From the NCBI GenBank assembly GCA_947568835.1, contig OX387604.1:16273076-16337075 (forward strand): a DNA stretch of 64,000 nucleotides. Direction: 5' to 3'. The position numbers and the translations under genes were made by a program. Origin of the DNA: Protonemura montana. Its lineage: Eukaryota; Arthropoda; Insecta; Plecoptera; Nemouridae. The first letter of the stretch is position 1; every line of letters begins with the position of its first letter. Below, one piece after another: positions 1-64,000 of the stretch. A model generated the notes under the pieces. That model ran no database searches. It worked only from the letters and a program-made list of their open reading frames with translations, and was not told the origin of the DNA.

Positions 1-1129
1 CACAAAATGTATCAATAATTTCTGTAAACCGGCACTGACTAATTGTTGAATATGTACCAGGGTGTACTCGCGCACTTTGCTTAAGGTTGCCTTTCATTAC
101 TTTGGAATTGCACGTAGGCCAATTCTGAGAAATGCAGAAAGAGGGGGTTTTTAACTAATGAAGTGGGACAGAAGGTGCATTCACGTGACCTAACTGGGCA
201 GGCTCAAAAAGAGAATACCATTTTATAAAAGCTTCTTTTATTAATTAATATGAACCAAAAAAAAATGTAAAAAATAAGCGACGATTTTTCATGTGTGAGT
301 TTGATTTAAAAAGTTTCGAATTGGTCAGAAATTAGGGTTTTTCTTCCATGATGACGTATGAAGAAGGCTGTGATTGGCAGTAAGTTGAGGTATGCGTTGC
401 ATCGTGATTTACCTGGAGAAGGTTCTGGAGACCTGGAGGGGAAACGTTGCAGCGACGAATTCAACGCTGCGTAATTATCAGATATCAACGGCTCGTCAAT
501 CATACAAGTTCATATCACTGGACAACTCAGCCACAGTTCGAATCAGTGTGTTTTCAAATCAGTTCCAACTTGTGGATAGATTCTCATCCAGGAAACAGCA
601 AAGGTATGTAAAAATACTTGTCGCCTTTCTTAATCTTCTCGTTCTTTTCACAACTCTTTTCTCTAACTTTGAATGTAGTAATTACTCTAGATTCTACCTT
701 GCTTCTCCAGGCTTTACTTGGCAGCGACGTTCCTAGTCTGGTGTCTAGTCTTTACCTAGGCGGTAGCTATTCGACTGTATGACCAGTGAATGTGTAGTAG
801 ATCTCAAAATGGAATAGCAACGAACTAAGTTTAATGGAAATGTTTGTCTAATACATTCGCTCATAATATTGGCTTCCCAATCACTCCATTTTCTTTCATC
901 GGTTGGAAATCAACGAACACTTCCTTACGAAATGGACGACGTAGTTTGAGTTCAATTGCTCGTCCTTCTCATTTCAAATAGCCGCCTTTAGGAAATAATA
1001 AAAAGAGTTGAAGTGTCAGTCTGTGAAAGCACTTTTCTGCTCATTTTCCACAGAAATACAACCATTCTACAGTTATTTCGGTAGAAAACTCGTGTGCTAT
1101 TTTCCAGGTCTAACCAGCTATTCGTTGAC
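1..1129. other. Leading non-genic stretch
   Basis: No gene is recognised here. An open plus-strand stretch (392-604) ends at a plausible donor (AAG followed by GTATGT at 605), so it could be an exon of an unknown gene. Its translation matches no family I know and no partner exon was found. Confidence 0.3.
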
Positions 1130-2104
1130 AGTGCTTAGGTCATGTCTCCAGGTGTCACAGGTTCCTAAGTCAGTACCAGTGCTTAGGTCGCGTCTCCAGG
1201 TGTCCCAGGTTCCTAGGTCAGTACCAGTGCTTAGGTCGCGTCTCTCGTCGTCCCAGGCTCCTAGGTCACTACCAGTGCTTAGGTCGCGTCTCCAGGTGTC
1301 CCAGGTTTCTAGGTCAGTACCAGTGCTTAGGTCGCGTCTCTCGTCGTCCCAGGCTCCTAGGTCAGTACTAGTGCTTAGGTCGCGTCTCCAGGTGTCCCAG
1401 GTTTCTAGGTCAGTACCAGTGCTTAGGTCGCGTCTCTCGTCGTCCCAGGCTCCTAGGACAGTACCAGTGCTTAGGTCGCGTCGCCAGGTGTCCGAGGTTC
1501 CTAGGTCAGTACTAGTGCTTAGGTCGCGTTGCCAGGTGTCCCAGGTTCCTAGGTCAGTACCAGTGCTTAGGTCGCGTTGCCAGGTGTCCCAGGTTCCTAG
1601 GTCAGTACTAGTGCTTAGGTCGCGTTGCCAGGTGTCCCAGGTTCCTAGGTCAGTACCAGTGCTTAGGTCGCGTCTCCAGGTGTCCCAGGTTCCTAGGTCA
1701 GTACTAGTGCTTAGGTCGCGTTGCCAGGTGTCCCAGGTTCCTAGGTCAGTACCAGTGCTTAGGTCGCGTCGCCAGGTGTCCCAGGTTCCTAGGTCAGTAC
1801 CAGTGCTTAGGTCGCGTTGCCAGGTGTCCCAGGTTCCTAGGTCAGTACCAGTGCTTAGGTCGCGTCTCCAGGTGTCCCAGGTTCCTAGGTCAGTACTAGT
1901 GCTTAGGTCGCGTTGCAAGGTGTCCCAGGTTCCTAGGTCAGTACTAGTGCTTAGGTCGCGTCGCCAGGTGTCCCAGGTTCTTAGGTCAGTACCAGTGCTT
2001 AGGTCGCGTCGCCAGGTGTCCCAGATTCCTAAGTTAGTACCAGTGCTTAGGTCGCGTCTCCAAGTGTCCTAGGTTCCTAGGTCAGTACCAGTGCTTAGGT
2101 CGCT
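1130..2104 (+). repeat. 48-bp minisatellite, about 20 units
   Basis: About 20.3 head-to-tail copies of a 48-bp unit that begins AGTGCTTAGGTCGCG and contains TTCCTAGGTC. Units differ mainly in the middle: CTCCAGGTG, TTGCCAGGTG, CGCCAGGTG, or CTCTCGTCG with CAGGCTCC. Near the left end the CTCC and CTCTCG types alternate, which makes a 96-bp higher-order repeat; the right part mixes the other types. Because 48 is divisible by three and the unit has no stop in at least one frame on each strand, long open frames run through both strands. Neither has an ATG-led, gene-like start, so I read this as non-coding satellite DNA. It ends about 500 bp before the NimA-like start codon. Confidence 0.95.
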
Positions 2105-2394
2105 TACTTAAGGGCTTCATACAACTATTCAAAAATATTACTCTGCGACAGTTCCGAGAAAAACTATCCTGATAGTTACAATGTCCTTGTTTACACGGGG
2201 CAATCAAAGATCAAGGTCACTTCATTTTGAGCAAGAAGAATTCTCAATCAGACTTGCTTAGCGCTTTTTCATGGCTTTTAAAAAAAGATTGAAAAAAAAT
2301 TGTATAGGTAAATCAGATTGGAAGGTAAATCAGATTGTAAGGTGAATAAGATCGTTTAATTACAGAAAACATGAGCAGACACAGTAAAGGCATG

Positions 2395-2558
2395 CGTCTT
2401 TGTCTTCGTGCTGGGATTTGCTTCCTCCCTTGTAGGCTGTGATAAGATTGTCCTCATCATTCATTCTTATCTTCACCCACTCGTTCACCTATTCCATTAG
2501 ACCAGAGTCACAGGACCTGTAGTCAAAACAACAAGTTGAGAAACGCACCACAAAAATG
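2395..2558 (+). mobile_element. SINE 3' relic in front of the NimA-like gene
   Basis: A diverged copy of the 3' half of the 5S-derived SINE family seen whole at 37025-37425. Shared landmarks in order are CTTCCTCCCTTGTAGGCTG, a CATCATTCATT stretch, CACCCACTCGTTCACC, a GACCAGAGTC block, GTCAAAACA and a closing ACGCACCACAAA. The 5S head is missing. It ends about 45 bp before the start codon of the next gene and so probably lies in its promoter or 5' leader. Confidence 0.6.
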
Positions 2559-2604
2559 CATTTTGTATCCTTTCAGTTCGATTTCGGAGACGATCATCGC
2601 CAAG

Positions 2605-4999
2605 ATGAAGACTTTTCGAATTTTGTTGGCTTTTGGACGTCTGGCCACGATTATCTCCATCGTCCAGACTCATTCCTCAACCAAGGCCGAGTCTGATCTC
2701 GTGAGCGAACCTGTAACCGAACCCGATAACATCTGCTGCGTCGAAGAAAGGTAAGAATGCCACCTGTCAAGCGTAATCTACTTACCCTGATTGACCATGC
2801 TTGTTCGTAACCACCAACCACTTCAGACATGTATAATAAACGTAGAATTCAACAATCATTTTGAAATGTTACAAATAGTTCTAAGATTGTATTGACAATA
2901 TGCTCATATTTTGTTATGAAGGTCGGATCTTTTGTTTCCCCGTATGTACAGGGTAACCGATTCCCAGTTCGAGCCGACGGCCTATCCCAGAAACGTTAGT
3001 CTCTGCCTCAATGTCCCACAAATGTGCCCAAAGGAGCTTTCCGACAAATTCAAGCAGCTTCTGGTGAGTGTTATTATGCAGGTAGACCTACTTCGGGTGC
3101 TCTTAAAATTTTTCAAGTTTTTGCTTTATGAAAAATAATATTTATTCTTAAACAGACGACCGAGAAAACGGTAATCGTCAAGAAATGCTGCCCTGGATTT
3201 GTCAGAAGTGACAACTCTAAATGTGTGAAAATCGAAGATATGCAATCGAGATTGACGCTTTCCAAGTTGTTTGAGACGCTGTCAGATAAATACAAATTAG
3301 ACGACCGCAAACCGAATCAAGACGAATTGGAACTCTACCGTTCTGGAATGAACAAAAAGAATAATCTTGATCAGAGAGCAAGTAACACGACAGAACATTT
3401 CCAAGATAAAGCCGAAATTGACAAGCCTAAAATAGATTTCGGAAAAGCTCAGAAATCAGAAGCAGACATTCTAATGATCAGATTGGCTTTCGTCGTTGGT
3501 GGCTTTTTATGCGCGATGATCATTTTCTATAACGTATTTCTACTGATGGTGGCTTGCGAAGCCTGCTGCCCCGAGTACGATCACGAGTTGATTGAAGAAC
3601 TGGAGGAAATCGCAAGGAAAAATCGGAAACAAGTTCGTTGGAATGATATGGAGGCAGCAATGACCCTGCCAAGTAAGCCTACCGAAAACTCTTCTGGAGT
3701 CACGGAATTAAGAAGCCCTTGTGGTTGTTGTAATTACCTGTTTTTTTTTGTGTAGTTTTTCAGTTTTAAGTGGCGCAGTTATTGTTTTGAAAAATTACCG
3801 TCTTATCAAATTGCAGATCCTGACAATGATATGCCCAAAGTCGTCCCGGAAAGTAAGATCATGTCCTGGAAGGAAATCAAGGCCGCGATCATGAGCACTC
3901 TAGCTTGGTGCAAGATCTGCGGTACGTTACTATCACTTGAGGACCAAAATGGTCCAGATCCCCAATAGCCCATTAGCCCATTACATTAACCAGGAACTTG
4001 ATTGATTTCAGATTCAACTAAGCCTGAGGCTACGGTCACCGGAAAGATTCCCAATGGACACTGTGTGCAGATTACCTTCGACGACAATGACGACGACGAC
4101 ACTGACAACGACGACACTGGCGACGACGAAACTGGCGATGACGACGACGACTTACCGCCCCCATATACGAGTCCAGGTTGGTAGCACATTGCAGTTTCTT
4201 CACTGATAAGATTTCTGCTTCGGCGCAAACAGAATAAAACACCATTCCTGGCTTCTTTTCGTTTCGTAGCTAAGTTTTATATTATAATGTGTTTCAAATG
4301 TGTAGTATTTTTCTAAAAAAATTAAAATAAGCAAGTGGCGATGATAAAAAACTATTTTGAAATTGATTATAATTTTAGAAATTGTGATATACTCGTTAAA
4401 ATTCTTATGAGTCTCATTCTTTAAAAAACAAATCTGCAGTCATGAAAGTAAACTTGTCTTGCCTTCTTCCTGTGGCTGATGCATTCAGCCAACATCGACC
4501 AACATCGACCAATGCCATTTCAAGGAAAGCATTAAGCGGCTAATAATAAAAAAAAAGATAACGTATCGAAACTCTTGCGTGCATTTCATATGCCAGAAAC
4601 TTTCATCTACCTGAAATAATATTTCAGCTGTCACCAACAAGCTTTAAAGAAAATACATCCCCCTCCCCCCTCAACACCACAAAAAAATCTGACCCCAAAC
4701 CAATCCTCTGAAAGCAAATACGAGAAATCTAAATTTCAGAACTGCACAAAGTAGACTTCGATGTCCACGATATTTGCGACTACGACCCTGTTGCCCTCGA
4801 AGACGAGTCCTTCGAAGAAATTTCCTTGAACAAAGATTGCGACACCGAAGAAACAGAGCTCGAAGATGACGAATTCATTGAGTGTGCCGATAATCAGGTA
4901 GTGGTGGCGAAGATACATCTGCCTGAAGATCTTTCCACCATTCGCATGGGAAATAAGGTTGGGCTGATCAACTTTGTCGAAATCAAAATAATTGAGTAA
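2605..4999 (+). CDS. nimA-like: NimA-like EMI-domain single-pass membrane protein, six exons
   Basis: Predicted exons are 2605-2750, 2952-3063, 3156-3672, 3817-3921, 4012-4176 and 4740-4999. All introns are GT-AG, the phases agree, and together they give 434 residues with a TAA stop. A signal peptide (about residues 1-22) precedes an EMI-type cysteine domain with NICC near residue 45, a CLNVPQMC block, and VKKCCPGF near residue 97. CCPGF is the usual close of an EMI domain and resembles the CCxGY motif of Nimrod proteins. A linker rich in charged residues leads to one transmembrane helix (about 192-218) with CCPEYD just inside. The cytoplasmic tail is very acidic (Asp/Gly/Thr run near 316-340), has LPPPY at 341-345 (a WW-domain ligand type) and ends in a conserved-looking module. 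Drosophila NimA also carries an EMI domain and one membrane span, but has NIM/EGF repeats that I do not see here. The adjacent NimB-like gene supports a Nimrod cluster. Family assignment is inference from motifs. Confidence 0.75.
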
Positions 5000-5520
5000 G
5001 CTCGTCATTGATCGTCAATGATCGTCAATGTTTGATAATACCTATTCATACATATTAATCTCAAAATGTAGTACGCGTCAAAGTATGCGAGTAGTAAAAT
5101 ATTATATTCATATTCAATCCAGCGACAAAATGTACTTAGTTAGTTTCTGATAGTTACCGCACGATTTATTTCGGGGGTAAAACCGTCTCAAAATTTTAAA
5201 ACATTGTCGAAAAGCAAGTTTGAATTTTAACTTGATATCTGCCATAAAACATTAGGCCCTTTACTACCCCAAAAAAACTTAGCAAATTCTAAAATTAATG
5301 TTAACGTCTGAACATTTTATTGAGTTGAGGAAACATGATAGGACATTGTTGTTTAAAAATTGATATGTCATATTGCTGAAAACTTCTGGAAAAACACATT
5401 CTGGCACTTATTCCTTAAAACCGGTAAGAATCCTCTTGAAATAAAGTTGTAATTCGCTCTAAAATCGTATGATGAGGATTAGCTAGAACAGCATCATCCA
5501 ACTTCAGATTGGAAATAAGA
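5000..5520. other. 3' flank of the NimA-like gene
   Basis: No gene. CATTGATCGTCAATGATCGTCAATG just after the stop is a short direct repeat. An AATAAA at 5440-5445 is the first reasonable polyadenylation signal in this orientation. Confidence 0.4.
5440..5445 (+). terminator. Possible poly(A) signal, NimA-like gene
   Basis: AATAAA about 440 bp downstream of the TAA at 4997-4999. It lies ahead of the LINE-derived repeats that begin near 5560. Position only; no transcript end is known. Confidence 0.3.
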
Positions 5521-5559
5521 CCATTAGAAATTTGGCCTAATTCTGGTTTTCAGAATATC

Positions 5560-6488
5560 TGACGAATGAAGCAATTCCAGATGGATCGAAAGTAACTTGC
5601 CTGAATCTTTTGGCCCTATCAAAATATAACAACTACCGGGTTTGTTTTTGTACCTGTGCCTTCTCTGAATGAGTTTTTTTTTGTTTCTATTTTGGTTTAG
5701 TTTGTTAAAATGTATTAAAGTTGTACCCATTTAGTATTTAGTCTGGATTATATATTATGGAATTTTAGGATTAATTTCAAATTTATATTATAGGATTATA
5801 TAGGATTATATTTTAAAATATATTCATACAAATTTAATTACAGGATTATCAAAGGTCAGTAACCTTTCTTGGGGAACCATACGCTTACCTATTTATACCA
5901 CATCAATAATAAAATGGAATAGATAATAAGAAAAGAATATTAATAGATAATTAATGTAATTTACAATTCCTTTTTATTTACTTCTTTGTTCAACGAGGAC
6001 AACTTAAATAAAGTGTATTGTTAAAATCTGCTCAATAACTCTTCAGATAATTTTAGAAAAGTTTAGAAAATAATTAATAAAATATTGCTTCCAATTAGTT
6101 GGCTCCACGAATGATGGAATTTCAGATGGATTTCAAGTAACTTGCCTGAATCTTATTCCCCTATCAAAATATAACAACTACCGGATTTGTTTTTGTAACT
6201 TTACTTCCTCTGATTATTTTTTTTGTTCCCATTTCGGTTTAGTTTGTCAAAATTTATTTAAGTTGTACCCATTTAGTATTTAGTCTGGATTATATTTTAT
6301 GGGATTTTAGGATTATATTAATATTTATAATTTAGGTTAGAGACTATTATTATTATTATTGTTAATAGGTTACAGGTGATGGGTAATTGTAGGTTAAATT
6401 ACAGACGTATACAAGATTATATTTTAAAATGCATTATTTACACAATTGCGCTAATTGCCTTAATTAGTACCATATAAATAAATAAATA
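5560..6488 (+). mobile_element. Two copies of a LINE-like 3' end in tandem
   Basis: About 200 bp near 5562-5763 recurs near 6106-6305. Both share AGATGGAT, TAACTTGCCTGAATCTT, CCCTATCAAAATATAAC, GTTTGTTTTTGTA and CCCATTTAGTATTTAGTC. The second copy continues through GATTATATTTTAAAATGCATT to a tail of ATAAATAAATAAATAAAC near 6470-6490, which looks like the simple-repeat end of a non-LTR retrotransposon. No reverse transcriptase is left, so the family cannot be told. The two copies may be separate insertions or a local duplication. Confidence 0.5.
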
Positions 6489-6489
6489 A

Positions 6490-7046
6490 ACAAATAGATA
6501 CTGATACTTGTGGTCTTAAAAACCACAAGTATGAACACCAACAGCCGTTCAAAACTTTAGGAAATTATAATATATAATACACAATTGACATAATTTAAAA
6601 TAATTTACAAATTTTTTTTTTTTTCAAAGGAGTTAACATAAATTATTTTTATTGTAAACTCTTCTCAATAACTGTTCAGATGTATTTAGAAAAAATTTTG
6701 GTAGTAATTAACAACATATTCAAAATAGTTCCCTCATAAACCCTTAAAAATACTTTCTGTAAGACTAAAATATCTTTTAGTGAAATAAAATAACAGCAAT
6801 AAAAAGACAATTGTGGTCTGATTTTTGATAAGCCTAATCAGTTTCCTGTCCTCGCAGCTTCCTAGATAATAGATTACATGCATTTAGAACGCATTTTGAT
6901 CTTCCGTTTAAAAAAAAACAGAAGCAAAAAGTGATAGGACTGTGGTATCTGTTGACTTCCTGTTAAATAACTGGCAAATTCAGAGAACATTTATCAAACT
7001 TGCACCACCATTTTCATGTCAGTCTGGTTTTATTAGAGTTCCAAGC
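6490..7046. other. Upstream region of the NimB-like gene
   Basis: AT-rich sequence without coding potential that should hold the promoter and 5' leader of the gene starting at 7047. No clear TATA box or initiator could be chosen. Confidence 0.35.
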
Positions 7047-9883
7047 ATGAAGTTGTCGCGAGGCTGGGTCATCTTTGGTGGGACATTGATCTGCATTCTA
7101 GCCATTCAAGCCCAAGAAGAAAATGAGCCCGAAAATAAGCTTTCCGCAACAATCAACCCACAAAGCATGCTTGGGGTCATGTACCAAGCATTAATTATGA
7201 TTGAACATAATGCCACTCTTGATAACGGAAGTGTTATAGTAATACCTGCTGGAGGATTGAATCTAAATGGCACGAGTTATGGAAATGCAACATCTGACAA
7301 GGAAACCCCGAGAAATGTTTTGGCAAGCTTTGAAGAAGCTTTCGAGTATCATAATCGAAGTGGAGTATGTCGAACAGAACGAATACCGTAAGTTGTACAG
7401 TTTTTTTTTGTTGTGTTGGGGTAGCATGAAAACTTGCTATTTCTGATAACATCCTTCAAACAAGTCACATTTTTTGTAGTTTGGTACTAAACTAGACAAA
7501 CTAGATGAAGTACAACAGACTTGACTAGCGTAGCGTTGCAACTTTCATCCAAATACAGTTCTCATCTGGCTGTGTAGCAATGGCAATCTACGAATGGGTA
7601 AATTTTGAATGGGTTCATTTCCCCGCTCAAAAGTTATGCCGCTATTTTTTGTTCATTGATTGGCTAAGGGACTTTTTACGTCATCTGATCCCTTTTTTTT
7701 AACGGTGATAAAGGTCTTTAAAATATATTTGAGATCTGGAAGTATTTTTCTATCAATTAGTGACATGAGTACAAGCTGTAGTTGAAAGCAACATTGCATC
7801 TAACCCACTTCCTACAGAGTGTGCTAGACCTAAATTTACAAGAAGTTTAGCGTCAAATGGTACATCTCATGTTTGATATTTTATATCCGACATATGGGAT
7901 ACAAAACAGTGGGATATTAAAACAAGCACTTACCTGTGTATTCTTGGGTAGAGAGCGATGAGCACATTTGAAAGGCTCCTCGAGTGCTAATTTTGTGGTA
8001 TTGTACGATAATCGTCGGTAGATGGCAGATAAAAATTGAAGTTCATTACTATTTCAAAAAGGATGCCAAATCTTAAACACATATTTCTTGAATAAATGTT
8101 GCAGTGTGTTTATTTACATTTATATATTTAAACATCATTTTATGACGTCTGAATTTCTTGAGCAAAATCAAAATTCTCTTAAGATATGTCAGTAATGTTT
8201 AAAATATTTTCAGGGCTGAAAACTTCATCAATGTTCAATTTTAAATTATGTGCGATATCAGTACAGATATGAAGAAAAATGTTACAAAATTCTGCATGAG
8301 CACCTGAGGAAAATTCTAAAAGCTCTAAAACAATCATTGCAAGCAATGTAGTAAACGGTCTTGTCTTTTTCAGGGGCGACCCAAAGAAGAAAACCAAATC
8401 TACCCTGCTCTCGTTTTGCTGCCGTGGCTATGTAAAGAATTCTCAAGACAAGTGTATTCCCTATTGTCCTGGGGGCTGTGCAAACGGAATCTGCAGTTCA
8501 CCAAAAGTTTGCGAATGTCCCCCTGATTTGGTTTTAGATCTTAGTGGAAATTGCTCACCAACCTGCCCATCTCAATGTTTGAATGGCTACTGCAGCGACG
8601 ATGGGTGCATTTGTAACCCAGGTTTCGAACTTCATCAAACATTGCAATTCTGCCAACCAATTTGCGTTGGATCATGTTTAAACGGCAACTGCACTGCTCC
8701 TAATAATTGTGTTTGCAAGCTAGGATTTCTTTTGAATGACTTTACCGTGCAGTGTGAGCCATTGTGTAGGGGTGGGTGCGTCAATGGAGAGTGTATAGGA
8801 CCCGGTAAGTGTGTATGTCGTGAGGGGTATACCAACTCTACCACCACTGGAAAATGTACGCCCGTGTGTCCGGACGGCTGCACTAATGGGCGGTGCACTG
8901 CTCCGAATATTTGCACATGCAATAAGAACTATGTTCGAAGCGAGAATGATTCAAATTTATGTGTTCCTTATTGCAAAAGTGCGTGTATTAATGGAGAATG
9001 TGCGTTTCCTGGTGTTTGCAGGTGTAATGCAGGATTCGTTAGGGATTTGTTGAATGCAGTGAACAACAATACTTGCGTTCCCTTTTGCCGAAATGATTGT
9101 GAAAATGGATTTTGTTCCGCTCCCAATCAATGTTCTTGCAATGTTGGATTTAAGAAAGATGAAGAAAATTCAACAGGTAAATTCTGCTTACCAGTTTGTA
9201 ACGAATGTGATAATGGAGATTGCATTGCTCCTAATGTTTGCAAATGTCACGATGGATTTGTGAAGTCCACTTCTAATATCATTAAATGTGTACCCAAATG
9301 TGATCAACCCTGCACGAATGGGTTTTGTTCGGCGCCGAATGTGTGCTCATGTAATGAGGGGTATACAATTAATGTAGACGGTAAGGTTTGCATTCCCAAG
9401 TGTGATGGACCCTGTTTAAATGGGGAATGCACAGAACCAAACCACTGCTCATGCAAAAGTGGGTTTATAAAAGATATTGAAGATGTAAACCAACGAAATT
9501 GTGTACCAAAATGCGACAAAGGTTGCTTTAATGGTGTATGTTCTAGTCCAAATACCTGTACTTGCGATTCTGGATACCAGAAAGATGCTAGTGATGAGAG
9601 CACTTGTGTACCTGCTTGTGGAGATGGGTGTGTGAATGCAATATGTACCCAACCAAATGTGTGTACTTGCAAGGAAGGGTATTTTATGGACGAAACAGAT
9701 CTGCAAGGGAGACGGTGCATTCAAAAGATTGATCCGACTTCGCCTGTTGTTCCAAAAATCAATAATTGTGATCCTAGCTGTGTAAACGCAATTTGTTCGG
9801 GAAAAAATCTTTGCCTTTGTAACGCTGGGTTTATAAAGGATCGAACAATAAAGCAGGGGAATGTTTGTAAGAGAAGGAATTAA
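7047..9883 (+). CDS. nimB-like: NimB-like secreted protein with 13 EGF/NIM repeats
   Basis: Two exons, 7047-7387 and 8374-9883, joined in phase 2 across a GTAAGT...TTTTTCAG intron, give 616 residues. The chosen ATG opens a clean signal peptide (hydrophobic core VIFGGTLICILAIQA). About 90 residues of unrecognised, sequon-bearing sequence follow, then the motif FCCRGYVKNSQDKC, the CCxGY signature that introduces NIM repeats in Nimrod proteins. Twelve units of about 33-38 residues follow with the pattern CxPxC...CxNGxCxxPNxCxCxxGF. The thirteenth is preceded by an irregular Pro/Val linker and begins CDPSCVNAIC. No membrane helix or GPI-like tail is seen, so the product is predicted to be secreted, as in the NimB class. 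Nimrod proteins act in haemocyte adhesion, bacterial binding and uptake of dead cells; that role here is inferred. Exon 2 is one uninterrupted 1.5-kb repeat exon. Confidence 0.9.
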
Positions 9884-10269
9884 GATTTCGATACACCGCA
9901 GTTTAGTATCTCTGCTGCTTTTTACTAACATACTTTTTTTAAGAACGATGTGTTAGTATTTTTACATAATTAACTAACTTTGCAATTGATTTGTTTCGTT
10001 TTTAATTAATATCTAGCACAGAGTATCTAGCTTGATAGTTCTGTGAAAAATTGATAATTAAATTGATGTATTACTTTAAAGTTACTTTTAAAGCAGAATG
10101 CTTGGTGAAAAGAGCATCTTACATGAAGTTATACAATCGGAACAACTTCTTGAATCATTACTGTGCACGAAAAATGGACTGACCCAAAGTGTTTTGTTCC
10201 ACGTAGCTTCTAAAATTGTTGTCACCCTATTCTCTCTGCATGTTAATATGTATCGTGTGATATTTCATC

Positions 10270-10275
10270 AATAAA
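10270..10275 (+). terminator. Probable poly(A) signal, NimB-like gene
   Basis: AATAAA in CATCAATAAAGCTTC, about 390 bp after the stop at 9883. Between them the sequence is AT-rich and non-coding, as expected for a 3' UTR. Confidence 0.45.
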
Positions 10276-10349
10276 GCTTCAATTTTGAGCTCACTCGTTT
10301 TGCCTTCAATATTGTCTTCAAGTTCGGTGTCAAGGAAAGATACAGTTTG

Positions 10350-10680
10350 AAGTGTAATAAACACCGATTCCCCTTGAGATCACCGAAGTTGGGGAAAAGT
10401 GTCCAGTGTTAGATATCAGACGGGTCACAACCAACCGAACAGAACTGCTCATGTTTATGACGGGCACCTATCCCATCCCTGATAAAGCGCAGTGTTGCTT
10501 ATCTTCGGTGATCTCACGAGACCCGGTGTTTCCAACACGCCAAACCATTCAATCCCCATAATAGATTAAAGAGTTTCTACATCATCATCGTATTCACCCA
10601 CTTATGCACCTACGCCATGACTACACGGCTCGTTGACAAAACCATGCGCCGTTAAACACCACAAAACGGCTAACCTTTCA
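10350..10680. mobile_element. Rearranged 5S-derived SINE: two heads in inverted orientation plus a tail
   Basis: Plus strand 10358-10424 starts AACACCGATTCCCC and contains GATCACCGAAGTT, which resembles the internal promoter region of 5S rRNA. On the minus strand, 10550 down to about 10427 reads CCGGGTCTCGTGAGATCACC, then GAAGATAAGCAAC, GATGGGATAGGTG and GAGCAGTTCTGTTCGG, which is a better 5S-like head running into the SINE body. The two heads form an inverted repeat. A plus-oriented SINE tail (TTCACCCACTTATGCACC to GCGCCGTTAAACACCACAAA) follows at about 10586-10670. It may be one copy with an internal inversion or two insertions meeting. Confidence 0.6.
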
Positions 10681-10689
10681 AGTAAAATA

Positions 10690-13638
10690 ATTGTAGTACA
10701 AATAACTTGTTAAATAAGGATACCACTTCCTTTAGGTGAAATTCTACGTGAGCAGCTTCGTTTCTATGTGGGCAGCAATCTTTGAATGTATTTATATTAC
10801 TTTTTTTTCAGTGATACGCACGTCAAACTCAAAGGTTTTGTGGATTTGAACAAATTTTGTTTGACATTATCAATCTCAATAGTAATTATTAATGTCATCA
10901 CCTCTGCTGCTTAAACTGAATTAAAATTAATGATTATTTTACCGTTCACGTAACTTTTGCTATAGACGCATTTTCACATTCCTTACACTGAAGATTTCTT
11001 AAGAAGAGTTTTCAAATAAAAAAAATAATAAATTCGCAGTCTTTTTAGACATCTATAATTGAATATTAGGTACTAAATGAATACTGGAGCCTATACGTGT
11101 TCGAAAAAGGGAACTGATATCATGCAAGTAGCATCTACAACCATTACCAATTACGGGAACAGTAAACATGAGATGAGAAAAACAGAGACATCGCCTTTCT
11201 CGCAGTTTCGTTATTAGATGTATTTTGATTTTTTTTTCTAAATTGATTAACAACAAGCCAGCATTTAAATAATATTACATGAAATTGAATCGACAGCGAT
11301 CGAAAACGAGTGATCGAGAATCGAAAACGATGTTGCATCGTATTTACTTCCTATAGACAGAGTGACCATGATTGATTGATCGCCAACATTGTTATTAATG
11401 TAAAAAATATCCAATTGGTGAATTATCGGCCATAATGATAATAATAACATAAAAAAAAAAAAAAAAAATGAGATTATCATTGAGAATATTATATTTTACA
11501 ACACTTTGTCGATATTGGATATACATTTTATTATTATACCTAATTAATGCTCATTCCTTAAAAAACTGGACACTGCTCACGGCAATTGAAGCGTTTGACA
11601 GTTGCAACAATAGCATTTTGATTTCAACTATTCTACTGCCTAATAATCGCTTCATGCTCCGACAAAACTTATTCCTCAACATTTCTGTTATCTTTCAACT
11701 ACAACAATGCAAATATGCCACATCAACTTTTAGCCGGTCAGCTTTTAGTATTATTAAACAGGTAACAAATTGTGTCTATCAAAATCGCTTCCAAAAACAT
11801 CCCTTCGAACAATAAATTAGTTCTCATTTAACAATATTGTTCCCAAAATTGAATATTCCAGAATAACTCTTCAGCCATCAAGCACAAAATTCTCGCGATA
11901 ATTAAATTTGTTAGACAATACGTCTAGGGATAGGCACACTTACTTTACGACTTACAGTATGACACCATTTCAAACATTAACAATTTTAGGTTAGGCCCTA
12001 GTAGGCGGTAGTGAACACCAAAATAGACTTACATATTTGGTACTACTTGGGGAGTAAAATATGCCAATATAGTAACTGGCAATTACACGGTACTTATATA
12101 TCTCACACATTTTACACTGAGTTTTTAACATCACTAACAATTAGTAAACAGTTATTAAAATTCACGAACAATCATCTTTCTTAATATTTACTTTTTTAAT
12201 ACAACATTGTGTGACAATTTTGGGAAATTTTTAGTTTGCTAAGTGGTGCGAAGCGACAATTACTGGTATTTAATCCACATTTCAAAAGTGAATTGGTGAA
12301 AACCCATCACACATTTACGCTACTGCCACAATGTTGTGGAATATTTTGGAATCCATTTGACCGTTATTTTCAAATATAGGAATGAGGTTTTTAAGTAAAG
12401 TTGTATTATGATTTTGCCCATAGCCGGCCAAAAAAGTGTAAAATAATCTTTCGATAAATGCACATAAATGCAGATTCAAAGAGAGTGAGCTGTTATTTTA
12501 AATGTCTGATTGACGCCAGGTATAAATTACGAGACTCCAAATATTTGAGAGGGTAAATATTTCACATGTAAAATAATTTTGAAATTAAATATTTTCATAC
12601 TCTGTAGCTGACTAGTGAATAGATTAATCATTTTTCTCTCACAAAGCGAATCATGGAATTATTGTAGCATCGCAATCAGAGGCCTTTTTCTTAGTTAAAT
12701 CGGACATTTAGGCATGAAATAATTTAGAAAGATATTCTTCTGCTTGGAGCAGGGTTTACTAAATTATTTTTATTACATTTTAATCGTATGTGTGATAAAG
12801 AATCTTATATAAGTACACGATGCAAATTGTTTGCACGCCTAATGTTCAATTGTCTGCAAGTGCAGCCGTATTTCATAAAGTCCATTTCATTAAAGCATCG
12901 AATTACATATTTTTTAATTTTAATGTACTTATACAATTCCAGCAGCACTTTACTATAATTATTAAAACATCAACCATCACAATCGATAATATCCCTATTC
13001 GCTTGTAAGTCAACTAGTATTAACTGTAATTGCTTTCTTAAGTACTGATTGCAATTGAATTGCACCAACAGCATAACTTGACAGATGACATGGCTGGTAG
13101 CTTATTAAAGCATAACATGTGAGTTGTGTTTGATTGATTGCTTGTTGATCATGTTGATGTGTTGGTTGCACCCGCCGGATCCAGGGTGGTCGCCGTTGAC
13201 GGCGTTGCGTTGTACACATTTTCGTCTCCAAAGGATTGCATCAGCTGTTCATTTTCTTTCCTGACTGCAATCAGGCAGAAAAAGTGTGTTGTAAGTGATC
13301 ACAAATCTCTATACATTATCAAGATGAGGTGAAGTAAGTTGTTTTCATTTAGTTGACTAGATGATGAGTAATATCAGCTCTAAAATTGGGGGTGAGGGAA
13401 TCTGCGCTTTAACAGTTTATTTTCGATTATTTTTTCTTAAAATTTGATGGAAGGCGCTTGTAAATTCACATTCTCATGCTAGTTTAAAAAATATTAACGA
13501 CGTTTTTGACAGAAAAGATAAGAATTTGTGAATATACTAACATTTAAATTGATTATCCGTGTAAATAGCATGACAGCTATAAATGATATTTCCACAACGG
13601 TGTTTTCTGGCTCCTTGAGCTTGCCATAGTCAAAAGTC
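10690..13638. other. Intergenic stretch without a recognised gene
   Basis: AT-rich DNA. A 115-codon plus-strand frame at 11468-11815 follows a poly-A run and reads as a low-complexity hydrophobic peptide, so I do not accept it. No tRNA, repeat array or transposon end was recognised. Confidence 0.4.
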
Positions 13639-13685
13639 TCAATTGTCATCGATGCTAAAAATATCTGACTTTGTTACTTTCGTAC

Positions 13686-14532
13686 CTTCTCTTTCTGGTG
13701 AATTGCTATTGAAAGTGCTGTTCGTCAAAGTCACAATTACTAAAATTACGCTAGCCAGTAAGAAGAAAATAAAAAATACGACCACAATCAAAACAACTTT
13801 TTGGCGTCGTCGCTCTTTCGGACTACGATCAACTTTGCGTACATCAAAACGTTCAGAAAAGATAGAACTATTTCGAGAATCACTTCTAAATCTTGTAGAT
13901 CGAACGCTTGACTTCCGCAGAGGGAGATCCGAATTAGAACGGATGCTACTCTGTCTCTCTACCCGCGATGAATTTGTCTGCGAACCACTTCCGCTCAGCT
14001 TCCTCTGAAGCCGAGATGGATCTCGCTTCGTCTCGGTTGTGTCGTGCCGAGATATCCGCGAGCTTCGCAGACTAGAACTTCTTTTAAACGATCTTTGTCG
14101 GTATGCTTCAGACGTTTGCTCCGCTAATTTCTTCGATGATTTTCGTCTCAGATCAAAACCAATACCACCATCAATATCTTTACTTGGAATCAGTTCCTTT
14201 CTAGAATTACGAGTGCACGATTTACGGGAGATACGAACATCTGGAGAATGTTCTCTACTTTCGATGTTCGCTCTACAATTTCGTTTACGTTTCTTTTTTC
14301 TTAAATTCGGCGATCCTTCGGCTTCACAGTTCGAGCAAACCCCGATTTCATCTATAAATGTGACGCGATTGGTAATGGATTCATCTGATTCTCTGCTGAT
14401 TCTCCCTGGTCTTGGACTGTTCGTAAGACTTTTAGAAATATCCCGGCCATCGTCACTAGACACAGCCGAAGTATCCCCAGCTGCCAAATTCGCGAAATCG
14501 TGAAAATCATCTGCATATCCGTTCCTGATCAT
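13686..14532 (-). CDS. N-terminal exon of a predicted type II membrane protein (paralogue C)
   Basis: Minus-strand exon from the ATG at 14532 to a donor after 13686 (GAAG followed by GTACGA), phase 1, 282 complete codons. The N-terminal about 240 residues are hydrophilic and very rich in Arg and Ser (for example SFKRSSSLRSSRISRH), with a short GVCSNCEAEG. A basic stretch KERRRQ comes immediately before one hydrophobic helix (about residues 245-270). The charge pattern predicts N-terminus inside. NST follows the helix as a possible glycosylation site. If the donor is not used, the frame runs on 15 codons to a stop at 13639-13641, giving 297 residues. I prefer splicing because the phase and position match exons at 25067, 31333 and 37456. 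No function is recognised and no downstream exon was found. Confidence 0.6.
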
Positions 14533-17500
14533 TGCGCGCACAAAACTCTGAACAAGCCTCTGATCACACGCTTAAACTACATCTTGTACCCCTCCAGTCA
14601 CCCCTAGCCACCATCTTATCTTTCGCCAAGATTCGGCCAACGCACTGATAAGTTAACACGTTTCGGTTGACGTTTTTAACCGCTAAACAGCGTTGCTTTG
14701 CTCTGTGCCAGCTATCTGGCCGTCACTCTCTTTACGTTCCCGTCAACGTACACAGCGCGCTCCTTCGTATTTTAAACACAGCACCGTCTTTACTTGGTCC
14801 CGATTCAACTGCACACTGATTCACTTTACTGACTTGTGTAATTCACTGCTTGTCTCAAAATGTTTCATCTCTTAAAACTTGGAGCTCATCCTCGTTTCTC
14901 TAATGTGGTGAACCTAAATCTGTGGAGTCCAGTTAGACAGCCATGCGGTAAAGCGTCACTCCTCTCTGCCCCTCTTCTCGACATCCCGTATTCTCCCACC
15001 GACGCTCTGACGTCATTTTACAACGATGCTCGTCATTGCCGACGCTGTTTGATAGTTATTACAATTTTGATATGGCTATTAAATTCGGCGAATAAAAAAT
15101 ACTTGGAGGAGTAGGTATTATAACTTTTGAGTGGAGCATATTTTGGTTAAAAATGCGTGTCGTTAAATATAAACCTCCAACGAAACTCAAAAGCATGCCT
15201 AAGTATAAGTAAGATTTATATCAGCTTGGAGTAAGAATAGTCGCTTACTATGTGGGCCATGTGTTGCCGATACCAGCACAGGAAGATCGCACCTATATAA
15301 TTATTAACCTTTTTTGTAAGTTCTGCATATTTGAAAATGGCCGATGAGCTTGCCAAAACTTAATATTTATTAGAATGAAATTGAATTCGTTCTGTTGGTA
15401 TACCATGGTTAGTTTGCACGCATAAGGAAATATAATGAAAAGGACCAGCATAACGGCATCGGTAATTTTCCAACAACAGAACGGTGAAGAGGGCGAGTCT
15501 ATCCATGGGTGTGAATGTTGTTTTTGGTAGCACCGTTCGAAGCTACAGCTACAAGGAACTTGGGGGGAAAAACACATTTTGGGTTAGTGATCTTTGGCGA
15601 TAGACATGAACACTAAACGGACTCATTTTATAGAGTCTAGATGAAGCTTAATGTTTTTTACGTCGTATCCAAACGTTCCCTGTGCTTTTTTAACGCTAGT
15701 GAAAACTGCACATGTCCAGACTGAATGTATCTCGATCATAATTAAATTTCGATCCCATTCCACCCGTGTTCTAAATTCCGATATTTAACGAAAGCTATTG
15801 CATAGGTTGAAATACTTGTAGCAGTGTTTCATTTTTATTAAATCTTTATCAAATCTTTTCAACTTCACAAGAAATTTGGGAAGACACAATATTTTTTGTT
15901 GCAAGATGTTATTGTTTAAATGATATGGTTTGTAGAGTTTCAATGCTATTTTGTTTACTGATTTTACGAAATGTTAATGTAATGTGTTTGCAAAAACTAC
16001 GTTAACGCACAAAACAAACAATTAGCAAATAATGAAGAAAGTTCATGAATCGGAGAGAATAATAAATCATCCAGGAAGTAAAAAAAAACGTAATTTTATG
16101 TTTTTAGGGTTTACATTTTCTTTAGCAAAGTTTAAAACTGAACACTATTTATAGCAGGCGAACGAACGTTGACGTAAGCAGAGCAAGCACTGTGGAGGAG
16201 TGAAACAGGGCTATGGGGAATGGGTTATCCGCTTTGAGCAGTCTCCCCCCCCCCAACCTTCCTTCCTTGCAGCTTCCCATTTCTTCCCATCGTTCCCATC
16301 TCAACCCTTCTTCTTCCTTCTCCCTTTTCGCTTATCTTAAAACAAAGTTCCCATGCATTCTTAGCTCATTTAATGTGACCAGAGAGGAAATCACAATTAC
16401 TCGAGAGACAATATTTAGGTATATTTCGATCTTAGCTTTGTGTATGGTTAAAAATTGTGTAGAGTGTGTCATTTTGTTGATGCATTTTGTACGAGCAAAG
16501 CCTCAAAAACGCCAGATACATTTATTTGATTCGAGAGGTATTCGTAATAAGTTATAGCAAAGAAACTTCGAAACTGTATCTTGTTTATTAAATAATAATT
16601 CCAATGCGAGTTCGTACAATAATTTCATCTTCCACCTCTTATTTATCCACACACACAACAAAATTGTATTGTTTTGGGGAATGAACAATAATATAATTCA
16701 GTTGAGGTCAGTACTGCTTTTACATGTGATAGATGTCTCCTTGCGATGATTCTGTTTTGTTTGCTGGTTCTTCCCGTTTCTTTTCTGATCCTCTATTAGA
16801 TCGCATACTAAGGTTACACCACGGTTGATCGGGGAAGGGGGGTGGGGGGGGGGGGGAGGGGGCTCTTAACGTCTATACCAAAACATTTTCCTGATATAAG
16901 CCATTCTTGTAGCAGAATACCCGCCAGTCAACAACTAAGTCACATATTATCATGGTAAATTGATAAACTATAGACAAGCTCAATCATTTCTATCACATCT
17001 GAGAAAGCGAGCAAAAGAAAATGTTTAGATGATGTTCCTGTTGATCTGTAGATTCTCAATTGGCTCAAATGCATACACGTTTTGATACGAATTTCACCAA
17101 TTTCTTTGCGCTCAGCCATAAATTAAAATACTTCAGGTACACAGTCCTGAATCGCTTTACTTCTTGACAACTTTAGTCCTTTATACGTTGTTCAAACTCG
17201 TCTTCTCATTTTTATTTTATACGGACTCAAGTTATTGGTTTTCTCTGTCAATACATGAGAGTTTTAGAAGAGATTCGTATAGTGCTATCATAAACTTATT
17301 TACAATCCTGGTCAGCAGACCATCATGATAAGATTCATTCTATAGAATCCTCCTTGACAACGGCTTCAAATCTGGATGGAACATTGTCATGTAGGTATTC
17401 AATGAGATGGACACAACATCTTATCCTAGTGCCATTATAAGGGAAACCATGAAAATTCAATCCTTGTTATATTTATTTTTTAGAAATATTCAAGCATATA

Positions 17501-17582
17501 TCAAGAAAGTGAATCAAGTATACGTTAACATAAGTGTTATAGTTTTTATACTCATGTCTACTCTATCCAACCTCCGCAGGAG
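14533..17582. other. Upstream flank of paralogue C and intergenic DNA
   Basis: The first few hundred bases should contain the promoter of the minus-strand gene that starts at 14532. The rest holds no recognised gene. A G-run (16844-16856) and a C-run near 16246 are the only simple tracts. Confidence 0.35.
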
Positions 17583-17712
17583 TTTTGACAAACAATTTTA
17601 AAACTGGGTTTTGAATGCTGAGTGAAGAACTAAATCTCTCTTAATTTCTCATGGAAATTTAGTTGTTCTTCTTTTCGCATTCAAACCCCAGTTAAAAAAG
17701 TGTTTGTCAAAA
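17583..17712. repeat. 130-bp foldback (MITE-like) hairpin
   Basis: TTTTGACAAACA near 17583 returns as its reverse complement TGTTTGTCAAAA at 17701-17712. The arms also share an AACTGGG, TTTGAATGC and AACTAAAT order, giving arms of roughly 53 bases around a loop of about 20 bases (CTCTCTTAATTTCTCATGGA). No convincing target duplication is visible. It could be a small foldback transposon or a transcribed hairpin. Confidence 0.6.
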
Positions 17713-17799
17713 TAAGTGTTGTTATTTTGTAATAATTCTTAGTTGGCGCTTGAACTCTCTTAAAATCAGTATCAGAATCTGCTTTATAAGTCCATTTAA

Positions 17800-17857
17800 T
17801 TTTGCAGGTCAGTTGTAAAAATAGTGCGTCGTTAAACACCACAAATCAATCAATCAT
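17800..17857 (+). mobile_element. SINE 3' tail fragment
   Basis: GTCAGTTGTAAAAATAGTGC, then GTCGTTAAACACCACAAA and TCAATCAATCA: the end of the 5S-derived SINE family with its (TCAA)n tail. Only the last 60 or so bases are present. Confidence 0.6.
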
Positions 17858-20800
17858 GAAAATATAATCACTCTTTCATGACACTTTTTGTATTTCATTT
17901 TCATACTCGGTATACCCAAGAAGTTTCACCAAGTGGTCCAAGGTCATATCCCTCTTGACTTAAGTTTTGACCATAATCTCAGTAACTTGCAGGTATCTTC
18001 TATCACTAGTTTGCTATGTACGAACTATCAATAGGTAGCAACGAAAGGTATAACGAGCTAGCATTTTCTACCTCGTAATTTATGTAACACACTTTTAACT
18101 CGTTGCAAGATTATTCCATCGTCCTTGCTAAAATTTTGTCGGATAAAAAAGCGTTTATTGGTTTGCTTTCGTTGTCCGTTTTGCTTGCAACTAATAATTC
18201 TATACGAGCCATGAAATAAGCTAATTAAGTAATATTCACAGCGTACAGGAATACAATATACAAATTACAAAATATAATCGACGAGTAAGCATCAAATACA
18301 ATATATCCATTCCATTTCCGTTGAAAAAAATGGTGCCCGTGTCATTAGTTTGTTATTACGTAATTGGCATGATTAGTTGCTACCTTTTATCTGTTTTTTG
18401 TGCGGTGTATTTCTTGAGAGGAGCAGTTATTAGCTCACTGCTGGTGGTTGGGCATCCCACGAATCGATACCGGGTCTAGGGGTGTGGGGTTCCAGCTCGG
18501 ATACTGCTCCATGTGCCTATAGGAGCCAACTCCTGGAAGCGTCTTCCCCCCCCCCCCCCCCCTCCCCTCCCCCACCTTCCCCCACACCACCAAAACCAAC
18601 TCTCTCACTCTCGAAATTGTAGGTGTAGCAACAGCTGATCTGACTTACACTTCAACTGAGTGCAAAGAAACCCTCAAGAAACTTTGATTGATATTGGAAA
18701 ACAACATACTTTTTCATATAATTTTCCCTTAATTTTGAAGAGTATTTCTTTATTTCTTTACTATTTTTCTAACTGGGCATTAACCGTGATAGCCACATGT
18801 ATGCAACTCCGTAATGTAGATGTGTAGTTAAAATTGCATATCCACCTGCTATGTTACGAACCGGGGCGAGCGGGTTAGCCAGACGGGGAATTTTATCAAT
18901 AAATCAAACGAAAGCCAGTATTGCTATGACTTATTCGAACAAACACTAGAACCAGTAACTGTTTTAACATGCCGTATTTTTTAAAAATTTATCTCGCGTT
19001 TCGACTTCCCAATACGTTTTCCATTGCCAATAGGAAATTATATTTGGTGTGCAGCTACGTAGTAACGAGAGAGAAAGAAACAAATCCTAATGTATTTTAT
19101 TTCTCTCACTTGGTGAAGTTCCTGTGTGCTATTTTTACATTTCATTTCATTGCAATTTTATTTATTTCTATCGGTGCTATCAGTTCTGACATTCTGGGTA
19201 CAGAAACTAACAAATAGTATGTGCGGGTTTGCCACACAGATATTATAAAGATATTTCCTTTCGTGAGATTGAACGCATCTGTTAATATACTTTATGAAAA
19301 AAGTATATACACTTTTCTTCCGTTCAATTTCCACTGAAGATGCTATGCTTAGTAATTTTTAAACAAAAAAATTATTTTCTTTTGTAAGAAAATATTTCCA
19401 TTAGATAATTAATAATGTGTCACGTTTAGAAATTTTTAACAAGTACAATTCGAAGGTAAATTACACTACCTGGATTTAAACACTCGTTTAAATTCAAACC
19501 CTGTCCTAAAATCGGTTCTTTTGTACAATTTCACGAGGGTAATCATAAAGTTGCCGGTGCTGTACTGGTTATGTTTCCCACGCTTTACTCTCCAAGCATA
19601 GCTAAACAAAACACTTGAATCGATACCGAGCACCACGGCCAGCATCTCGCAAGGTAGGCTACGTTGATATTACTTGGTACTTGACAGCAAAGAAATAATA
19701 TTATGTTGCTACCTGAAAATAAAATTGTACACAGAGCTGTTCAACAGAATAGCCTATTTTAGCAGATAGTAAACTAGCGATCCATATCGTCCACGTACTC
19801 GAAACGCGAGGGATACGTTATTAATATCGGCGAATATGCGTTAATAATATAAAAGGGAAACATTTTACAAGAATTCACTTAGGGTTATAGTGGTAGACAT
19901 GGTTTTTGACGGTTTTATATGTTTTCAGTTCTCTATTTTTGTAGAGCTAGTTTTGAGGAAGAATGATTTTCTTTGCCTTTCGCGAAGATATGAAACAACA
20001 AGTGGGTTTCTAGTGAAAAAGCGATGACGTGGCGAAGACATGAAAGCTCATGTGTGTAAATTTAAATCTGACAGGGGGCTGGGACTATGCCAAAGATATT
20101 TTTCCAGTTCTTGAATGATTTTTATTTTCCTACTGTTAAAAGAAGATGAAAGGAACTGTCTTCCTTCTCTGCTTTCATTAATTAGGAGATATTCTCATTA
20201 TGGTCTGGCAAAATCTTTTGTTATTTTGCAAGATATTAGCAGATCAATCATACTAGCTGATATTTTTGTTACAATTGATATTTTCTGTTGGCAAACCACT
20301 GCTAATTCACTGCCTTATTTTGGTATTTGAATTTGCATTTTCATCTACGAATTCATTATAAAGAAAAACATACCAGCCTTCTATAAAAGTACCTTTTGTT
20401 TAGGTTCATCTAAAAGCTACTGACGGTTCTGGTTTTGTATATTCATAAATGGATCAGTCTATCTTTGCTCAGCTAGTTCATACGAACGGAGAGTTTATAT
20501 GAGCATGTATTTCTTGTCGTAATTATTAAGTTATTTGCTCTAAGATCAAATTGATTTTCTATCAGATGGTAAACACTTTCCAGCGGGGTAGTATATCGAC
20601 ATGTCACTCTTTGACACATTTCTAAGGCTATCATTTGGCTTACAAAATCGATCTTAACGTCTTTAAGCATATATCTGATCCATGTTTGCTTACAAAAAGC
20701 AAACGCAGTTACAAAGTTAAAAGCATACATCTTATTTCCTAAGAAATGTACTCGCCCCTCATGAAATTCGTGCGTAGAAGTAGAATTTTATTAACCCCCA

Positions 20801-23800
20801 TCATGGTCAGTTTCACGCATGCATGCAGACACGGAACCAAATAACCGTTAACCAAGCGCTTACTCTGTTTACTATTACAGTACATAGGATGATAAATCAG
20901 CTGGCAAATTTTCCCTGGTTTGTGCTTGTAGGTTAGTACGTACGGCTATGGCTGATTACTGATTACATAGTGGCTACGCGCTCTACGATTTAATGTGGAA
21001 TTAAAAAGTTGCCTCAAGAAGCAGATAATATGTGTGACCATGCATGTCCGAGCCGAGCTCCAATTAGAATGGAAATCAGGTCGGTGAATGGACCAGAGAA
21101 ATATTTCCCCGCCTGGAAAAGCTTTATGGTCATTCAAGTCATTGCTTTGTTTTATTTCTTGGTCGAAAATCCGCAGAAGCGAGCTCACAAGTGCTCTTTA
21201 AACAAGAATTTAACACTAGAAAAGGTCAAAATATACAATGCCATTTCCTTTTATTATTGTATATTTGATTAAAAATAAAAATATATACTTTCATATAACC
21301 TATGGTTTTTGTTCCTTAAGCAGTGAGATCACAGATGATGAGACCTTATCCATATTTTCCTTTCTTAGTGAATACGAACATTTTCAAGATACTATTATAA
21401 AGGTTGGAAAAACTCAATCAGTACCATTATTTTGTTCGCACTTCCCTTCCATTAAAGACTCCTTTTTTCGCTGTTCAAATAACAGAAGGGAACGCATAGT
21501 CTTTCGGCTGCTAGAAACGGCCAAATATAGTTAGTGACTTGACAATTTCGTTTCAGGCATTTTATTAGAACGCTCTCAAGTGTACCTCTTTTGCTGTATT
21601 TCAAATTACTTTTGTGTATCAATCGTTATGAGCTTTGCTGGGATTATCTTCTCTTTTGCTAGTCTTGTAAATAATGTCAATGATGTCAGCCTATGCTTCT
21701 GTGAGTCTCAAGTACAGCTCAGAGTTCATTTGATTTAACTTATTCGCAGTCTCTTTACATTATTATAATTTACCAAAGAACATCGACATCATGGTTTCAA
21801 TTTTGCGTTTCTTCTCGTGAATTTCTTCTCGAATTGACGAACTTCTCGTCAATATTTCATTAATAATATATCGACGCAATAGTATAATTTGTTCGTATTA
21901 TTTAAAAATTATAATTTCAGACGGTGTATGTACCTTGAAACATTCTTGCTAATTTTCAAAAGCTTATTTGTTCTTTATGATGGAAACATCCCCTTCAGGT
22001 ACTAGCAACTTGCACAGTGAACTGACCCAGCCTTATAAGTTCATATGTCAAGTCATCAGTATATAATTCTACTTATACCCACATCCCTTAAAGTATTTTG
22101 TGTCCCGAGCACCAGAAGCTGTCTAGCTTATTCATGTGCTACACGCCAGATATTCACCATTTCGTTTGCCCCCATTTTATATTTTGGAAAGTAACGTAAT
22201 TTTCTTGTTTACCAGCAAGAATAGTGGAGAATAACTATAGTATGCCATGGAATTTAAATGCATCTGGTTAAATTTGTAGCAGTACTTTCATAATTACCAT
22301 CATAATTTCAAGGGTTCAACCATGTCCACTGTCTCTTACATGCTAGCTGTTAGCTAGGGTTATGTCTGGTAGAGATTCCATCTCGTTACCCGGACGATTC
22401 CATCTGGAAACATGCAGGGGATGCATTCTATCCATAAATTAAAAGCAACTAGCGAGTCAACACAAAACCACTGTTTTAGTTCTAAATGAAAAGTCTCTCT
22501 GAATTAACATGTGTATCATGTGTCTCTGTGAAAAAGAAGAGCGTGACTGTGAAATAACACAGTTTTTCCCCCGTTTGATGGGAGAACATCATGAACTTAT
22601 GTTGGAATGAAAAATTATACACATGCCCTGAGAAAACAATGATAAAGCAGAGATGGTGCACTTCAACAAACAAATATCGTTCACAAAACGCATCCAGCGA
22701 TGAATTTAGATGTGGAAATGAGTAAGTATGCGATAGTAGTTAGCTGCAAATGACACAACACGTAGCTCTTTACAAGAAATGATGTGTGTACCTACGCGAA
22801 CAAAGCTTTTGTAAAGGAAGTGCAATTTTAAGGTATGAATAAATTTCCTCATACCTTAGTAACTTTCTTTCTATGTCAGTTGGATTTGTGTCAACTATCT
22901 TGATTAACAAATTAGCTTTTAATTACTTTTATTGCGACAGTGGCAAGGTGACATAAGGGCTATTCAATCCATAATTAGTTTTTTTTATAACTCCTTGTGC
23001 ATTGAACAATAACTGTGCCCGTTCCATAACTTTGATCAATTGAGCGACAGTCACCAATGTTACTCATATGGACATCCATTCTTAGGTATAAAACCGCGAT
23101 TTCTCTCCGTTTCTACAACATTCATTCCATTTTTTCAGCCAAAATAAAACTCAATTTTAATTGAAAATATTTTCATATCATGTGTTAATTGATGGAATTT
23201 CTATCAGCGTCTCGGCATCGGCGCTGCATAATCGAAATGTTGCAGCATTGCGTTCTAGCATGTTTCCCGTGACCCGCCTGCCTAGCCACATGCATGACCT
23301 GAAATATACGTTAAGTTCCCTAGTTTTCAAGTCGCGGTATGGGAGTTATCAGGACCAATGCTCACCGTCAACGTGACACAGTTCTTGTTTGAAAATAGCG
23401 TGACTTTGTAGACTTAAAATTTGCATTTAAAGATCACATAGCTACGATTTTTTATTGCGTAATAGAATAAGAAATTTTCGTTCGCATAAGGTACGTCGCT
23501 TTCGCGTGGTTCAGAGCTGTCTTGAGGAACTCTATCTGAACTCGTGTTTTATTTAAAATTACTCGTTCACATTTTAAGAAAAATAAGGGACTAATTTTTC
23601 AATTTTCCTTTAAGTCTCTCTCGATAAGTTTCTACGACCTTATTTCTTTCTTGCTGACATTTCATACGATTGAATTCTTAACAATACACAATTATCTTAC
23701 CAATCAGGTAAACGGAATCAGCTGTACGCTATTCCGCTTTCAATTTCGTAAAGTAACAAAACAGATAGGATGTGAGCTTCTTTACAACGTGTTTTTGTGT

Positions 23801-25066
23801 ATTATGAGACTCTTTGAGTCACAATAGCATCACAGTGAATGAAGTTTGAAGTTTTAAGTTTGAACTCCTAGAAAGCATGTGATTTGCTTGAATTGAGTAC
23901 AATCTAGCATGCGAGAGAAGATCCCAGTCCAAGGACTGCCCCTCAGCATTGCTACACATGAATGAAATATCAGTTTTGATTTTAGTGACGGGATTTGAGA
24001 GTACTTATTATCTCTGCAAAATAGTTCCAGTAGTTCTTATAATTGCTAAAAAAATAACACATCTTGGCCCGAAAATAGCCGAAAAATTATATTATCTTGC
24101 TGAACGGTAAATAGGAATTTTGATGTACTTCTTAATGAAGAAGTTGTAGAAGTACTACTTAATGATGAAGCGATTATGTTGAACACAAACTGGTCGTCGC
24201 TAATATTGCTACAGGTGTCCATTTGATACCAGATCTACTAGATAGTAGATAGGTAAACGGACGATAGCGCAGTATGTGAGGTGGTGGCGATAATTCAATC
24301 AATAAGCTCCTCATCTATATCCCTCACCCAGTCCCTATCACCACCACAGGGCTAACCGTCCCACCACCCGCGTACCACCACCAGCCCATCCATTTGCCAC
24401 CCAGTCTAACCGCTCTTTGGAGCGATTCCCTGTACTCATCCCCGTTCACCCTACATCGATATACCTTGTTGACACTATCCTAAATTGCTCTTGAGAAAAA
24501 TCATCGAGAAGAAATATTGAAGAAAAGAGATAAATATCTTGTAAGTGTACGTCTTTTCTTGGCATATAACTTTCGTTTTTAGGTCAATGGCGAAGAAAGT
24601 TGTATTCTGCTTCGATCTAAATAAGTAATGTACCCGAGCGAAATTTATTTACTCAATGAAAGCTTTTGACGTTTTTCAAATATATTTTGAAGGAAATTCT
24701 AATTTTTATTGATTTTTAGAGTTCTGTCTAGACGAAAAATCTTGACATTGACACCCTTAAATAAAACTACTGTTGGTAAGTCTCATGATGTTGGGTTCAA
24801 GGAATAACGTGTGAATATACGACTACTCAACTAAATCCTGTAAAATCTACCAGTACCATCCGAGCGCCGAATAAAGAAAGCTTACAGCTACGTTACATTC
24901 GTTCCCGTCGATACGAAAATAAAAATAAAATACCAATACTTTAAGCGTGCATTTCCTTCGATAAAAACAAACGTGCGTGTATTCATTGAACATCCTTACA
25001 AAACCGACGAGGGAAAATGATAAGAGAACTGCGACACATCGAACTACGTCCCTAAGCATCACTTAC
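17858..25066. other. Long stretch without a recognised gene
   Basis: About 7 kb without a supported coding region. A 17-base C run lies at 18546-18562 within a GC-richer block (18410-18620) that may be an unrecognised short repeat. Another GC-rich island at 24255-24460, with many CCACC motifs, is also unassigned. If paralogue D continues downstream, its next exon (phase-1 acceptor) could lie here, but none could be chosen. Confidence 0.35.
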
Positions 25067-26586
25067 CCATTTCATCAATGATCGGTGCCATTCTCAGAGT
25101 AACGCCAACCAGAAGAACACTCATGAGTAACAAGAGACAGGCAGTAGCTATAATCGTCCATCGTGCTCGTTTTGGTAAGTCTTCTGGATCTATTCTCTTT
25201 TGACGCTTAATGTGCACTTGATCAGATCGCTCGAGATGCATTCGGTGCTGCTTTCTTCTTCGCTTCCGCTTCCGTCGTCTCGCTGCTTGCTCTTCCTCTT
25301 CTTCTTCTTCGTCCACATCCATCTCCATAGTGAGGGACACGTGGTCTACTTCTCCACGAGACACCAAAATCTTTCTGACAAACATGCGAGGAAATTGCCG
25401 TCAAATTATCGAACATTTATGAGACCGCTATAAACGAAATAGACCACCTACACAATGATTGTATTGCTCAAGAAAAATCTTTGTTCGTTGCTCATATGAA
25501 AATGTCACTTTATTAGAGGAAGTTCGGTCTTTTCCTCTATTCTAATTACTGAATGCAGCGAAGCGGAATTCAGTTTCAATTATTCCGTTATCGACCGATT
25601 TTTTTTAGCGTGAACAAAATTAATAAAACGTACATTTAGTGAAGCTAAAAATAATGCTCCATGATGGAAATGGTCAAACACGATTTTTCTTGTTACAATA
25701 GCAAAAAAATGTCGACGATTCTAGTAGTGTGAAATAAAACTACTTGCGATTGCGAATTGGCTGGAGTTGTGCAGCAGGAGGCCGATACCATCATATTTTG
25801 GTTAGTACATGCCCCCGGATTGTAACTGTAATTAGGATATCCCGCATGGTACGGCGAATTCTGGCAGCTCGTCGAGGGCCCATGACCTGCGACCATGTGT
25901 TCGTTCAGACTATATCGGCTCCCCATTTCATTATCATCACTAAATGTCGTTTCAGCGAGATCCGTTGCACTTTTCGTCCTTAAACCATCTTTTCGATCTT
26001 CGGAATAAATCCCATTTGTTTCATTACCAATCTGTTTACAATGATGACAGTGAGTATGTAAATCACCTCCCATTTCATTTTCAACCGGCTCGTGCGATTT
26101 TATGTGATGGGTGCGATATCTTTTCTTTGGAAAAAGTAGTCCTGATGATAGCAGTGCTGAGTCTGATTGTCTTTTGTGTTTGTGGTGATGATTTCTGTGA
26201 TTACTGTGATGGTGATGGTGGTGATGGTGGTGATGATTTTTTTTGTGTTGATGCAGCGGCTGATTATATTGCGGTAAGGGAGGATTCTGTACCAAAGATT
26301 CTTGATGCGATGACGATGCTGTTGACGTCGAAGTCAATCTCTGCAGCTTGCCCTGATGTCCGCTGCTCAAGCTGCGCGGTCTCGACGCAGCTTTCTTCGC
26401 TTTTCCGGCAGCTTTGATGGCATTCACCTTGCTCTCCACCAAGGCAGAGAGCACAGCCTCCAGCCGCACCAGCTCCTCGGCGGTATTGGTCGGTAGGGGT
26501 GCCTTCCCTCCGCAGGCATCGATAGAGTGATCTTCGGTCGAGACAGATTTATCCGCTACATCTGCACTCGGCCGCATCATAACCAA
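25067..26586 (-). CDS. Two-exon N-terminal part of a predicted type II membrane protein (paralogue D)
   Basis: Exon 1 is 26586-25697 (phase-2 donor TATT then GTAACA, weak) and exon 2 is 25374-25067 (acceptor TTTGTCAG, phase-1 donor GTAAGT). Exon 1 encodes about 296 hydrophilic residues with a helical region around 35-68, a run of ten His (118-127) inside a longer His-rich patch, and a CHHCKQ pair. Exon 2 encodes an eight-Glu run, a strongly basic RRRKRKRRRK, KRARW and one transmembrane helix at about 369-390 followed by LRMAPIIDEMG. The positive-inside rule predicts a cytoplasmic N-terminus. The last stretch resembles LRMAPAIDAKG in the gene at 37456-39738, so the two are paralogues. The exon 1-2 link rests on phase only; exon 2 could also have its own start (MEMDVDE). 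The C-terminal part was not found. Confidence 0.55.
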
Positions 26587-27888
26587 ACTCGTGGAAGGGT
26601 TGCAACCCTTGCCGTTGCAGCCAATGCCATTCCTCTCACATCACCAAAGCGCACCATCTCACATATCCTGAGAGTCAAACATCATTCAGGTTATTACTGG
26701 AGGAACCACTCTCATTTAGAACAAACTGATGGAATGACTTAATAAACTGTCACTTATCAACCATTCATGCATTCATCCACATGCCATACTTAAACACATG
26801 CCAACATTCATTCGGATAATTTGTTTTAATATAAAACAAATTAATTATTTGTGTGCGGTTTAATTAAAGTAAAACGATCGCTAGTCTCAGTTAATTGCGT
26901 GTGATTATATCTTTATAGCGCGGCTCACGAATTAGTGTTTACGTTCGAATAACACTGCAGCGTTTCCAGTGTGCATCAGTTAGTTTCATCGTTATGGGTG
27001 TAATGCCGAGTTTATCGCAGTTCTACTTTTATGTAGTAATATAAACCTGCGTCTCTAGGATCCGCTCTCTTCCGCTCTGCGCTACATTCTCGAGGGACCA
27101 AACAGGATTCCACAAAACCCAGATCTTCGTGTTTACCAGGCGCCACTTTCCTAATTCGATTACTACCATGAAAGAAGATGACTCGTTTAAAATGAATACT
27201 AAACCCCTTGGCATAGTTCGAGTTAGGCCACTGGCTATCCCTCAATCCAAGCCTAATTTTGATTCTGCTTCTATCATCCTATACTATTTTGACAACATGG
27301 CTCAAATGAAATCTTTGCCTGAGAAAAATTGGTATTTTCTTCTTGGCGGCTCAGTGTATTTGGAGATGAATGTTCCATGTCAAATTCATTTTTCAATTCT
27401 CTTCGGTGCACAGTACATTTTATTTTCACTTTATTAGATTTTAGTTGAGCGTTTCTTTTTATTCAGCCAATTGAAATCGAGGTTGAGTTTTTTTGTTGCC
27501 GAATAAATAAACGAGGATTCGATGACTGCCTTTCATTTTCCGACATTATATCGACATATAGTACGTTTCGAGTTCGTAGTTTCTAGTTACAGTTACCACA
27601 AATCAGTACTCTTAAACTGACTCGCTTTGCTCTAAATCCTTAATTACACGAACTAGAGAATGAATCTTTGATTGGTTGTAAGCTCATGGTGAACATCGCA
27701 AAGCGAAAGGAGATAGTAGTCCGTGCTTGACTTTAGAATAGAGAAGGAATCTTTTCGAGCTTCTTGGCTTTTCGTTTAAACAATTCCTATTCCCCATACA
27801 TTAAGTTTATGCATAATGCATTTGTAAAGATGTTAAGAATGAGATGGTTGTTTTTCTGGAGCAATTCCAAACGATGTAAAGCCGTAAG
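26587..27888. other. Upstream flank of paralogue D
   Basis: Expected to hold the promoter of the minus-strand gene at 26586. A plus-strand frame at 27129-27437 and an overlapping minus frame have no family signature and are not accepted. Confidence 0.35.
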
Positions 27889-27900
27889 CTAGAAGTTAAA

Positions 27901-28235
27901 CCAGTTCTGTTCGGGAGAGAGTTCGGAGGGATGATTGTTAGTACAACAACTTCATTCGCCTTGCTTATCAACCTCTTGACAGCATGGATTTGCGGAGGAA
28001 TCCTGCTGTTTGAGTTGTACCGTCCTCCGAAAGGGACGTTAAGACTGTGGACCCCTTAGTGCTCTTCGACAAGAGTAGGCTACGTGCCGGCTTCGGGTTT
28101 CCCCTCCTCCCTTCTAGGCTAGGTTAGGTTCATCATCATCGTCATCATCATCCACTCATTCACCGAAGCCACCAGTGCCACTGGGCCAGTTGTCAAAACA
28201 GCGCGTCGTTAAACACCTCAAACTAATCAATCAAT
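27901..28235 (+). mobile_element. 5S-derived SINE, 5'-truncated, with target duplication
   Basis: Starts CCAGTTCTGTTCGGGAGAGA and runs through GCTTATCAACCTCTTGACAG, GGAGGAATCCTGCTGTT, AAAGGGACGTTAAG, GGGTTTCCCCTCCTCCC and a (TCATCA)n-like stretch to GCGCGTCGTTAAACACC and the tail AATCAATCAAT. It is flanked by a perfect 12-bp duplication CTAGAAGTTAAA at 27889-27900 and 28236-28247, which proves insertion by a retrotransposition-like process. The 5S head is absent, so the copy is 5'-truncated. The clean duplication suggests a fairly recent insertion. Confidence 0.85.
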
Positions 28236-28247
28236 CTAGAAGTTAAA

Positions 28248-31200
28248 TAATATTCTACATTTCTGTTTCTGTACATTAACCAAACCCTACGATTGTCCAA
28301 ATACTGTTCGAGAGTACGCTATAAAAAAATTTCGTGTTGGCAACTTTATCGTCAAAATAATTCTAAACGATACCTTCAAAATCGACTTGTTAGTAATATA
28401 CGTGAATTTCATGTTCAGATAAAGCGGTTTGGTAAGTGATTTTTGTGAGATGTGCAACATACGATGCATGATCTTCTGACACCTTGAGAGATCGTATGGT
28501 AAAGGGTGATACTAGAAACGATGTCGGCAAGCCCACATAAGTTATAAGTCAAAATAAGCACCAAAACGTTGCGTCCGAAGTGATGAAATTAATTGATTAT
28601 CTTTGAGTCCGTTTCGCCAAGGAATTGGGCAACAGTTATACATTCCAGATTGCTTCAAAAATGTTTTTGAGAAAACACGGAAAATTCAAGAATAATCTTT
28701 TTTATGAGAGAACTAGCTCCTTTTGAATGGATATCGCCCCGATTTTAACTGTGGTAAAGAAGAAATGGCATATTTTTACAAATGTTATAATTTAGTAAAC
28801 GTAAACTCGCACTTGAGTTCGAAAAATTTTACAAGAAAAGTGTATCTCAATGCTTCGAAAGAATGTTGCCATGCCAACTGCCTGGCGCTTGAAAGCGAAA
28901 ATAAAAAATAGCTGGCGAAATATTCAATCTAAAACATGAAAATGAAACATAATGTAATATACGTACAGAATAAAAAATCGGCAAGCATTTGTTCGACGGT
29001 TTTCATGATTTAAAAAAAAATACTCTTTTTGGATAAACGGACTTTTTTTGGCCAATAAGAGTTTTACAACACAATGTGAAAAAAGGAAGTGTTGTTTTAA
29101 GTAAGGTTAGGTCTCTATATAAATTCTTTATTCGCTTCACGTTCCTTCGATTGAGCTTAACAGATTACGAGTTTTTGCTGGGAATTATTACGTGAAATAA
29201 ACCACCAAACATTCACTAAAGATTCACTAGACCATTTGATGAGCCTAATTCTTGCTCCGTATTTAATCCTGATGAAGTATCCTTAATCCTTGTTCTCACT
29301 CAATTCACACAACATTGTTCCGCGGTGATTTAAATACTCTCCGCTGTTTGAATAGTTTTGACATGGTCATACGCACAATACCCAAAATGTGTTTTAACGG
29401 AAATGAACACCTAGATTTTCTCAGCTTACAGAGGAAACCCATGCCCTGTGCATAAATGTCCAAACCATACATGCTTGGTCGTATGAATACGCCAGGTTTG
29501 CGAATGCTAACCAGTCCCGTTTTCTCTAACCACGAGCAAATATTACTATGCATGCGCGATTCGATTAGCAGTTCCTACACTGTTTTCCGAGTTGCACTCC
29601 AGTTATGTCAACTAAAATCAAAGGTCCGTGCAAATAGAACTAATCAAATTCTGACCCAATTTGTGAAACGTGTTCAACCCAAACCAAAACGATTTTCATG
29701 TCACGTGCCACTTCTTTGATGAGTCAAAATATTGTGTCGTAATATTTTATTTAGATTAATGGACTTTTTGTTTGGTTGTTTAATCAATGTTGTGTAAGCG
29801 TTAGCAGACCAAATTTATTTCCTCTGAAATTTGAAAAGCGATCGGAAAATAATAAACAATTAAGTTAACTGCAAACATTATGAGAATTTAATAATCACAA
29901 AAATTCCTAGATGCAATGGTAGGTACTTGTTCTGTGATAGTTCTATTATTTTTAATGTGTGAACTAAATTTTAAGAGTGATTGTGCATATTACCTGTGCA
30001 AAATGCATATATCAATGTTCTCATATATTCAACAGTTTCACCTAAATTAAACCAAAAGAAAACAGTATTTTCCCTGTTATTAATTAAATTTATAATCATA
30101 CACACCAAATTACTTTCAAATCACCTGAATCCGTCAATAAATATCTCTAAAATTTTAATAGCAATATAAAATAAATAAATACAATTTTTACTACTAAAGC
30201 AACAAATGTAAAAGACAGGCAATATCTATTACTGGCACAAGTGCACCACTATATAGATATACAAGTCCTTATATAGGTTTACGATGCAAGCAATTGTAAG
30301 ATTAGTGGTTCGCAATGGTTCGCGTCTCACCCTGAAGCCCGTGCGTACAGAACTCCAGTCTCCAGTAGACTTCGTCAGCGACTTCGTATGACGATCAACG
30401 CTCGGTCCAGCCGGGGATTCGAAGTCTAGTTACCCTCGACGCCGCATTCGATCCATGGCAGCGCCACCCACATGCAATGCTCCCTGTTTAAGCTACCCAA
30501 TGTAAGAGTGCGTGCGTTTTCGCACCCCGCCAACGCATTGTGTGTCCCAATCGAATCCCGAATGTCGTGGGTGTTTTTAGGGTGTTTGGATAAATGAGTC
30601 GGGTAGTTTGTAGCATCAAAAGGACCGTAAGACTTTTTAAGGATAGTTTTTATGATTAGGTTAGCTAATTTTAAAGATATTGTGCGACTTGATGTGACTT
30701 TTTTGTGACAAAATTGGGGTTTTTGTTTTCACAACTCTGTACAGAAAAATGTCAGTCCTTTCTATTTTAGTAAAAGCGCAGTTCCGATTGTATGTATAAT
30801 TGCCAAATGTATTGTAGGCCAACGTATACAAGACTGATTTTCCATTGTATAAAATATCGATGAAAATGATTGAATCTAAAACACAAATGTAAAAGCATGT
30901 TCATTATTCTTGATCTTCACATGCCAACCAAAATGTAACTCTCAGAAAGATTTCTTATTAAATAATATGATACGTCAATAAAAGCACGCCCTTGTCAAGC
31001 ACGCGACAGCGTTTCAGCTAAGATCGAGTGGCGCTCACCTCTCAGCTTGAGCCCTACGCCGATTTTCTGCTCATTTGAACGGAATTGAAGAGCAGAAAAG
31101 TATGCAAATACTTAGGAGAAGAGGAGATGCAAATGCTGATTCCTCAGCTTTATTCCAATATCATCCAAAAATGATATCCTAGATTATCCTCGTGTTTCAA

Positions 31201-31332
31201 CACATATCTCAACCCACAATTAATATTACCATCTGTGGAGAACGGGGAGAGAATTGGTATGGGAATTGGTATCCATGCAGGCAATCAAACCAAATACACA
31301 TTCCCAAAAATTCTGACTTTCGTCTCACTTAC
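28248..31332. other. Stretch without a recognised gene
   Basis: No supported coding region. A minus frame at 29305-29553 is basic and protein-like but matches nothing I know and has no clear splice partners. A GC-richer block at 30300-30560 might be a diverged SINE, but its promoter-like boxes are too far apart for a tRNA head. Confidence 0.35.
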
Positions 31333-31391
31333 CCAACTCATTAATCTGCGGCAACAAATAGAATATGGCCAAGATGATTGAAACAGCAACC
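31333..31391 (-). CDS. Possible transmembrane exon of a further paralogue (F)
   Basis: A 59-bp minus-strand candidate exon. Its acceptor is a long pyrimidine-rich stretch ending TTTTGAG, it starts with one base completing a codon, and it ends at a strong phase-1 donor (TTGG then GTAAGT). It encodes VAVSIILAIFYLLPQINELG: a short hydrophobic run, then LPQINELG, which can be set beside MAPIIDEMG and MAPAIDAKG at the same phase in the neighbours. No N-terminal exon could be assigned. It could be a decayed copy or chance. Confidence 0.3.
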
Positions 31392-31539
31392 CTCAAAACA
31401 ATAATAGAAAAAGCAGAAAAAATTGTAACTTTTGATTTGTGTACATACTCTTTGTTTGAAGTCTCACAGAAATGATCATTGTACAGGAGAGACCTTCGGC
31501 AAAGCTAGAACTTTAGAAATCATTTCAATTGATTGTTTC

Positions 31540-32123
31540 TCATATATTTTCGATCCTTTGCGAGCACATAGAGGCACATAGAGGCGCATAGAGACATGGT
31601 ATAAGCATTTGATTACTTTCTGATCTTGGATTGTGTGGAAAAATCACTTTTCCAAAATTCCAGTTCTCCTGGCAAATGGATAATATCATCACTATTGTAA
31701 CAATTGAGGGTAAAGAACTGTTGGTCACAGGTGTGGTCAAGCCGCTTTGAATTGCTACAGGAGCTTTCATAAACACTTTGCAATCTTTTTCTTGGACGCT
31801 ACATCGTCTTTAATTCTTTGACAACACCACCACCAAGAATATTACCGTGGTATGTTTTCTGAGATTTTCCGGAGCCAAGAGTTTTCTGTTTCCTTTGCGC
31901 TTTTCTTGAGAACTGGAGTAACCCAGGACTCTATGTAAACGGTTTGCCAGTGGATTTCAGTTTTCCTTTCATGACAGTCATTTTCCGATGCCATGGGCAT
32001 TTCCAGGATACAATCATTGTGGTAGTTCATATCTGTCTGGAAGTTCAACATGTGGATGCGTTTCCGCAATTTGAATAAGAAGAAGGGTAATAATCTCGTC
32101 AACGATACGCGAAATTTTTTCAA
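31540..32123 (-). pseudogene. Decayed coding-like stretch, family unknown
   Basis: Minus-strand frames at 31842-32123 and 31540-31776 have protein-like composition (Cys, Trp and His spread through them), and nearby frames do as well, but none forms a continuous gene. I do not recognise the family. It may be a dead gene or the remnant of a mobile element. Confidence 0.3.
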
Positions 32124-33014
32124 AGTTATTGTTAGGTTTATGGATTACTTTGAGTCATAGAATCTTGGAAGCTTTTCAGAAGGAACGCTCTCCGTTTCAA
32201 GAACGTCTTCTTTCACATGAGTTCCATTTCCAACTGATTGAGTTCAGGATCGGATTGTTATGGTGTAACAACATGTTATGGTGCACTTATCTGTGCAATT
32301 TGTATGTGCTTTCGACCAATTACCCCAGCCTCTGACCTTTTTTATGACCGAAAAAAAATCGATTTTCCTCTGTTTATGCTAAATGTCTTAGCTCTTCCAT
32401 CGAAGAACAATCAGCTTCGCGTAAACTACGATTTTTTTTTTTTTTTTGTAAACAAAAAACATATTTACACATTACTTCCTAAATATTTGTTATTTTCTGG
32501 CAAAGCAAAAACATGCCAAACATACAATTAATTCAAATAAACGTGTGACATCATTCTGGCTTCAGAAGATAAATGATCTTTTTCTTTCTAGATACGCCCA
32601 TCTATGCCTATTTCTAATTCTAAATCACAAACCATTTCGAGTTGATAGATGAATTATAAATAAAAACATGTCCTGGCACCGTTGTGAATTGCGTGACAGC
32701 TGACCAAAGCGACTTCTGAATAAGTTATTGTCAGCGTGGATGATTTTCAAAAAGTGTGAACATAAAATTGACGCTATATTTTCGACTACTGCCGTCCGGA
32801 AATGATACCAGTGAAAAATGGAAATTGTATAACATTTCTAGCTTTATCAGTTTGAACACACACACACTGGTTGGTTTGAATAGAAATAATCGACCGCTAA
32901 CACCTAAATTTAATCTTGGTTGCAGCGTTAAAAAAGGGGCGAGAATAAATCATGGTCAAATGTAGTTAAAATGCCAAATAATTAGCATAAAACATCTGTC
33001 TTGGTCTTCAAAAG
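32124..33014. other. Left flank of the long-TIR transposon
   Basis: AT-rich, no supported gene. A T-run near 32432-32446 and a short (CA)n at about 32858-32868 are the only simple tracts. Confidence 0.3.
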
Positions 33015-33017
33015 ACT

Positions 33018-33596
33018 TAGTCTAGGAATATCGAGCGGCTATCTCTTCAAATAGAGAAGTTAGGATATTCGGTGTTATATAAAGCTGAAATTTTGATATT
33101 ATGTGCATAACACCATGACACAACTATTGTCACAAACCCGGACAAAAAATTTTCATCGGAAGACATTCAAAAAAATTACCAAAGTCAAAATTTCTTAAAA
33201 AATGAAAATTTCTTAAAAGTTGAATAAGTATGTCATTTTTGAATTTATAAACGTCTAGTTTCCGCAGAAGCCTAGGCATTAATACGTTATATCGATGCCG
33301 TTTTTAAAAAACATCAAAAAGTTTTTTCTAACCTATGATATGAGCCAAAAAGTAGCTAAAAAAACGCAAAAAAAATATATACCACTTTTCACTTAATGCC
33401 ACGGGACTAAATATTGGCCAAATGTTATAAAACGAGTTTGTGAAGATAGCTGAAATCATTGTCTACAAGACTGCAGATCTAACTTTTTGAACACGTCAAG
33501 TTGACAACAGAGATTTTTGCTTTGCCCTACGAGAGGTAACTCTTGGCGCGCTGCCAAGCGCCGATAAGCCGTGCGGCTGGCTAGCAAATAGCATGC
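33018..33596. repeat. Left terminal inverted repeat
   Basis: About 579 bp, matching the reverse complement of 35996-36564 with scattered differences. The most different patch is about 30 bp near 33035-33065 (ATCTCTTCAAATAGAGAAGT on this side). The inner limit is near GCATGC at 33591-33596. Confidence 0.85.
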
Positions 33597-33639
33597 TATT
33601 GCTTGGAACGCTCTTGATACATCCATGCGTGCGTACATC

Positions 33640-34277
33640 ATTGAAGCGTTTCTTCGTCGGCATTGTCGATCATGTCACTATAGGCATTGTAGCATTCCCT
33701 ATCACACCTGCATACGTCGATGCATCCAATTCCATTGCTATTGCACGTGCAAGTGGGGTTTATGCTGCAGGATTTCTTGGACTTGATTGAAATTTTGCAA
33801 CGTTTCCATGGCTGTTTGACCCTCGAAATATACAGGTAAGACGAACTTTCTGCCCAGGCTCTGACACCAGCCACTGTCTTCGGGACCTATCACCACAAAT
33901 AATAAAAATAATAATAAGAAGAAGAAAAATAGAGACGACATTTAAATTCTAGTTCAAAAACCTCTGATAGCTTTGAATATTACTTTGGCAAACTTAAGCC
34001 ACATTTTTGGAAATTGCACGTGCGAGTTTACCTAAGTGCTACATTGCCATGCAGCTCGTCGAAGGTGCTGATGAAATGCCCCTTCGCTCGGGAGTATTTT
34101 GGCAATTGAGATAGGTCGCGACACTGATATCTTAAAACGCAGCGCATTTAGCGAGTAATGATACTGTCGGAATTTCTTGTTTGTATCGTACAATTTAACC
34201 ACCAAACTTCGAGCAGTGCTCACCTTTTCCAAAATGTCTGAAAAATTGGCCAAAAGTGACAACTCGTCTCGGGTCAT
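33640..34277 (-). pseudogene. Transposon protein fragment (C-terminal part)
   Basis: Remnant of the same protein. 34277-34032 has ELSLLANFSDILEKV and the LRFKISVSR...LPSEGAFHQH block. Near 33790-33640 a Cys-rich tail (CTCNSNGIGC, then CRCDREC) closes it in another frame. The gene is not intact here. Confidence 0.5.
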
Positions 34278-34612
34278 TTTATTCAGTTGACGCCAGATCC
34301 TGTTTTTACCGATTCCGAAAAACGTTTAAAACAGTGTCACAGCCGGACAGTGCATGGGGCTGCAGGTAAAGCGATGCTTATTGGGAGCCCAATTTTCAAT
34401 GCAATTTCGTGTACAGGAATGAACCGATGTGCATAGGTGCTTTTCCCGACTGATCCCGTTTTTGCTGATATAACAGCCCAATAGAAAGAAAATCTGAGCA
34501 CATGATGCCTGGGAGGTTTCCTGTGCAATAGTGGAATGAGATGGTTTGGTCTTTGCTGTTGCTAATTAGTTTATTGTGTATTAAATACTTGTAGGTGACA
34601 CGAACTTGCCAC

Positions 34613-35020
34613 TTAAGTGTCTACACCCTCAGCAATGAGGAATTCCCTGTATTTTTCGCAAACGTTGGGAATTGGTATAATTTTCCATCTCCTCATTTTA
34701 TCCGAAATAAACGCTTGTGTGTTGACAGCAGCGCGATCGTATTGTGAGACGGTTTGGACCTTTTTACATGCCTCTATGCTGTTAGCACTCAGATATTTCG
34801 ACAAACAATCTGCATGGTAGCTGGCGTTTACCTCAAAGAGGGAACCGAATGTCATTCGATTTAAAATTACCTCGTCATTTCTCTCTTTGGTTGCTTTCAA
34901 TACATTTTCCCTAAGAGACTCCGGATTCATGTCAACGAGAGAAACTTTACGTCCTGTCTTGTTTGTATCTCTTAATTGATGGATAATGAAACGGTATATG
35001 CTCCAGTCAAACTCTGGCAT
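34613..35020 (-). CDS. Transposon protein fragment (N-terminal part)
   Basis: 135-residue frame inside the long-TIR element, opening MPEFDWSIYRFIIHQLRDTN. It contains SYHADCLSKYLS and a helical KYREFLIAEGV. In-frame codons upstream (basic, Pro-rich) suggest the original protein began further right. No catalytic DDE or DDD residues can be assigned by eye. Function in transposition is inferred from location only. Confidence 0.5.
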   Translation of the reverse strand: MPEFDWSIYRFIIHQLRDTNKTGRKVSLVDMNPESLRENVLKATKERNDEVILNRMTFGSLFEVNASYHADCLSKYLSANSIEACKKVQTVSQYDRAAVNTQAFISDKMRRWKIIPIPNVCEKYREFLIAEGVDT

Positions 35021-35995
35021 TGTTGAACGCGATACCCGTTTGTTTGGGGGTGGTGTTTCACCTCTGTTTAAGTTAGGGGACTCGAGCCTACGTTTTTTGC
35101 CATGTCAATATTTTTTTTGTTGGTGTACTGCTCTCTGCAACTTCCTTGCCTTGATATTTGTAAGGAAAAATTTGATACCCTTTCTTGCTTGCTTGATTTA
35201 TTGTTCTTGCAATATCATTGTCTTTTGCTTATTAGACCCTTTTCTGTTATATTAGGAACATTCTCGCTGGTTAGGAACGCTAACTGAAAAAAATTTCCAA
35301 TACCTGTGGTGGAAATTATTTTTCTAGATTCTGTTGTGGAGGGTTCGCAGCTATCTCCTGTTTTCTCTGCTAAGTGAAAATAGTGAATAAAATTAACTGT
35401 CATGTTAACATGGATCTAGTATGAGGAAGCATGCATTACTACATACCCATACGTATTGCTAGTTATTCCGTTTTGTAGGCGATCTTTTCACTTGCACAAA
35501 TAAACAAAATCATTGCTGAGTAACTAGTGAATTAGTGAGTAAACAAGTGAGTTTACGCGCATTTTATTTATCTTCATGCCATTTGCATTCCATATATTTG
35601 GGAGAATTTTCAGAAATTATCAATAATATTCGTCGTCCTGCTTTGAAAGTGAGTAGGAAACTAACTGGCAAGCCAGCAAACTAACCCTGCAAGCCATCGA
35701 AACCCATGTCAAGTGGATATACCTCGACAAATCTGTTAGTCTTCTTGAAAATCATTATCTCGGATTCTGTAGATCCTCAAACCTCTGCACGTGGTTAAAA
35801 CAGAGCAAGGTATGGTTGATATATTCGAATATATAACTTTTTTTTTTATGTAAAAATCAAGAAACAGACCAAATTTACAGACAAAAAACAAAAAGCCTCG
35901 AATTTTAGGTAAATAATATGAAATCAAGTGCGGACCTAACGTAGTATCAAAGAGCCTGCGCACTCAACGCTAGTATGTCATTCAAAGCACCCTAC

Positions 35996-36564
35996 GCATG
36001 CTATTTACCAGCCAGCCGCACGGCTTATCGGCGCTTGGCAGCGCGCCAAGAGTTACCTCTCGTAGGGAAAAGCAAAAATCTCAGTTGTGAACTTGACGTG
36101 TTCAAAAAGTTAGATCTGCAGTCTTGTAGACAATGAATTGAGCTATCTTTACAAACTCGTTTAATAACATTCGGCCAATATTTAGTCCCGTGGCATTAAG
36201 TGAAAAGTGGTATATTTTTTTTTTGCGTTTTTTTAGCTACTTTTTGGCTCATGTCATAGGTTAGTAAAAACTTTTTGATGTTTTTTAAAAACGGTATCGA
36301 TATAACGTATTAATGCCTAGGCTTCTGCGGAAACTAGACGTTTATAAATTCAAAAATGACATACTTATTAAACTTTTAAGTAATTTTCATTTTTTAAGAA
36401 ATTTTGACTTTGATAATTTTTTTGAATGTCTTCCGATGAAAATTTTTTGTCCGGGTTTGTGACAATAGTTGTGTCATGGTGTTATGCACATAATATCAAA
36501 ATTTCAGCTTTATATAACACCGAATACGGACACGCCCCTTTTTGCCGTCGATATTCCTAGACTA
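35996..36564. repeat. Right terminal inverted repeat
   Basis: About 569 bp, starting at GCATGC (35996-36001) and ending CCTAGACTA at 36564. It is the mirror of the left arm. Confidence 0.85.
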
Positions 36565-36567
36565 ACT

Positions 36568-37024
36568 GTCAGGGAATTTAAAAAATATATAAACGTTTTC
36601 TAGAACAATCCGAGTATGCATTTAACTATTATACCTCACTCTACCTCTTCTATCTCTACCTCAATACATACATAATGTATTTTTGACGAAATACTTATTA
36701 AAATGAAATAGTCTAAGCTAGTACTCTCGTATGTAAAATTAAATCCCACGCTCTCTTATTTATACGAGCCAAGCTTTTAATCGATCGGTGGGTCAATAAA
36801 TCTAGTAGAAGTAAAAATAACAATAAGGGGGATCTTGTCATGGAGTAGTGAAATAATATCCAACCTTACAGATCTACAAATTATTTCAGTTCGAGAAATA
36901 TGATATAGAATTTAGGGTTAACGTAGACTTTAGATATTAATATAAACTGTAAAGCATTATTATTCCGCGTAACATAAACACAACCTTTAGTGTCTGATCT
37001 TTACCAAAAGGTGTGGTGTGTTGA
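36568..37024. other. Gap between transposon and SINE
   Basis: AT-rich, no gene recognised. It contains repeated CTACCTC and CTCTACC motifs near 36635-36665. Confidence 0.3.
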
Positions 37025-37425
37025 AAGTTGAAACACTGGTTCTCGGGCATCACCAAAGTTAAGCAACTCTGCGCTGGGTCATGCATTGAATGGGTGACCA
37101 TCATCATAACATATACATGACCAGTTCTGCTTGGGAGAGAGGTTGGGGGATGTAAGTTAGTATAAAAACTCCATTTGCCTTGCTTATCAACCTCTCGACA
37201 GCATGGATTTGTGAAGGAATCCTGTTGTTAGCGTTGTACTGTCCTTTGGAGAGGACGTTAAGCCGGTGGTCCCCTTTGGTGCTCTTGTAGGCTACTCGCC
37301 AGCACCTGGTTTCCTCTCCACCCTTCAGGTGTATCATCGTCCACTAACTCACCCACGTCAATAGACCAGCAACGTAGAGTCCCGTTGTCAAAACAGTGAG
37401 TCGTAAAACATCCCACGAGTCAATC
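37025..37425 (+). mobile_element. Near-complete SINE with a 5S rRNA-derived head
   Basis: The head (37036-37100) reads CACTGGTTCTCGGGCATCACC, AAAGTTAAGCAACTCTG and TTGAATGGGTGACCATCAT, which follows the 5S rRNA internal control region in order (A box-like, intermediate, C box-like). The body shares GACCAGTTCTGCTTGGGAGA, TTGCTTATCAACCTCTCGAC, GAATCCTGTTGTT and CACCCACGTCAATAGACC with copies at 27901, 53599 (minus) and 10427. It ends AAACATCCCACGAGTCAATCAATT. It lies in the intron just downstream of the minus-strand exon at 37583-37456, in antisense orientation to that gene. No target duplication could be found. Confidence 0.8.
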
Positions 37426-37455
37426 AATTCACCTCTATCTCGAAAATCGACTCAC

Positions 37456-39738
37456 CTTTCGCGTCAATGGCAGGTGCCATTCTCAGAGAAATCGCAATAA
37501 GAAGGACAGCAATAATGAAAATTCCAGCGGCGAAAATGCTTATCACCAAAGCCAGTCTGCGCCTTTCGCTTCCAGCACTGGACCTGCAAATGACACGGAT
37601 ATTTTAGCGTCACGAAGTCAGCACACCACGTTCTTGAGCAGCTGTGTGTTATGCTCATATCTGTTCGAATCCCTGAAGTCCAATTATGATTCATTGGAAA
37701 GTATCGACGATGGGTCACTGCTATCCCCTAAAATAGCATTCAATGGCATACGTTTTTGTGCGAATAGCTTTTTTTAGGTCGTTTACGTTGCAAAATTGTC
37801 TGGTAGAGTGCTTGTAAATATGCATGAGCAGTATTTGAAATATAACATTTCCAATCATTTGAAATATTTTGAGATATGGAAGGTCACACAGAGCATACTT
37901 TTGCGATATAGCTGCTACACGATACCAAACTGGCAGTGAGATGGAGATTTCACCGCTTTGGGAATTATATCACAGCCTTTTGGCAATTGCTAGTTTAAAT
38001 CGTAGTTCGAATTTTTAAACAATTATGCAAACGTATTGTAACGGCTTTTTCTGACAGATCCCGAGGTAAAAACAACATGAAAAAAGAAACTTATAATTTT
38101 GGAAAGGAGTACAGTGTAAGAAAGTATTTTTATGCAGGTAATTCTAAGTTATGTTTCTTCTTCAGTAGGATCTAAGCGCATAAAATAGATCTGTAGCAAC
38201 GTAATAGGTAAGAAGGTACGTACCAATTCAATTCTTCCCACAAAGTTATTTTTATTTATTTTTTCTGGCTGCCACAATGTAGAAGGTGGGGCCGTTAGTC
38301 GCACATGATGTGTTTCAATGTAACTTCTGCATATTTTATATTTTGCATTGCAATTTAGTAAAGCTAGATACTTGTCAAGATAGTTTAATTATGACATCTG
38401 ATTGCCACCAACAGAAATTGTATTAACATTCTATATTTTAAAATAATCAAAGATCTTTAATCTTTCACGAAATAATTTACCCTCCGCTCTAAAAAAAAAA
38501 TGTTGCAATAAGCAGGCAATAGTGACATCGTCTTGAACGTGCAAAATCAACTAAACCGATCAAATCCTGTACCAGTGGCACTCCTATTTGGATACGACAG
38601 CAGTTGTACGAGTCGGCCTCACTCGCTTCAGAAATACTTGAGTATATAGAAAACGATTTTCCGATGTCGGGCGAAGCCATATTGTTTCACATGCAAGTAT
38701 GTCGTTTAAATAATGACAAAAGGTACAGAATAGGGCTGCAGATTCTATATTAAAATAGTTAATAAGTTCGCATGGAAATTCGTTCAGCGCTGGGAGATAA
38801 GAATGTCGCCCTTTGTTTTTTTGTCCGGGTTGTTCATTTTTGGGATGGTATTTTCCATAATACAGGTTTTATAAATTTACGTGGTGTACTCGGAGGTTGC
38901 ATGAATGTTTTGGCAACTCTCCGGTGTCACGTGGGGTTGCAGGGTTTGCTAAGTGTGTGCTCGCACGGGTCAGGGCTATTTTATAACCTGTGCTTCGTAG
39001 CGTGCCTTTAATAATCTAAACAAACTTTTTCAACATTCTACCCACTAACAGTTCGTGCTAGATCATAATCATATGCTACATGTACTATACTTAACCTGCA
39101 GCTTACTTTTTTTACAATTATCAACGTGTGAGTAATTCAAATAAATCTGTGCCAAAGGAAACAACTTTTAAACGAGGAAATCAAGTGGTGAAGATCAGTA
39201 AATGAAAAAATTACCTGAGATAAATGCGATACTTAGTAGTATGTACGACTGTCACACTATATCAAATGAACTAAAATGGCTTTAATTGGATAGTGAAAAG
39301 AAATTTGACTAAATCCATGTTTACATACATTATTTGCTGTTCTTCCACTTCTTTAACTGTCTTTCTTCGTTTGGTCTTATTGCATTTCTTCTTCTTTTTC
39401 TTGTTGTGGTCGCTGACTTTTTTTCGTCTACCTGTCCTCGCTTCGCGAAGGGTGCCAGGAGTTGTCAGTACCTGGGACCCTTGGCCCATAGAACCGTGAC
39501 CCGTGGAACTATTCGGATTGTAGCTACATAGTGATTGTGACCGAGATATTGATGTGAATATCTTATTACTCTGACTTGCAACTGAAGGAGATCTCGAACC
39601 CACTAGAAAGAGTGGATAATTACTACCAATACTACTTGATCGTAAAAAAGGGTCCATCGCCAATGAGTGGAAATTATCTTTATCACCCACATTTTCCATT
39701 TCAATTGTATCGTAATCCAATACACCCCTTGAGGCCAT
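37456..39738 (-). CDS. Two-exon N-terminal part of a predicted type II membrane protein (paralogue E)
   Basis: Exon 1 is 39738-39329 (phase-2 donor AAT then GTATGT) and exon 2 is 37583-37456 (acceptor ATTTGCAG, phase-1 donor GTGAGT). They join in frame. The ATG at 39738 has an in-frame TGA six codons upstream. Residues 1-136 are hydrophilic, with Ser/Asn/Gly-rich sequence and a Lys-rich NKKKKKKCNKTKRRK. Exon 2 gives SERRR, one transmembrane helix (about 147-170) and LRMAPAIDAKG. The basic residues before the helix predict N-terminus inside. The end of exon 2 resembles paralogue D both in sequence and in splice phase. No C-terminal exon was found before the next paralogue; a SINE and the long-TIR transposon occupy the space immediately downstream. 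Confidence 0.6.
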
Positions 39739-41643
39739 TTTACTGAAACGAATACGTCACACTAAAAAGCGTTCATTTAAACACTTGCTTACATGAGTCA
39801 CTCACAGCACCCAAACCACACAATATGTAATATTTTCAAATTAACTCTAAAGTCGACATAACTTTTTCAAACAACTGCAATATTCAACAGTCCATATTTC
39901 TAACTTATTTCACGTAAAAACTGTTTTAAAATCCGGTGAAATTTCTGGTTTGAAAAGGTCACCACACGAGCACAGCAGAGTCGACGTTAAACGTTCCCTG
40001 CCAGTGATGGTGTACAAGTGATCCAGTCTGCCAGACTCCAGCTTCATGAACCCAATGTATAGATGAATGGTAAATATGAAAGAGATTTTGATCTTTATTT
40101 CGAGGCACCAGCGACAAGCAGCTGAGCTCGACATTGACTGCCTTACCTGACCTACAGTTCTGAATCTGTCTATGTATACATTGTATATTATACGGACTAA
40201 ACAAATACACCCACTCAAGGGGCATCATAGGTATATTCAAGAGGAGGGGAAGTATTGCTGCACAACAGTGATCTTCAATGACGTATGTGTGGTAATGACA
40301 GGATAATTTACCATTGAAAAAGTTACTTGTGGACATTTATTTACAATAAATTGTGAATCAATCATTGACACCCCATTAAGTTTTCTTTAACGCCCTATGA
40401 TTAGTAGCTGGAAAGTGGTAAACTGAAAGAACTTTTCGAAAAACTTAACAGCGTTTTTTTTTAATCACGAAGATGTTTGATACAATTTTTAGAGTGACTA
40501 TAAATATTGACGCGCAGTCTTTTAAGGGTGGGTGTCTATTGGGTGGGCGTGGTGAGGGGAGGGGGAGGGGGTCAGGCGTTAGATGGATGGAGAGTGTATG
40601 CATGCTTGCGTTTAAATAACACCATGCATACAATGATATAACCAAGCCATGTGTCTCTCTGTCACTGTCAAAAGTCCAAACTGTCGTTAACTTTTTCTAG
40701 AAAACGACAAAAATCTAATTTTAATTTTATTTCATATGTCCTGTGCTAGTTTTCCGACAAATTCCTGGACAAAGTTTAAAAGATGGAAAAAAAATGTGAA
40801 GTTCGTTTTGAGGAAGGTAGAGGTATGATCTGAAATCAATAAACTTTCAATAATGATTTGTCTAATTATGTATTCGTAAATTAGCAATCTGTTTCCGCCT
40901 ACTAATCAACACCTACTAATTTAACTGTTTTGTCCTTCAAGATGTCGGGGTGTTTCCTCATCTCTGCACCACATGGCTCCTCTGCATAAACACCCATCAA
41001 AGATTCAGGACAACCTGAGACCTTTCATCTCGATTTCAACGCTATTTACATGGCTAAGTTTACAAGTGAGCGCAAAATACATTACATGCTGATTACTTTA
41101 GGATCGCATTACAATATTACCAAGAGATTAACTAGCTGACAAAAATATGTGACAGACCTATCCTTCGTCACGAAACATTTTCCAACTATTTATGAACATT
41201 TTGTGATTTTTATAAAATATGATGATAGGTACTAAAAATGAAAAGAAGATGGTGCACCATTAGACGACTTCCGGTTGAGCTAACGGTGCGGTTTTTTCGT
41301 CGTCTTCCTGTTTCTTATCTGCCTTTGGTGACGATGACGGCGATCTTTTACTCTGAAAGTTTGTTTAAAGGCACACGTAAGACATTGAAAATGAAACCAC
41401 ATCGTTTTTTGAAGACTTTTAGAGGTCTTTGAGAGATGAGCAGTGACGCTGCAAGAAAATGAAAGAAAGTAAAATAAATGTAAGAAAATGAAAAGAAATG
41501 TCTGCTGTCATTATATCATTTTCCGATGACCACTCTCAGTAAACTGTAAAATCTTTCCTCGGGTTTCAAAATAATCTCCAGGTTGGATATGTAATTTACT
41601 CTCCCTGCTTGCTAAATTAAATCAATTACTAAATGACATTACC
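39739..41643. other. Gap between paralogue E and UT2
   Basis: Contains the promoter side of paralogue E (to about 40300) and the 3' side of UT2. A G-rich patch lies at 40550-40575. No gene recognised. Confidence 0.35.
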
Positions 41644-41649
41644 TTTATT
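41644..41649 (-). terminator. Probable poly(A) signal of UT2
   Basis: AATAAA on the minus strand, about 35 bases after the UT2 stop codon at 41686-41684. The 3' UTR would be very short. Confidence 0.45.
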
Positions 41650-41683
41650 GACTTCAGTTGCTTTGATAATTACTGTAATTTAA

Positions 41684-44600
41684 TTAAAAGGTCGTGATCA
41701 TTGAAAACAGATTCAACATTGGACAGCGGGAATTTGGTAGTACCTGGTTTTTATCTGACCCCTTCTGCCTAAAGAGGTACAGGTGCTTCTCTGGGAAAGA
41801 GAGGGCGTCGGGGCGTGGCAGTCGCTGGCTATCAGCTGTCACGCATAGAAATAACATCGCACTCAAGTTGAATGGCAGACTGATCACCGGGAAGTTTGAC
41901 TAGAAAAAACAGAAAGTACCCATATTTACATGTAGATCTGCTAAAAATACAGGATATTTAATGGAGAACTAGCAAATTACTTTTTTTTTAAACATGAAAA
42001 GACTTGAAAGTCCTCTGATAATCTTGTGTTCTTGAAGAAACGTTTAAAACGACAACAAATACGAAGATCTGTATTACAATATTTGATACACAAATCATTA
42101 CTCAAATTTTAATTAGGAGTGTAGGTTTTTTAATTTGTAGTATAAACTGTTTCCTTTTACCTGGTAAATTACCAGGTACAAAATCGACTGTCTAGCCCAT
42201 TAAAATCTACCCATTAAAGCTATGTCCATCTAAACCCCATCTATTGACCATACCTCCTCATTACATAGATTTGAAATGTTCGTATATTTGTACTCACTTG
42301 CTGAAGGGCTATCATGAGGGCACGTTGTAAGACGGTGGTAAATATGACGGAAATGAGGGCAGTGACGGTAGATTGCCAGGTGAGTACGTAACAGAAGCCT
42401 CCAAGGGCTGCACAACTCAAGAGTCCATTGAATCCCCACACTCCTTCGTAAACTTCAGTGTAAGGAGCTTCACTCAGGACAATGCCTGCAAATAGGACAC
42501 TTTTCTTGCAATTTTAACCAAGCATTAAATATAAAATATTGTGATTTAGAATTCATTATTAATAGATTCATTTTATTTTATAGTAGGTAAGTTATAAATG
42601 TTTTTGCATGAATAAAGTTTCGGAATTTCTTTACACATATTCTGCCAAGTGTTTCAATTTTTGCAGGATGTGCCGTTCATTCGTTATTTTTCTAGCAAAT
42701 TGGATTGTTTTTGTTTCTCAATAAAGTTCAGAGATTGGCAGGACCGAATTGAGCAGAGGTAATTAAAACAATGTTAATCAGCCTGGGAAATTAAGTGATA
42801 ATTATCACAAGATTCCCTTAGTTTCGCTTAGGGAAAGCTATTTTATTTTATTTCATTTCGGTAATTTCCTTGTTTATTTAGAATTCTTGGAAAATGTTAA
42901 CCTATGGTTGAATGGTAGAAAACCCAAATATTCAAATATTCTGGTCAGTTTTTTATCTTTCTTGGTTGAGAAAGAAATTCTTTGTCTTGCGGAGAAGTAA
43001 CATGGAATTGGTCAAGAAAGTTTTTCAATCGTAATTGTTGTAACCTCTCTTATGAAGACAGATTTCATCCAACATGAAATTCTAAATGCTGCTGCTGTAT
43101 CATTCCCATGTGGATCGATACAATACTTTTGAACAGTAGTTGAGTTCTCTGTGTTTATTTGTATGAGATAATGAGTGTACCTGTTAGAGTTCCAAGAGTT
43201 GCGCCTGCCACTGCAAAAGCAGCGGTAATTGGGGAGCAAACCAACACTCCCAAGTACATCAAAAGAGAGCACGGCACGTGGCATGCCCCAAATACTTGAG
43301 ACATCGACAGTATTATACCAGCAAATATCTGCAAGCAAATAATAAAAATAAAAGAACATCAAGTAAAACTAACAGTTTTCTATTTTATTTTGATGAAACG
43401 TTTTTGATTTTTACCTGCCCCCAATGTAGATCGGTATCAACGTGGTCAGTTGCCTCTCGTGTTATGTTTTTCAATTCAAGTTTTTTATCGGCGGGGTGAT
43501 CAAGAGTACGTTTTCTTCTAGTCAGCCCTCCCAGCAAAGATTCTATCTCTGACTTTGCGGTGTCGTTTTTAGGATTTTCCTCTGATGCAACCGTGATATT
43601 ATTTTTATCGTCACGATAATCTGAAGAGTTTGCACCAGCTTCGTGAAGAAAATCGAATGGCAACGATGAATTTTCCTCTTCTGATTTCATCGTCGGAAAA
43701 CTTGTAGAAATTAATTCGTTTACATCTGCTTTAACATCTTTTATATCTTCTACCAACGCATTTGGACTACTCAAATCAAGAACGTTAAGACTTTCACCTT
43801 TCAAAGTCAAGTTTACAGACTTAATTGCAAATATTGGCATTGAAGTGGAATTGAAAACCTCTGTCGGAGAGACTGCTTGATTGTTGTGGATGTGAACAAC
43901 ACAAATAAAGAATAAAAACTGCATTATGTTAAACGGTAGTGCAAAACACAGAAGCCGTTGCTTTCCTATCCAGTTAAAAAATGTTCCTGTTGCAGAGGCT
44001 ACGAAAACCCCCATTACCGAAAAGACAGCTATATATACCCAATGCTTGGTTTCAAATTCGATGCCCAGACGACCGGGCAAAACTGCCCCACTAACGAGTC
44101 CTAGGAGGAGGTTGTTGAACACAGTATGCCCGTTGTCTACTTCTTCCTTGGGTAGCCGAAGGAGCTGAAATCAAATTGAAAATGTTACAAAAAGTAACCT
44201 ATGTTGCCAGCTTACAGTTTACCATCTATACCATCATGTACTATTTTTCATGCTATTTTTGCTTATTGTTCGTAGAAGATTAAAATTGGTTTTACATTTT
44301 TGCTAGTGTTTTTTAAGTAAAGCTTTTCTGTGGTGCAACAAATAGACATCCTCCTCATTTTTAAGATTGTTTGAGTGGGTCGCAATAAGATGCTAGGTAA
44401 TATAAAAATAATTTCAACGTGCTTCAAACCCTGATGAAAAGTTCAGAATTTGGCATAAATTTTCTTTGAGCTTAGGTGCAACTGAAAAATCTCAAAGCTT
44501 GTGGGGAAATGGGACCATTTTACTACAACGAAGAAGAAATGTTTGAAAAAACTTCTCTTTGGTTATCTTGCCAAAACGTCTTGACAAGATAGCCTATGCT

Positions 44601-45142
44601 GGAATAGAGTAATGTCAGCTAAAACGCACCGTAAATAAGATTTGGTGCAGCACTTGTTAGCAGAATTTTAATTTTAACCCCTATGCCCATACTTACGATT
44701 GAGACAGCTAGTGCGATACTTGCTGTGTACAAGCCTATCAGAGATACGGACGGGTTGGCCCAAGTCAGAGCAATAGCAAAAAGAAATCCAGAAAAAGGAT
44801 TATTAGAAAAAACTATTTGGCCATATCCCCTCAGAAGAGCGTCAGTAAATTTTATTGCTCCAAATGGCGAACTGTACTCCTTTTCTGCTAACCACCGGCT
44901 TGAGATAGGAAAATCACCAACATATGGCAGCCAGCGTTCGGCACTCTGAAAATTAACACCCCGTTATCACACACTATATGAAATAATCTACTGGACATGA
45001 AACACACTTAATTATATTCGTAATTGATTTTCTAAAGAATGTTATATGTTTATCACACAAACAAAAAATGGTGTTTTAATACGAAAATACATTTTCTTAC
45101 TTTGTCTTCGTACCTCCTGTTTCTAGAGTCACCGTTTGCCAT
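41684..45142 (-). CDS. UT2: divergent urea transporter (SLC14 family), six exons
   Basis: Exons are 45142-45101, 44945-44697, 44164-43415, 43328-43181, 42485-42298 and 41899-41684. All are GT-AG, phases agree, and the product is 530 residues. The first half has RGYGQIVFSNNPFSGFLF, typical of the UT repeat (family form GQVMFVNNPLSG). The second half has ILSMSQVFGACHVPCSLLMY, where most members have GQVYGCDNPWTG. The UT signature LPxxTxPF is altered in both halves: LLCFALPF (168-175) and FPVISLPF (462-469). The loop between the halves is long (about 235-346), with six or more NxS/T sequons and RRKR at 313-316. Usual members are about 380-420 residues. UT proteins conduct urea passively across membranes, but the altered signatures make substrate uncertain. 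It sits tail-to-head with UT1, about 2.2 kb away. Confidence 0.85.
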
Positions 45143-46529
45143 GCCTGCTCCTTCAGATCTCAGAAACAATGAAACAATTCTCTCGACGTCGTATCAAACG
45201 CATGCACAGAAGATTCTTTGCTAATTTCAAAAGTACACTAATTACATATTCTAACAGCTCACAGTAATGAACACTAACAATGCTGTAATAGGTCAATGCA
45301 TTGGCCTTATTCAAGAGGTATGCAGAATTATACTGAACTCTGATAAAAACGCGAACCAAATGAACCAAAAATCCGTTGGTAAACAGACGGTAGTAAAATA
45401 AGAAATTAAGTTTTTTAGCTGCTTGTAAAATGATGAATATCAAAGTGAGCAAAGTACATATTCTGGTTTCTTGCCGAAATGGCTGTCGTCACGACTCGTT
45501 CAAATGCATGTTAAGCTTTTTATTTGATGCGCTGAGTCTTTGGTACATAGTTATTAGGTAAGAAGATTTTTCCACTGTTCTTCCTACACGTAGAGACTTC
45601 TGTTGAAATACGCAAATACAATTTTAGTGTTTTATCTCACTTTATGGTTTGGCTTCTTTATTAGTTTGACAAGTAATACTTGTTTTTAATTATTAATTAT
45701 GGATTTGTTCTTCTTTCCCCAAAAAAATTACATTTTCACTAAAAGGGTGCTACAATGCGTATTTTAGTTTCTTGTTGGATAAAGCCTACATTTTCACACA
45801 AAAATTAGTCCGATATTAACTGGTTGGCTAAATAAATTTCACAAAGTCTGAATATAGCACAGTGGTTTAAGTGAAAGATGAAAAGAATAAAAATAAAAAT
45901 AAACGTTAACGTAAAAAATTAATAAAAAAGTCGAATAAAACGGTAAATTATTTGATATTAGTTTATTAAATAAACTTGAGAATGCCATGTGGAATTGTAG
46001 CTGGATGAGGTTTAAGACTTTGAGTATGCTGCTGTTGAATTTTGCTTCTAGCCATTTTGGATTATACCCTTGTGAACCGCTCATCAATGCTAACCGCAAT
46101 TTGTATAAATACATTTCTTTAGCGACGTCGTCAGGCTACTTAATTTAAACTAAAAATTACTACTAAAACTCCTAATTCAGGCCTGAAATGCCTTGTGTAC
46201 AAATGATGAGGATTGCCAATACCAACTGAAAAATTATCAACAATTCTCAATTGGGCGAATCTGTATTTTATTGCAATTGTGGTACTCCAATGGAAAAATA
46301 TATTCTTCACAAAACTAAAATCTCGTGTTAAAATAAATAATAAGCGATTTCGCTCTCAAATTACTTTTGTGCTCGGTGCATTATATGTGACTCAGTACCT
46401 ACATATGTCGCACGCAGTACACTCATTAATCATTATTGTTCCTACTACAGAAACATTGGTTGAAAATCTGTCTGTAAGAATAATAGCTAGAAAAAGTTTC
46501 AGCTGTTCAAGGTAGTGTATTTTCACTTG
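45143..46529. other. Spacer between UT2 start and UT1 end
   Basis: Upstream region of UT2, about 1.4 kb, AT-rich. It must hold the UT2 promoter and the old 3' UTR of UT1. No separate gene is supported. Confidence 0.4.
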
Positions 46530-46626
46530 TTTTTTTTTTTTAATCTTTCTTGAGCAGGAGACTTATCAGCGTCTGAATCCGATTTAGGCGGATCAAGCTT
46601 CTTCGAACAAGTAAGGTACTCATAGC
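46530..46626 (-). pseudogene. Orphaned former C-terminal coding sequence of UT1
   Basis: Reading the minus strand past the hAT element in the UT1 frame, TATGAG continues open: YLTCSKKLDPPKSDSDADKS and then a Lys-rich stretch. The composition is that of a cytoplasmic transporter tail. The element at 46627-47393 now separates it from the rest of the exon, so it should no longer be translated unless the element is spliced out. The frame stays open further left (to about 46390), but that part may not have been coding. Confidence 0.45.
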
Positions 46627-47393
46627 CATAGTTGGGGAAGAATATTTTTTTAGTGATCTTCGAACTGATCGCGATCTTTTCTGTGTTTCACGATCTTTAA
46701 AAATATCTTTTTAAAAGATCAAGATCGTTTGCACAGTCGTTCCTTTTTGGTTTTTGTTGTTGCACAACACTTGACAATTGAAATTTGAGTGTGACAAATG
46801 GCAATATTTTCCATAGCTTTCAGTTTCCTTCAAAGACTTGAAAGCCTTTCCAGGATTCCAAACGGTTATTAGTTTTACATTTATTAGTTTTATTGATGCG
46901 TGCAAATTCTGCCTAGTATGTCCGCCGTGCCTGTCTACGACCATAGCTTTTCTCAAATTGGGTCATCGAGATTCGAGGCCCCCTTTCTGCCATGTTTCAC
47001 TGACCACTGTCCGTTGTAAGCATTTTTATTTCTGTTGAGTGTTTACAGGCTGTTAATTGTCTTCTTGTTTTCTTGACTATAAGTCATAAGTTATACGTTT
47101 TAGGCTATAGCTGCAACCTTTGTGAATGAGTTTTAGGCTCACTAAAATTGCATGGTATTCATAGGCATTCTGTTCCTACTATTTCTATCTTAATACTGCA
47201 TTTCCTATAGGCACCTATAGCGCCTTTAGGTGCTAAAAATACGTTTTCTCCAGAGATCACATGATTTTTGTTCGAAAACGATCTTTCAAATGAACTTGAT
47301 CTTCGCGAACTTCGATCGTTTTAAAATATCGTTTTTTGACGACGATCTTGGTCTTTTTAAAGATTGATTTCAAAACGATCTTCCCCGACTATG
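46627..47393. mobile_element. 767-bp non-autonomous hAT-type element
   Basis: Ends are CATAGTTGGGGAAGA on the left and CTTCCCCGACTATG on the right, imperfect inverted repeats. A perfect 8-bp duplication CTCATAGC flanks it at 46619-46626 and 47394-47401. Eight-base duplications and a CA...TG-type end with this subterminal layout fit hAT elements. Both subterminal zones carry many GATCTT/CGATCTTT motifs in both orientations, as expected for transposase-binding repeats. No transposase frame is present, so it is non-autonomous. It interrupts the last coding exon of UT1. Confidence 0.85.
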
Positions 47394-50300
47394 CTCATAG
47401 CAATGCATCTCTGGAAAGGTGACTGATTTTGGGCGTAGTAGTCCATAAGAGCCCGTCGTCGTCGCCAAAAACAGAATCGTGCTTGTCACGAAGGGCAAAG
47501 TACACACCGGTAACGATACCTGCAATCACAAAGCATATATTGATTTATTAAATAATTCGTTTAAATCCACTGGCTGTTGTCATTAGTTCATGGTTGGCCT
47601 TAATTATTGGTTAGTAGCTCAGCTAAAAATAACTGCCCACTTCCAAATTCGTGGAATATTTATATCATGAACCGCCGACAATTATAGGTAAGTATCAAGG
47701 GATATGCGCGCTGCTTGTTTACAGTTTTCAAAACTTGGGTTCATGCAAATACTCCAGCACTACTTGGTCGTGAGACAAAATGGCGAAAAGGAGCGTCAGA
47801 TGTTACGACCGACCATTCAGGAAGGAGATTTATCACAAATCATTCCTCGATTAAGTTATGTAAACAAGGTAGGACCATCGCCCTTAGGTACTCGTGAAGA
47901 GTCTCAATAAAGGACTAAGTCAGGATAAGGATCGAGGGCTGTAGGAGTTATCAGGTTCGAACCTGCATTGAGCCAAGTAGCACATTGAACCAGCGTGTAA
48001 GATGTGATTTCCTGTTCGTACCAGGAAAGCATGGTCAAATTGACATAAATTAAGATATCTTCAGATAGATCTTTCATCCATTCACCCCTTCATCCCTTCT
48101 CAACATAACTACTCCAATTTCAAGTAAACAAATTCTAAACAAAACGGATATTGGTTCTTACCGGAGACAATCTTGCTGCGAATGCTATTTGAATGATGAT
48201 TGTGAACAAAGCACAGAGAACAGATGTTGCAAATGAATGGATTGTCAAAACATAGAAGAACCCTCCGAGGCCAGCAGCGGTCAGAAGGCTGTTGAAGCCA
48301 AAGAGTCCTGAGTATGCAGACGCATATCCTACAGGACCCATGATAGCTGCGCCTATTTTTAGAAACATCCAGATTCAAATTAGGTCACAAGGATAATAAC
48401 AGTTAAATATTATTATAATTCGTGATCTGAACTTTAAGTTGGAAATAATAGAAAGATGCTGTTATTGAAGATACTCTTACCTACAAATGTTCCAATTGCT
48501 GAACCGATAAAAGCCATGACGGCTGAAATGGGTGAGCAGACCAAAAGGCCCAAGTAAATGATAATCGACGATGGCACGCTTTCCACAGCATATACCTGAC
48601 TCATGGAGACGATTGTCCCAACGAAAAGCTAAAAAAAATGTCAACACTTAAATTAGCACAACTATTTCTTGATTAGGATATAGTGGAATAAAAAACAGAA
48701 TAATAGAGGAATGGTAAAAAAACGTTTCAGTAGAGTTAAACTGTGTTACCAAAATTGCAGAAGTAAAAATGTGGTGACACGCGTACTAAGAAGTTTGTAC
48801 AAATCAGTGAAGCGTAAAGTTCTTAAACTTATTAGGTTGGGCGGCATCAAGAGCTCATCATAATGGTGTGAAAGCCAAAAATGAAATACATTTTACAAGA
48901 TGATGTGAAAACGTACGATGTTATGGAAAGTTCAGAATTCTTAAAAAGTTTGTATGAGCCTTTATTTACCTATTTTTCACCTTATCTCAAATGTTTCGAT
49001 TCAATTTAGTGACTTTTAACAATTGAATGTAATATTCGTCACAAAATGACGTGAATGCCATGTGCCATATCGATATTAACACTGCACTTGATAATATGCA
49101 TGCCAAAAAAATGTAGTCCCAGGTGCGTTCTATCCAAATCTATAACTTTGGTTGAATCATGACAGTTAATGCTCATTTGATCATTAATAGTCACCTTGTG
49201 GATGTGATTGTCAGCCAACCCTTCATCAGTTTTGTTGACTCCAATTGCAGCAAAGCTGGAAATGTTTAGGGATGTGTTGCTAACGAAATCTTCTGACACA
49301 GTTGGTTTAATTGTAATGCTTTGTTGCTTCAACATTTGGAAACAAATCAAAGTGATGAAGGTGACCACGTTGAATGGCAGAGTGCAACAAGGTAAAGCTG
49401 GCTGAATTGTCTTCAAAATGTTGACCATTGCTATTGTCAAATAGACGCTGAAAAAAAAATTAATAATAGTTTTAGCTATAGCTGTTAATTATAGTGTTAT
49501 CTTATAGATAATATTACAGTGACCTTAGAGTAGGGTTTGAAATTGATTTTTGAGTTAGGCATTAAAAATTCGAGTGTGAAGACGACGGATTCTGTTATGT
49601 TCTGATAAGTTATGTAATTTTGATAAGTTTTTAATGGATTCAAAGCATTTCAGTTCTAAAAGTATTTCCGTGTAATGACAAACACCCTTTGTCAATTTTG
49701 ACAGCTGACCGGATATAAATTATAAATTGCTATTTCATCGTCAAACATTTCGCTGTAGAGGGGATGAAACTTTTCACGAATTTTCTCGACAAACCTGTGG
49801 AATGTGATACTATTATTTTTGACTAAAACTATGAAGGGATTTACCTGAAAATAGCCCCAAAGAAGAGGAAGAGCCAAACGATATCACGATTCTCAGGGTC
49901 TACATATCCAGGAGCAAGTGCCATGATAACCGTGCCAACAATTACGGCCGAATATGAGGTTAATCCAGCACAAATCACGTCCCGGCTCTGCTGTAAAAGC
50001 TAAGAAACCCAAAAAAGTGACAAAAAGTTAAAAACAGCTTATAAATTACGCTAAAATAGACCATTCTTATTTTGGGACGTAGTTACGTTAGTTGCCTAAT
50101 GTTGCAGCCAGCCTCATATGATTCTTCGAAAAAAATTTTTTTGTTCTAACCGAATCTACCTTTTATTGAGCTTGATTTGACTAAATTTCGGTGCTTTGTT
50201 GGCACGTTAAGAACCTAACAGACCGTTAATTACTTTACGTGCTACTGAAATCTTGGCACTTAAGCTAAACTACAATTAATTCAAATTAAAATCAGTTCTA

Positions 50301-53300
50301 AAGCTCAATAAATCCCAACAACCCAAGTAAACTTGATCCCGATCGAACTTGTGTTGTTTTAAATCCAAGCTGTTAGATCTATTTGACTCATTTGGCCTCC
50401 AGAAAACAATAAACGACCCGACCAGAATAACTATCCAAACTAGTTCGTACATTGGCAACATTTTTACTAATATTTTAAATATCAGTTCAACATTGAATGT
50501 GGACCTAACCATTGCTGATCACCATGTGCAGATACTTAAATGTTATACCAATACCACCCCAAAAAACACCCCGTCGAAAGCATCTAAAAGGTCTTTCAAT
50601 GCAAGAAATCGTGAAAATTGCACAACAACGATGCTATTCGTTTCATGGCCCGTGCCAGCTACAACTCATGTGCAGATTTCTACTACAAAGAATCTTGTCG
50701 GCCGCTATTTAGACAATTTAAAATTCTCACCCTACCATGTTTGTATATTTTTTGCTGCATACTCTATGTTAAAAGTAACAAACAGCTGTTTGATGTATGA
50801 AGTAGTAGAAATAGCCACCTAATTGCGCGGCCGAAAGTTAATGTTCACAAAGGTCCATTGCTCGAAGGTCGTAACCTCCATAGTAAATTCCCCAAAGAAT
50901 TGTTGGTAAAAAATGACACCCATTTCAAATCGGCTATAAAATATATCTAATTGATAAATGTTATTACTCTACTGCTGAATTTTTTGAAGAGTGACTTGAT
51001 ATGGTTTTATTGGGTTTTTTTTTATATATTTTTGACTGTCTGTAATCGATCAAAGTGACAATAAAACATTATTATTGTTATTATTATTATTATTAGTCAG
51101 GCAAGCTGGGATAATGTATTCGCGTGCATGGAGGAAAATGAAATATTCAACGAGTTCATGATAACATGTAACTATCATATCAACAGAGCGTTCCCGCTAA
51201 TGTACCGGGTATCGAAGAAATTAGGTCAGACCAGACAGAGCTGGTACACACAGCTGAGGGAGCTTGGGGAAAAAGTGCGATCAGCTTATCTACTCTAAAC
51301 AAAGTGACCTAGGTAAAATTGAACACAAATCTATTGAATGCGATTACATCAATAAACTTGATAAAGCAAAAAGAAGCCACAACGAAAGGGAAATTCGAAA
51401 TTCAAAAAACAAATGTGAAAGTTCATAAGGGTGGACATACACATTAAAGTAAACGGAGTGCCACTTCACCCACAAAAGGCGGTCGAATGCTTCAATCACC
51501 ACTTTAGTTCATCTGCCAATGATCTAGTTTCATCGAAAACTCTAGCTAGTAGTACAGCCCAACAGAATGCAGAGACGAGAAAGTTATCAAAGAAAGTCAT
51601 TTTTCTTTCACAATTAATGGGTAAGAAATAATTTGAAATATTAGACAAAGTATGTATGAAAAACCACAAGGGGTTTGACAAAACTCCATACATTATGGTC
51701 CCACTTGTCCACGTAATAAACGCATCATTTATTCAGGGAATGTTCCCCTCTCCACTAAAACTTGCAAAGGTTATTCCAGTTTTTAAGAAAAGCGACCCAG
51801 AAAATATGACAAACTACCGACCGATCAATATTCTACTGTTATTTTCGAGTTTCTTAGAAATAGCCATGAAAAAAATAATTTAAAACTTCATAGGTGCAAA
51901 TTCACTCATGAACGAGAATCAACATGGGCTCGTAAAGGCCACCACGACGGCAATAATGGGACTGGTGAAAAATATTATTGAAGCACGCGATAAGGGACAA
52001 GCAGCTATTGGCCTTTATCATGACTTTAGCAAAGCTTTCGAAACTGTGACCCACACACGTCTTCTCGCGAAACTAGCGTCTATGGGCATCGCTGGGGTTG
52101 CAAACAGATGGATAGCTTCGTACATAAAAGACCGCAAACAAGCAGTGCAGTTAATAAACAATGATGCAACTTTCCGGTCTAGCGAAAAAGGGGTGAAAAT
52201 CGGAATCCCCTCGGTCATCCCCTCGAAAGGCTCGGTCATCTTGCCTCTGCTGTTTATTTTATACACGAACGACCTACCAGAATTTTTTAATATTAGTCGC
52301 CGACGACACGACATGTTTTATCTCTGGTGCTAATTATAATACGGTAATTGACTATGCCAATTAGGCAGTTGACAAGATGGACAATTGGTGCCAGTCAAAA
52401 GATCTTTTTATTTAAAGATAAGAAGGTATTTTTTGACTACTCAGGTGTAAAACACGTTAGGGAAGGATGCTTGGGAAAAGCATAATACTGTTGTGGATCG
52501 CGGCCACCTAAATGTTGTGGACCGGGTAGCGGTTCCATGCTGCCACCACCAGAGGTTAAGGGATCTGGACCCTGTTTCCTGAAGGGATAATTTAGAAGTC
52601 GGTAGACATGATCGGCGGAAGGCTCGTGGGCGACTTTGTGAAAAGTCTATACGTGATAAGAAATGATTTGGTGAACTGAGATATTTATTTAATGACACAA
52701 TCCTAAAACTACACCAAGTGAGTAAAAAGACTTACATTTCGAGAAGATCAGGACACGTCCGTCCTAGAGCGAGGATGAGCAGAGAGTGTCTTTTGCTTTA
52801 GCTGGACAATGTTTTGTGCCCTCAAATCGGGGTTCACATTGCTAACTCAAGAGACACTTGGTGGGAGGGTGCAAGTTGAAATACCTAAATGCAGGTGTGA
52901 TTGATAAGTGACTGTATTTCTAAAGCGCGCGGGCAATGACCGACGGGATGGCCTTTGAGACTAATTGTCCAAGACTGTGTGAATAGCAAGCATCATCCCT
53001 TGTTAAAACGTAAAGAATTTGGAAAAGGGTTATTGATTCTAAAAAGTACCTGTCCGCTCCATGACAATACAATGTATCAACACGAAATTTGATGGCGTGC
53101 TTATGAGTGACGGCTCAGATTGGACCATACACATTGACAAGGTGTCGAAACAAATAGGGTCACTGTGTTATCTAGTTAAACGTATCATGGATATAGTCAA
53201 TTTGTTGTACTTTGCCCACATTCAATCTAGGTTAAGTTACGAGGTAACACTAAGGGGAAGTCACCCAAAAACAAGTGAACTTTTAAAACTAAAAAAAAGG

Positions 53301-56300
53301 AGCGATACGTTATATGGCCAAAACTAGCTGTAACCCAGTGGCCGAGATATATATAAAGGATGTAAACCCTTGTTGAAGCAGTTGAATGACAATGCCCTGT
53401 ATTTATATATTTTATTCCATCCTGTACGTAGTTCAAAATGTTTTACATACTGTGACGACGGACCACTATAAATACATGTGTACTCAAGCAAAAAAACATA
53501 AGCATGCATTTTATACTAGGACACCAACTTATGCAGGGATTAAATTTTATAACGCACTGCCAGAAGAAATTTGGAACAACGATAAAAGTTTGATTAATTA
53601 TTAGGGTTTAACGACGCACTGTTTTTACATCTGGCCATGCGGCACTGGTCTAATGGCGTCGGTGAATGAGTGGATGATTATGACGATAATGATGAACCTA
53701 ACCTAGCCTAGAATGGAGGAGGGGAAACCCGGTGCCGGCACGTAGCCTACTCCTGTCGAAGAGCACCAAGGGGACCCCGGCTTAATTTCTCTTCCGAAGG
53801 ACGGTACAACTTGAACAGCAGGATTCCTCCGCAAATCCATGCTGTCGAGAGGTTGATAAGCAAAGCGAATGAAGTTGCTGTACTAACTTTCATCCCTCCA
53901 ACCTCTCTCCCGAACAGAACTGGTCATGTGTATGATGGTCACCCATTGATGAAACTTTTAAAGAAGTCCTGAAATTGTATTTAATTAATTAAATTGTACG
54001 ATTTTAGATTGTATTTTAAGTTTTTCTTTGATTATAAATATAAAGAACTGAAATCAGAAATCGCGATGAAGGCTAGACTTAGAAATGTGCAATCGTATGT
54101 GGCACCAACATTTCAAAATAAGAACGGCAAAAGACTGCTCGAATACACCGTACCTCATCTCTTCAACAACCTTACTTCTAAAATTCGCAATTTAGAAAAC
54201 ATAAAGCAAATAAAATGAACAACAAAATATTGGCTCCTTCATAAATAAACCTCAAAACTTAGTATATTGTAAATAGATTTATTTACAGGATATTTTGCAG
54301 GATTTAATTATGATTGTTATATAATTTGTATTTATCTTGATATGGTTAATTAATCAAACCCAAAGATGAGCCCTTAGGGCTTTGTGGAAAAAAAGGAAGA
54401 CCAATTAAAAATCGAAAAGAAAAATATTTTAAATTATTATTTGTATTGTTATTATTATTTTTTTTACCTATATTATTACGTAATCGTAATTTGGAGCTGA
54501 GAGAAGTAATGGAAGTTGAAAAATAAAATCTGGAGGACGTCTTAGTCGCGGTCGAGAAGAAGATGGAAATCAACCTGACATCTGCGGAGATCGAGACAGT
54601 CCATCGGCTACCCGCCAAGAAGGATAAGGCTTGGAACATCATCGTGAAACTGAATTCGCGGAAGAAGCGAGACGAATTTATTTTGAAGAGAAATAAAGTC
54701 CGCATCACAAACGACGATCTTCTACGATACGGTAACCAATCTAAAGTATACGTTAATGAAAATCTTACACCCTTTTATAAGAATCGGCTTTGGAAAGCCA
54801 AAAATGTACAGCGAGAAAAGAGTTATGCATTTGCGTGGTTTCGTTTCGGCAAGGTACACATGCGCAAAGATGACCGATCTCCTATAATTAGAATAAATCA
54901 AGAATCTGACCTGATCAAACTCGTCTAATTAGGGTCCATGTCGAAATAATTAATTACTTCGCTGTCTTTTTTAGTAATTTCAAATGTATAAACTGCTATG
55001 GACTGGTTTGTTTCTAGGGTCGTTTTACCTTTCGTAAGTGAAATCAGCTCTGATGATGCTATCCCCGCTGTTGTCTCACAAATAGGAGATTCATTTAATG
55101 TATTATCACTAAATATCAGGTCGATAAAACTAACTTACGATCAATTTCTGGCGAACATTGAAAATATTATTTGTAAGATTGATATTGGTGTACTATGTGA
55201 AATTAACGTCAAGGATTATGAAAGGCAACATTTTAAAATGCATACTAATTTACGTTCATGTAAAAGAGGAGATGGCATTATAATTTTTGTTAGAGAAAAA
55301 ATTGATTTTGTGGTTGCCCAATCGATGAATAACACCTCGGTGTTACACGGTGTGTCTAAATGGCTGCAAAACGAATTTGGTTGCAGTTTATAGACCCCCA
55401 GGAAATAATAACCCAAACTATTTTCTAGATGAGCTTGAACTATTATCATTGGACAATAAACAGCAGGTGCTAATCGCAGTGACATGAACCTAAATTTGAA
55501 TGATGCTACAAATATACATGTAAATTCATATAAAAATGTAATGGGGGACTGAGACGGTGTATTTTCAGAGCCACCAGGGCCGAAATGACTGCAACCAGTG
55601 AGTCAAGCTCATGCATTGACCACTTCTACGCACGTGTGAACAATTTTAGGGACAAAATTCACTCTGTAGTTTTTGAAACAAAAATTTCGGACCGTTATAT
55701 AATCATGGCGGGTATACGAAATAATAAGCAAAAGTCAGCATGAGTCACTGAAAACAGAAAGAAAACTATTAATGAACGAGTCAGGTCATTAGGGCTCAAA
55801 AACATTAACTGGAGTAATTTAAATTATATCTATAACCCTGCTAAGTTCTATGATGTTATTTGTAATACGTTTTCAAAAATCCATAAATCATCAAAAAAAT
55901 TACCTTAACAAATACCGACACCCTCGCAAGAAATTGCAAGCCATGGGTCACTGCTGCCATGAAACGCCAGATGAAAACACGGGACAAGTTGTACAAAAAA
56001 TGGAAAAACTCAACAAACATGGAACAAAGAAATGCATTTAATAGTTGCAGGAATAATATTATTAAAAAATTACAAAAGTAAAAAAAAAAAAAGAGACTAC
56101 AAAAAATGTTTTAACAATTGTCAAAATGATAGGGCAGAAATCTGGAGAGTAATTAACAAAGTGATCGGTTAAGTACCCTCGAGCTTGCCAGATGAAATCA
56201 TCACAAAACATATGGCAAAACTTTATGAGTTCGGTAGTAGATCACTCGTCGAGTCTTTTTATGATGGGGAACAACTGCTCGATAATAACAAGCCCGCAAG

Positions 56301-58859
56301 TGCCTGTGTGTGCAATGTAATCAATGTTGCTACGTAAAGCTACAGCTAGCTCTATTTATGAAATAATTCTGCAGTTAAACCCCTAAAAAAGGTCGGGACT
56401 TGATACAATTCGCACGAAAGATATTCTGCAGATTTCAAAGAATTAAACCCCGGTGCCAGCAAAATTTATAAATTTAATCATAGAAACTAGTGATATCCCC
56501 GACGCTTTGAAACACTCTATTGTCAGACCTATTTATAAAGCAGGAGATCACAAAGAATTTAAAAATTTTAGGCCTATTGCGATCCGACCTGGAATTGAGA
56601 AATTTTCGAGCGATTTATATCTAACTAATTGATAAGTTAATTAAATGAGTTTAACATTATTGACAAAAGACAATCAGTTTTTCAAAAAAAGAATAGAACT
56701 GGTATGCTCCTTGCTGATTTTTCTGATAAGGTTTATGGAGCTCTCAATAAAAATTTGTATGCTGTTGTTATTTTCATAGATTTTTGTAAGGCATTTGATA
56801 CCTTGCTGCACCAGCTGCAAGCGATACCTCGCTTGAAAACATTGGAATTCATGGACCTGTTTATCTCTTTTTAAAAATTATTTTAGGACTAGATATATGA
56901 CTGTAAAATATCTTAATACGTTGAGCAAATCAAAGAAGTGCCAAACAGGTGTACCCCAAGAATCAATAATGGGCCCGATTCTGTACTTGATATATGTAAA
57001 CGAAATGCTGTCAAAAATTGTAAATTGTGACATTTTTCTACACGCAGATGACACTGCACTTCTTGCCATTGACAAAAACTTCCATTCTGCGAACGAAATG
57101 ATCCAAAATGACTTCAACAGATTACTAAAATGGTCGCATGACAACGGTCTTTCTATTCATTGTAAGAAAACTAAAGTGATGACAACACAATCACCATTCA
57201 AATTTGAAAAACGAATAGCTTCTATTATTTATCAGAACTTTTCATGTCTCCATTTAGTACCTATATCAAAATGTAACTGCACTATCAAAATTGAAAATAC
57301 ATTTTCACACGTGAATAATTAATATATATATAAATATTATTATTAGTAGTATTATTATTATTATTAGCGTAAATTTCTATGTGCTCCATCAGTGTGGCTT
57401 GAATGCAATGGTTATTCAAAACAGATAAGTGGGTAGTAATTACCGCTGAAGTCATTAGGGCTACAGACGTTGTGAAAATTCCAGCTGCTGCCACCAAAGG
57501 TTCGCCAACAGCGATGCCGATGATTATTGCCAATCCAGAAAGAGAGTTGTTAGCAAAAAGAACCTGTAAAATTAGAAGACATTGTACAACTTAAGGTCAA
57601 CACGAGTTAAAATAATATCAACAGGAAAATTATGTGCAAGAAAAAGTTTGATTTATGTTTATATTTACGGTATAGTTATACGTTTATGTTTAAGACAATA
57701 TTGAATTCCTTTTACAAAATCTCAAACAAAGAATATTATGGATGGACGCAGAGACAGTATGCTAATTATTACCGATGAATTAAAAGAAAATCAGAGAAAT
57801 GAAGTATCTTCGCATTCTTCACTTGGAAATGTTTTCCATAAGAGTTTATTCAATTTTTAATGAAAAGATAATTAAGTAAACAACAATTAATTTGCGTTAA
57901 TTTGCGTAACGACCTTCCTTGCCCGAGAGCATGACCCTTGTGTCGTATCAGCTCGTCTAAAACGAACCAAAGATGAACAATTGTTTAAGAGTGTGTTCTT
58001 ACTTGAGCAAAACCTCTGCACAACGCATCGACAAATATTACAGGACCCCAAGGAGAAAGAACTGGTTTTGACATTAAGAAATCGGTCACTATTCTCAAAT
58101 CACCGACAAGCGACACCCAAGCTGGAAACTGGAAAGAAAAACACATGTTATTGAAATATCTACAAGAAAAGCCCTCCGAATCAAGGAGGGATTTTTCGAC
58201 AAGTCAAAATTTAAAGATTTAAGAAGTCCCTTTTTCGAGTGTTAGCCATTAACCCGAATGAGTATTCTCTGAATTGAACAGAACATTGGTTAAAATTTTC
58301 CAAATGTATAACAATACAGCATATTTAAATTTGGATTGCCGAAATGGTTCAAAACCGTGAGAGCGTGTTTAATAAATCTCGACACCTTAGGTGTCGACGC
58401 CAACGCTGACGAAACTTCGACTTTTTAGGTCTTTTTTAGGGCCGCAAGTCAATGTTAACAGAGAAAACCCGTTAAAAACACCACCATATTTAAAGTGAAA
58501 CTACGTGTCTTTCATTGCTTTTGTAGATAATAATCTTTGACAAGCTTTCAGCAATGCTTTTTTTTTAAAAAACACCTCCAATATCGTTTTATTTTTATAT
58601 ACTTACATTATACTTTACATATAATAGCTTGAAGAAATGCGAACAAATTTGAGAGAAATATCCCAGAAAATGGAGCTCTTTCTGGTAAGAAGTGTGGGAG
58701 ATTTAAAAAGGCAATATTTTGGGCTACTCTAGCCAATTGATCAACCTGAAACGCTCTGTATTTGCCAAAAAAATTCTGAAACTCAAAAGGGCAATCAAGG
58801 TCATCGAGGGGTATTGCTCCCCGTGGGACTTTCTGTAACCAAAGGTCATCAGGTTTCAT
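47370..58859 (-). CDS. UT1: urea transporter (SLC14 family), eight exons
   Basis: Exons are 58859-58746, 58128-58003, 57563-57444, 49990-49845, 49447 to about 49195 (donor uncertain), 48628-48481, 48352-48162 and 47519-47370. All other junctions agree in phase. With the 49195 donor the product is 415 residues, close to the family norm. Both UT signatures LPxxTxPF are intact: LPCCTLPF (187-194) and LPVCTLPF (about 369-376). The first half has FAQVLFANNSLSGLAIIIG, and the second has SMSQVYAVESVPSSIIIYLG and GLFGFNSLL. Urea uniporters form ten-helix pores with a twofold internal repeat and move urea down its gradient, often in renal or Malpighian epithelia. The last exon runs into a hAT element, which adds HSRGRSF and a TGA stop. 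Intron 3 (7.4 kb) is filled with LINEs. Introns 2 and 4 are absent from UT2. Confidence 0.85.
50620..51096 (+). mobile_element. LINE B 3' fragment inserted into LINE A
   Basis: Begins in mid-ORF with SYNSCADFYYKESCRPLFRQ and KILTLPCLYIFCCILYVKS, typical of the C-terminal end of such LINE proteins. It then has a 3' UTR and ends in (ATT)n at about 51073-51096. It separates the endonuclease end of LINE A from its linker, so it is a younger, 5'-truncated insertion. Exact left border uncertain by tens of bases. Confidence 0.6.
53599..53953 (-). mobile_element. 5S-derived SINE, minus strand, inside LINE A
   Basis: Read on the minus strand it starts within the 5S head (TCAATGGGTGACCATCATAC), passes through GACCAGTTCTGTTCGGGAGA, TTGCTTATCAACCTCTCGAC and GGAATCCTGCTGTTCAAG, and ends GTGCGTCGTTAAACCCTAAT. 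It interrupts the very end of the LINE A open frame, so it is younger than LINE A. Confidence 0.8.
53993..54480 (+). mobile_element. LINE C 3' end
   Basis: 54043-54216 encodes a LINE C-terminal segment (VQSYVAPTFQNKNGKRLLEY, then TVPHLFNNL). A 3' UTR follows with GATGAGCCCTTAGGGCTTTG and a run of ATT/TTATT at about 54435-54470. 5'-truncated. Confidence 0.6.
54480..57368 (+). mobile_element. LINE D, nearly full span but degraded
   Basis: 54563-54928 encodes the C-terminal part of an ORF1-type nucleic-acid-binding protein (ETVHRLPAKKDKAWNIIVKL; KVYVNENLTPFYKNRLWKAK). 54998-55393 begins ORF2 with an APE-type endonuclease (FNVLSLNIRSIKLTYDQF). Scattered pieces lead to the reverse transcriptase at 56700-57290, including GVPQESIMGPILYLIYVNEM and FLHADDTALLA with the catalytic ADD. 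Several in-frame stops and shifts show it is dead. It ends in an (ATT)n-type tail at about 57325-57368, 75 bp from the donor of UT1 exon 3. Confidence 0.75.
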
Positions 58860-61800
58860 TGGGTCCTTACTTCAATGTTAAAGGAAATAAAAACCGATGT
58901 TTTCCGTTCACGTGGAAGCAAGTTGTAAGCCTTTAGCATTTTAAGTGACTAGTACCTCTACTTAAACTCGCTATTTAGGCAGTAGATACTTAGAAAATAA
59001 CAGGAGGGGGGTGGTTCGTTCCACTTCATCAAACTATTAAATATACGCCTCTCCGGATGAAATTTAGAATAGGGGTGACTTTTTATTGTCGGATAACTTT
59101 CGTAGATCATCTTTCGATGATAATCTTAAATAAAGAGCAATAGCATAGACCATTTCACACATTTCAGAGCGTGATGGTGATTTATTGAACGGTTTTATTC
59201 TGAGCTCTGAGCACTTAACGGAGCAAATCCGTTTTCGACATCACTTCATTTAGAGTATGTTTCCACTTGTTTGGTTAGTTCATGATTATTTTCCAAAACA
59301 CGCAAAGCGAACAAGCTGTTCGCCAGCTCGCCAGTGCCCTAGCTAGTGAAAGCGTTGTTTTTTAAAGTGCACGTGTGTTCTTTATCTGTCAAGTTCAATG
59401 CTATAATTGTCTTATTTCTTTCGATCTTTTCAGATTTGTTGGTGTTTACAACCTAACAATTTTAGGTTATCTAAGAGGTTTCACTTTTACTGTAATAAAA
59501 AATTAAGTACTCCATTTGCACCAATTCTTAATTCAAATTTTACAAATACGTTTCAATGGCGGATACATGTTTTGATTATAGTGTTGGAATACTCTTTATT
59601 ATGATCATAGCTTTTGATAAGCATGATAATCAGAGCAACTTTTAGTAGAATAGAAATGATTATGAATAATGATAATGAAAATAGAAATGTTACCTTTCAT
59701 TTTAATTTTTTAACGAATCATCGTCTAGACATCAGGTCTAGACATCAAGGAAGTTAAAATGGGATGATTACCTGGTGCTACCTCCTCCAGTGGATGATTA
59801 GGAAAATACTGATACATTGAATAGAATATTCAATCTTGAATATGGTGATCTTGAGTCGATATCGACTTATCTCAGGTCATGTAATGCATGTCCTCTATAT
59901 TTAGAACTAAATCTAAATATAAGAGACAATGTCTTGAATTAAATCAAAACATCAAACAAACATCAACGCTCGCAATTCATCAAAATATTAGTACAGAGCT
60001 GCGATTATCCGTGACTTGTGATTAAACCTAAACAATTTGCGAAAAATACCAAAGAAAATCTGAAAACAAGTCAACCAGTGAGTGCCGTGAGTAAAATTAA
60101 CCACTAAGAGAAGATTTAGTGAATATTCACCAGTAAATCTTAAAAGACCACACTGACCAAACTTTGATACCGATCTCCTCTCGGAATCCAATTTAAAATC
60201 TAATAAAAACATTTTTTTTTTAATTAATTTGAATTTGGGATTCTTATTCCAAACCAAAATATTGGATTCTTTATAGCACTGGCCCCTTTCCAATCGTCAC
60301 TTTCAGAGTGCCACCTGACCACATTAAATTAAAAACATATCAAAGTTAATTTCTTAATAAGAACATCCTCATAGTCAATTGGTTACTAACAGTGGTAAAT
60401 TGGTAACGAAGAAGGTGGGTACGCTCTCAATTGAATTCAGGTGCTGTTCTAGATCGTGTGTTTTCTTAGGGGGGGGGGGGGGGGGGGAGAGGAAGCTGTG
60501 CCAAAAGACGATAAACATTGAAACAACTTCTATACGCTTAGCTAAGCTTAACCTTGCTATCGCTTTGCGTAGTCATTATGCATAATTGTAACATATGTCA
60601 TAGTTATGCATAATTTTAACATATGTCATAGTTATGCCTCTGTGGTTATGCATAATCATAACACATGTTATTATTATGCATATTTATAACATATGACATA
60701 TTTATGCATGTATTGGGCATGTATTTATCAGAATGATAAGATTCTGTGTTCTACGTTCTGCTGAATGCCATTTCCAAAGAAAATATTCATCAACACGTAA
60801 AAATAACATGTGTTTCTTGAATTTGAATTTAGAGTAGACCAAACTTTTCCCGGAACGAGTGATCGACGTACTTATTGTAAGAAAATGTGGGTACGAGGCG
60901 TGTACCCATTGAAATAAGTGGGTACGCGGCGCGTACGTGAGCGTACGCCCAAAATAACCACTGGTTACTCACGTTATTCAACGGCGAAACAGTCTCCATT
61001 TTGCAAATAATTAATCAAATTTGGCGGTCACTTAGATGAAAAAAACAACTATTCACGTGCGTGTCGCAAGTGAACAACGATTCACGTGCGTATGGCAAGT
61101 GCGTCTAGTTTGAAATAGTTCGAAGTGTATGTCTCCCCCTGGCAGCTAGCCTGGCCTGCCCAGCTGAGTCACACGCTCTAAAGACAGGCTGGGTCCAAGG
61201 TTTATAAAGTACTACTGCAGTAGTACTAGTATAATCTAGTATTCCACAAACGTTGGGCTGGGACCTGGGACCAATCGTGAAGCTTGCTTCAATACACGTG
61301 ACTTTTCTTGGTTGTAAAAGTTTAATTAAATGTAAGACCGGTACCAAATAGCTTCACTTGAAATGAAATAATTCTTTGAGTACGAGACACTACTATTTTG
61401 TAGAATTTAATTGGCTTGCGGTCTCGTCAATGGTCGTCTAATACCAGCCGCTGTGGCATGTGTCTCGATGCACGTGCACCTGAGCTCCAAGGGCTCATAG
61501 AATTTTTGGATTCAAAAATCCCCAATTATAAAAAAAATAACAAGAAGGACTTATTAAATAAACTGTGTCATTAAAAATATAGCTACGAGGACGTTATCTT
61601 CAGTCTGAAACGCTTAAACTTGCGTTAAAAAATTACAGCTGAAACTAAATAAATATGTCTGCACTCGAAATATATTATGTGCCATTTTCGACATCCCCCT
61701 CCTGTCTCAATACGACTCAAACCGAGTCAAATCCAGCCACCCTCACCCCCAACCATAAAAGGCTTAGATCCGCTCCCATGGGCAAGTGTTTTCTATATAA

Positions 61801-62104
61801 TTAACTTATTTTATAGATAGAGGACGAATTTACGCACAAAATCGGGTGGAAACGTCACACCGTGAGAAGTGTGTGACTCGCCGGAATAAATGCCGAAATA
61901 CCCACTGAACTCCATCTCACACCGTGTCCCGCCTTCGGAATCTCTGGTCAAGGCATTACTTCAAAGACGGGCGGTCCATTCGGCGACTTTTCCTAAGAGT
62001 GCCTCGTTTGGAACTAACAGGTGGAAAATGCTTTGAAGTGTCCGCGCCGAGTCGGCCGTGCGCCATCACGTAGTCTCTGAAGAGGATGTCCATGTCTAGA
62101 TACT
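58860..62104. other. Upstream region of UT1
   Basis: No gene supported. It contains five CACGTG sites (59370, 61054, 61083, 61295, 61471), a 19-base G run (60469-60487), the AT-rich tandem repeat at 60576-60711, and a CG-rich block with GGGTACG and CGTACG motifs (60890-60950). A 22-bp near-duplicate, ATTCACGTGCGTGTCGCAAG and ATTCACGTGCGTATGGCAAG, is at 61051 and 61080. A GC-richer block (61840-62100) looks like retroelement sequence. Confidence 0.4.
60576..60711. repeat. 28-bp AT-rich tandem repeat, about four units
   Basis: Units of the type TTATGCATAATTGTAACATATGTCATAG, with internal palindromes ATGCAT and ACATATGT. A short TTATGCCTCTGTGG spacer interrupts after the second unit; the third and fourth are more diverged. 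Confidence 0.75.
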
Positions 62105-62629
62105 CTACTCTCCTCTTCTAGGGTCCCTTACCCTCAGCTTTCTCGTCAAAGTGATAGGGGTCTCAATAGAGGGGCCTGTCGCCAGTTCATCATTGTTCGG
62201 TTTCTGCTTGTTTTCTGTGCACTGAGCATTTCTCTGCTCTTTGGGCGCTGCGTTCGCAACAAGGGTTATTCTTTTAATCTCTTGAATTTTCTTTCCCTTT
62301 TCCTTCAGGGACTTCTCCCATTTTTCTTCTTTCTCTCTCTCCGAGATAACTCTTCGCTCAAAGGCGTGCACGGTCTTCAGGTTGTTCGAAGACTCGATCA
62401 TGAGGCTAACTACTGATTCGGGTGTCTGGGCCCGGCCTACGGCCCTATCTGTGCCACTCCGGGGCTTCTCCCGTCGGGGACACTCGAGTGCTACATGACA
62501 GAGACCGTCCAATGCGCCGCATTGGTCGCCCATTTCCCTATCCAAGCAGGGTATGTTTTGAAATTCCGATGACCGGTCAGGAACTGAGAAAAGTACTATT
62601 TCGTCTCCCCGATTCTCCTGATCGGCCAT
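62105..62629 (-). CDS. 174-codon ORF with a zinc-knuckle-like motif, probably retroelement-derived
   Basis: Open from ATG at 62629. It contains CGALDGLCHVALECPRREK, spaced like a CCHC knuckle, then a coiled-coil-prone basic and acidic stretch (EREKEEKWEKSLKEKGKKIQ), and ends RKLRVRDPRRGE. The GC content is higher than in its surroundings. A knuckle plus a charged helix is usual for the first protein of retroelements, but no partner enzyme is seen on this strand. The family is not assigned. Confidence 0.4.
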   Translation of the reverse strand: MADQENRGDEIVLFSVPDRSSEFQNIPCLDREMGDQCGALDGLCHVALECPRREKPRSGTDRAVGRAQTPESVVSLMIESSNNLKTVHAFERRVISEREKEEKWEKSLKEKGKKIQEIKRITLVANAAPKEQRNAQCTENKQKPNNDELATGPSIETPITLTRKLRVRDPRRGE

Positions 62630-62639
62630 GCCTTAATCC

Positions 62640-63007
62640 TAAACGTACAGACGTGACAGGCCAGCTGGGAAAGGAGGTGGTGTTTTATCTGTGTCAAAAA
62701 CGAATTGAACAGCTCGCTCTTTATGTCTGACTTGAAACATGATATACTAAGTGTGACACTCCACCTTAAACATGGAAACTTCACAGTCATTGGAGCATAC
62801 CGCCCACCGACCGCTGATCCAATAAACCTCCTGAATGCTCTTTGCAACCTACTTGACAAAATACTCGAGGATGGCACGTCATCTCATCCAGTTGTTATTG
62901 GTGGAGACCTAAACCTTCCCCAAATGGAATGGTCAAAAGCTCTTCTTGGCTCATGCCCAAATGAACTCCACCAAACAGACAACAATCTACTCGACAACTA
63001 TGACACC

Positions 63008-63048
<41 letters not shown>

Positions 63049-64000
63049 GTTTATTAACAGATAAAATTTAAATAAAATGTTATGTTTCGTCATGTACAAT
63101 TAAAAGTAAATTACAATCTAGATCAATTTTCTATGGAATTCGTCAATATGGTAAAACTCTTTCTCCAAACAATAATTTTTTACATGAAATTGAAAAGTGT
63201 GTACATTTTTTATTTCCTGTAGCTCCTTTGCTAGCACGTTGCATAAATGAACACCATTAAAATGAAGTCCAGTTTCATAAAAAGTTGTTCTTTGCTGCTT
63301 GCTAGTTGGTAAGCGTTTATGTCTAGTGTTATAAATATGCTTTGTTTTGTTTTCAAAGGACGACAGGTTCAACTTTATAAAGTACACAGCTTCTAAAATA
63401 TAGAGAGCTGTCAAAGTTAAAAATTTTTAATAATTAAAAACACTACTGCAGCTATCGCTTTTCTTGCGTCCAGTCATTACCCTAAGTGCGTACTTCTGTA
63501 ATTCCCCCCAAATCCCCAAATTTTCCTATCCAGTTCTGTCTAAGAGCCCTTCAGTGATTACAACACGACAGTAACGTTATCAATACAGAAAACGAGAGAA
63601 CCAAAACCTGTCAATGCTAAAATCTGGCTGTACAAGAAGGCAAGCATCCATGGCTTCACAATCACCCTCATCAATGCCTACCAACTCTGGAGTTCACAAA
63701 AAAGAAACCTAGATGATTACTGGAACAGTTTCAAAGAGTTACTATTCAAATCTCGCGAGTCGCATGTCCCATCCTTAAAGCGAAAGGAAAACCAAGACCC
63801 AGTGTACCATACATCAAGAGAATACGTAGGCTCAAGAAACAGTGCCGCCTCGCTTACCCACGAAGAAAGTTGGCTAGAAACAACTTCAAGAAACACACCA
63901 AAGTGAGAGAGCTCAAGCAAGCAAAAAACTAGCACTAGAAACTTTCATGGTAAACCTCTTTGACCATCAAAACATAAAAGACAACTGGAAGATATTCTAT
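62640..64000 (+). mobile_element. LINE E, 5' part, running off the window
   Basis: 62705-63000 encodes an endonuclease segment with VIGAYRPPTADPINLLNALC and HPVVIGGDLNLPQMEWSK (the GDxN site of APE-type nucleases). After an insertion at about 63008-63425 the linker continues at 63590-63960 with YQLWSSQKRNL and, in a shifted frame, RPSVPYIKRIRRLKKQCRLA. The reverse transcriptase would lie beyond 64000. Frames are interrupted, so the copy is probably dead. Confidence 0.7.
63008..63425 (-). mobile_element. LINE F 3' end, inserted in LINE E
   Basis: Minus-strand frame 63414-63118 encodes a typical LINE C-terminus (HIYNTRHKRLPTSKQQRTTF; FHVKNYCLEKEFYHID) ending in TAG. A short 3' UTR and an (ATT)n tail (63008-63050 on the plus strand as ATA repeats) follow. 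5'-truncated, opposite in orientation to LINE E, and therefore a later insertion into it. Confidence 0.75.

Follow-up and report, generated by a model that had tools for sequence, protein, structure and literature searches.

The window analysed here is a stretch of 64,000 nucleotides from Protonemura montana (C16:16273076-16337075, in a genome of 258 Mb and 34 contigs); positions are counted from its first letter, and negative positions lie to its left. The left part of the window carries plus-strand EGF-repeat genes below 9.9 kb, which we take to be Nimrod genes. The frame at 8300-9883 matches EGF-repeat models in a profile search, and the same kind of search gave no match over the cut-off for the plus-strand frame at 3132-3755. 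About 20 tandem copies of a 48-bp unit occupy 1129-2103, with long open frames on both strands. Beyond the left edge of the window, the plus strand carries repeated exons encoding HHEMGH, presumably from angiotensin-converting-enzyme-like genes, and the minus strand three long repetitive frames that we assume to be vajk-like and that make up the strong minus-strand exons of the left 100 kb. Judging from synteny, the neighbourhood presumably corresponds to an insect Ance/vajk/Nimrod cluster. To the right of the locus described below, the minus strand carries urea-transporter exons (PF03253) at 42241-49488, apparently from two tandem genes; six matches to PF03253 were reported genome-wide, all of them at 42.2-48.7 kb. 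A look-alike of these exons on the minus strand near 57.5 kb (57444-57563) is perhaps another, going by its appearance.

Between these neighbours lie four exons that each encode one hydrophobic helix, here called anchor exons A to D (Table 1). Exon candidates were scored with a simple codon model combined with generic splice-site weights. The codon model was built from the first stop-free frame of each of 23 training intervals out of 26 (2,721 codons), the other three being dropped as they had no open frame; the training set included this locus's exons at 13.7, 25, 26, and 39 kb and excluded the end exon at 13264..13149. All four exons share one strand, as the initial annotation had stated; they are open frames on the minus strand, on which downstream is leftward, and scores of 19.4, 32.2, and 25.4 were obtained for 37583..37456, 25374..25067, and a candidate at 14480..13686, respectively. 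The further claim that every exon stops at a phase-1 donor also stands, and the locus thus has tandem 5' exons of equal outgoing phase (donors 37456, 31333, 25067, and 13686). The helix had been described as ending a few residues before the donor, which does not apply to exon D, where it ends about 13 residues ahead of 13686. The basic residues ahead of the helix point to an N-terminus on the inside. Exon D is probably a first exon, as it has its own ATG at 14532 and no acceptor scoring above 0.8 in 14620-14400; when left unspliced, its frame continues for 15 codons beyond 13686 to a stop.

Table 1. Minus-strand features of the anchor-exon locus, from right to left (downstream is leftward).
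Feature	Coordinates	Strand	Description
Likely first coding exon	39329..39738	-	begins MASRGVLDYD; tail rich first in Ser and then in Lys; last 2 nt belong to a split codon
Anchor exon A	37456..37583	-	128 nt, in phase 1/out phase 1; RRR, helix, LRMAPAIDAK; donor 8.3
Anchor exon B (weak)	31333..31493	-	161 nt with poor acceptor 31493; helix, LLPQINEL; donor 5.2
Rival short ATG exon	26428..26519	-	total 7.5, coding 3.5, donor 4.0; phase that exon C needs
Long His-rich open frame	25744..26580	-	lies immediately upstream of exon C; about ten consecutive histidines; no clear partner exon
Anchor exon C	25067..25374	-	308 nt, in phase 1/out phase 1; acidic, then basic tail, helix, LRMAPIIDEM; donor 5.2
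Anchor exon D (probably a first exon)	13686..14532	-	tail of some 240 residues rich in Ser and Arg, then helix and TNSTFNSNSPERE; donor 3.9
Proposed shared terminal exon	13149..13264	-	V-RKENEQLMQSFGDENVYNATPSTATTLDPAGATNTST-stop; acceptor 4.4, coding 6.0
AATAAA, possible poly(A) signal	12769..12774	-	375 nt past the stop of the end exon

Several repeats are interspersed with these features. A 531-nt inverted repeat lies between exons A and B (33066-33596 and 35996-36526); its arms are 97% complementary and separated by 2.4 kb, and the whole resembles a mobile element with long inverted termini. An interspersed repeat is found on both strands at 37107-37343, 27810-28124, and 53597-53969 and in the left flank. 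The segment at 37.03-37.13 kb resembles 5S rRNA by eye, and an Rfam search of 27.6-37.5 kb returned no match at E up to 0.1.

We searched both strands of 214 kb for a hydrophobic helix closely followed by a donor with a score of at least 4 and obtained seven sites: 37456, 31333, and 25067, three sites in the urea-transporter genes (48481, 48162, and 44630), and a phase-0 site at 93852. Outside the urea-transporter genes, the donors of exons A, B, and C are thus the only good-scoring phase-1 donors after a helix in these 214 kb. Relaxing the donor threshold to at least 2 gave 12 sites, a count that does not in itself show whether 13686 belongs to them. The closely similar ends of exons A and C are present as first described, and their likeness, which none of 20,000 shuffles reached, is beyond chance. 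Across the 258-Mb genome, a DNA pattern for LRMAPxID has two matches, one in exon A and one in exon C, and the reversed-pattern control has none. The end of exon B is in the same register as both when anchored at the donor (P of 0.0027 with 37456 and 0.0014 with 25067), with values of 0.073 and 0.017, respectively, when 13 shifts are allowed. Exon D has no LRMAP-like end, with anchored P values of 0.15, 0.83, and 0.91 against the other three exons; over shifts, the best value is 0.027 with 25067, and the others are 0.46 and 0.91. Taken together, the helix-donor scan, the end similarity, and the motif rarity place the observation beyond chance for the three exons A, B, and C, while it is chiefly its position, strand, and phase that place exon D with them.

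The initial annotation saw no C-terminal exon for any of the four, but a good candidate lies at 13264..13149, in matching phase and separated by a 421-nt intron from donor 13686. Terminal candidates with an acceptor of at least 2, at least 8 residues, and a compatible phase were ranked from 37.4 kb to -14.6 kb, and this exon is first among 120 with a total of 10.5, against 7.0 for the next. As far as sequence prediction goes, it is a downstream terminal exon of matching phase with no rival of comparable score. Its acceptor reads ttgcag followed by TCAGG, such that each of the four donors, leaving a single base, would yield GTC (V), followed by RKENEQLMQSFGDENVYNATPSTATTLDPAGATNTST and a stop. 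A charged stretch comes first in the 38 encoded residues; the Thr/Ser-rich end after it contains two N-x-T/S sites, N-A-T and N-T-S. The G+C content of the exon is 51%, compared to 33% and 31% in its flanks. Acceptors of the needed phase that score at least 4 number 430 in 214 kb on both strands, and only nine of them open a frame of at least 20 residues that is as coding-like; six of the other eight, judged by position, coincide with other genes or long open frames on the same or the opposite strand, leaving 75171 and -80134 unexplained. A shared part beyond the left edge of the window was also considered and rejected, as the strong minus-strand exons of the left 100 kb are the vajk-like frames and the in-phase terminal candidates from 13 kb to -14.6 kb, apart from 13264, reach at most 7.0. 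Farther left, a terminal candidate at -91389 has a total of 10.5 and encodes 74 residues.

We consider it reasonably probable, at roughly 0.6, that the sequence represents a single gene on the minus strand, about 27 kb long (39.8 to 12.8 kb), in which interchangeable tail and anchor exons are joined to one shared end of 38 residues to yield a set of single-pass membrane proteins. Exon candidates, phases, ranks, and motif rarity were computed; splicing to the shared exon is our inference from the phases, the ranking, the rarity, and the lack of rivals, and the orientation and function given here are likewise suggestions. Each protein would possess a cytoplasmic N-terminal tail, a single helix, and a short C-terminal stub facing outward or into a lumen, with the tail and helix supplied by one of three or four tandem exons and the stub by the common exon 13264..13149. 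The predicted junction in the products of exons A and C would be the LRMAPxID end followed by V-RKENEQLMQSFGDEN. The lengths of A and C are a multiple of three plus 2, as is that of B if 31493 is used, and these exons would take one base for a codon and leave one base. Since A and C both enter and leave in phase 1, a transcript containing both would be out of frame; two anchor exons in one message would break the frame, and they would thus be used one at a time. A single anchor between an exon that leaves two bases and an end exon that takes two would keep the frame. Exon D, with its own ATG, would probably also have its own promoter. The variable tails may pick cytoplasmic partners, while the stub would keep the outer or luminal partner, or the location, the same throughout.

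Of the two readings put forward in the initial annotation, this is closest to the second, which proposed interchangeable tail and anchor modules spliced to a shared downstream part. That much fits best, but the shared part appears to lie within the window, at 13264..13149, and not past its left edge. The Nimrod genes would therefore be found beyond the gene and not in its intron, as had been proposed, the plus-strand EGF-repeat genes below 9.9 kb being downstream of a minus-strand gene. Likewise, the shared extracellular part that had been envisaged gives way to an exon of only 38 residues, and thus to no large extracellular domain.

The 5' end of the proposed gene bears on a narrower version of it. 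Among ATG exons of the phase that exon A needs between 37.6 and 46 kb, 39738..39329 scores highest at 8.2, with 4.4 for the next when its own shorter starts are excluded, although this exon was part of the codon training set. Its donor is weak (1.6), which counts against the model, as does the total of the rival start at 26519..26428 (7.5 against 8.2), which is upstream of exon C in another frame of the His-rich stretch. The obvious tail for exon C, the long frame 26580..25744, was tried and rejected because it has no donor above 1 in its frame with the needed phase, a lack that likewise counts against the model, and it is left unlinked. Exon C also has a possible in-frame ATG of its own at 25328 or 25385. 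It could be reached from 39329 or from 26428, or it could start at its own ATG, and 26519..26428 could be a start for exon C alone. Given these observations, we regard it as unlikely that the exons are purely mutually exclusive cassettes, with A, B, and C alternating between a shared 39738..39329 and the shared end, and with D as a separate first exon or a gene using the same end. The phases of A and C (and of B with its poor acceptor) and the top rank of the start exon are what such an arrangement would produce, whereas its shared 5' donor is weak, and exon C has its own in-frame ATGs, a rival start, and an adjoining long open frame.

It is rather unlikely that exon B, and perhaps exon D, is decayed or spurious, with only A and C functional. 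Exon B has no in-frame ATG upstream of its helix and its acceptor 31493 scores -0.1, and exon D lacks the common end motif; the poor acceptor and the different end of exon D also weigh against the proposed gene as a whole. However, exon B retains a good donor and its in-register similarity to the others, and exon D is an open frame of 282 codons whose coding score is positive in its own frame only, albeit with the exon itself in the training set. That the codon model was trained partly on this locus, and on the first stop-free frame of each interval, is a further point against the shared-exon model.

Another possibility, the first reading of the initial annotation, is that these are tandem paralogous genes in which each anchor has its own private short C-terminal exons and the 13264 exon serves only exon D. 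The anchors are 6-12 kb apart and their tails differ, the open frame at 26.6 kb hints that exon C has an N-terminal part to itself, and a single intron separates exon D from the end exon; as 13686 is the nearest donor to it, the end exon could be private to exon D. However, the three gaps between the anchors contain 9, 9, and 17 terminal candidates, the best of which score 6.1, 5.0, and 6.3, respectively, and internal exon candidates of the required phase in the four gaps do not exceed 4.7. A second end exon was also sought, and a protein search of the genome at E up to 10 returned the end exon alone; of the 2,022 acceptor starts compared over 214 kb, the runner-up scores 18 for likeness, against 151 for the exon itself. 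The genome-wide absence is weak evidence, since exon C, searched against the genome at E up to 0.001, likewise retrieved only itself and missed exon A, and diverged copies of a short exon could escape in the same way. With no comparable in-phase exon between the anchors and no second end exon found, this reading is weakened and appears rather unlikely.

Searches of known families did not place the proteins. No Pfam family exceeded its cut-off for exons C and D, for the frames at 26.6 and 39 kb, or for three spliced pieces containing A, C, or D; two frames and two spliced pieces likewise gave nothing over the cut-off in NCBIfam, and a search of the PDB with one spliced piece, containing anchor C, yielded no match with an E value of 1 or less. 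Exon D matched itself and one other site, at E 0.43 and with three stops. Pattern searches of viral and prokaryote contigs for relatives gave 29 and 198 matches, none of which was confirmed. Candidate single-pass families fared no better. A scan of 164 kb on both strands for Gly-X-Y runs of at least five triplets, shorter runs being missed, gave six, none collagen-like by eye, and a transmembrane (type II) collagen was rejected. Membrane dipeptidase (M19) was set aside, as none of its 28 exon matches in the genome is on this contig. A TNF ligand (Eiger type) domain had 0 matches in the genome, but the controls also gave none. One open-access library contained no paper on MAPIIDEM or on an alternative-first-exon type II membrane-protein gene in insects, and among the matches listed for the Nimrod neighbourhood, none appeared to deal with this gene.

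The closest parallels in gene layout come from insect gustatory receptors, in which the alternative exons encode most of a multi-helix receptor. We take fly Gr23a, Gr39a, and Gr28b to have the same layout of tandem first exons and one end exon. These three genes are described as producing two, four, and five proteins by splicing, respectively (PMC6307266). A study of beetles (PMC11302349) describes Dendroctonus ponderosae receptors with two or more tandem first exons followed by a single C-terminal exon, and adds that none of the Trypodendron receptors has this layout. The locus described here resembles such genes in its tandem alternative 5' exons and predicted single C-terminal exon, but each of its anchors encodes a single helix together with a tail that is charged or rich in Ser. 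A multi-helix domain was not found, there being one helix per exon, and no Pfam receptor family was over the cut-off for exons C and D or for spliced A, C, and D. The layout is thus of a kind known from gustatory receptors, while the protein is not of that family. Clustered protocadherins and UGT1A likewise join variable 5' exons to constant 3' exons, with the variable part outside or luminal and the constant part forming the helix and tail. The proposed gene shares the variable 5' exons and constant 3' exon, but in it the tail and helix would vary and a short stub would stay constant. In Dscam1, duplicated exons are mutually exclusive. Exons of the present locus would also be used one at a time, two in one message breaking the frame; unlike in Dscam1, there are only two or three such anchors, kilobases apart, and one module probably has its own start.

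In a more ambitious form, which we offer tentatively, a single gene in an insect immune-gene neighbourhood would swap tails and helices on a constant outer stub, combining frame-enforced, one-at-a-time anchors with a separate first exon, and would be a mirror image of protocadherin-type diversity, varied inside and constant outside. If this is true, the locus would be an example of compact tail-swapping diversity, in which one stub is presented with several cytoplasmic domains, the choice being set by promoter choice or exon exclusion. It would also offer a clean test of frame-enforced exon exclusion arising by exon duplication, and would add an unnamed membrane-protein gene to what we take to be the angiotensin-converting-enzyme-like/vajk/Nimrod cluster.
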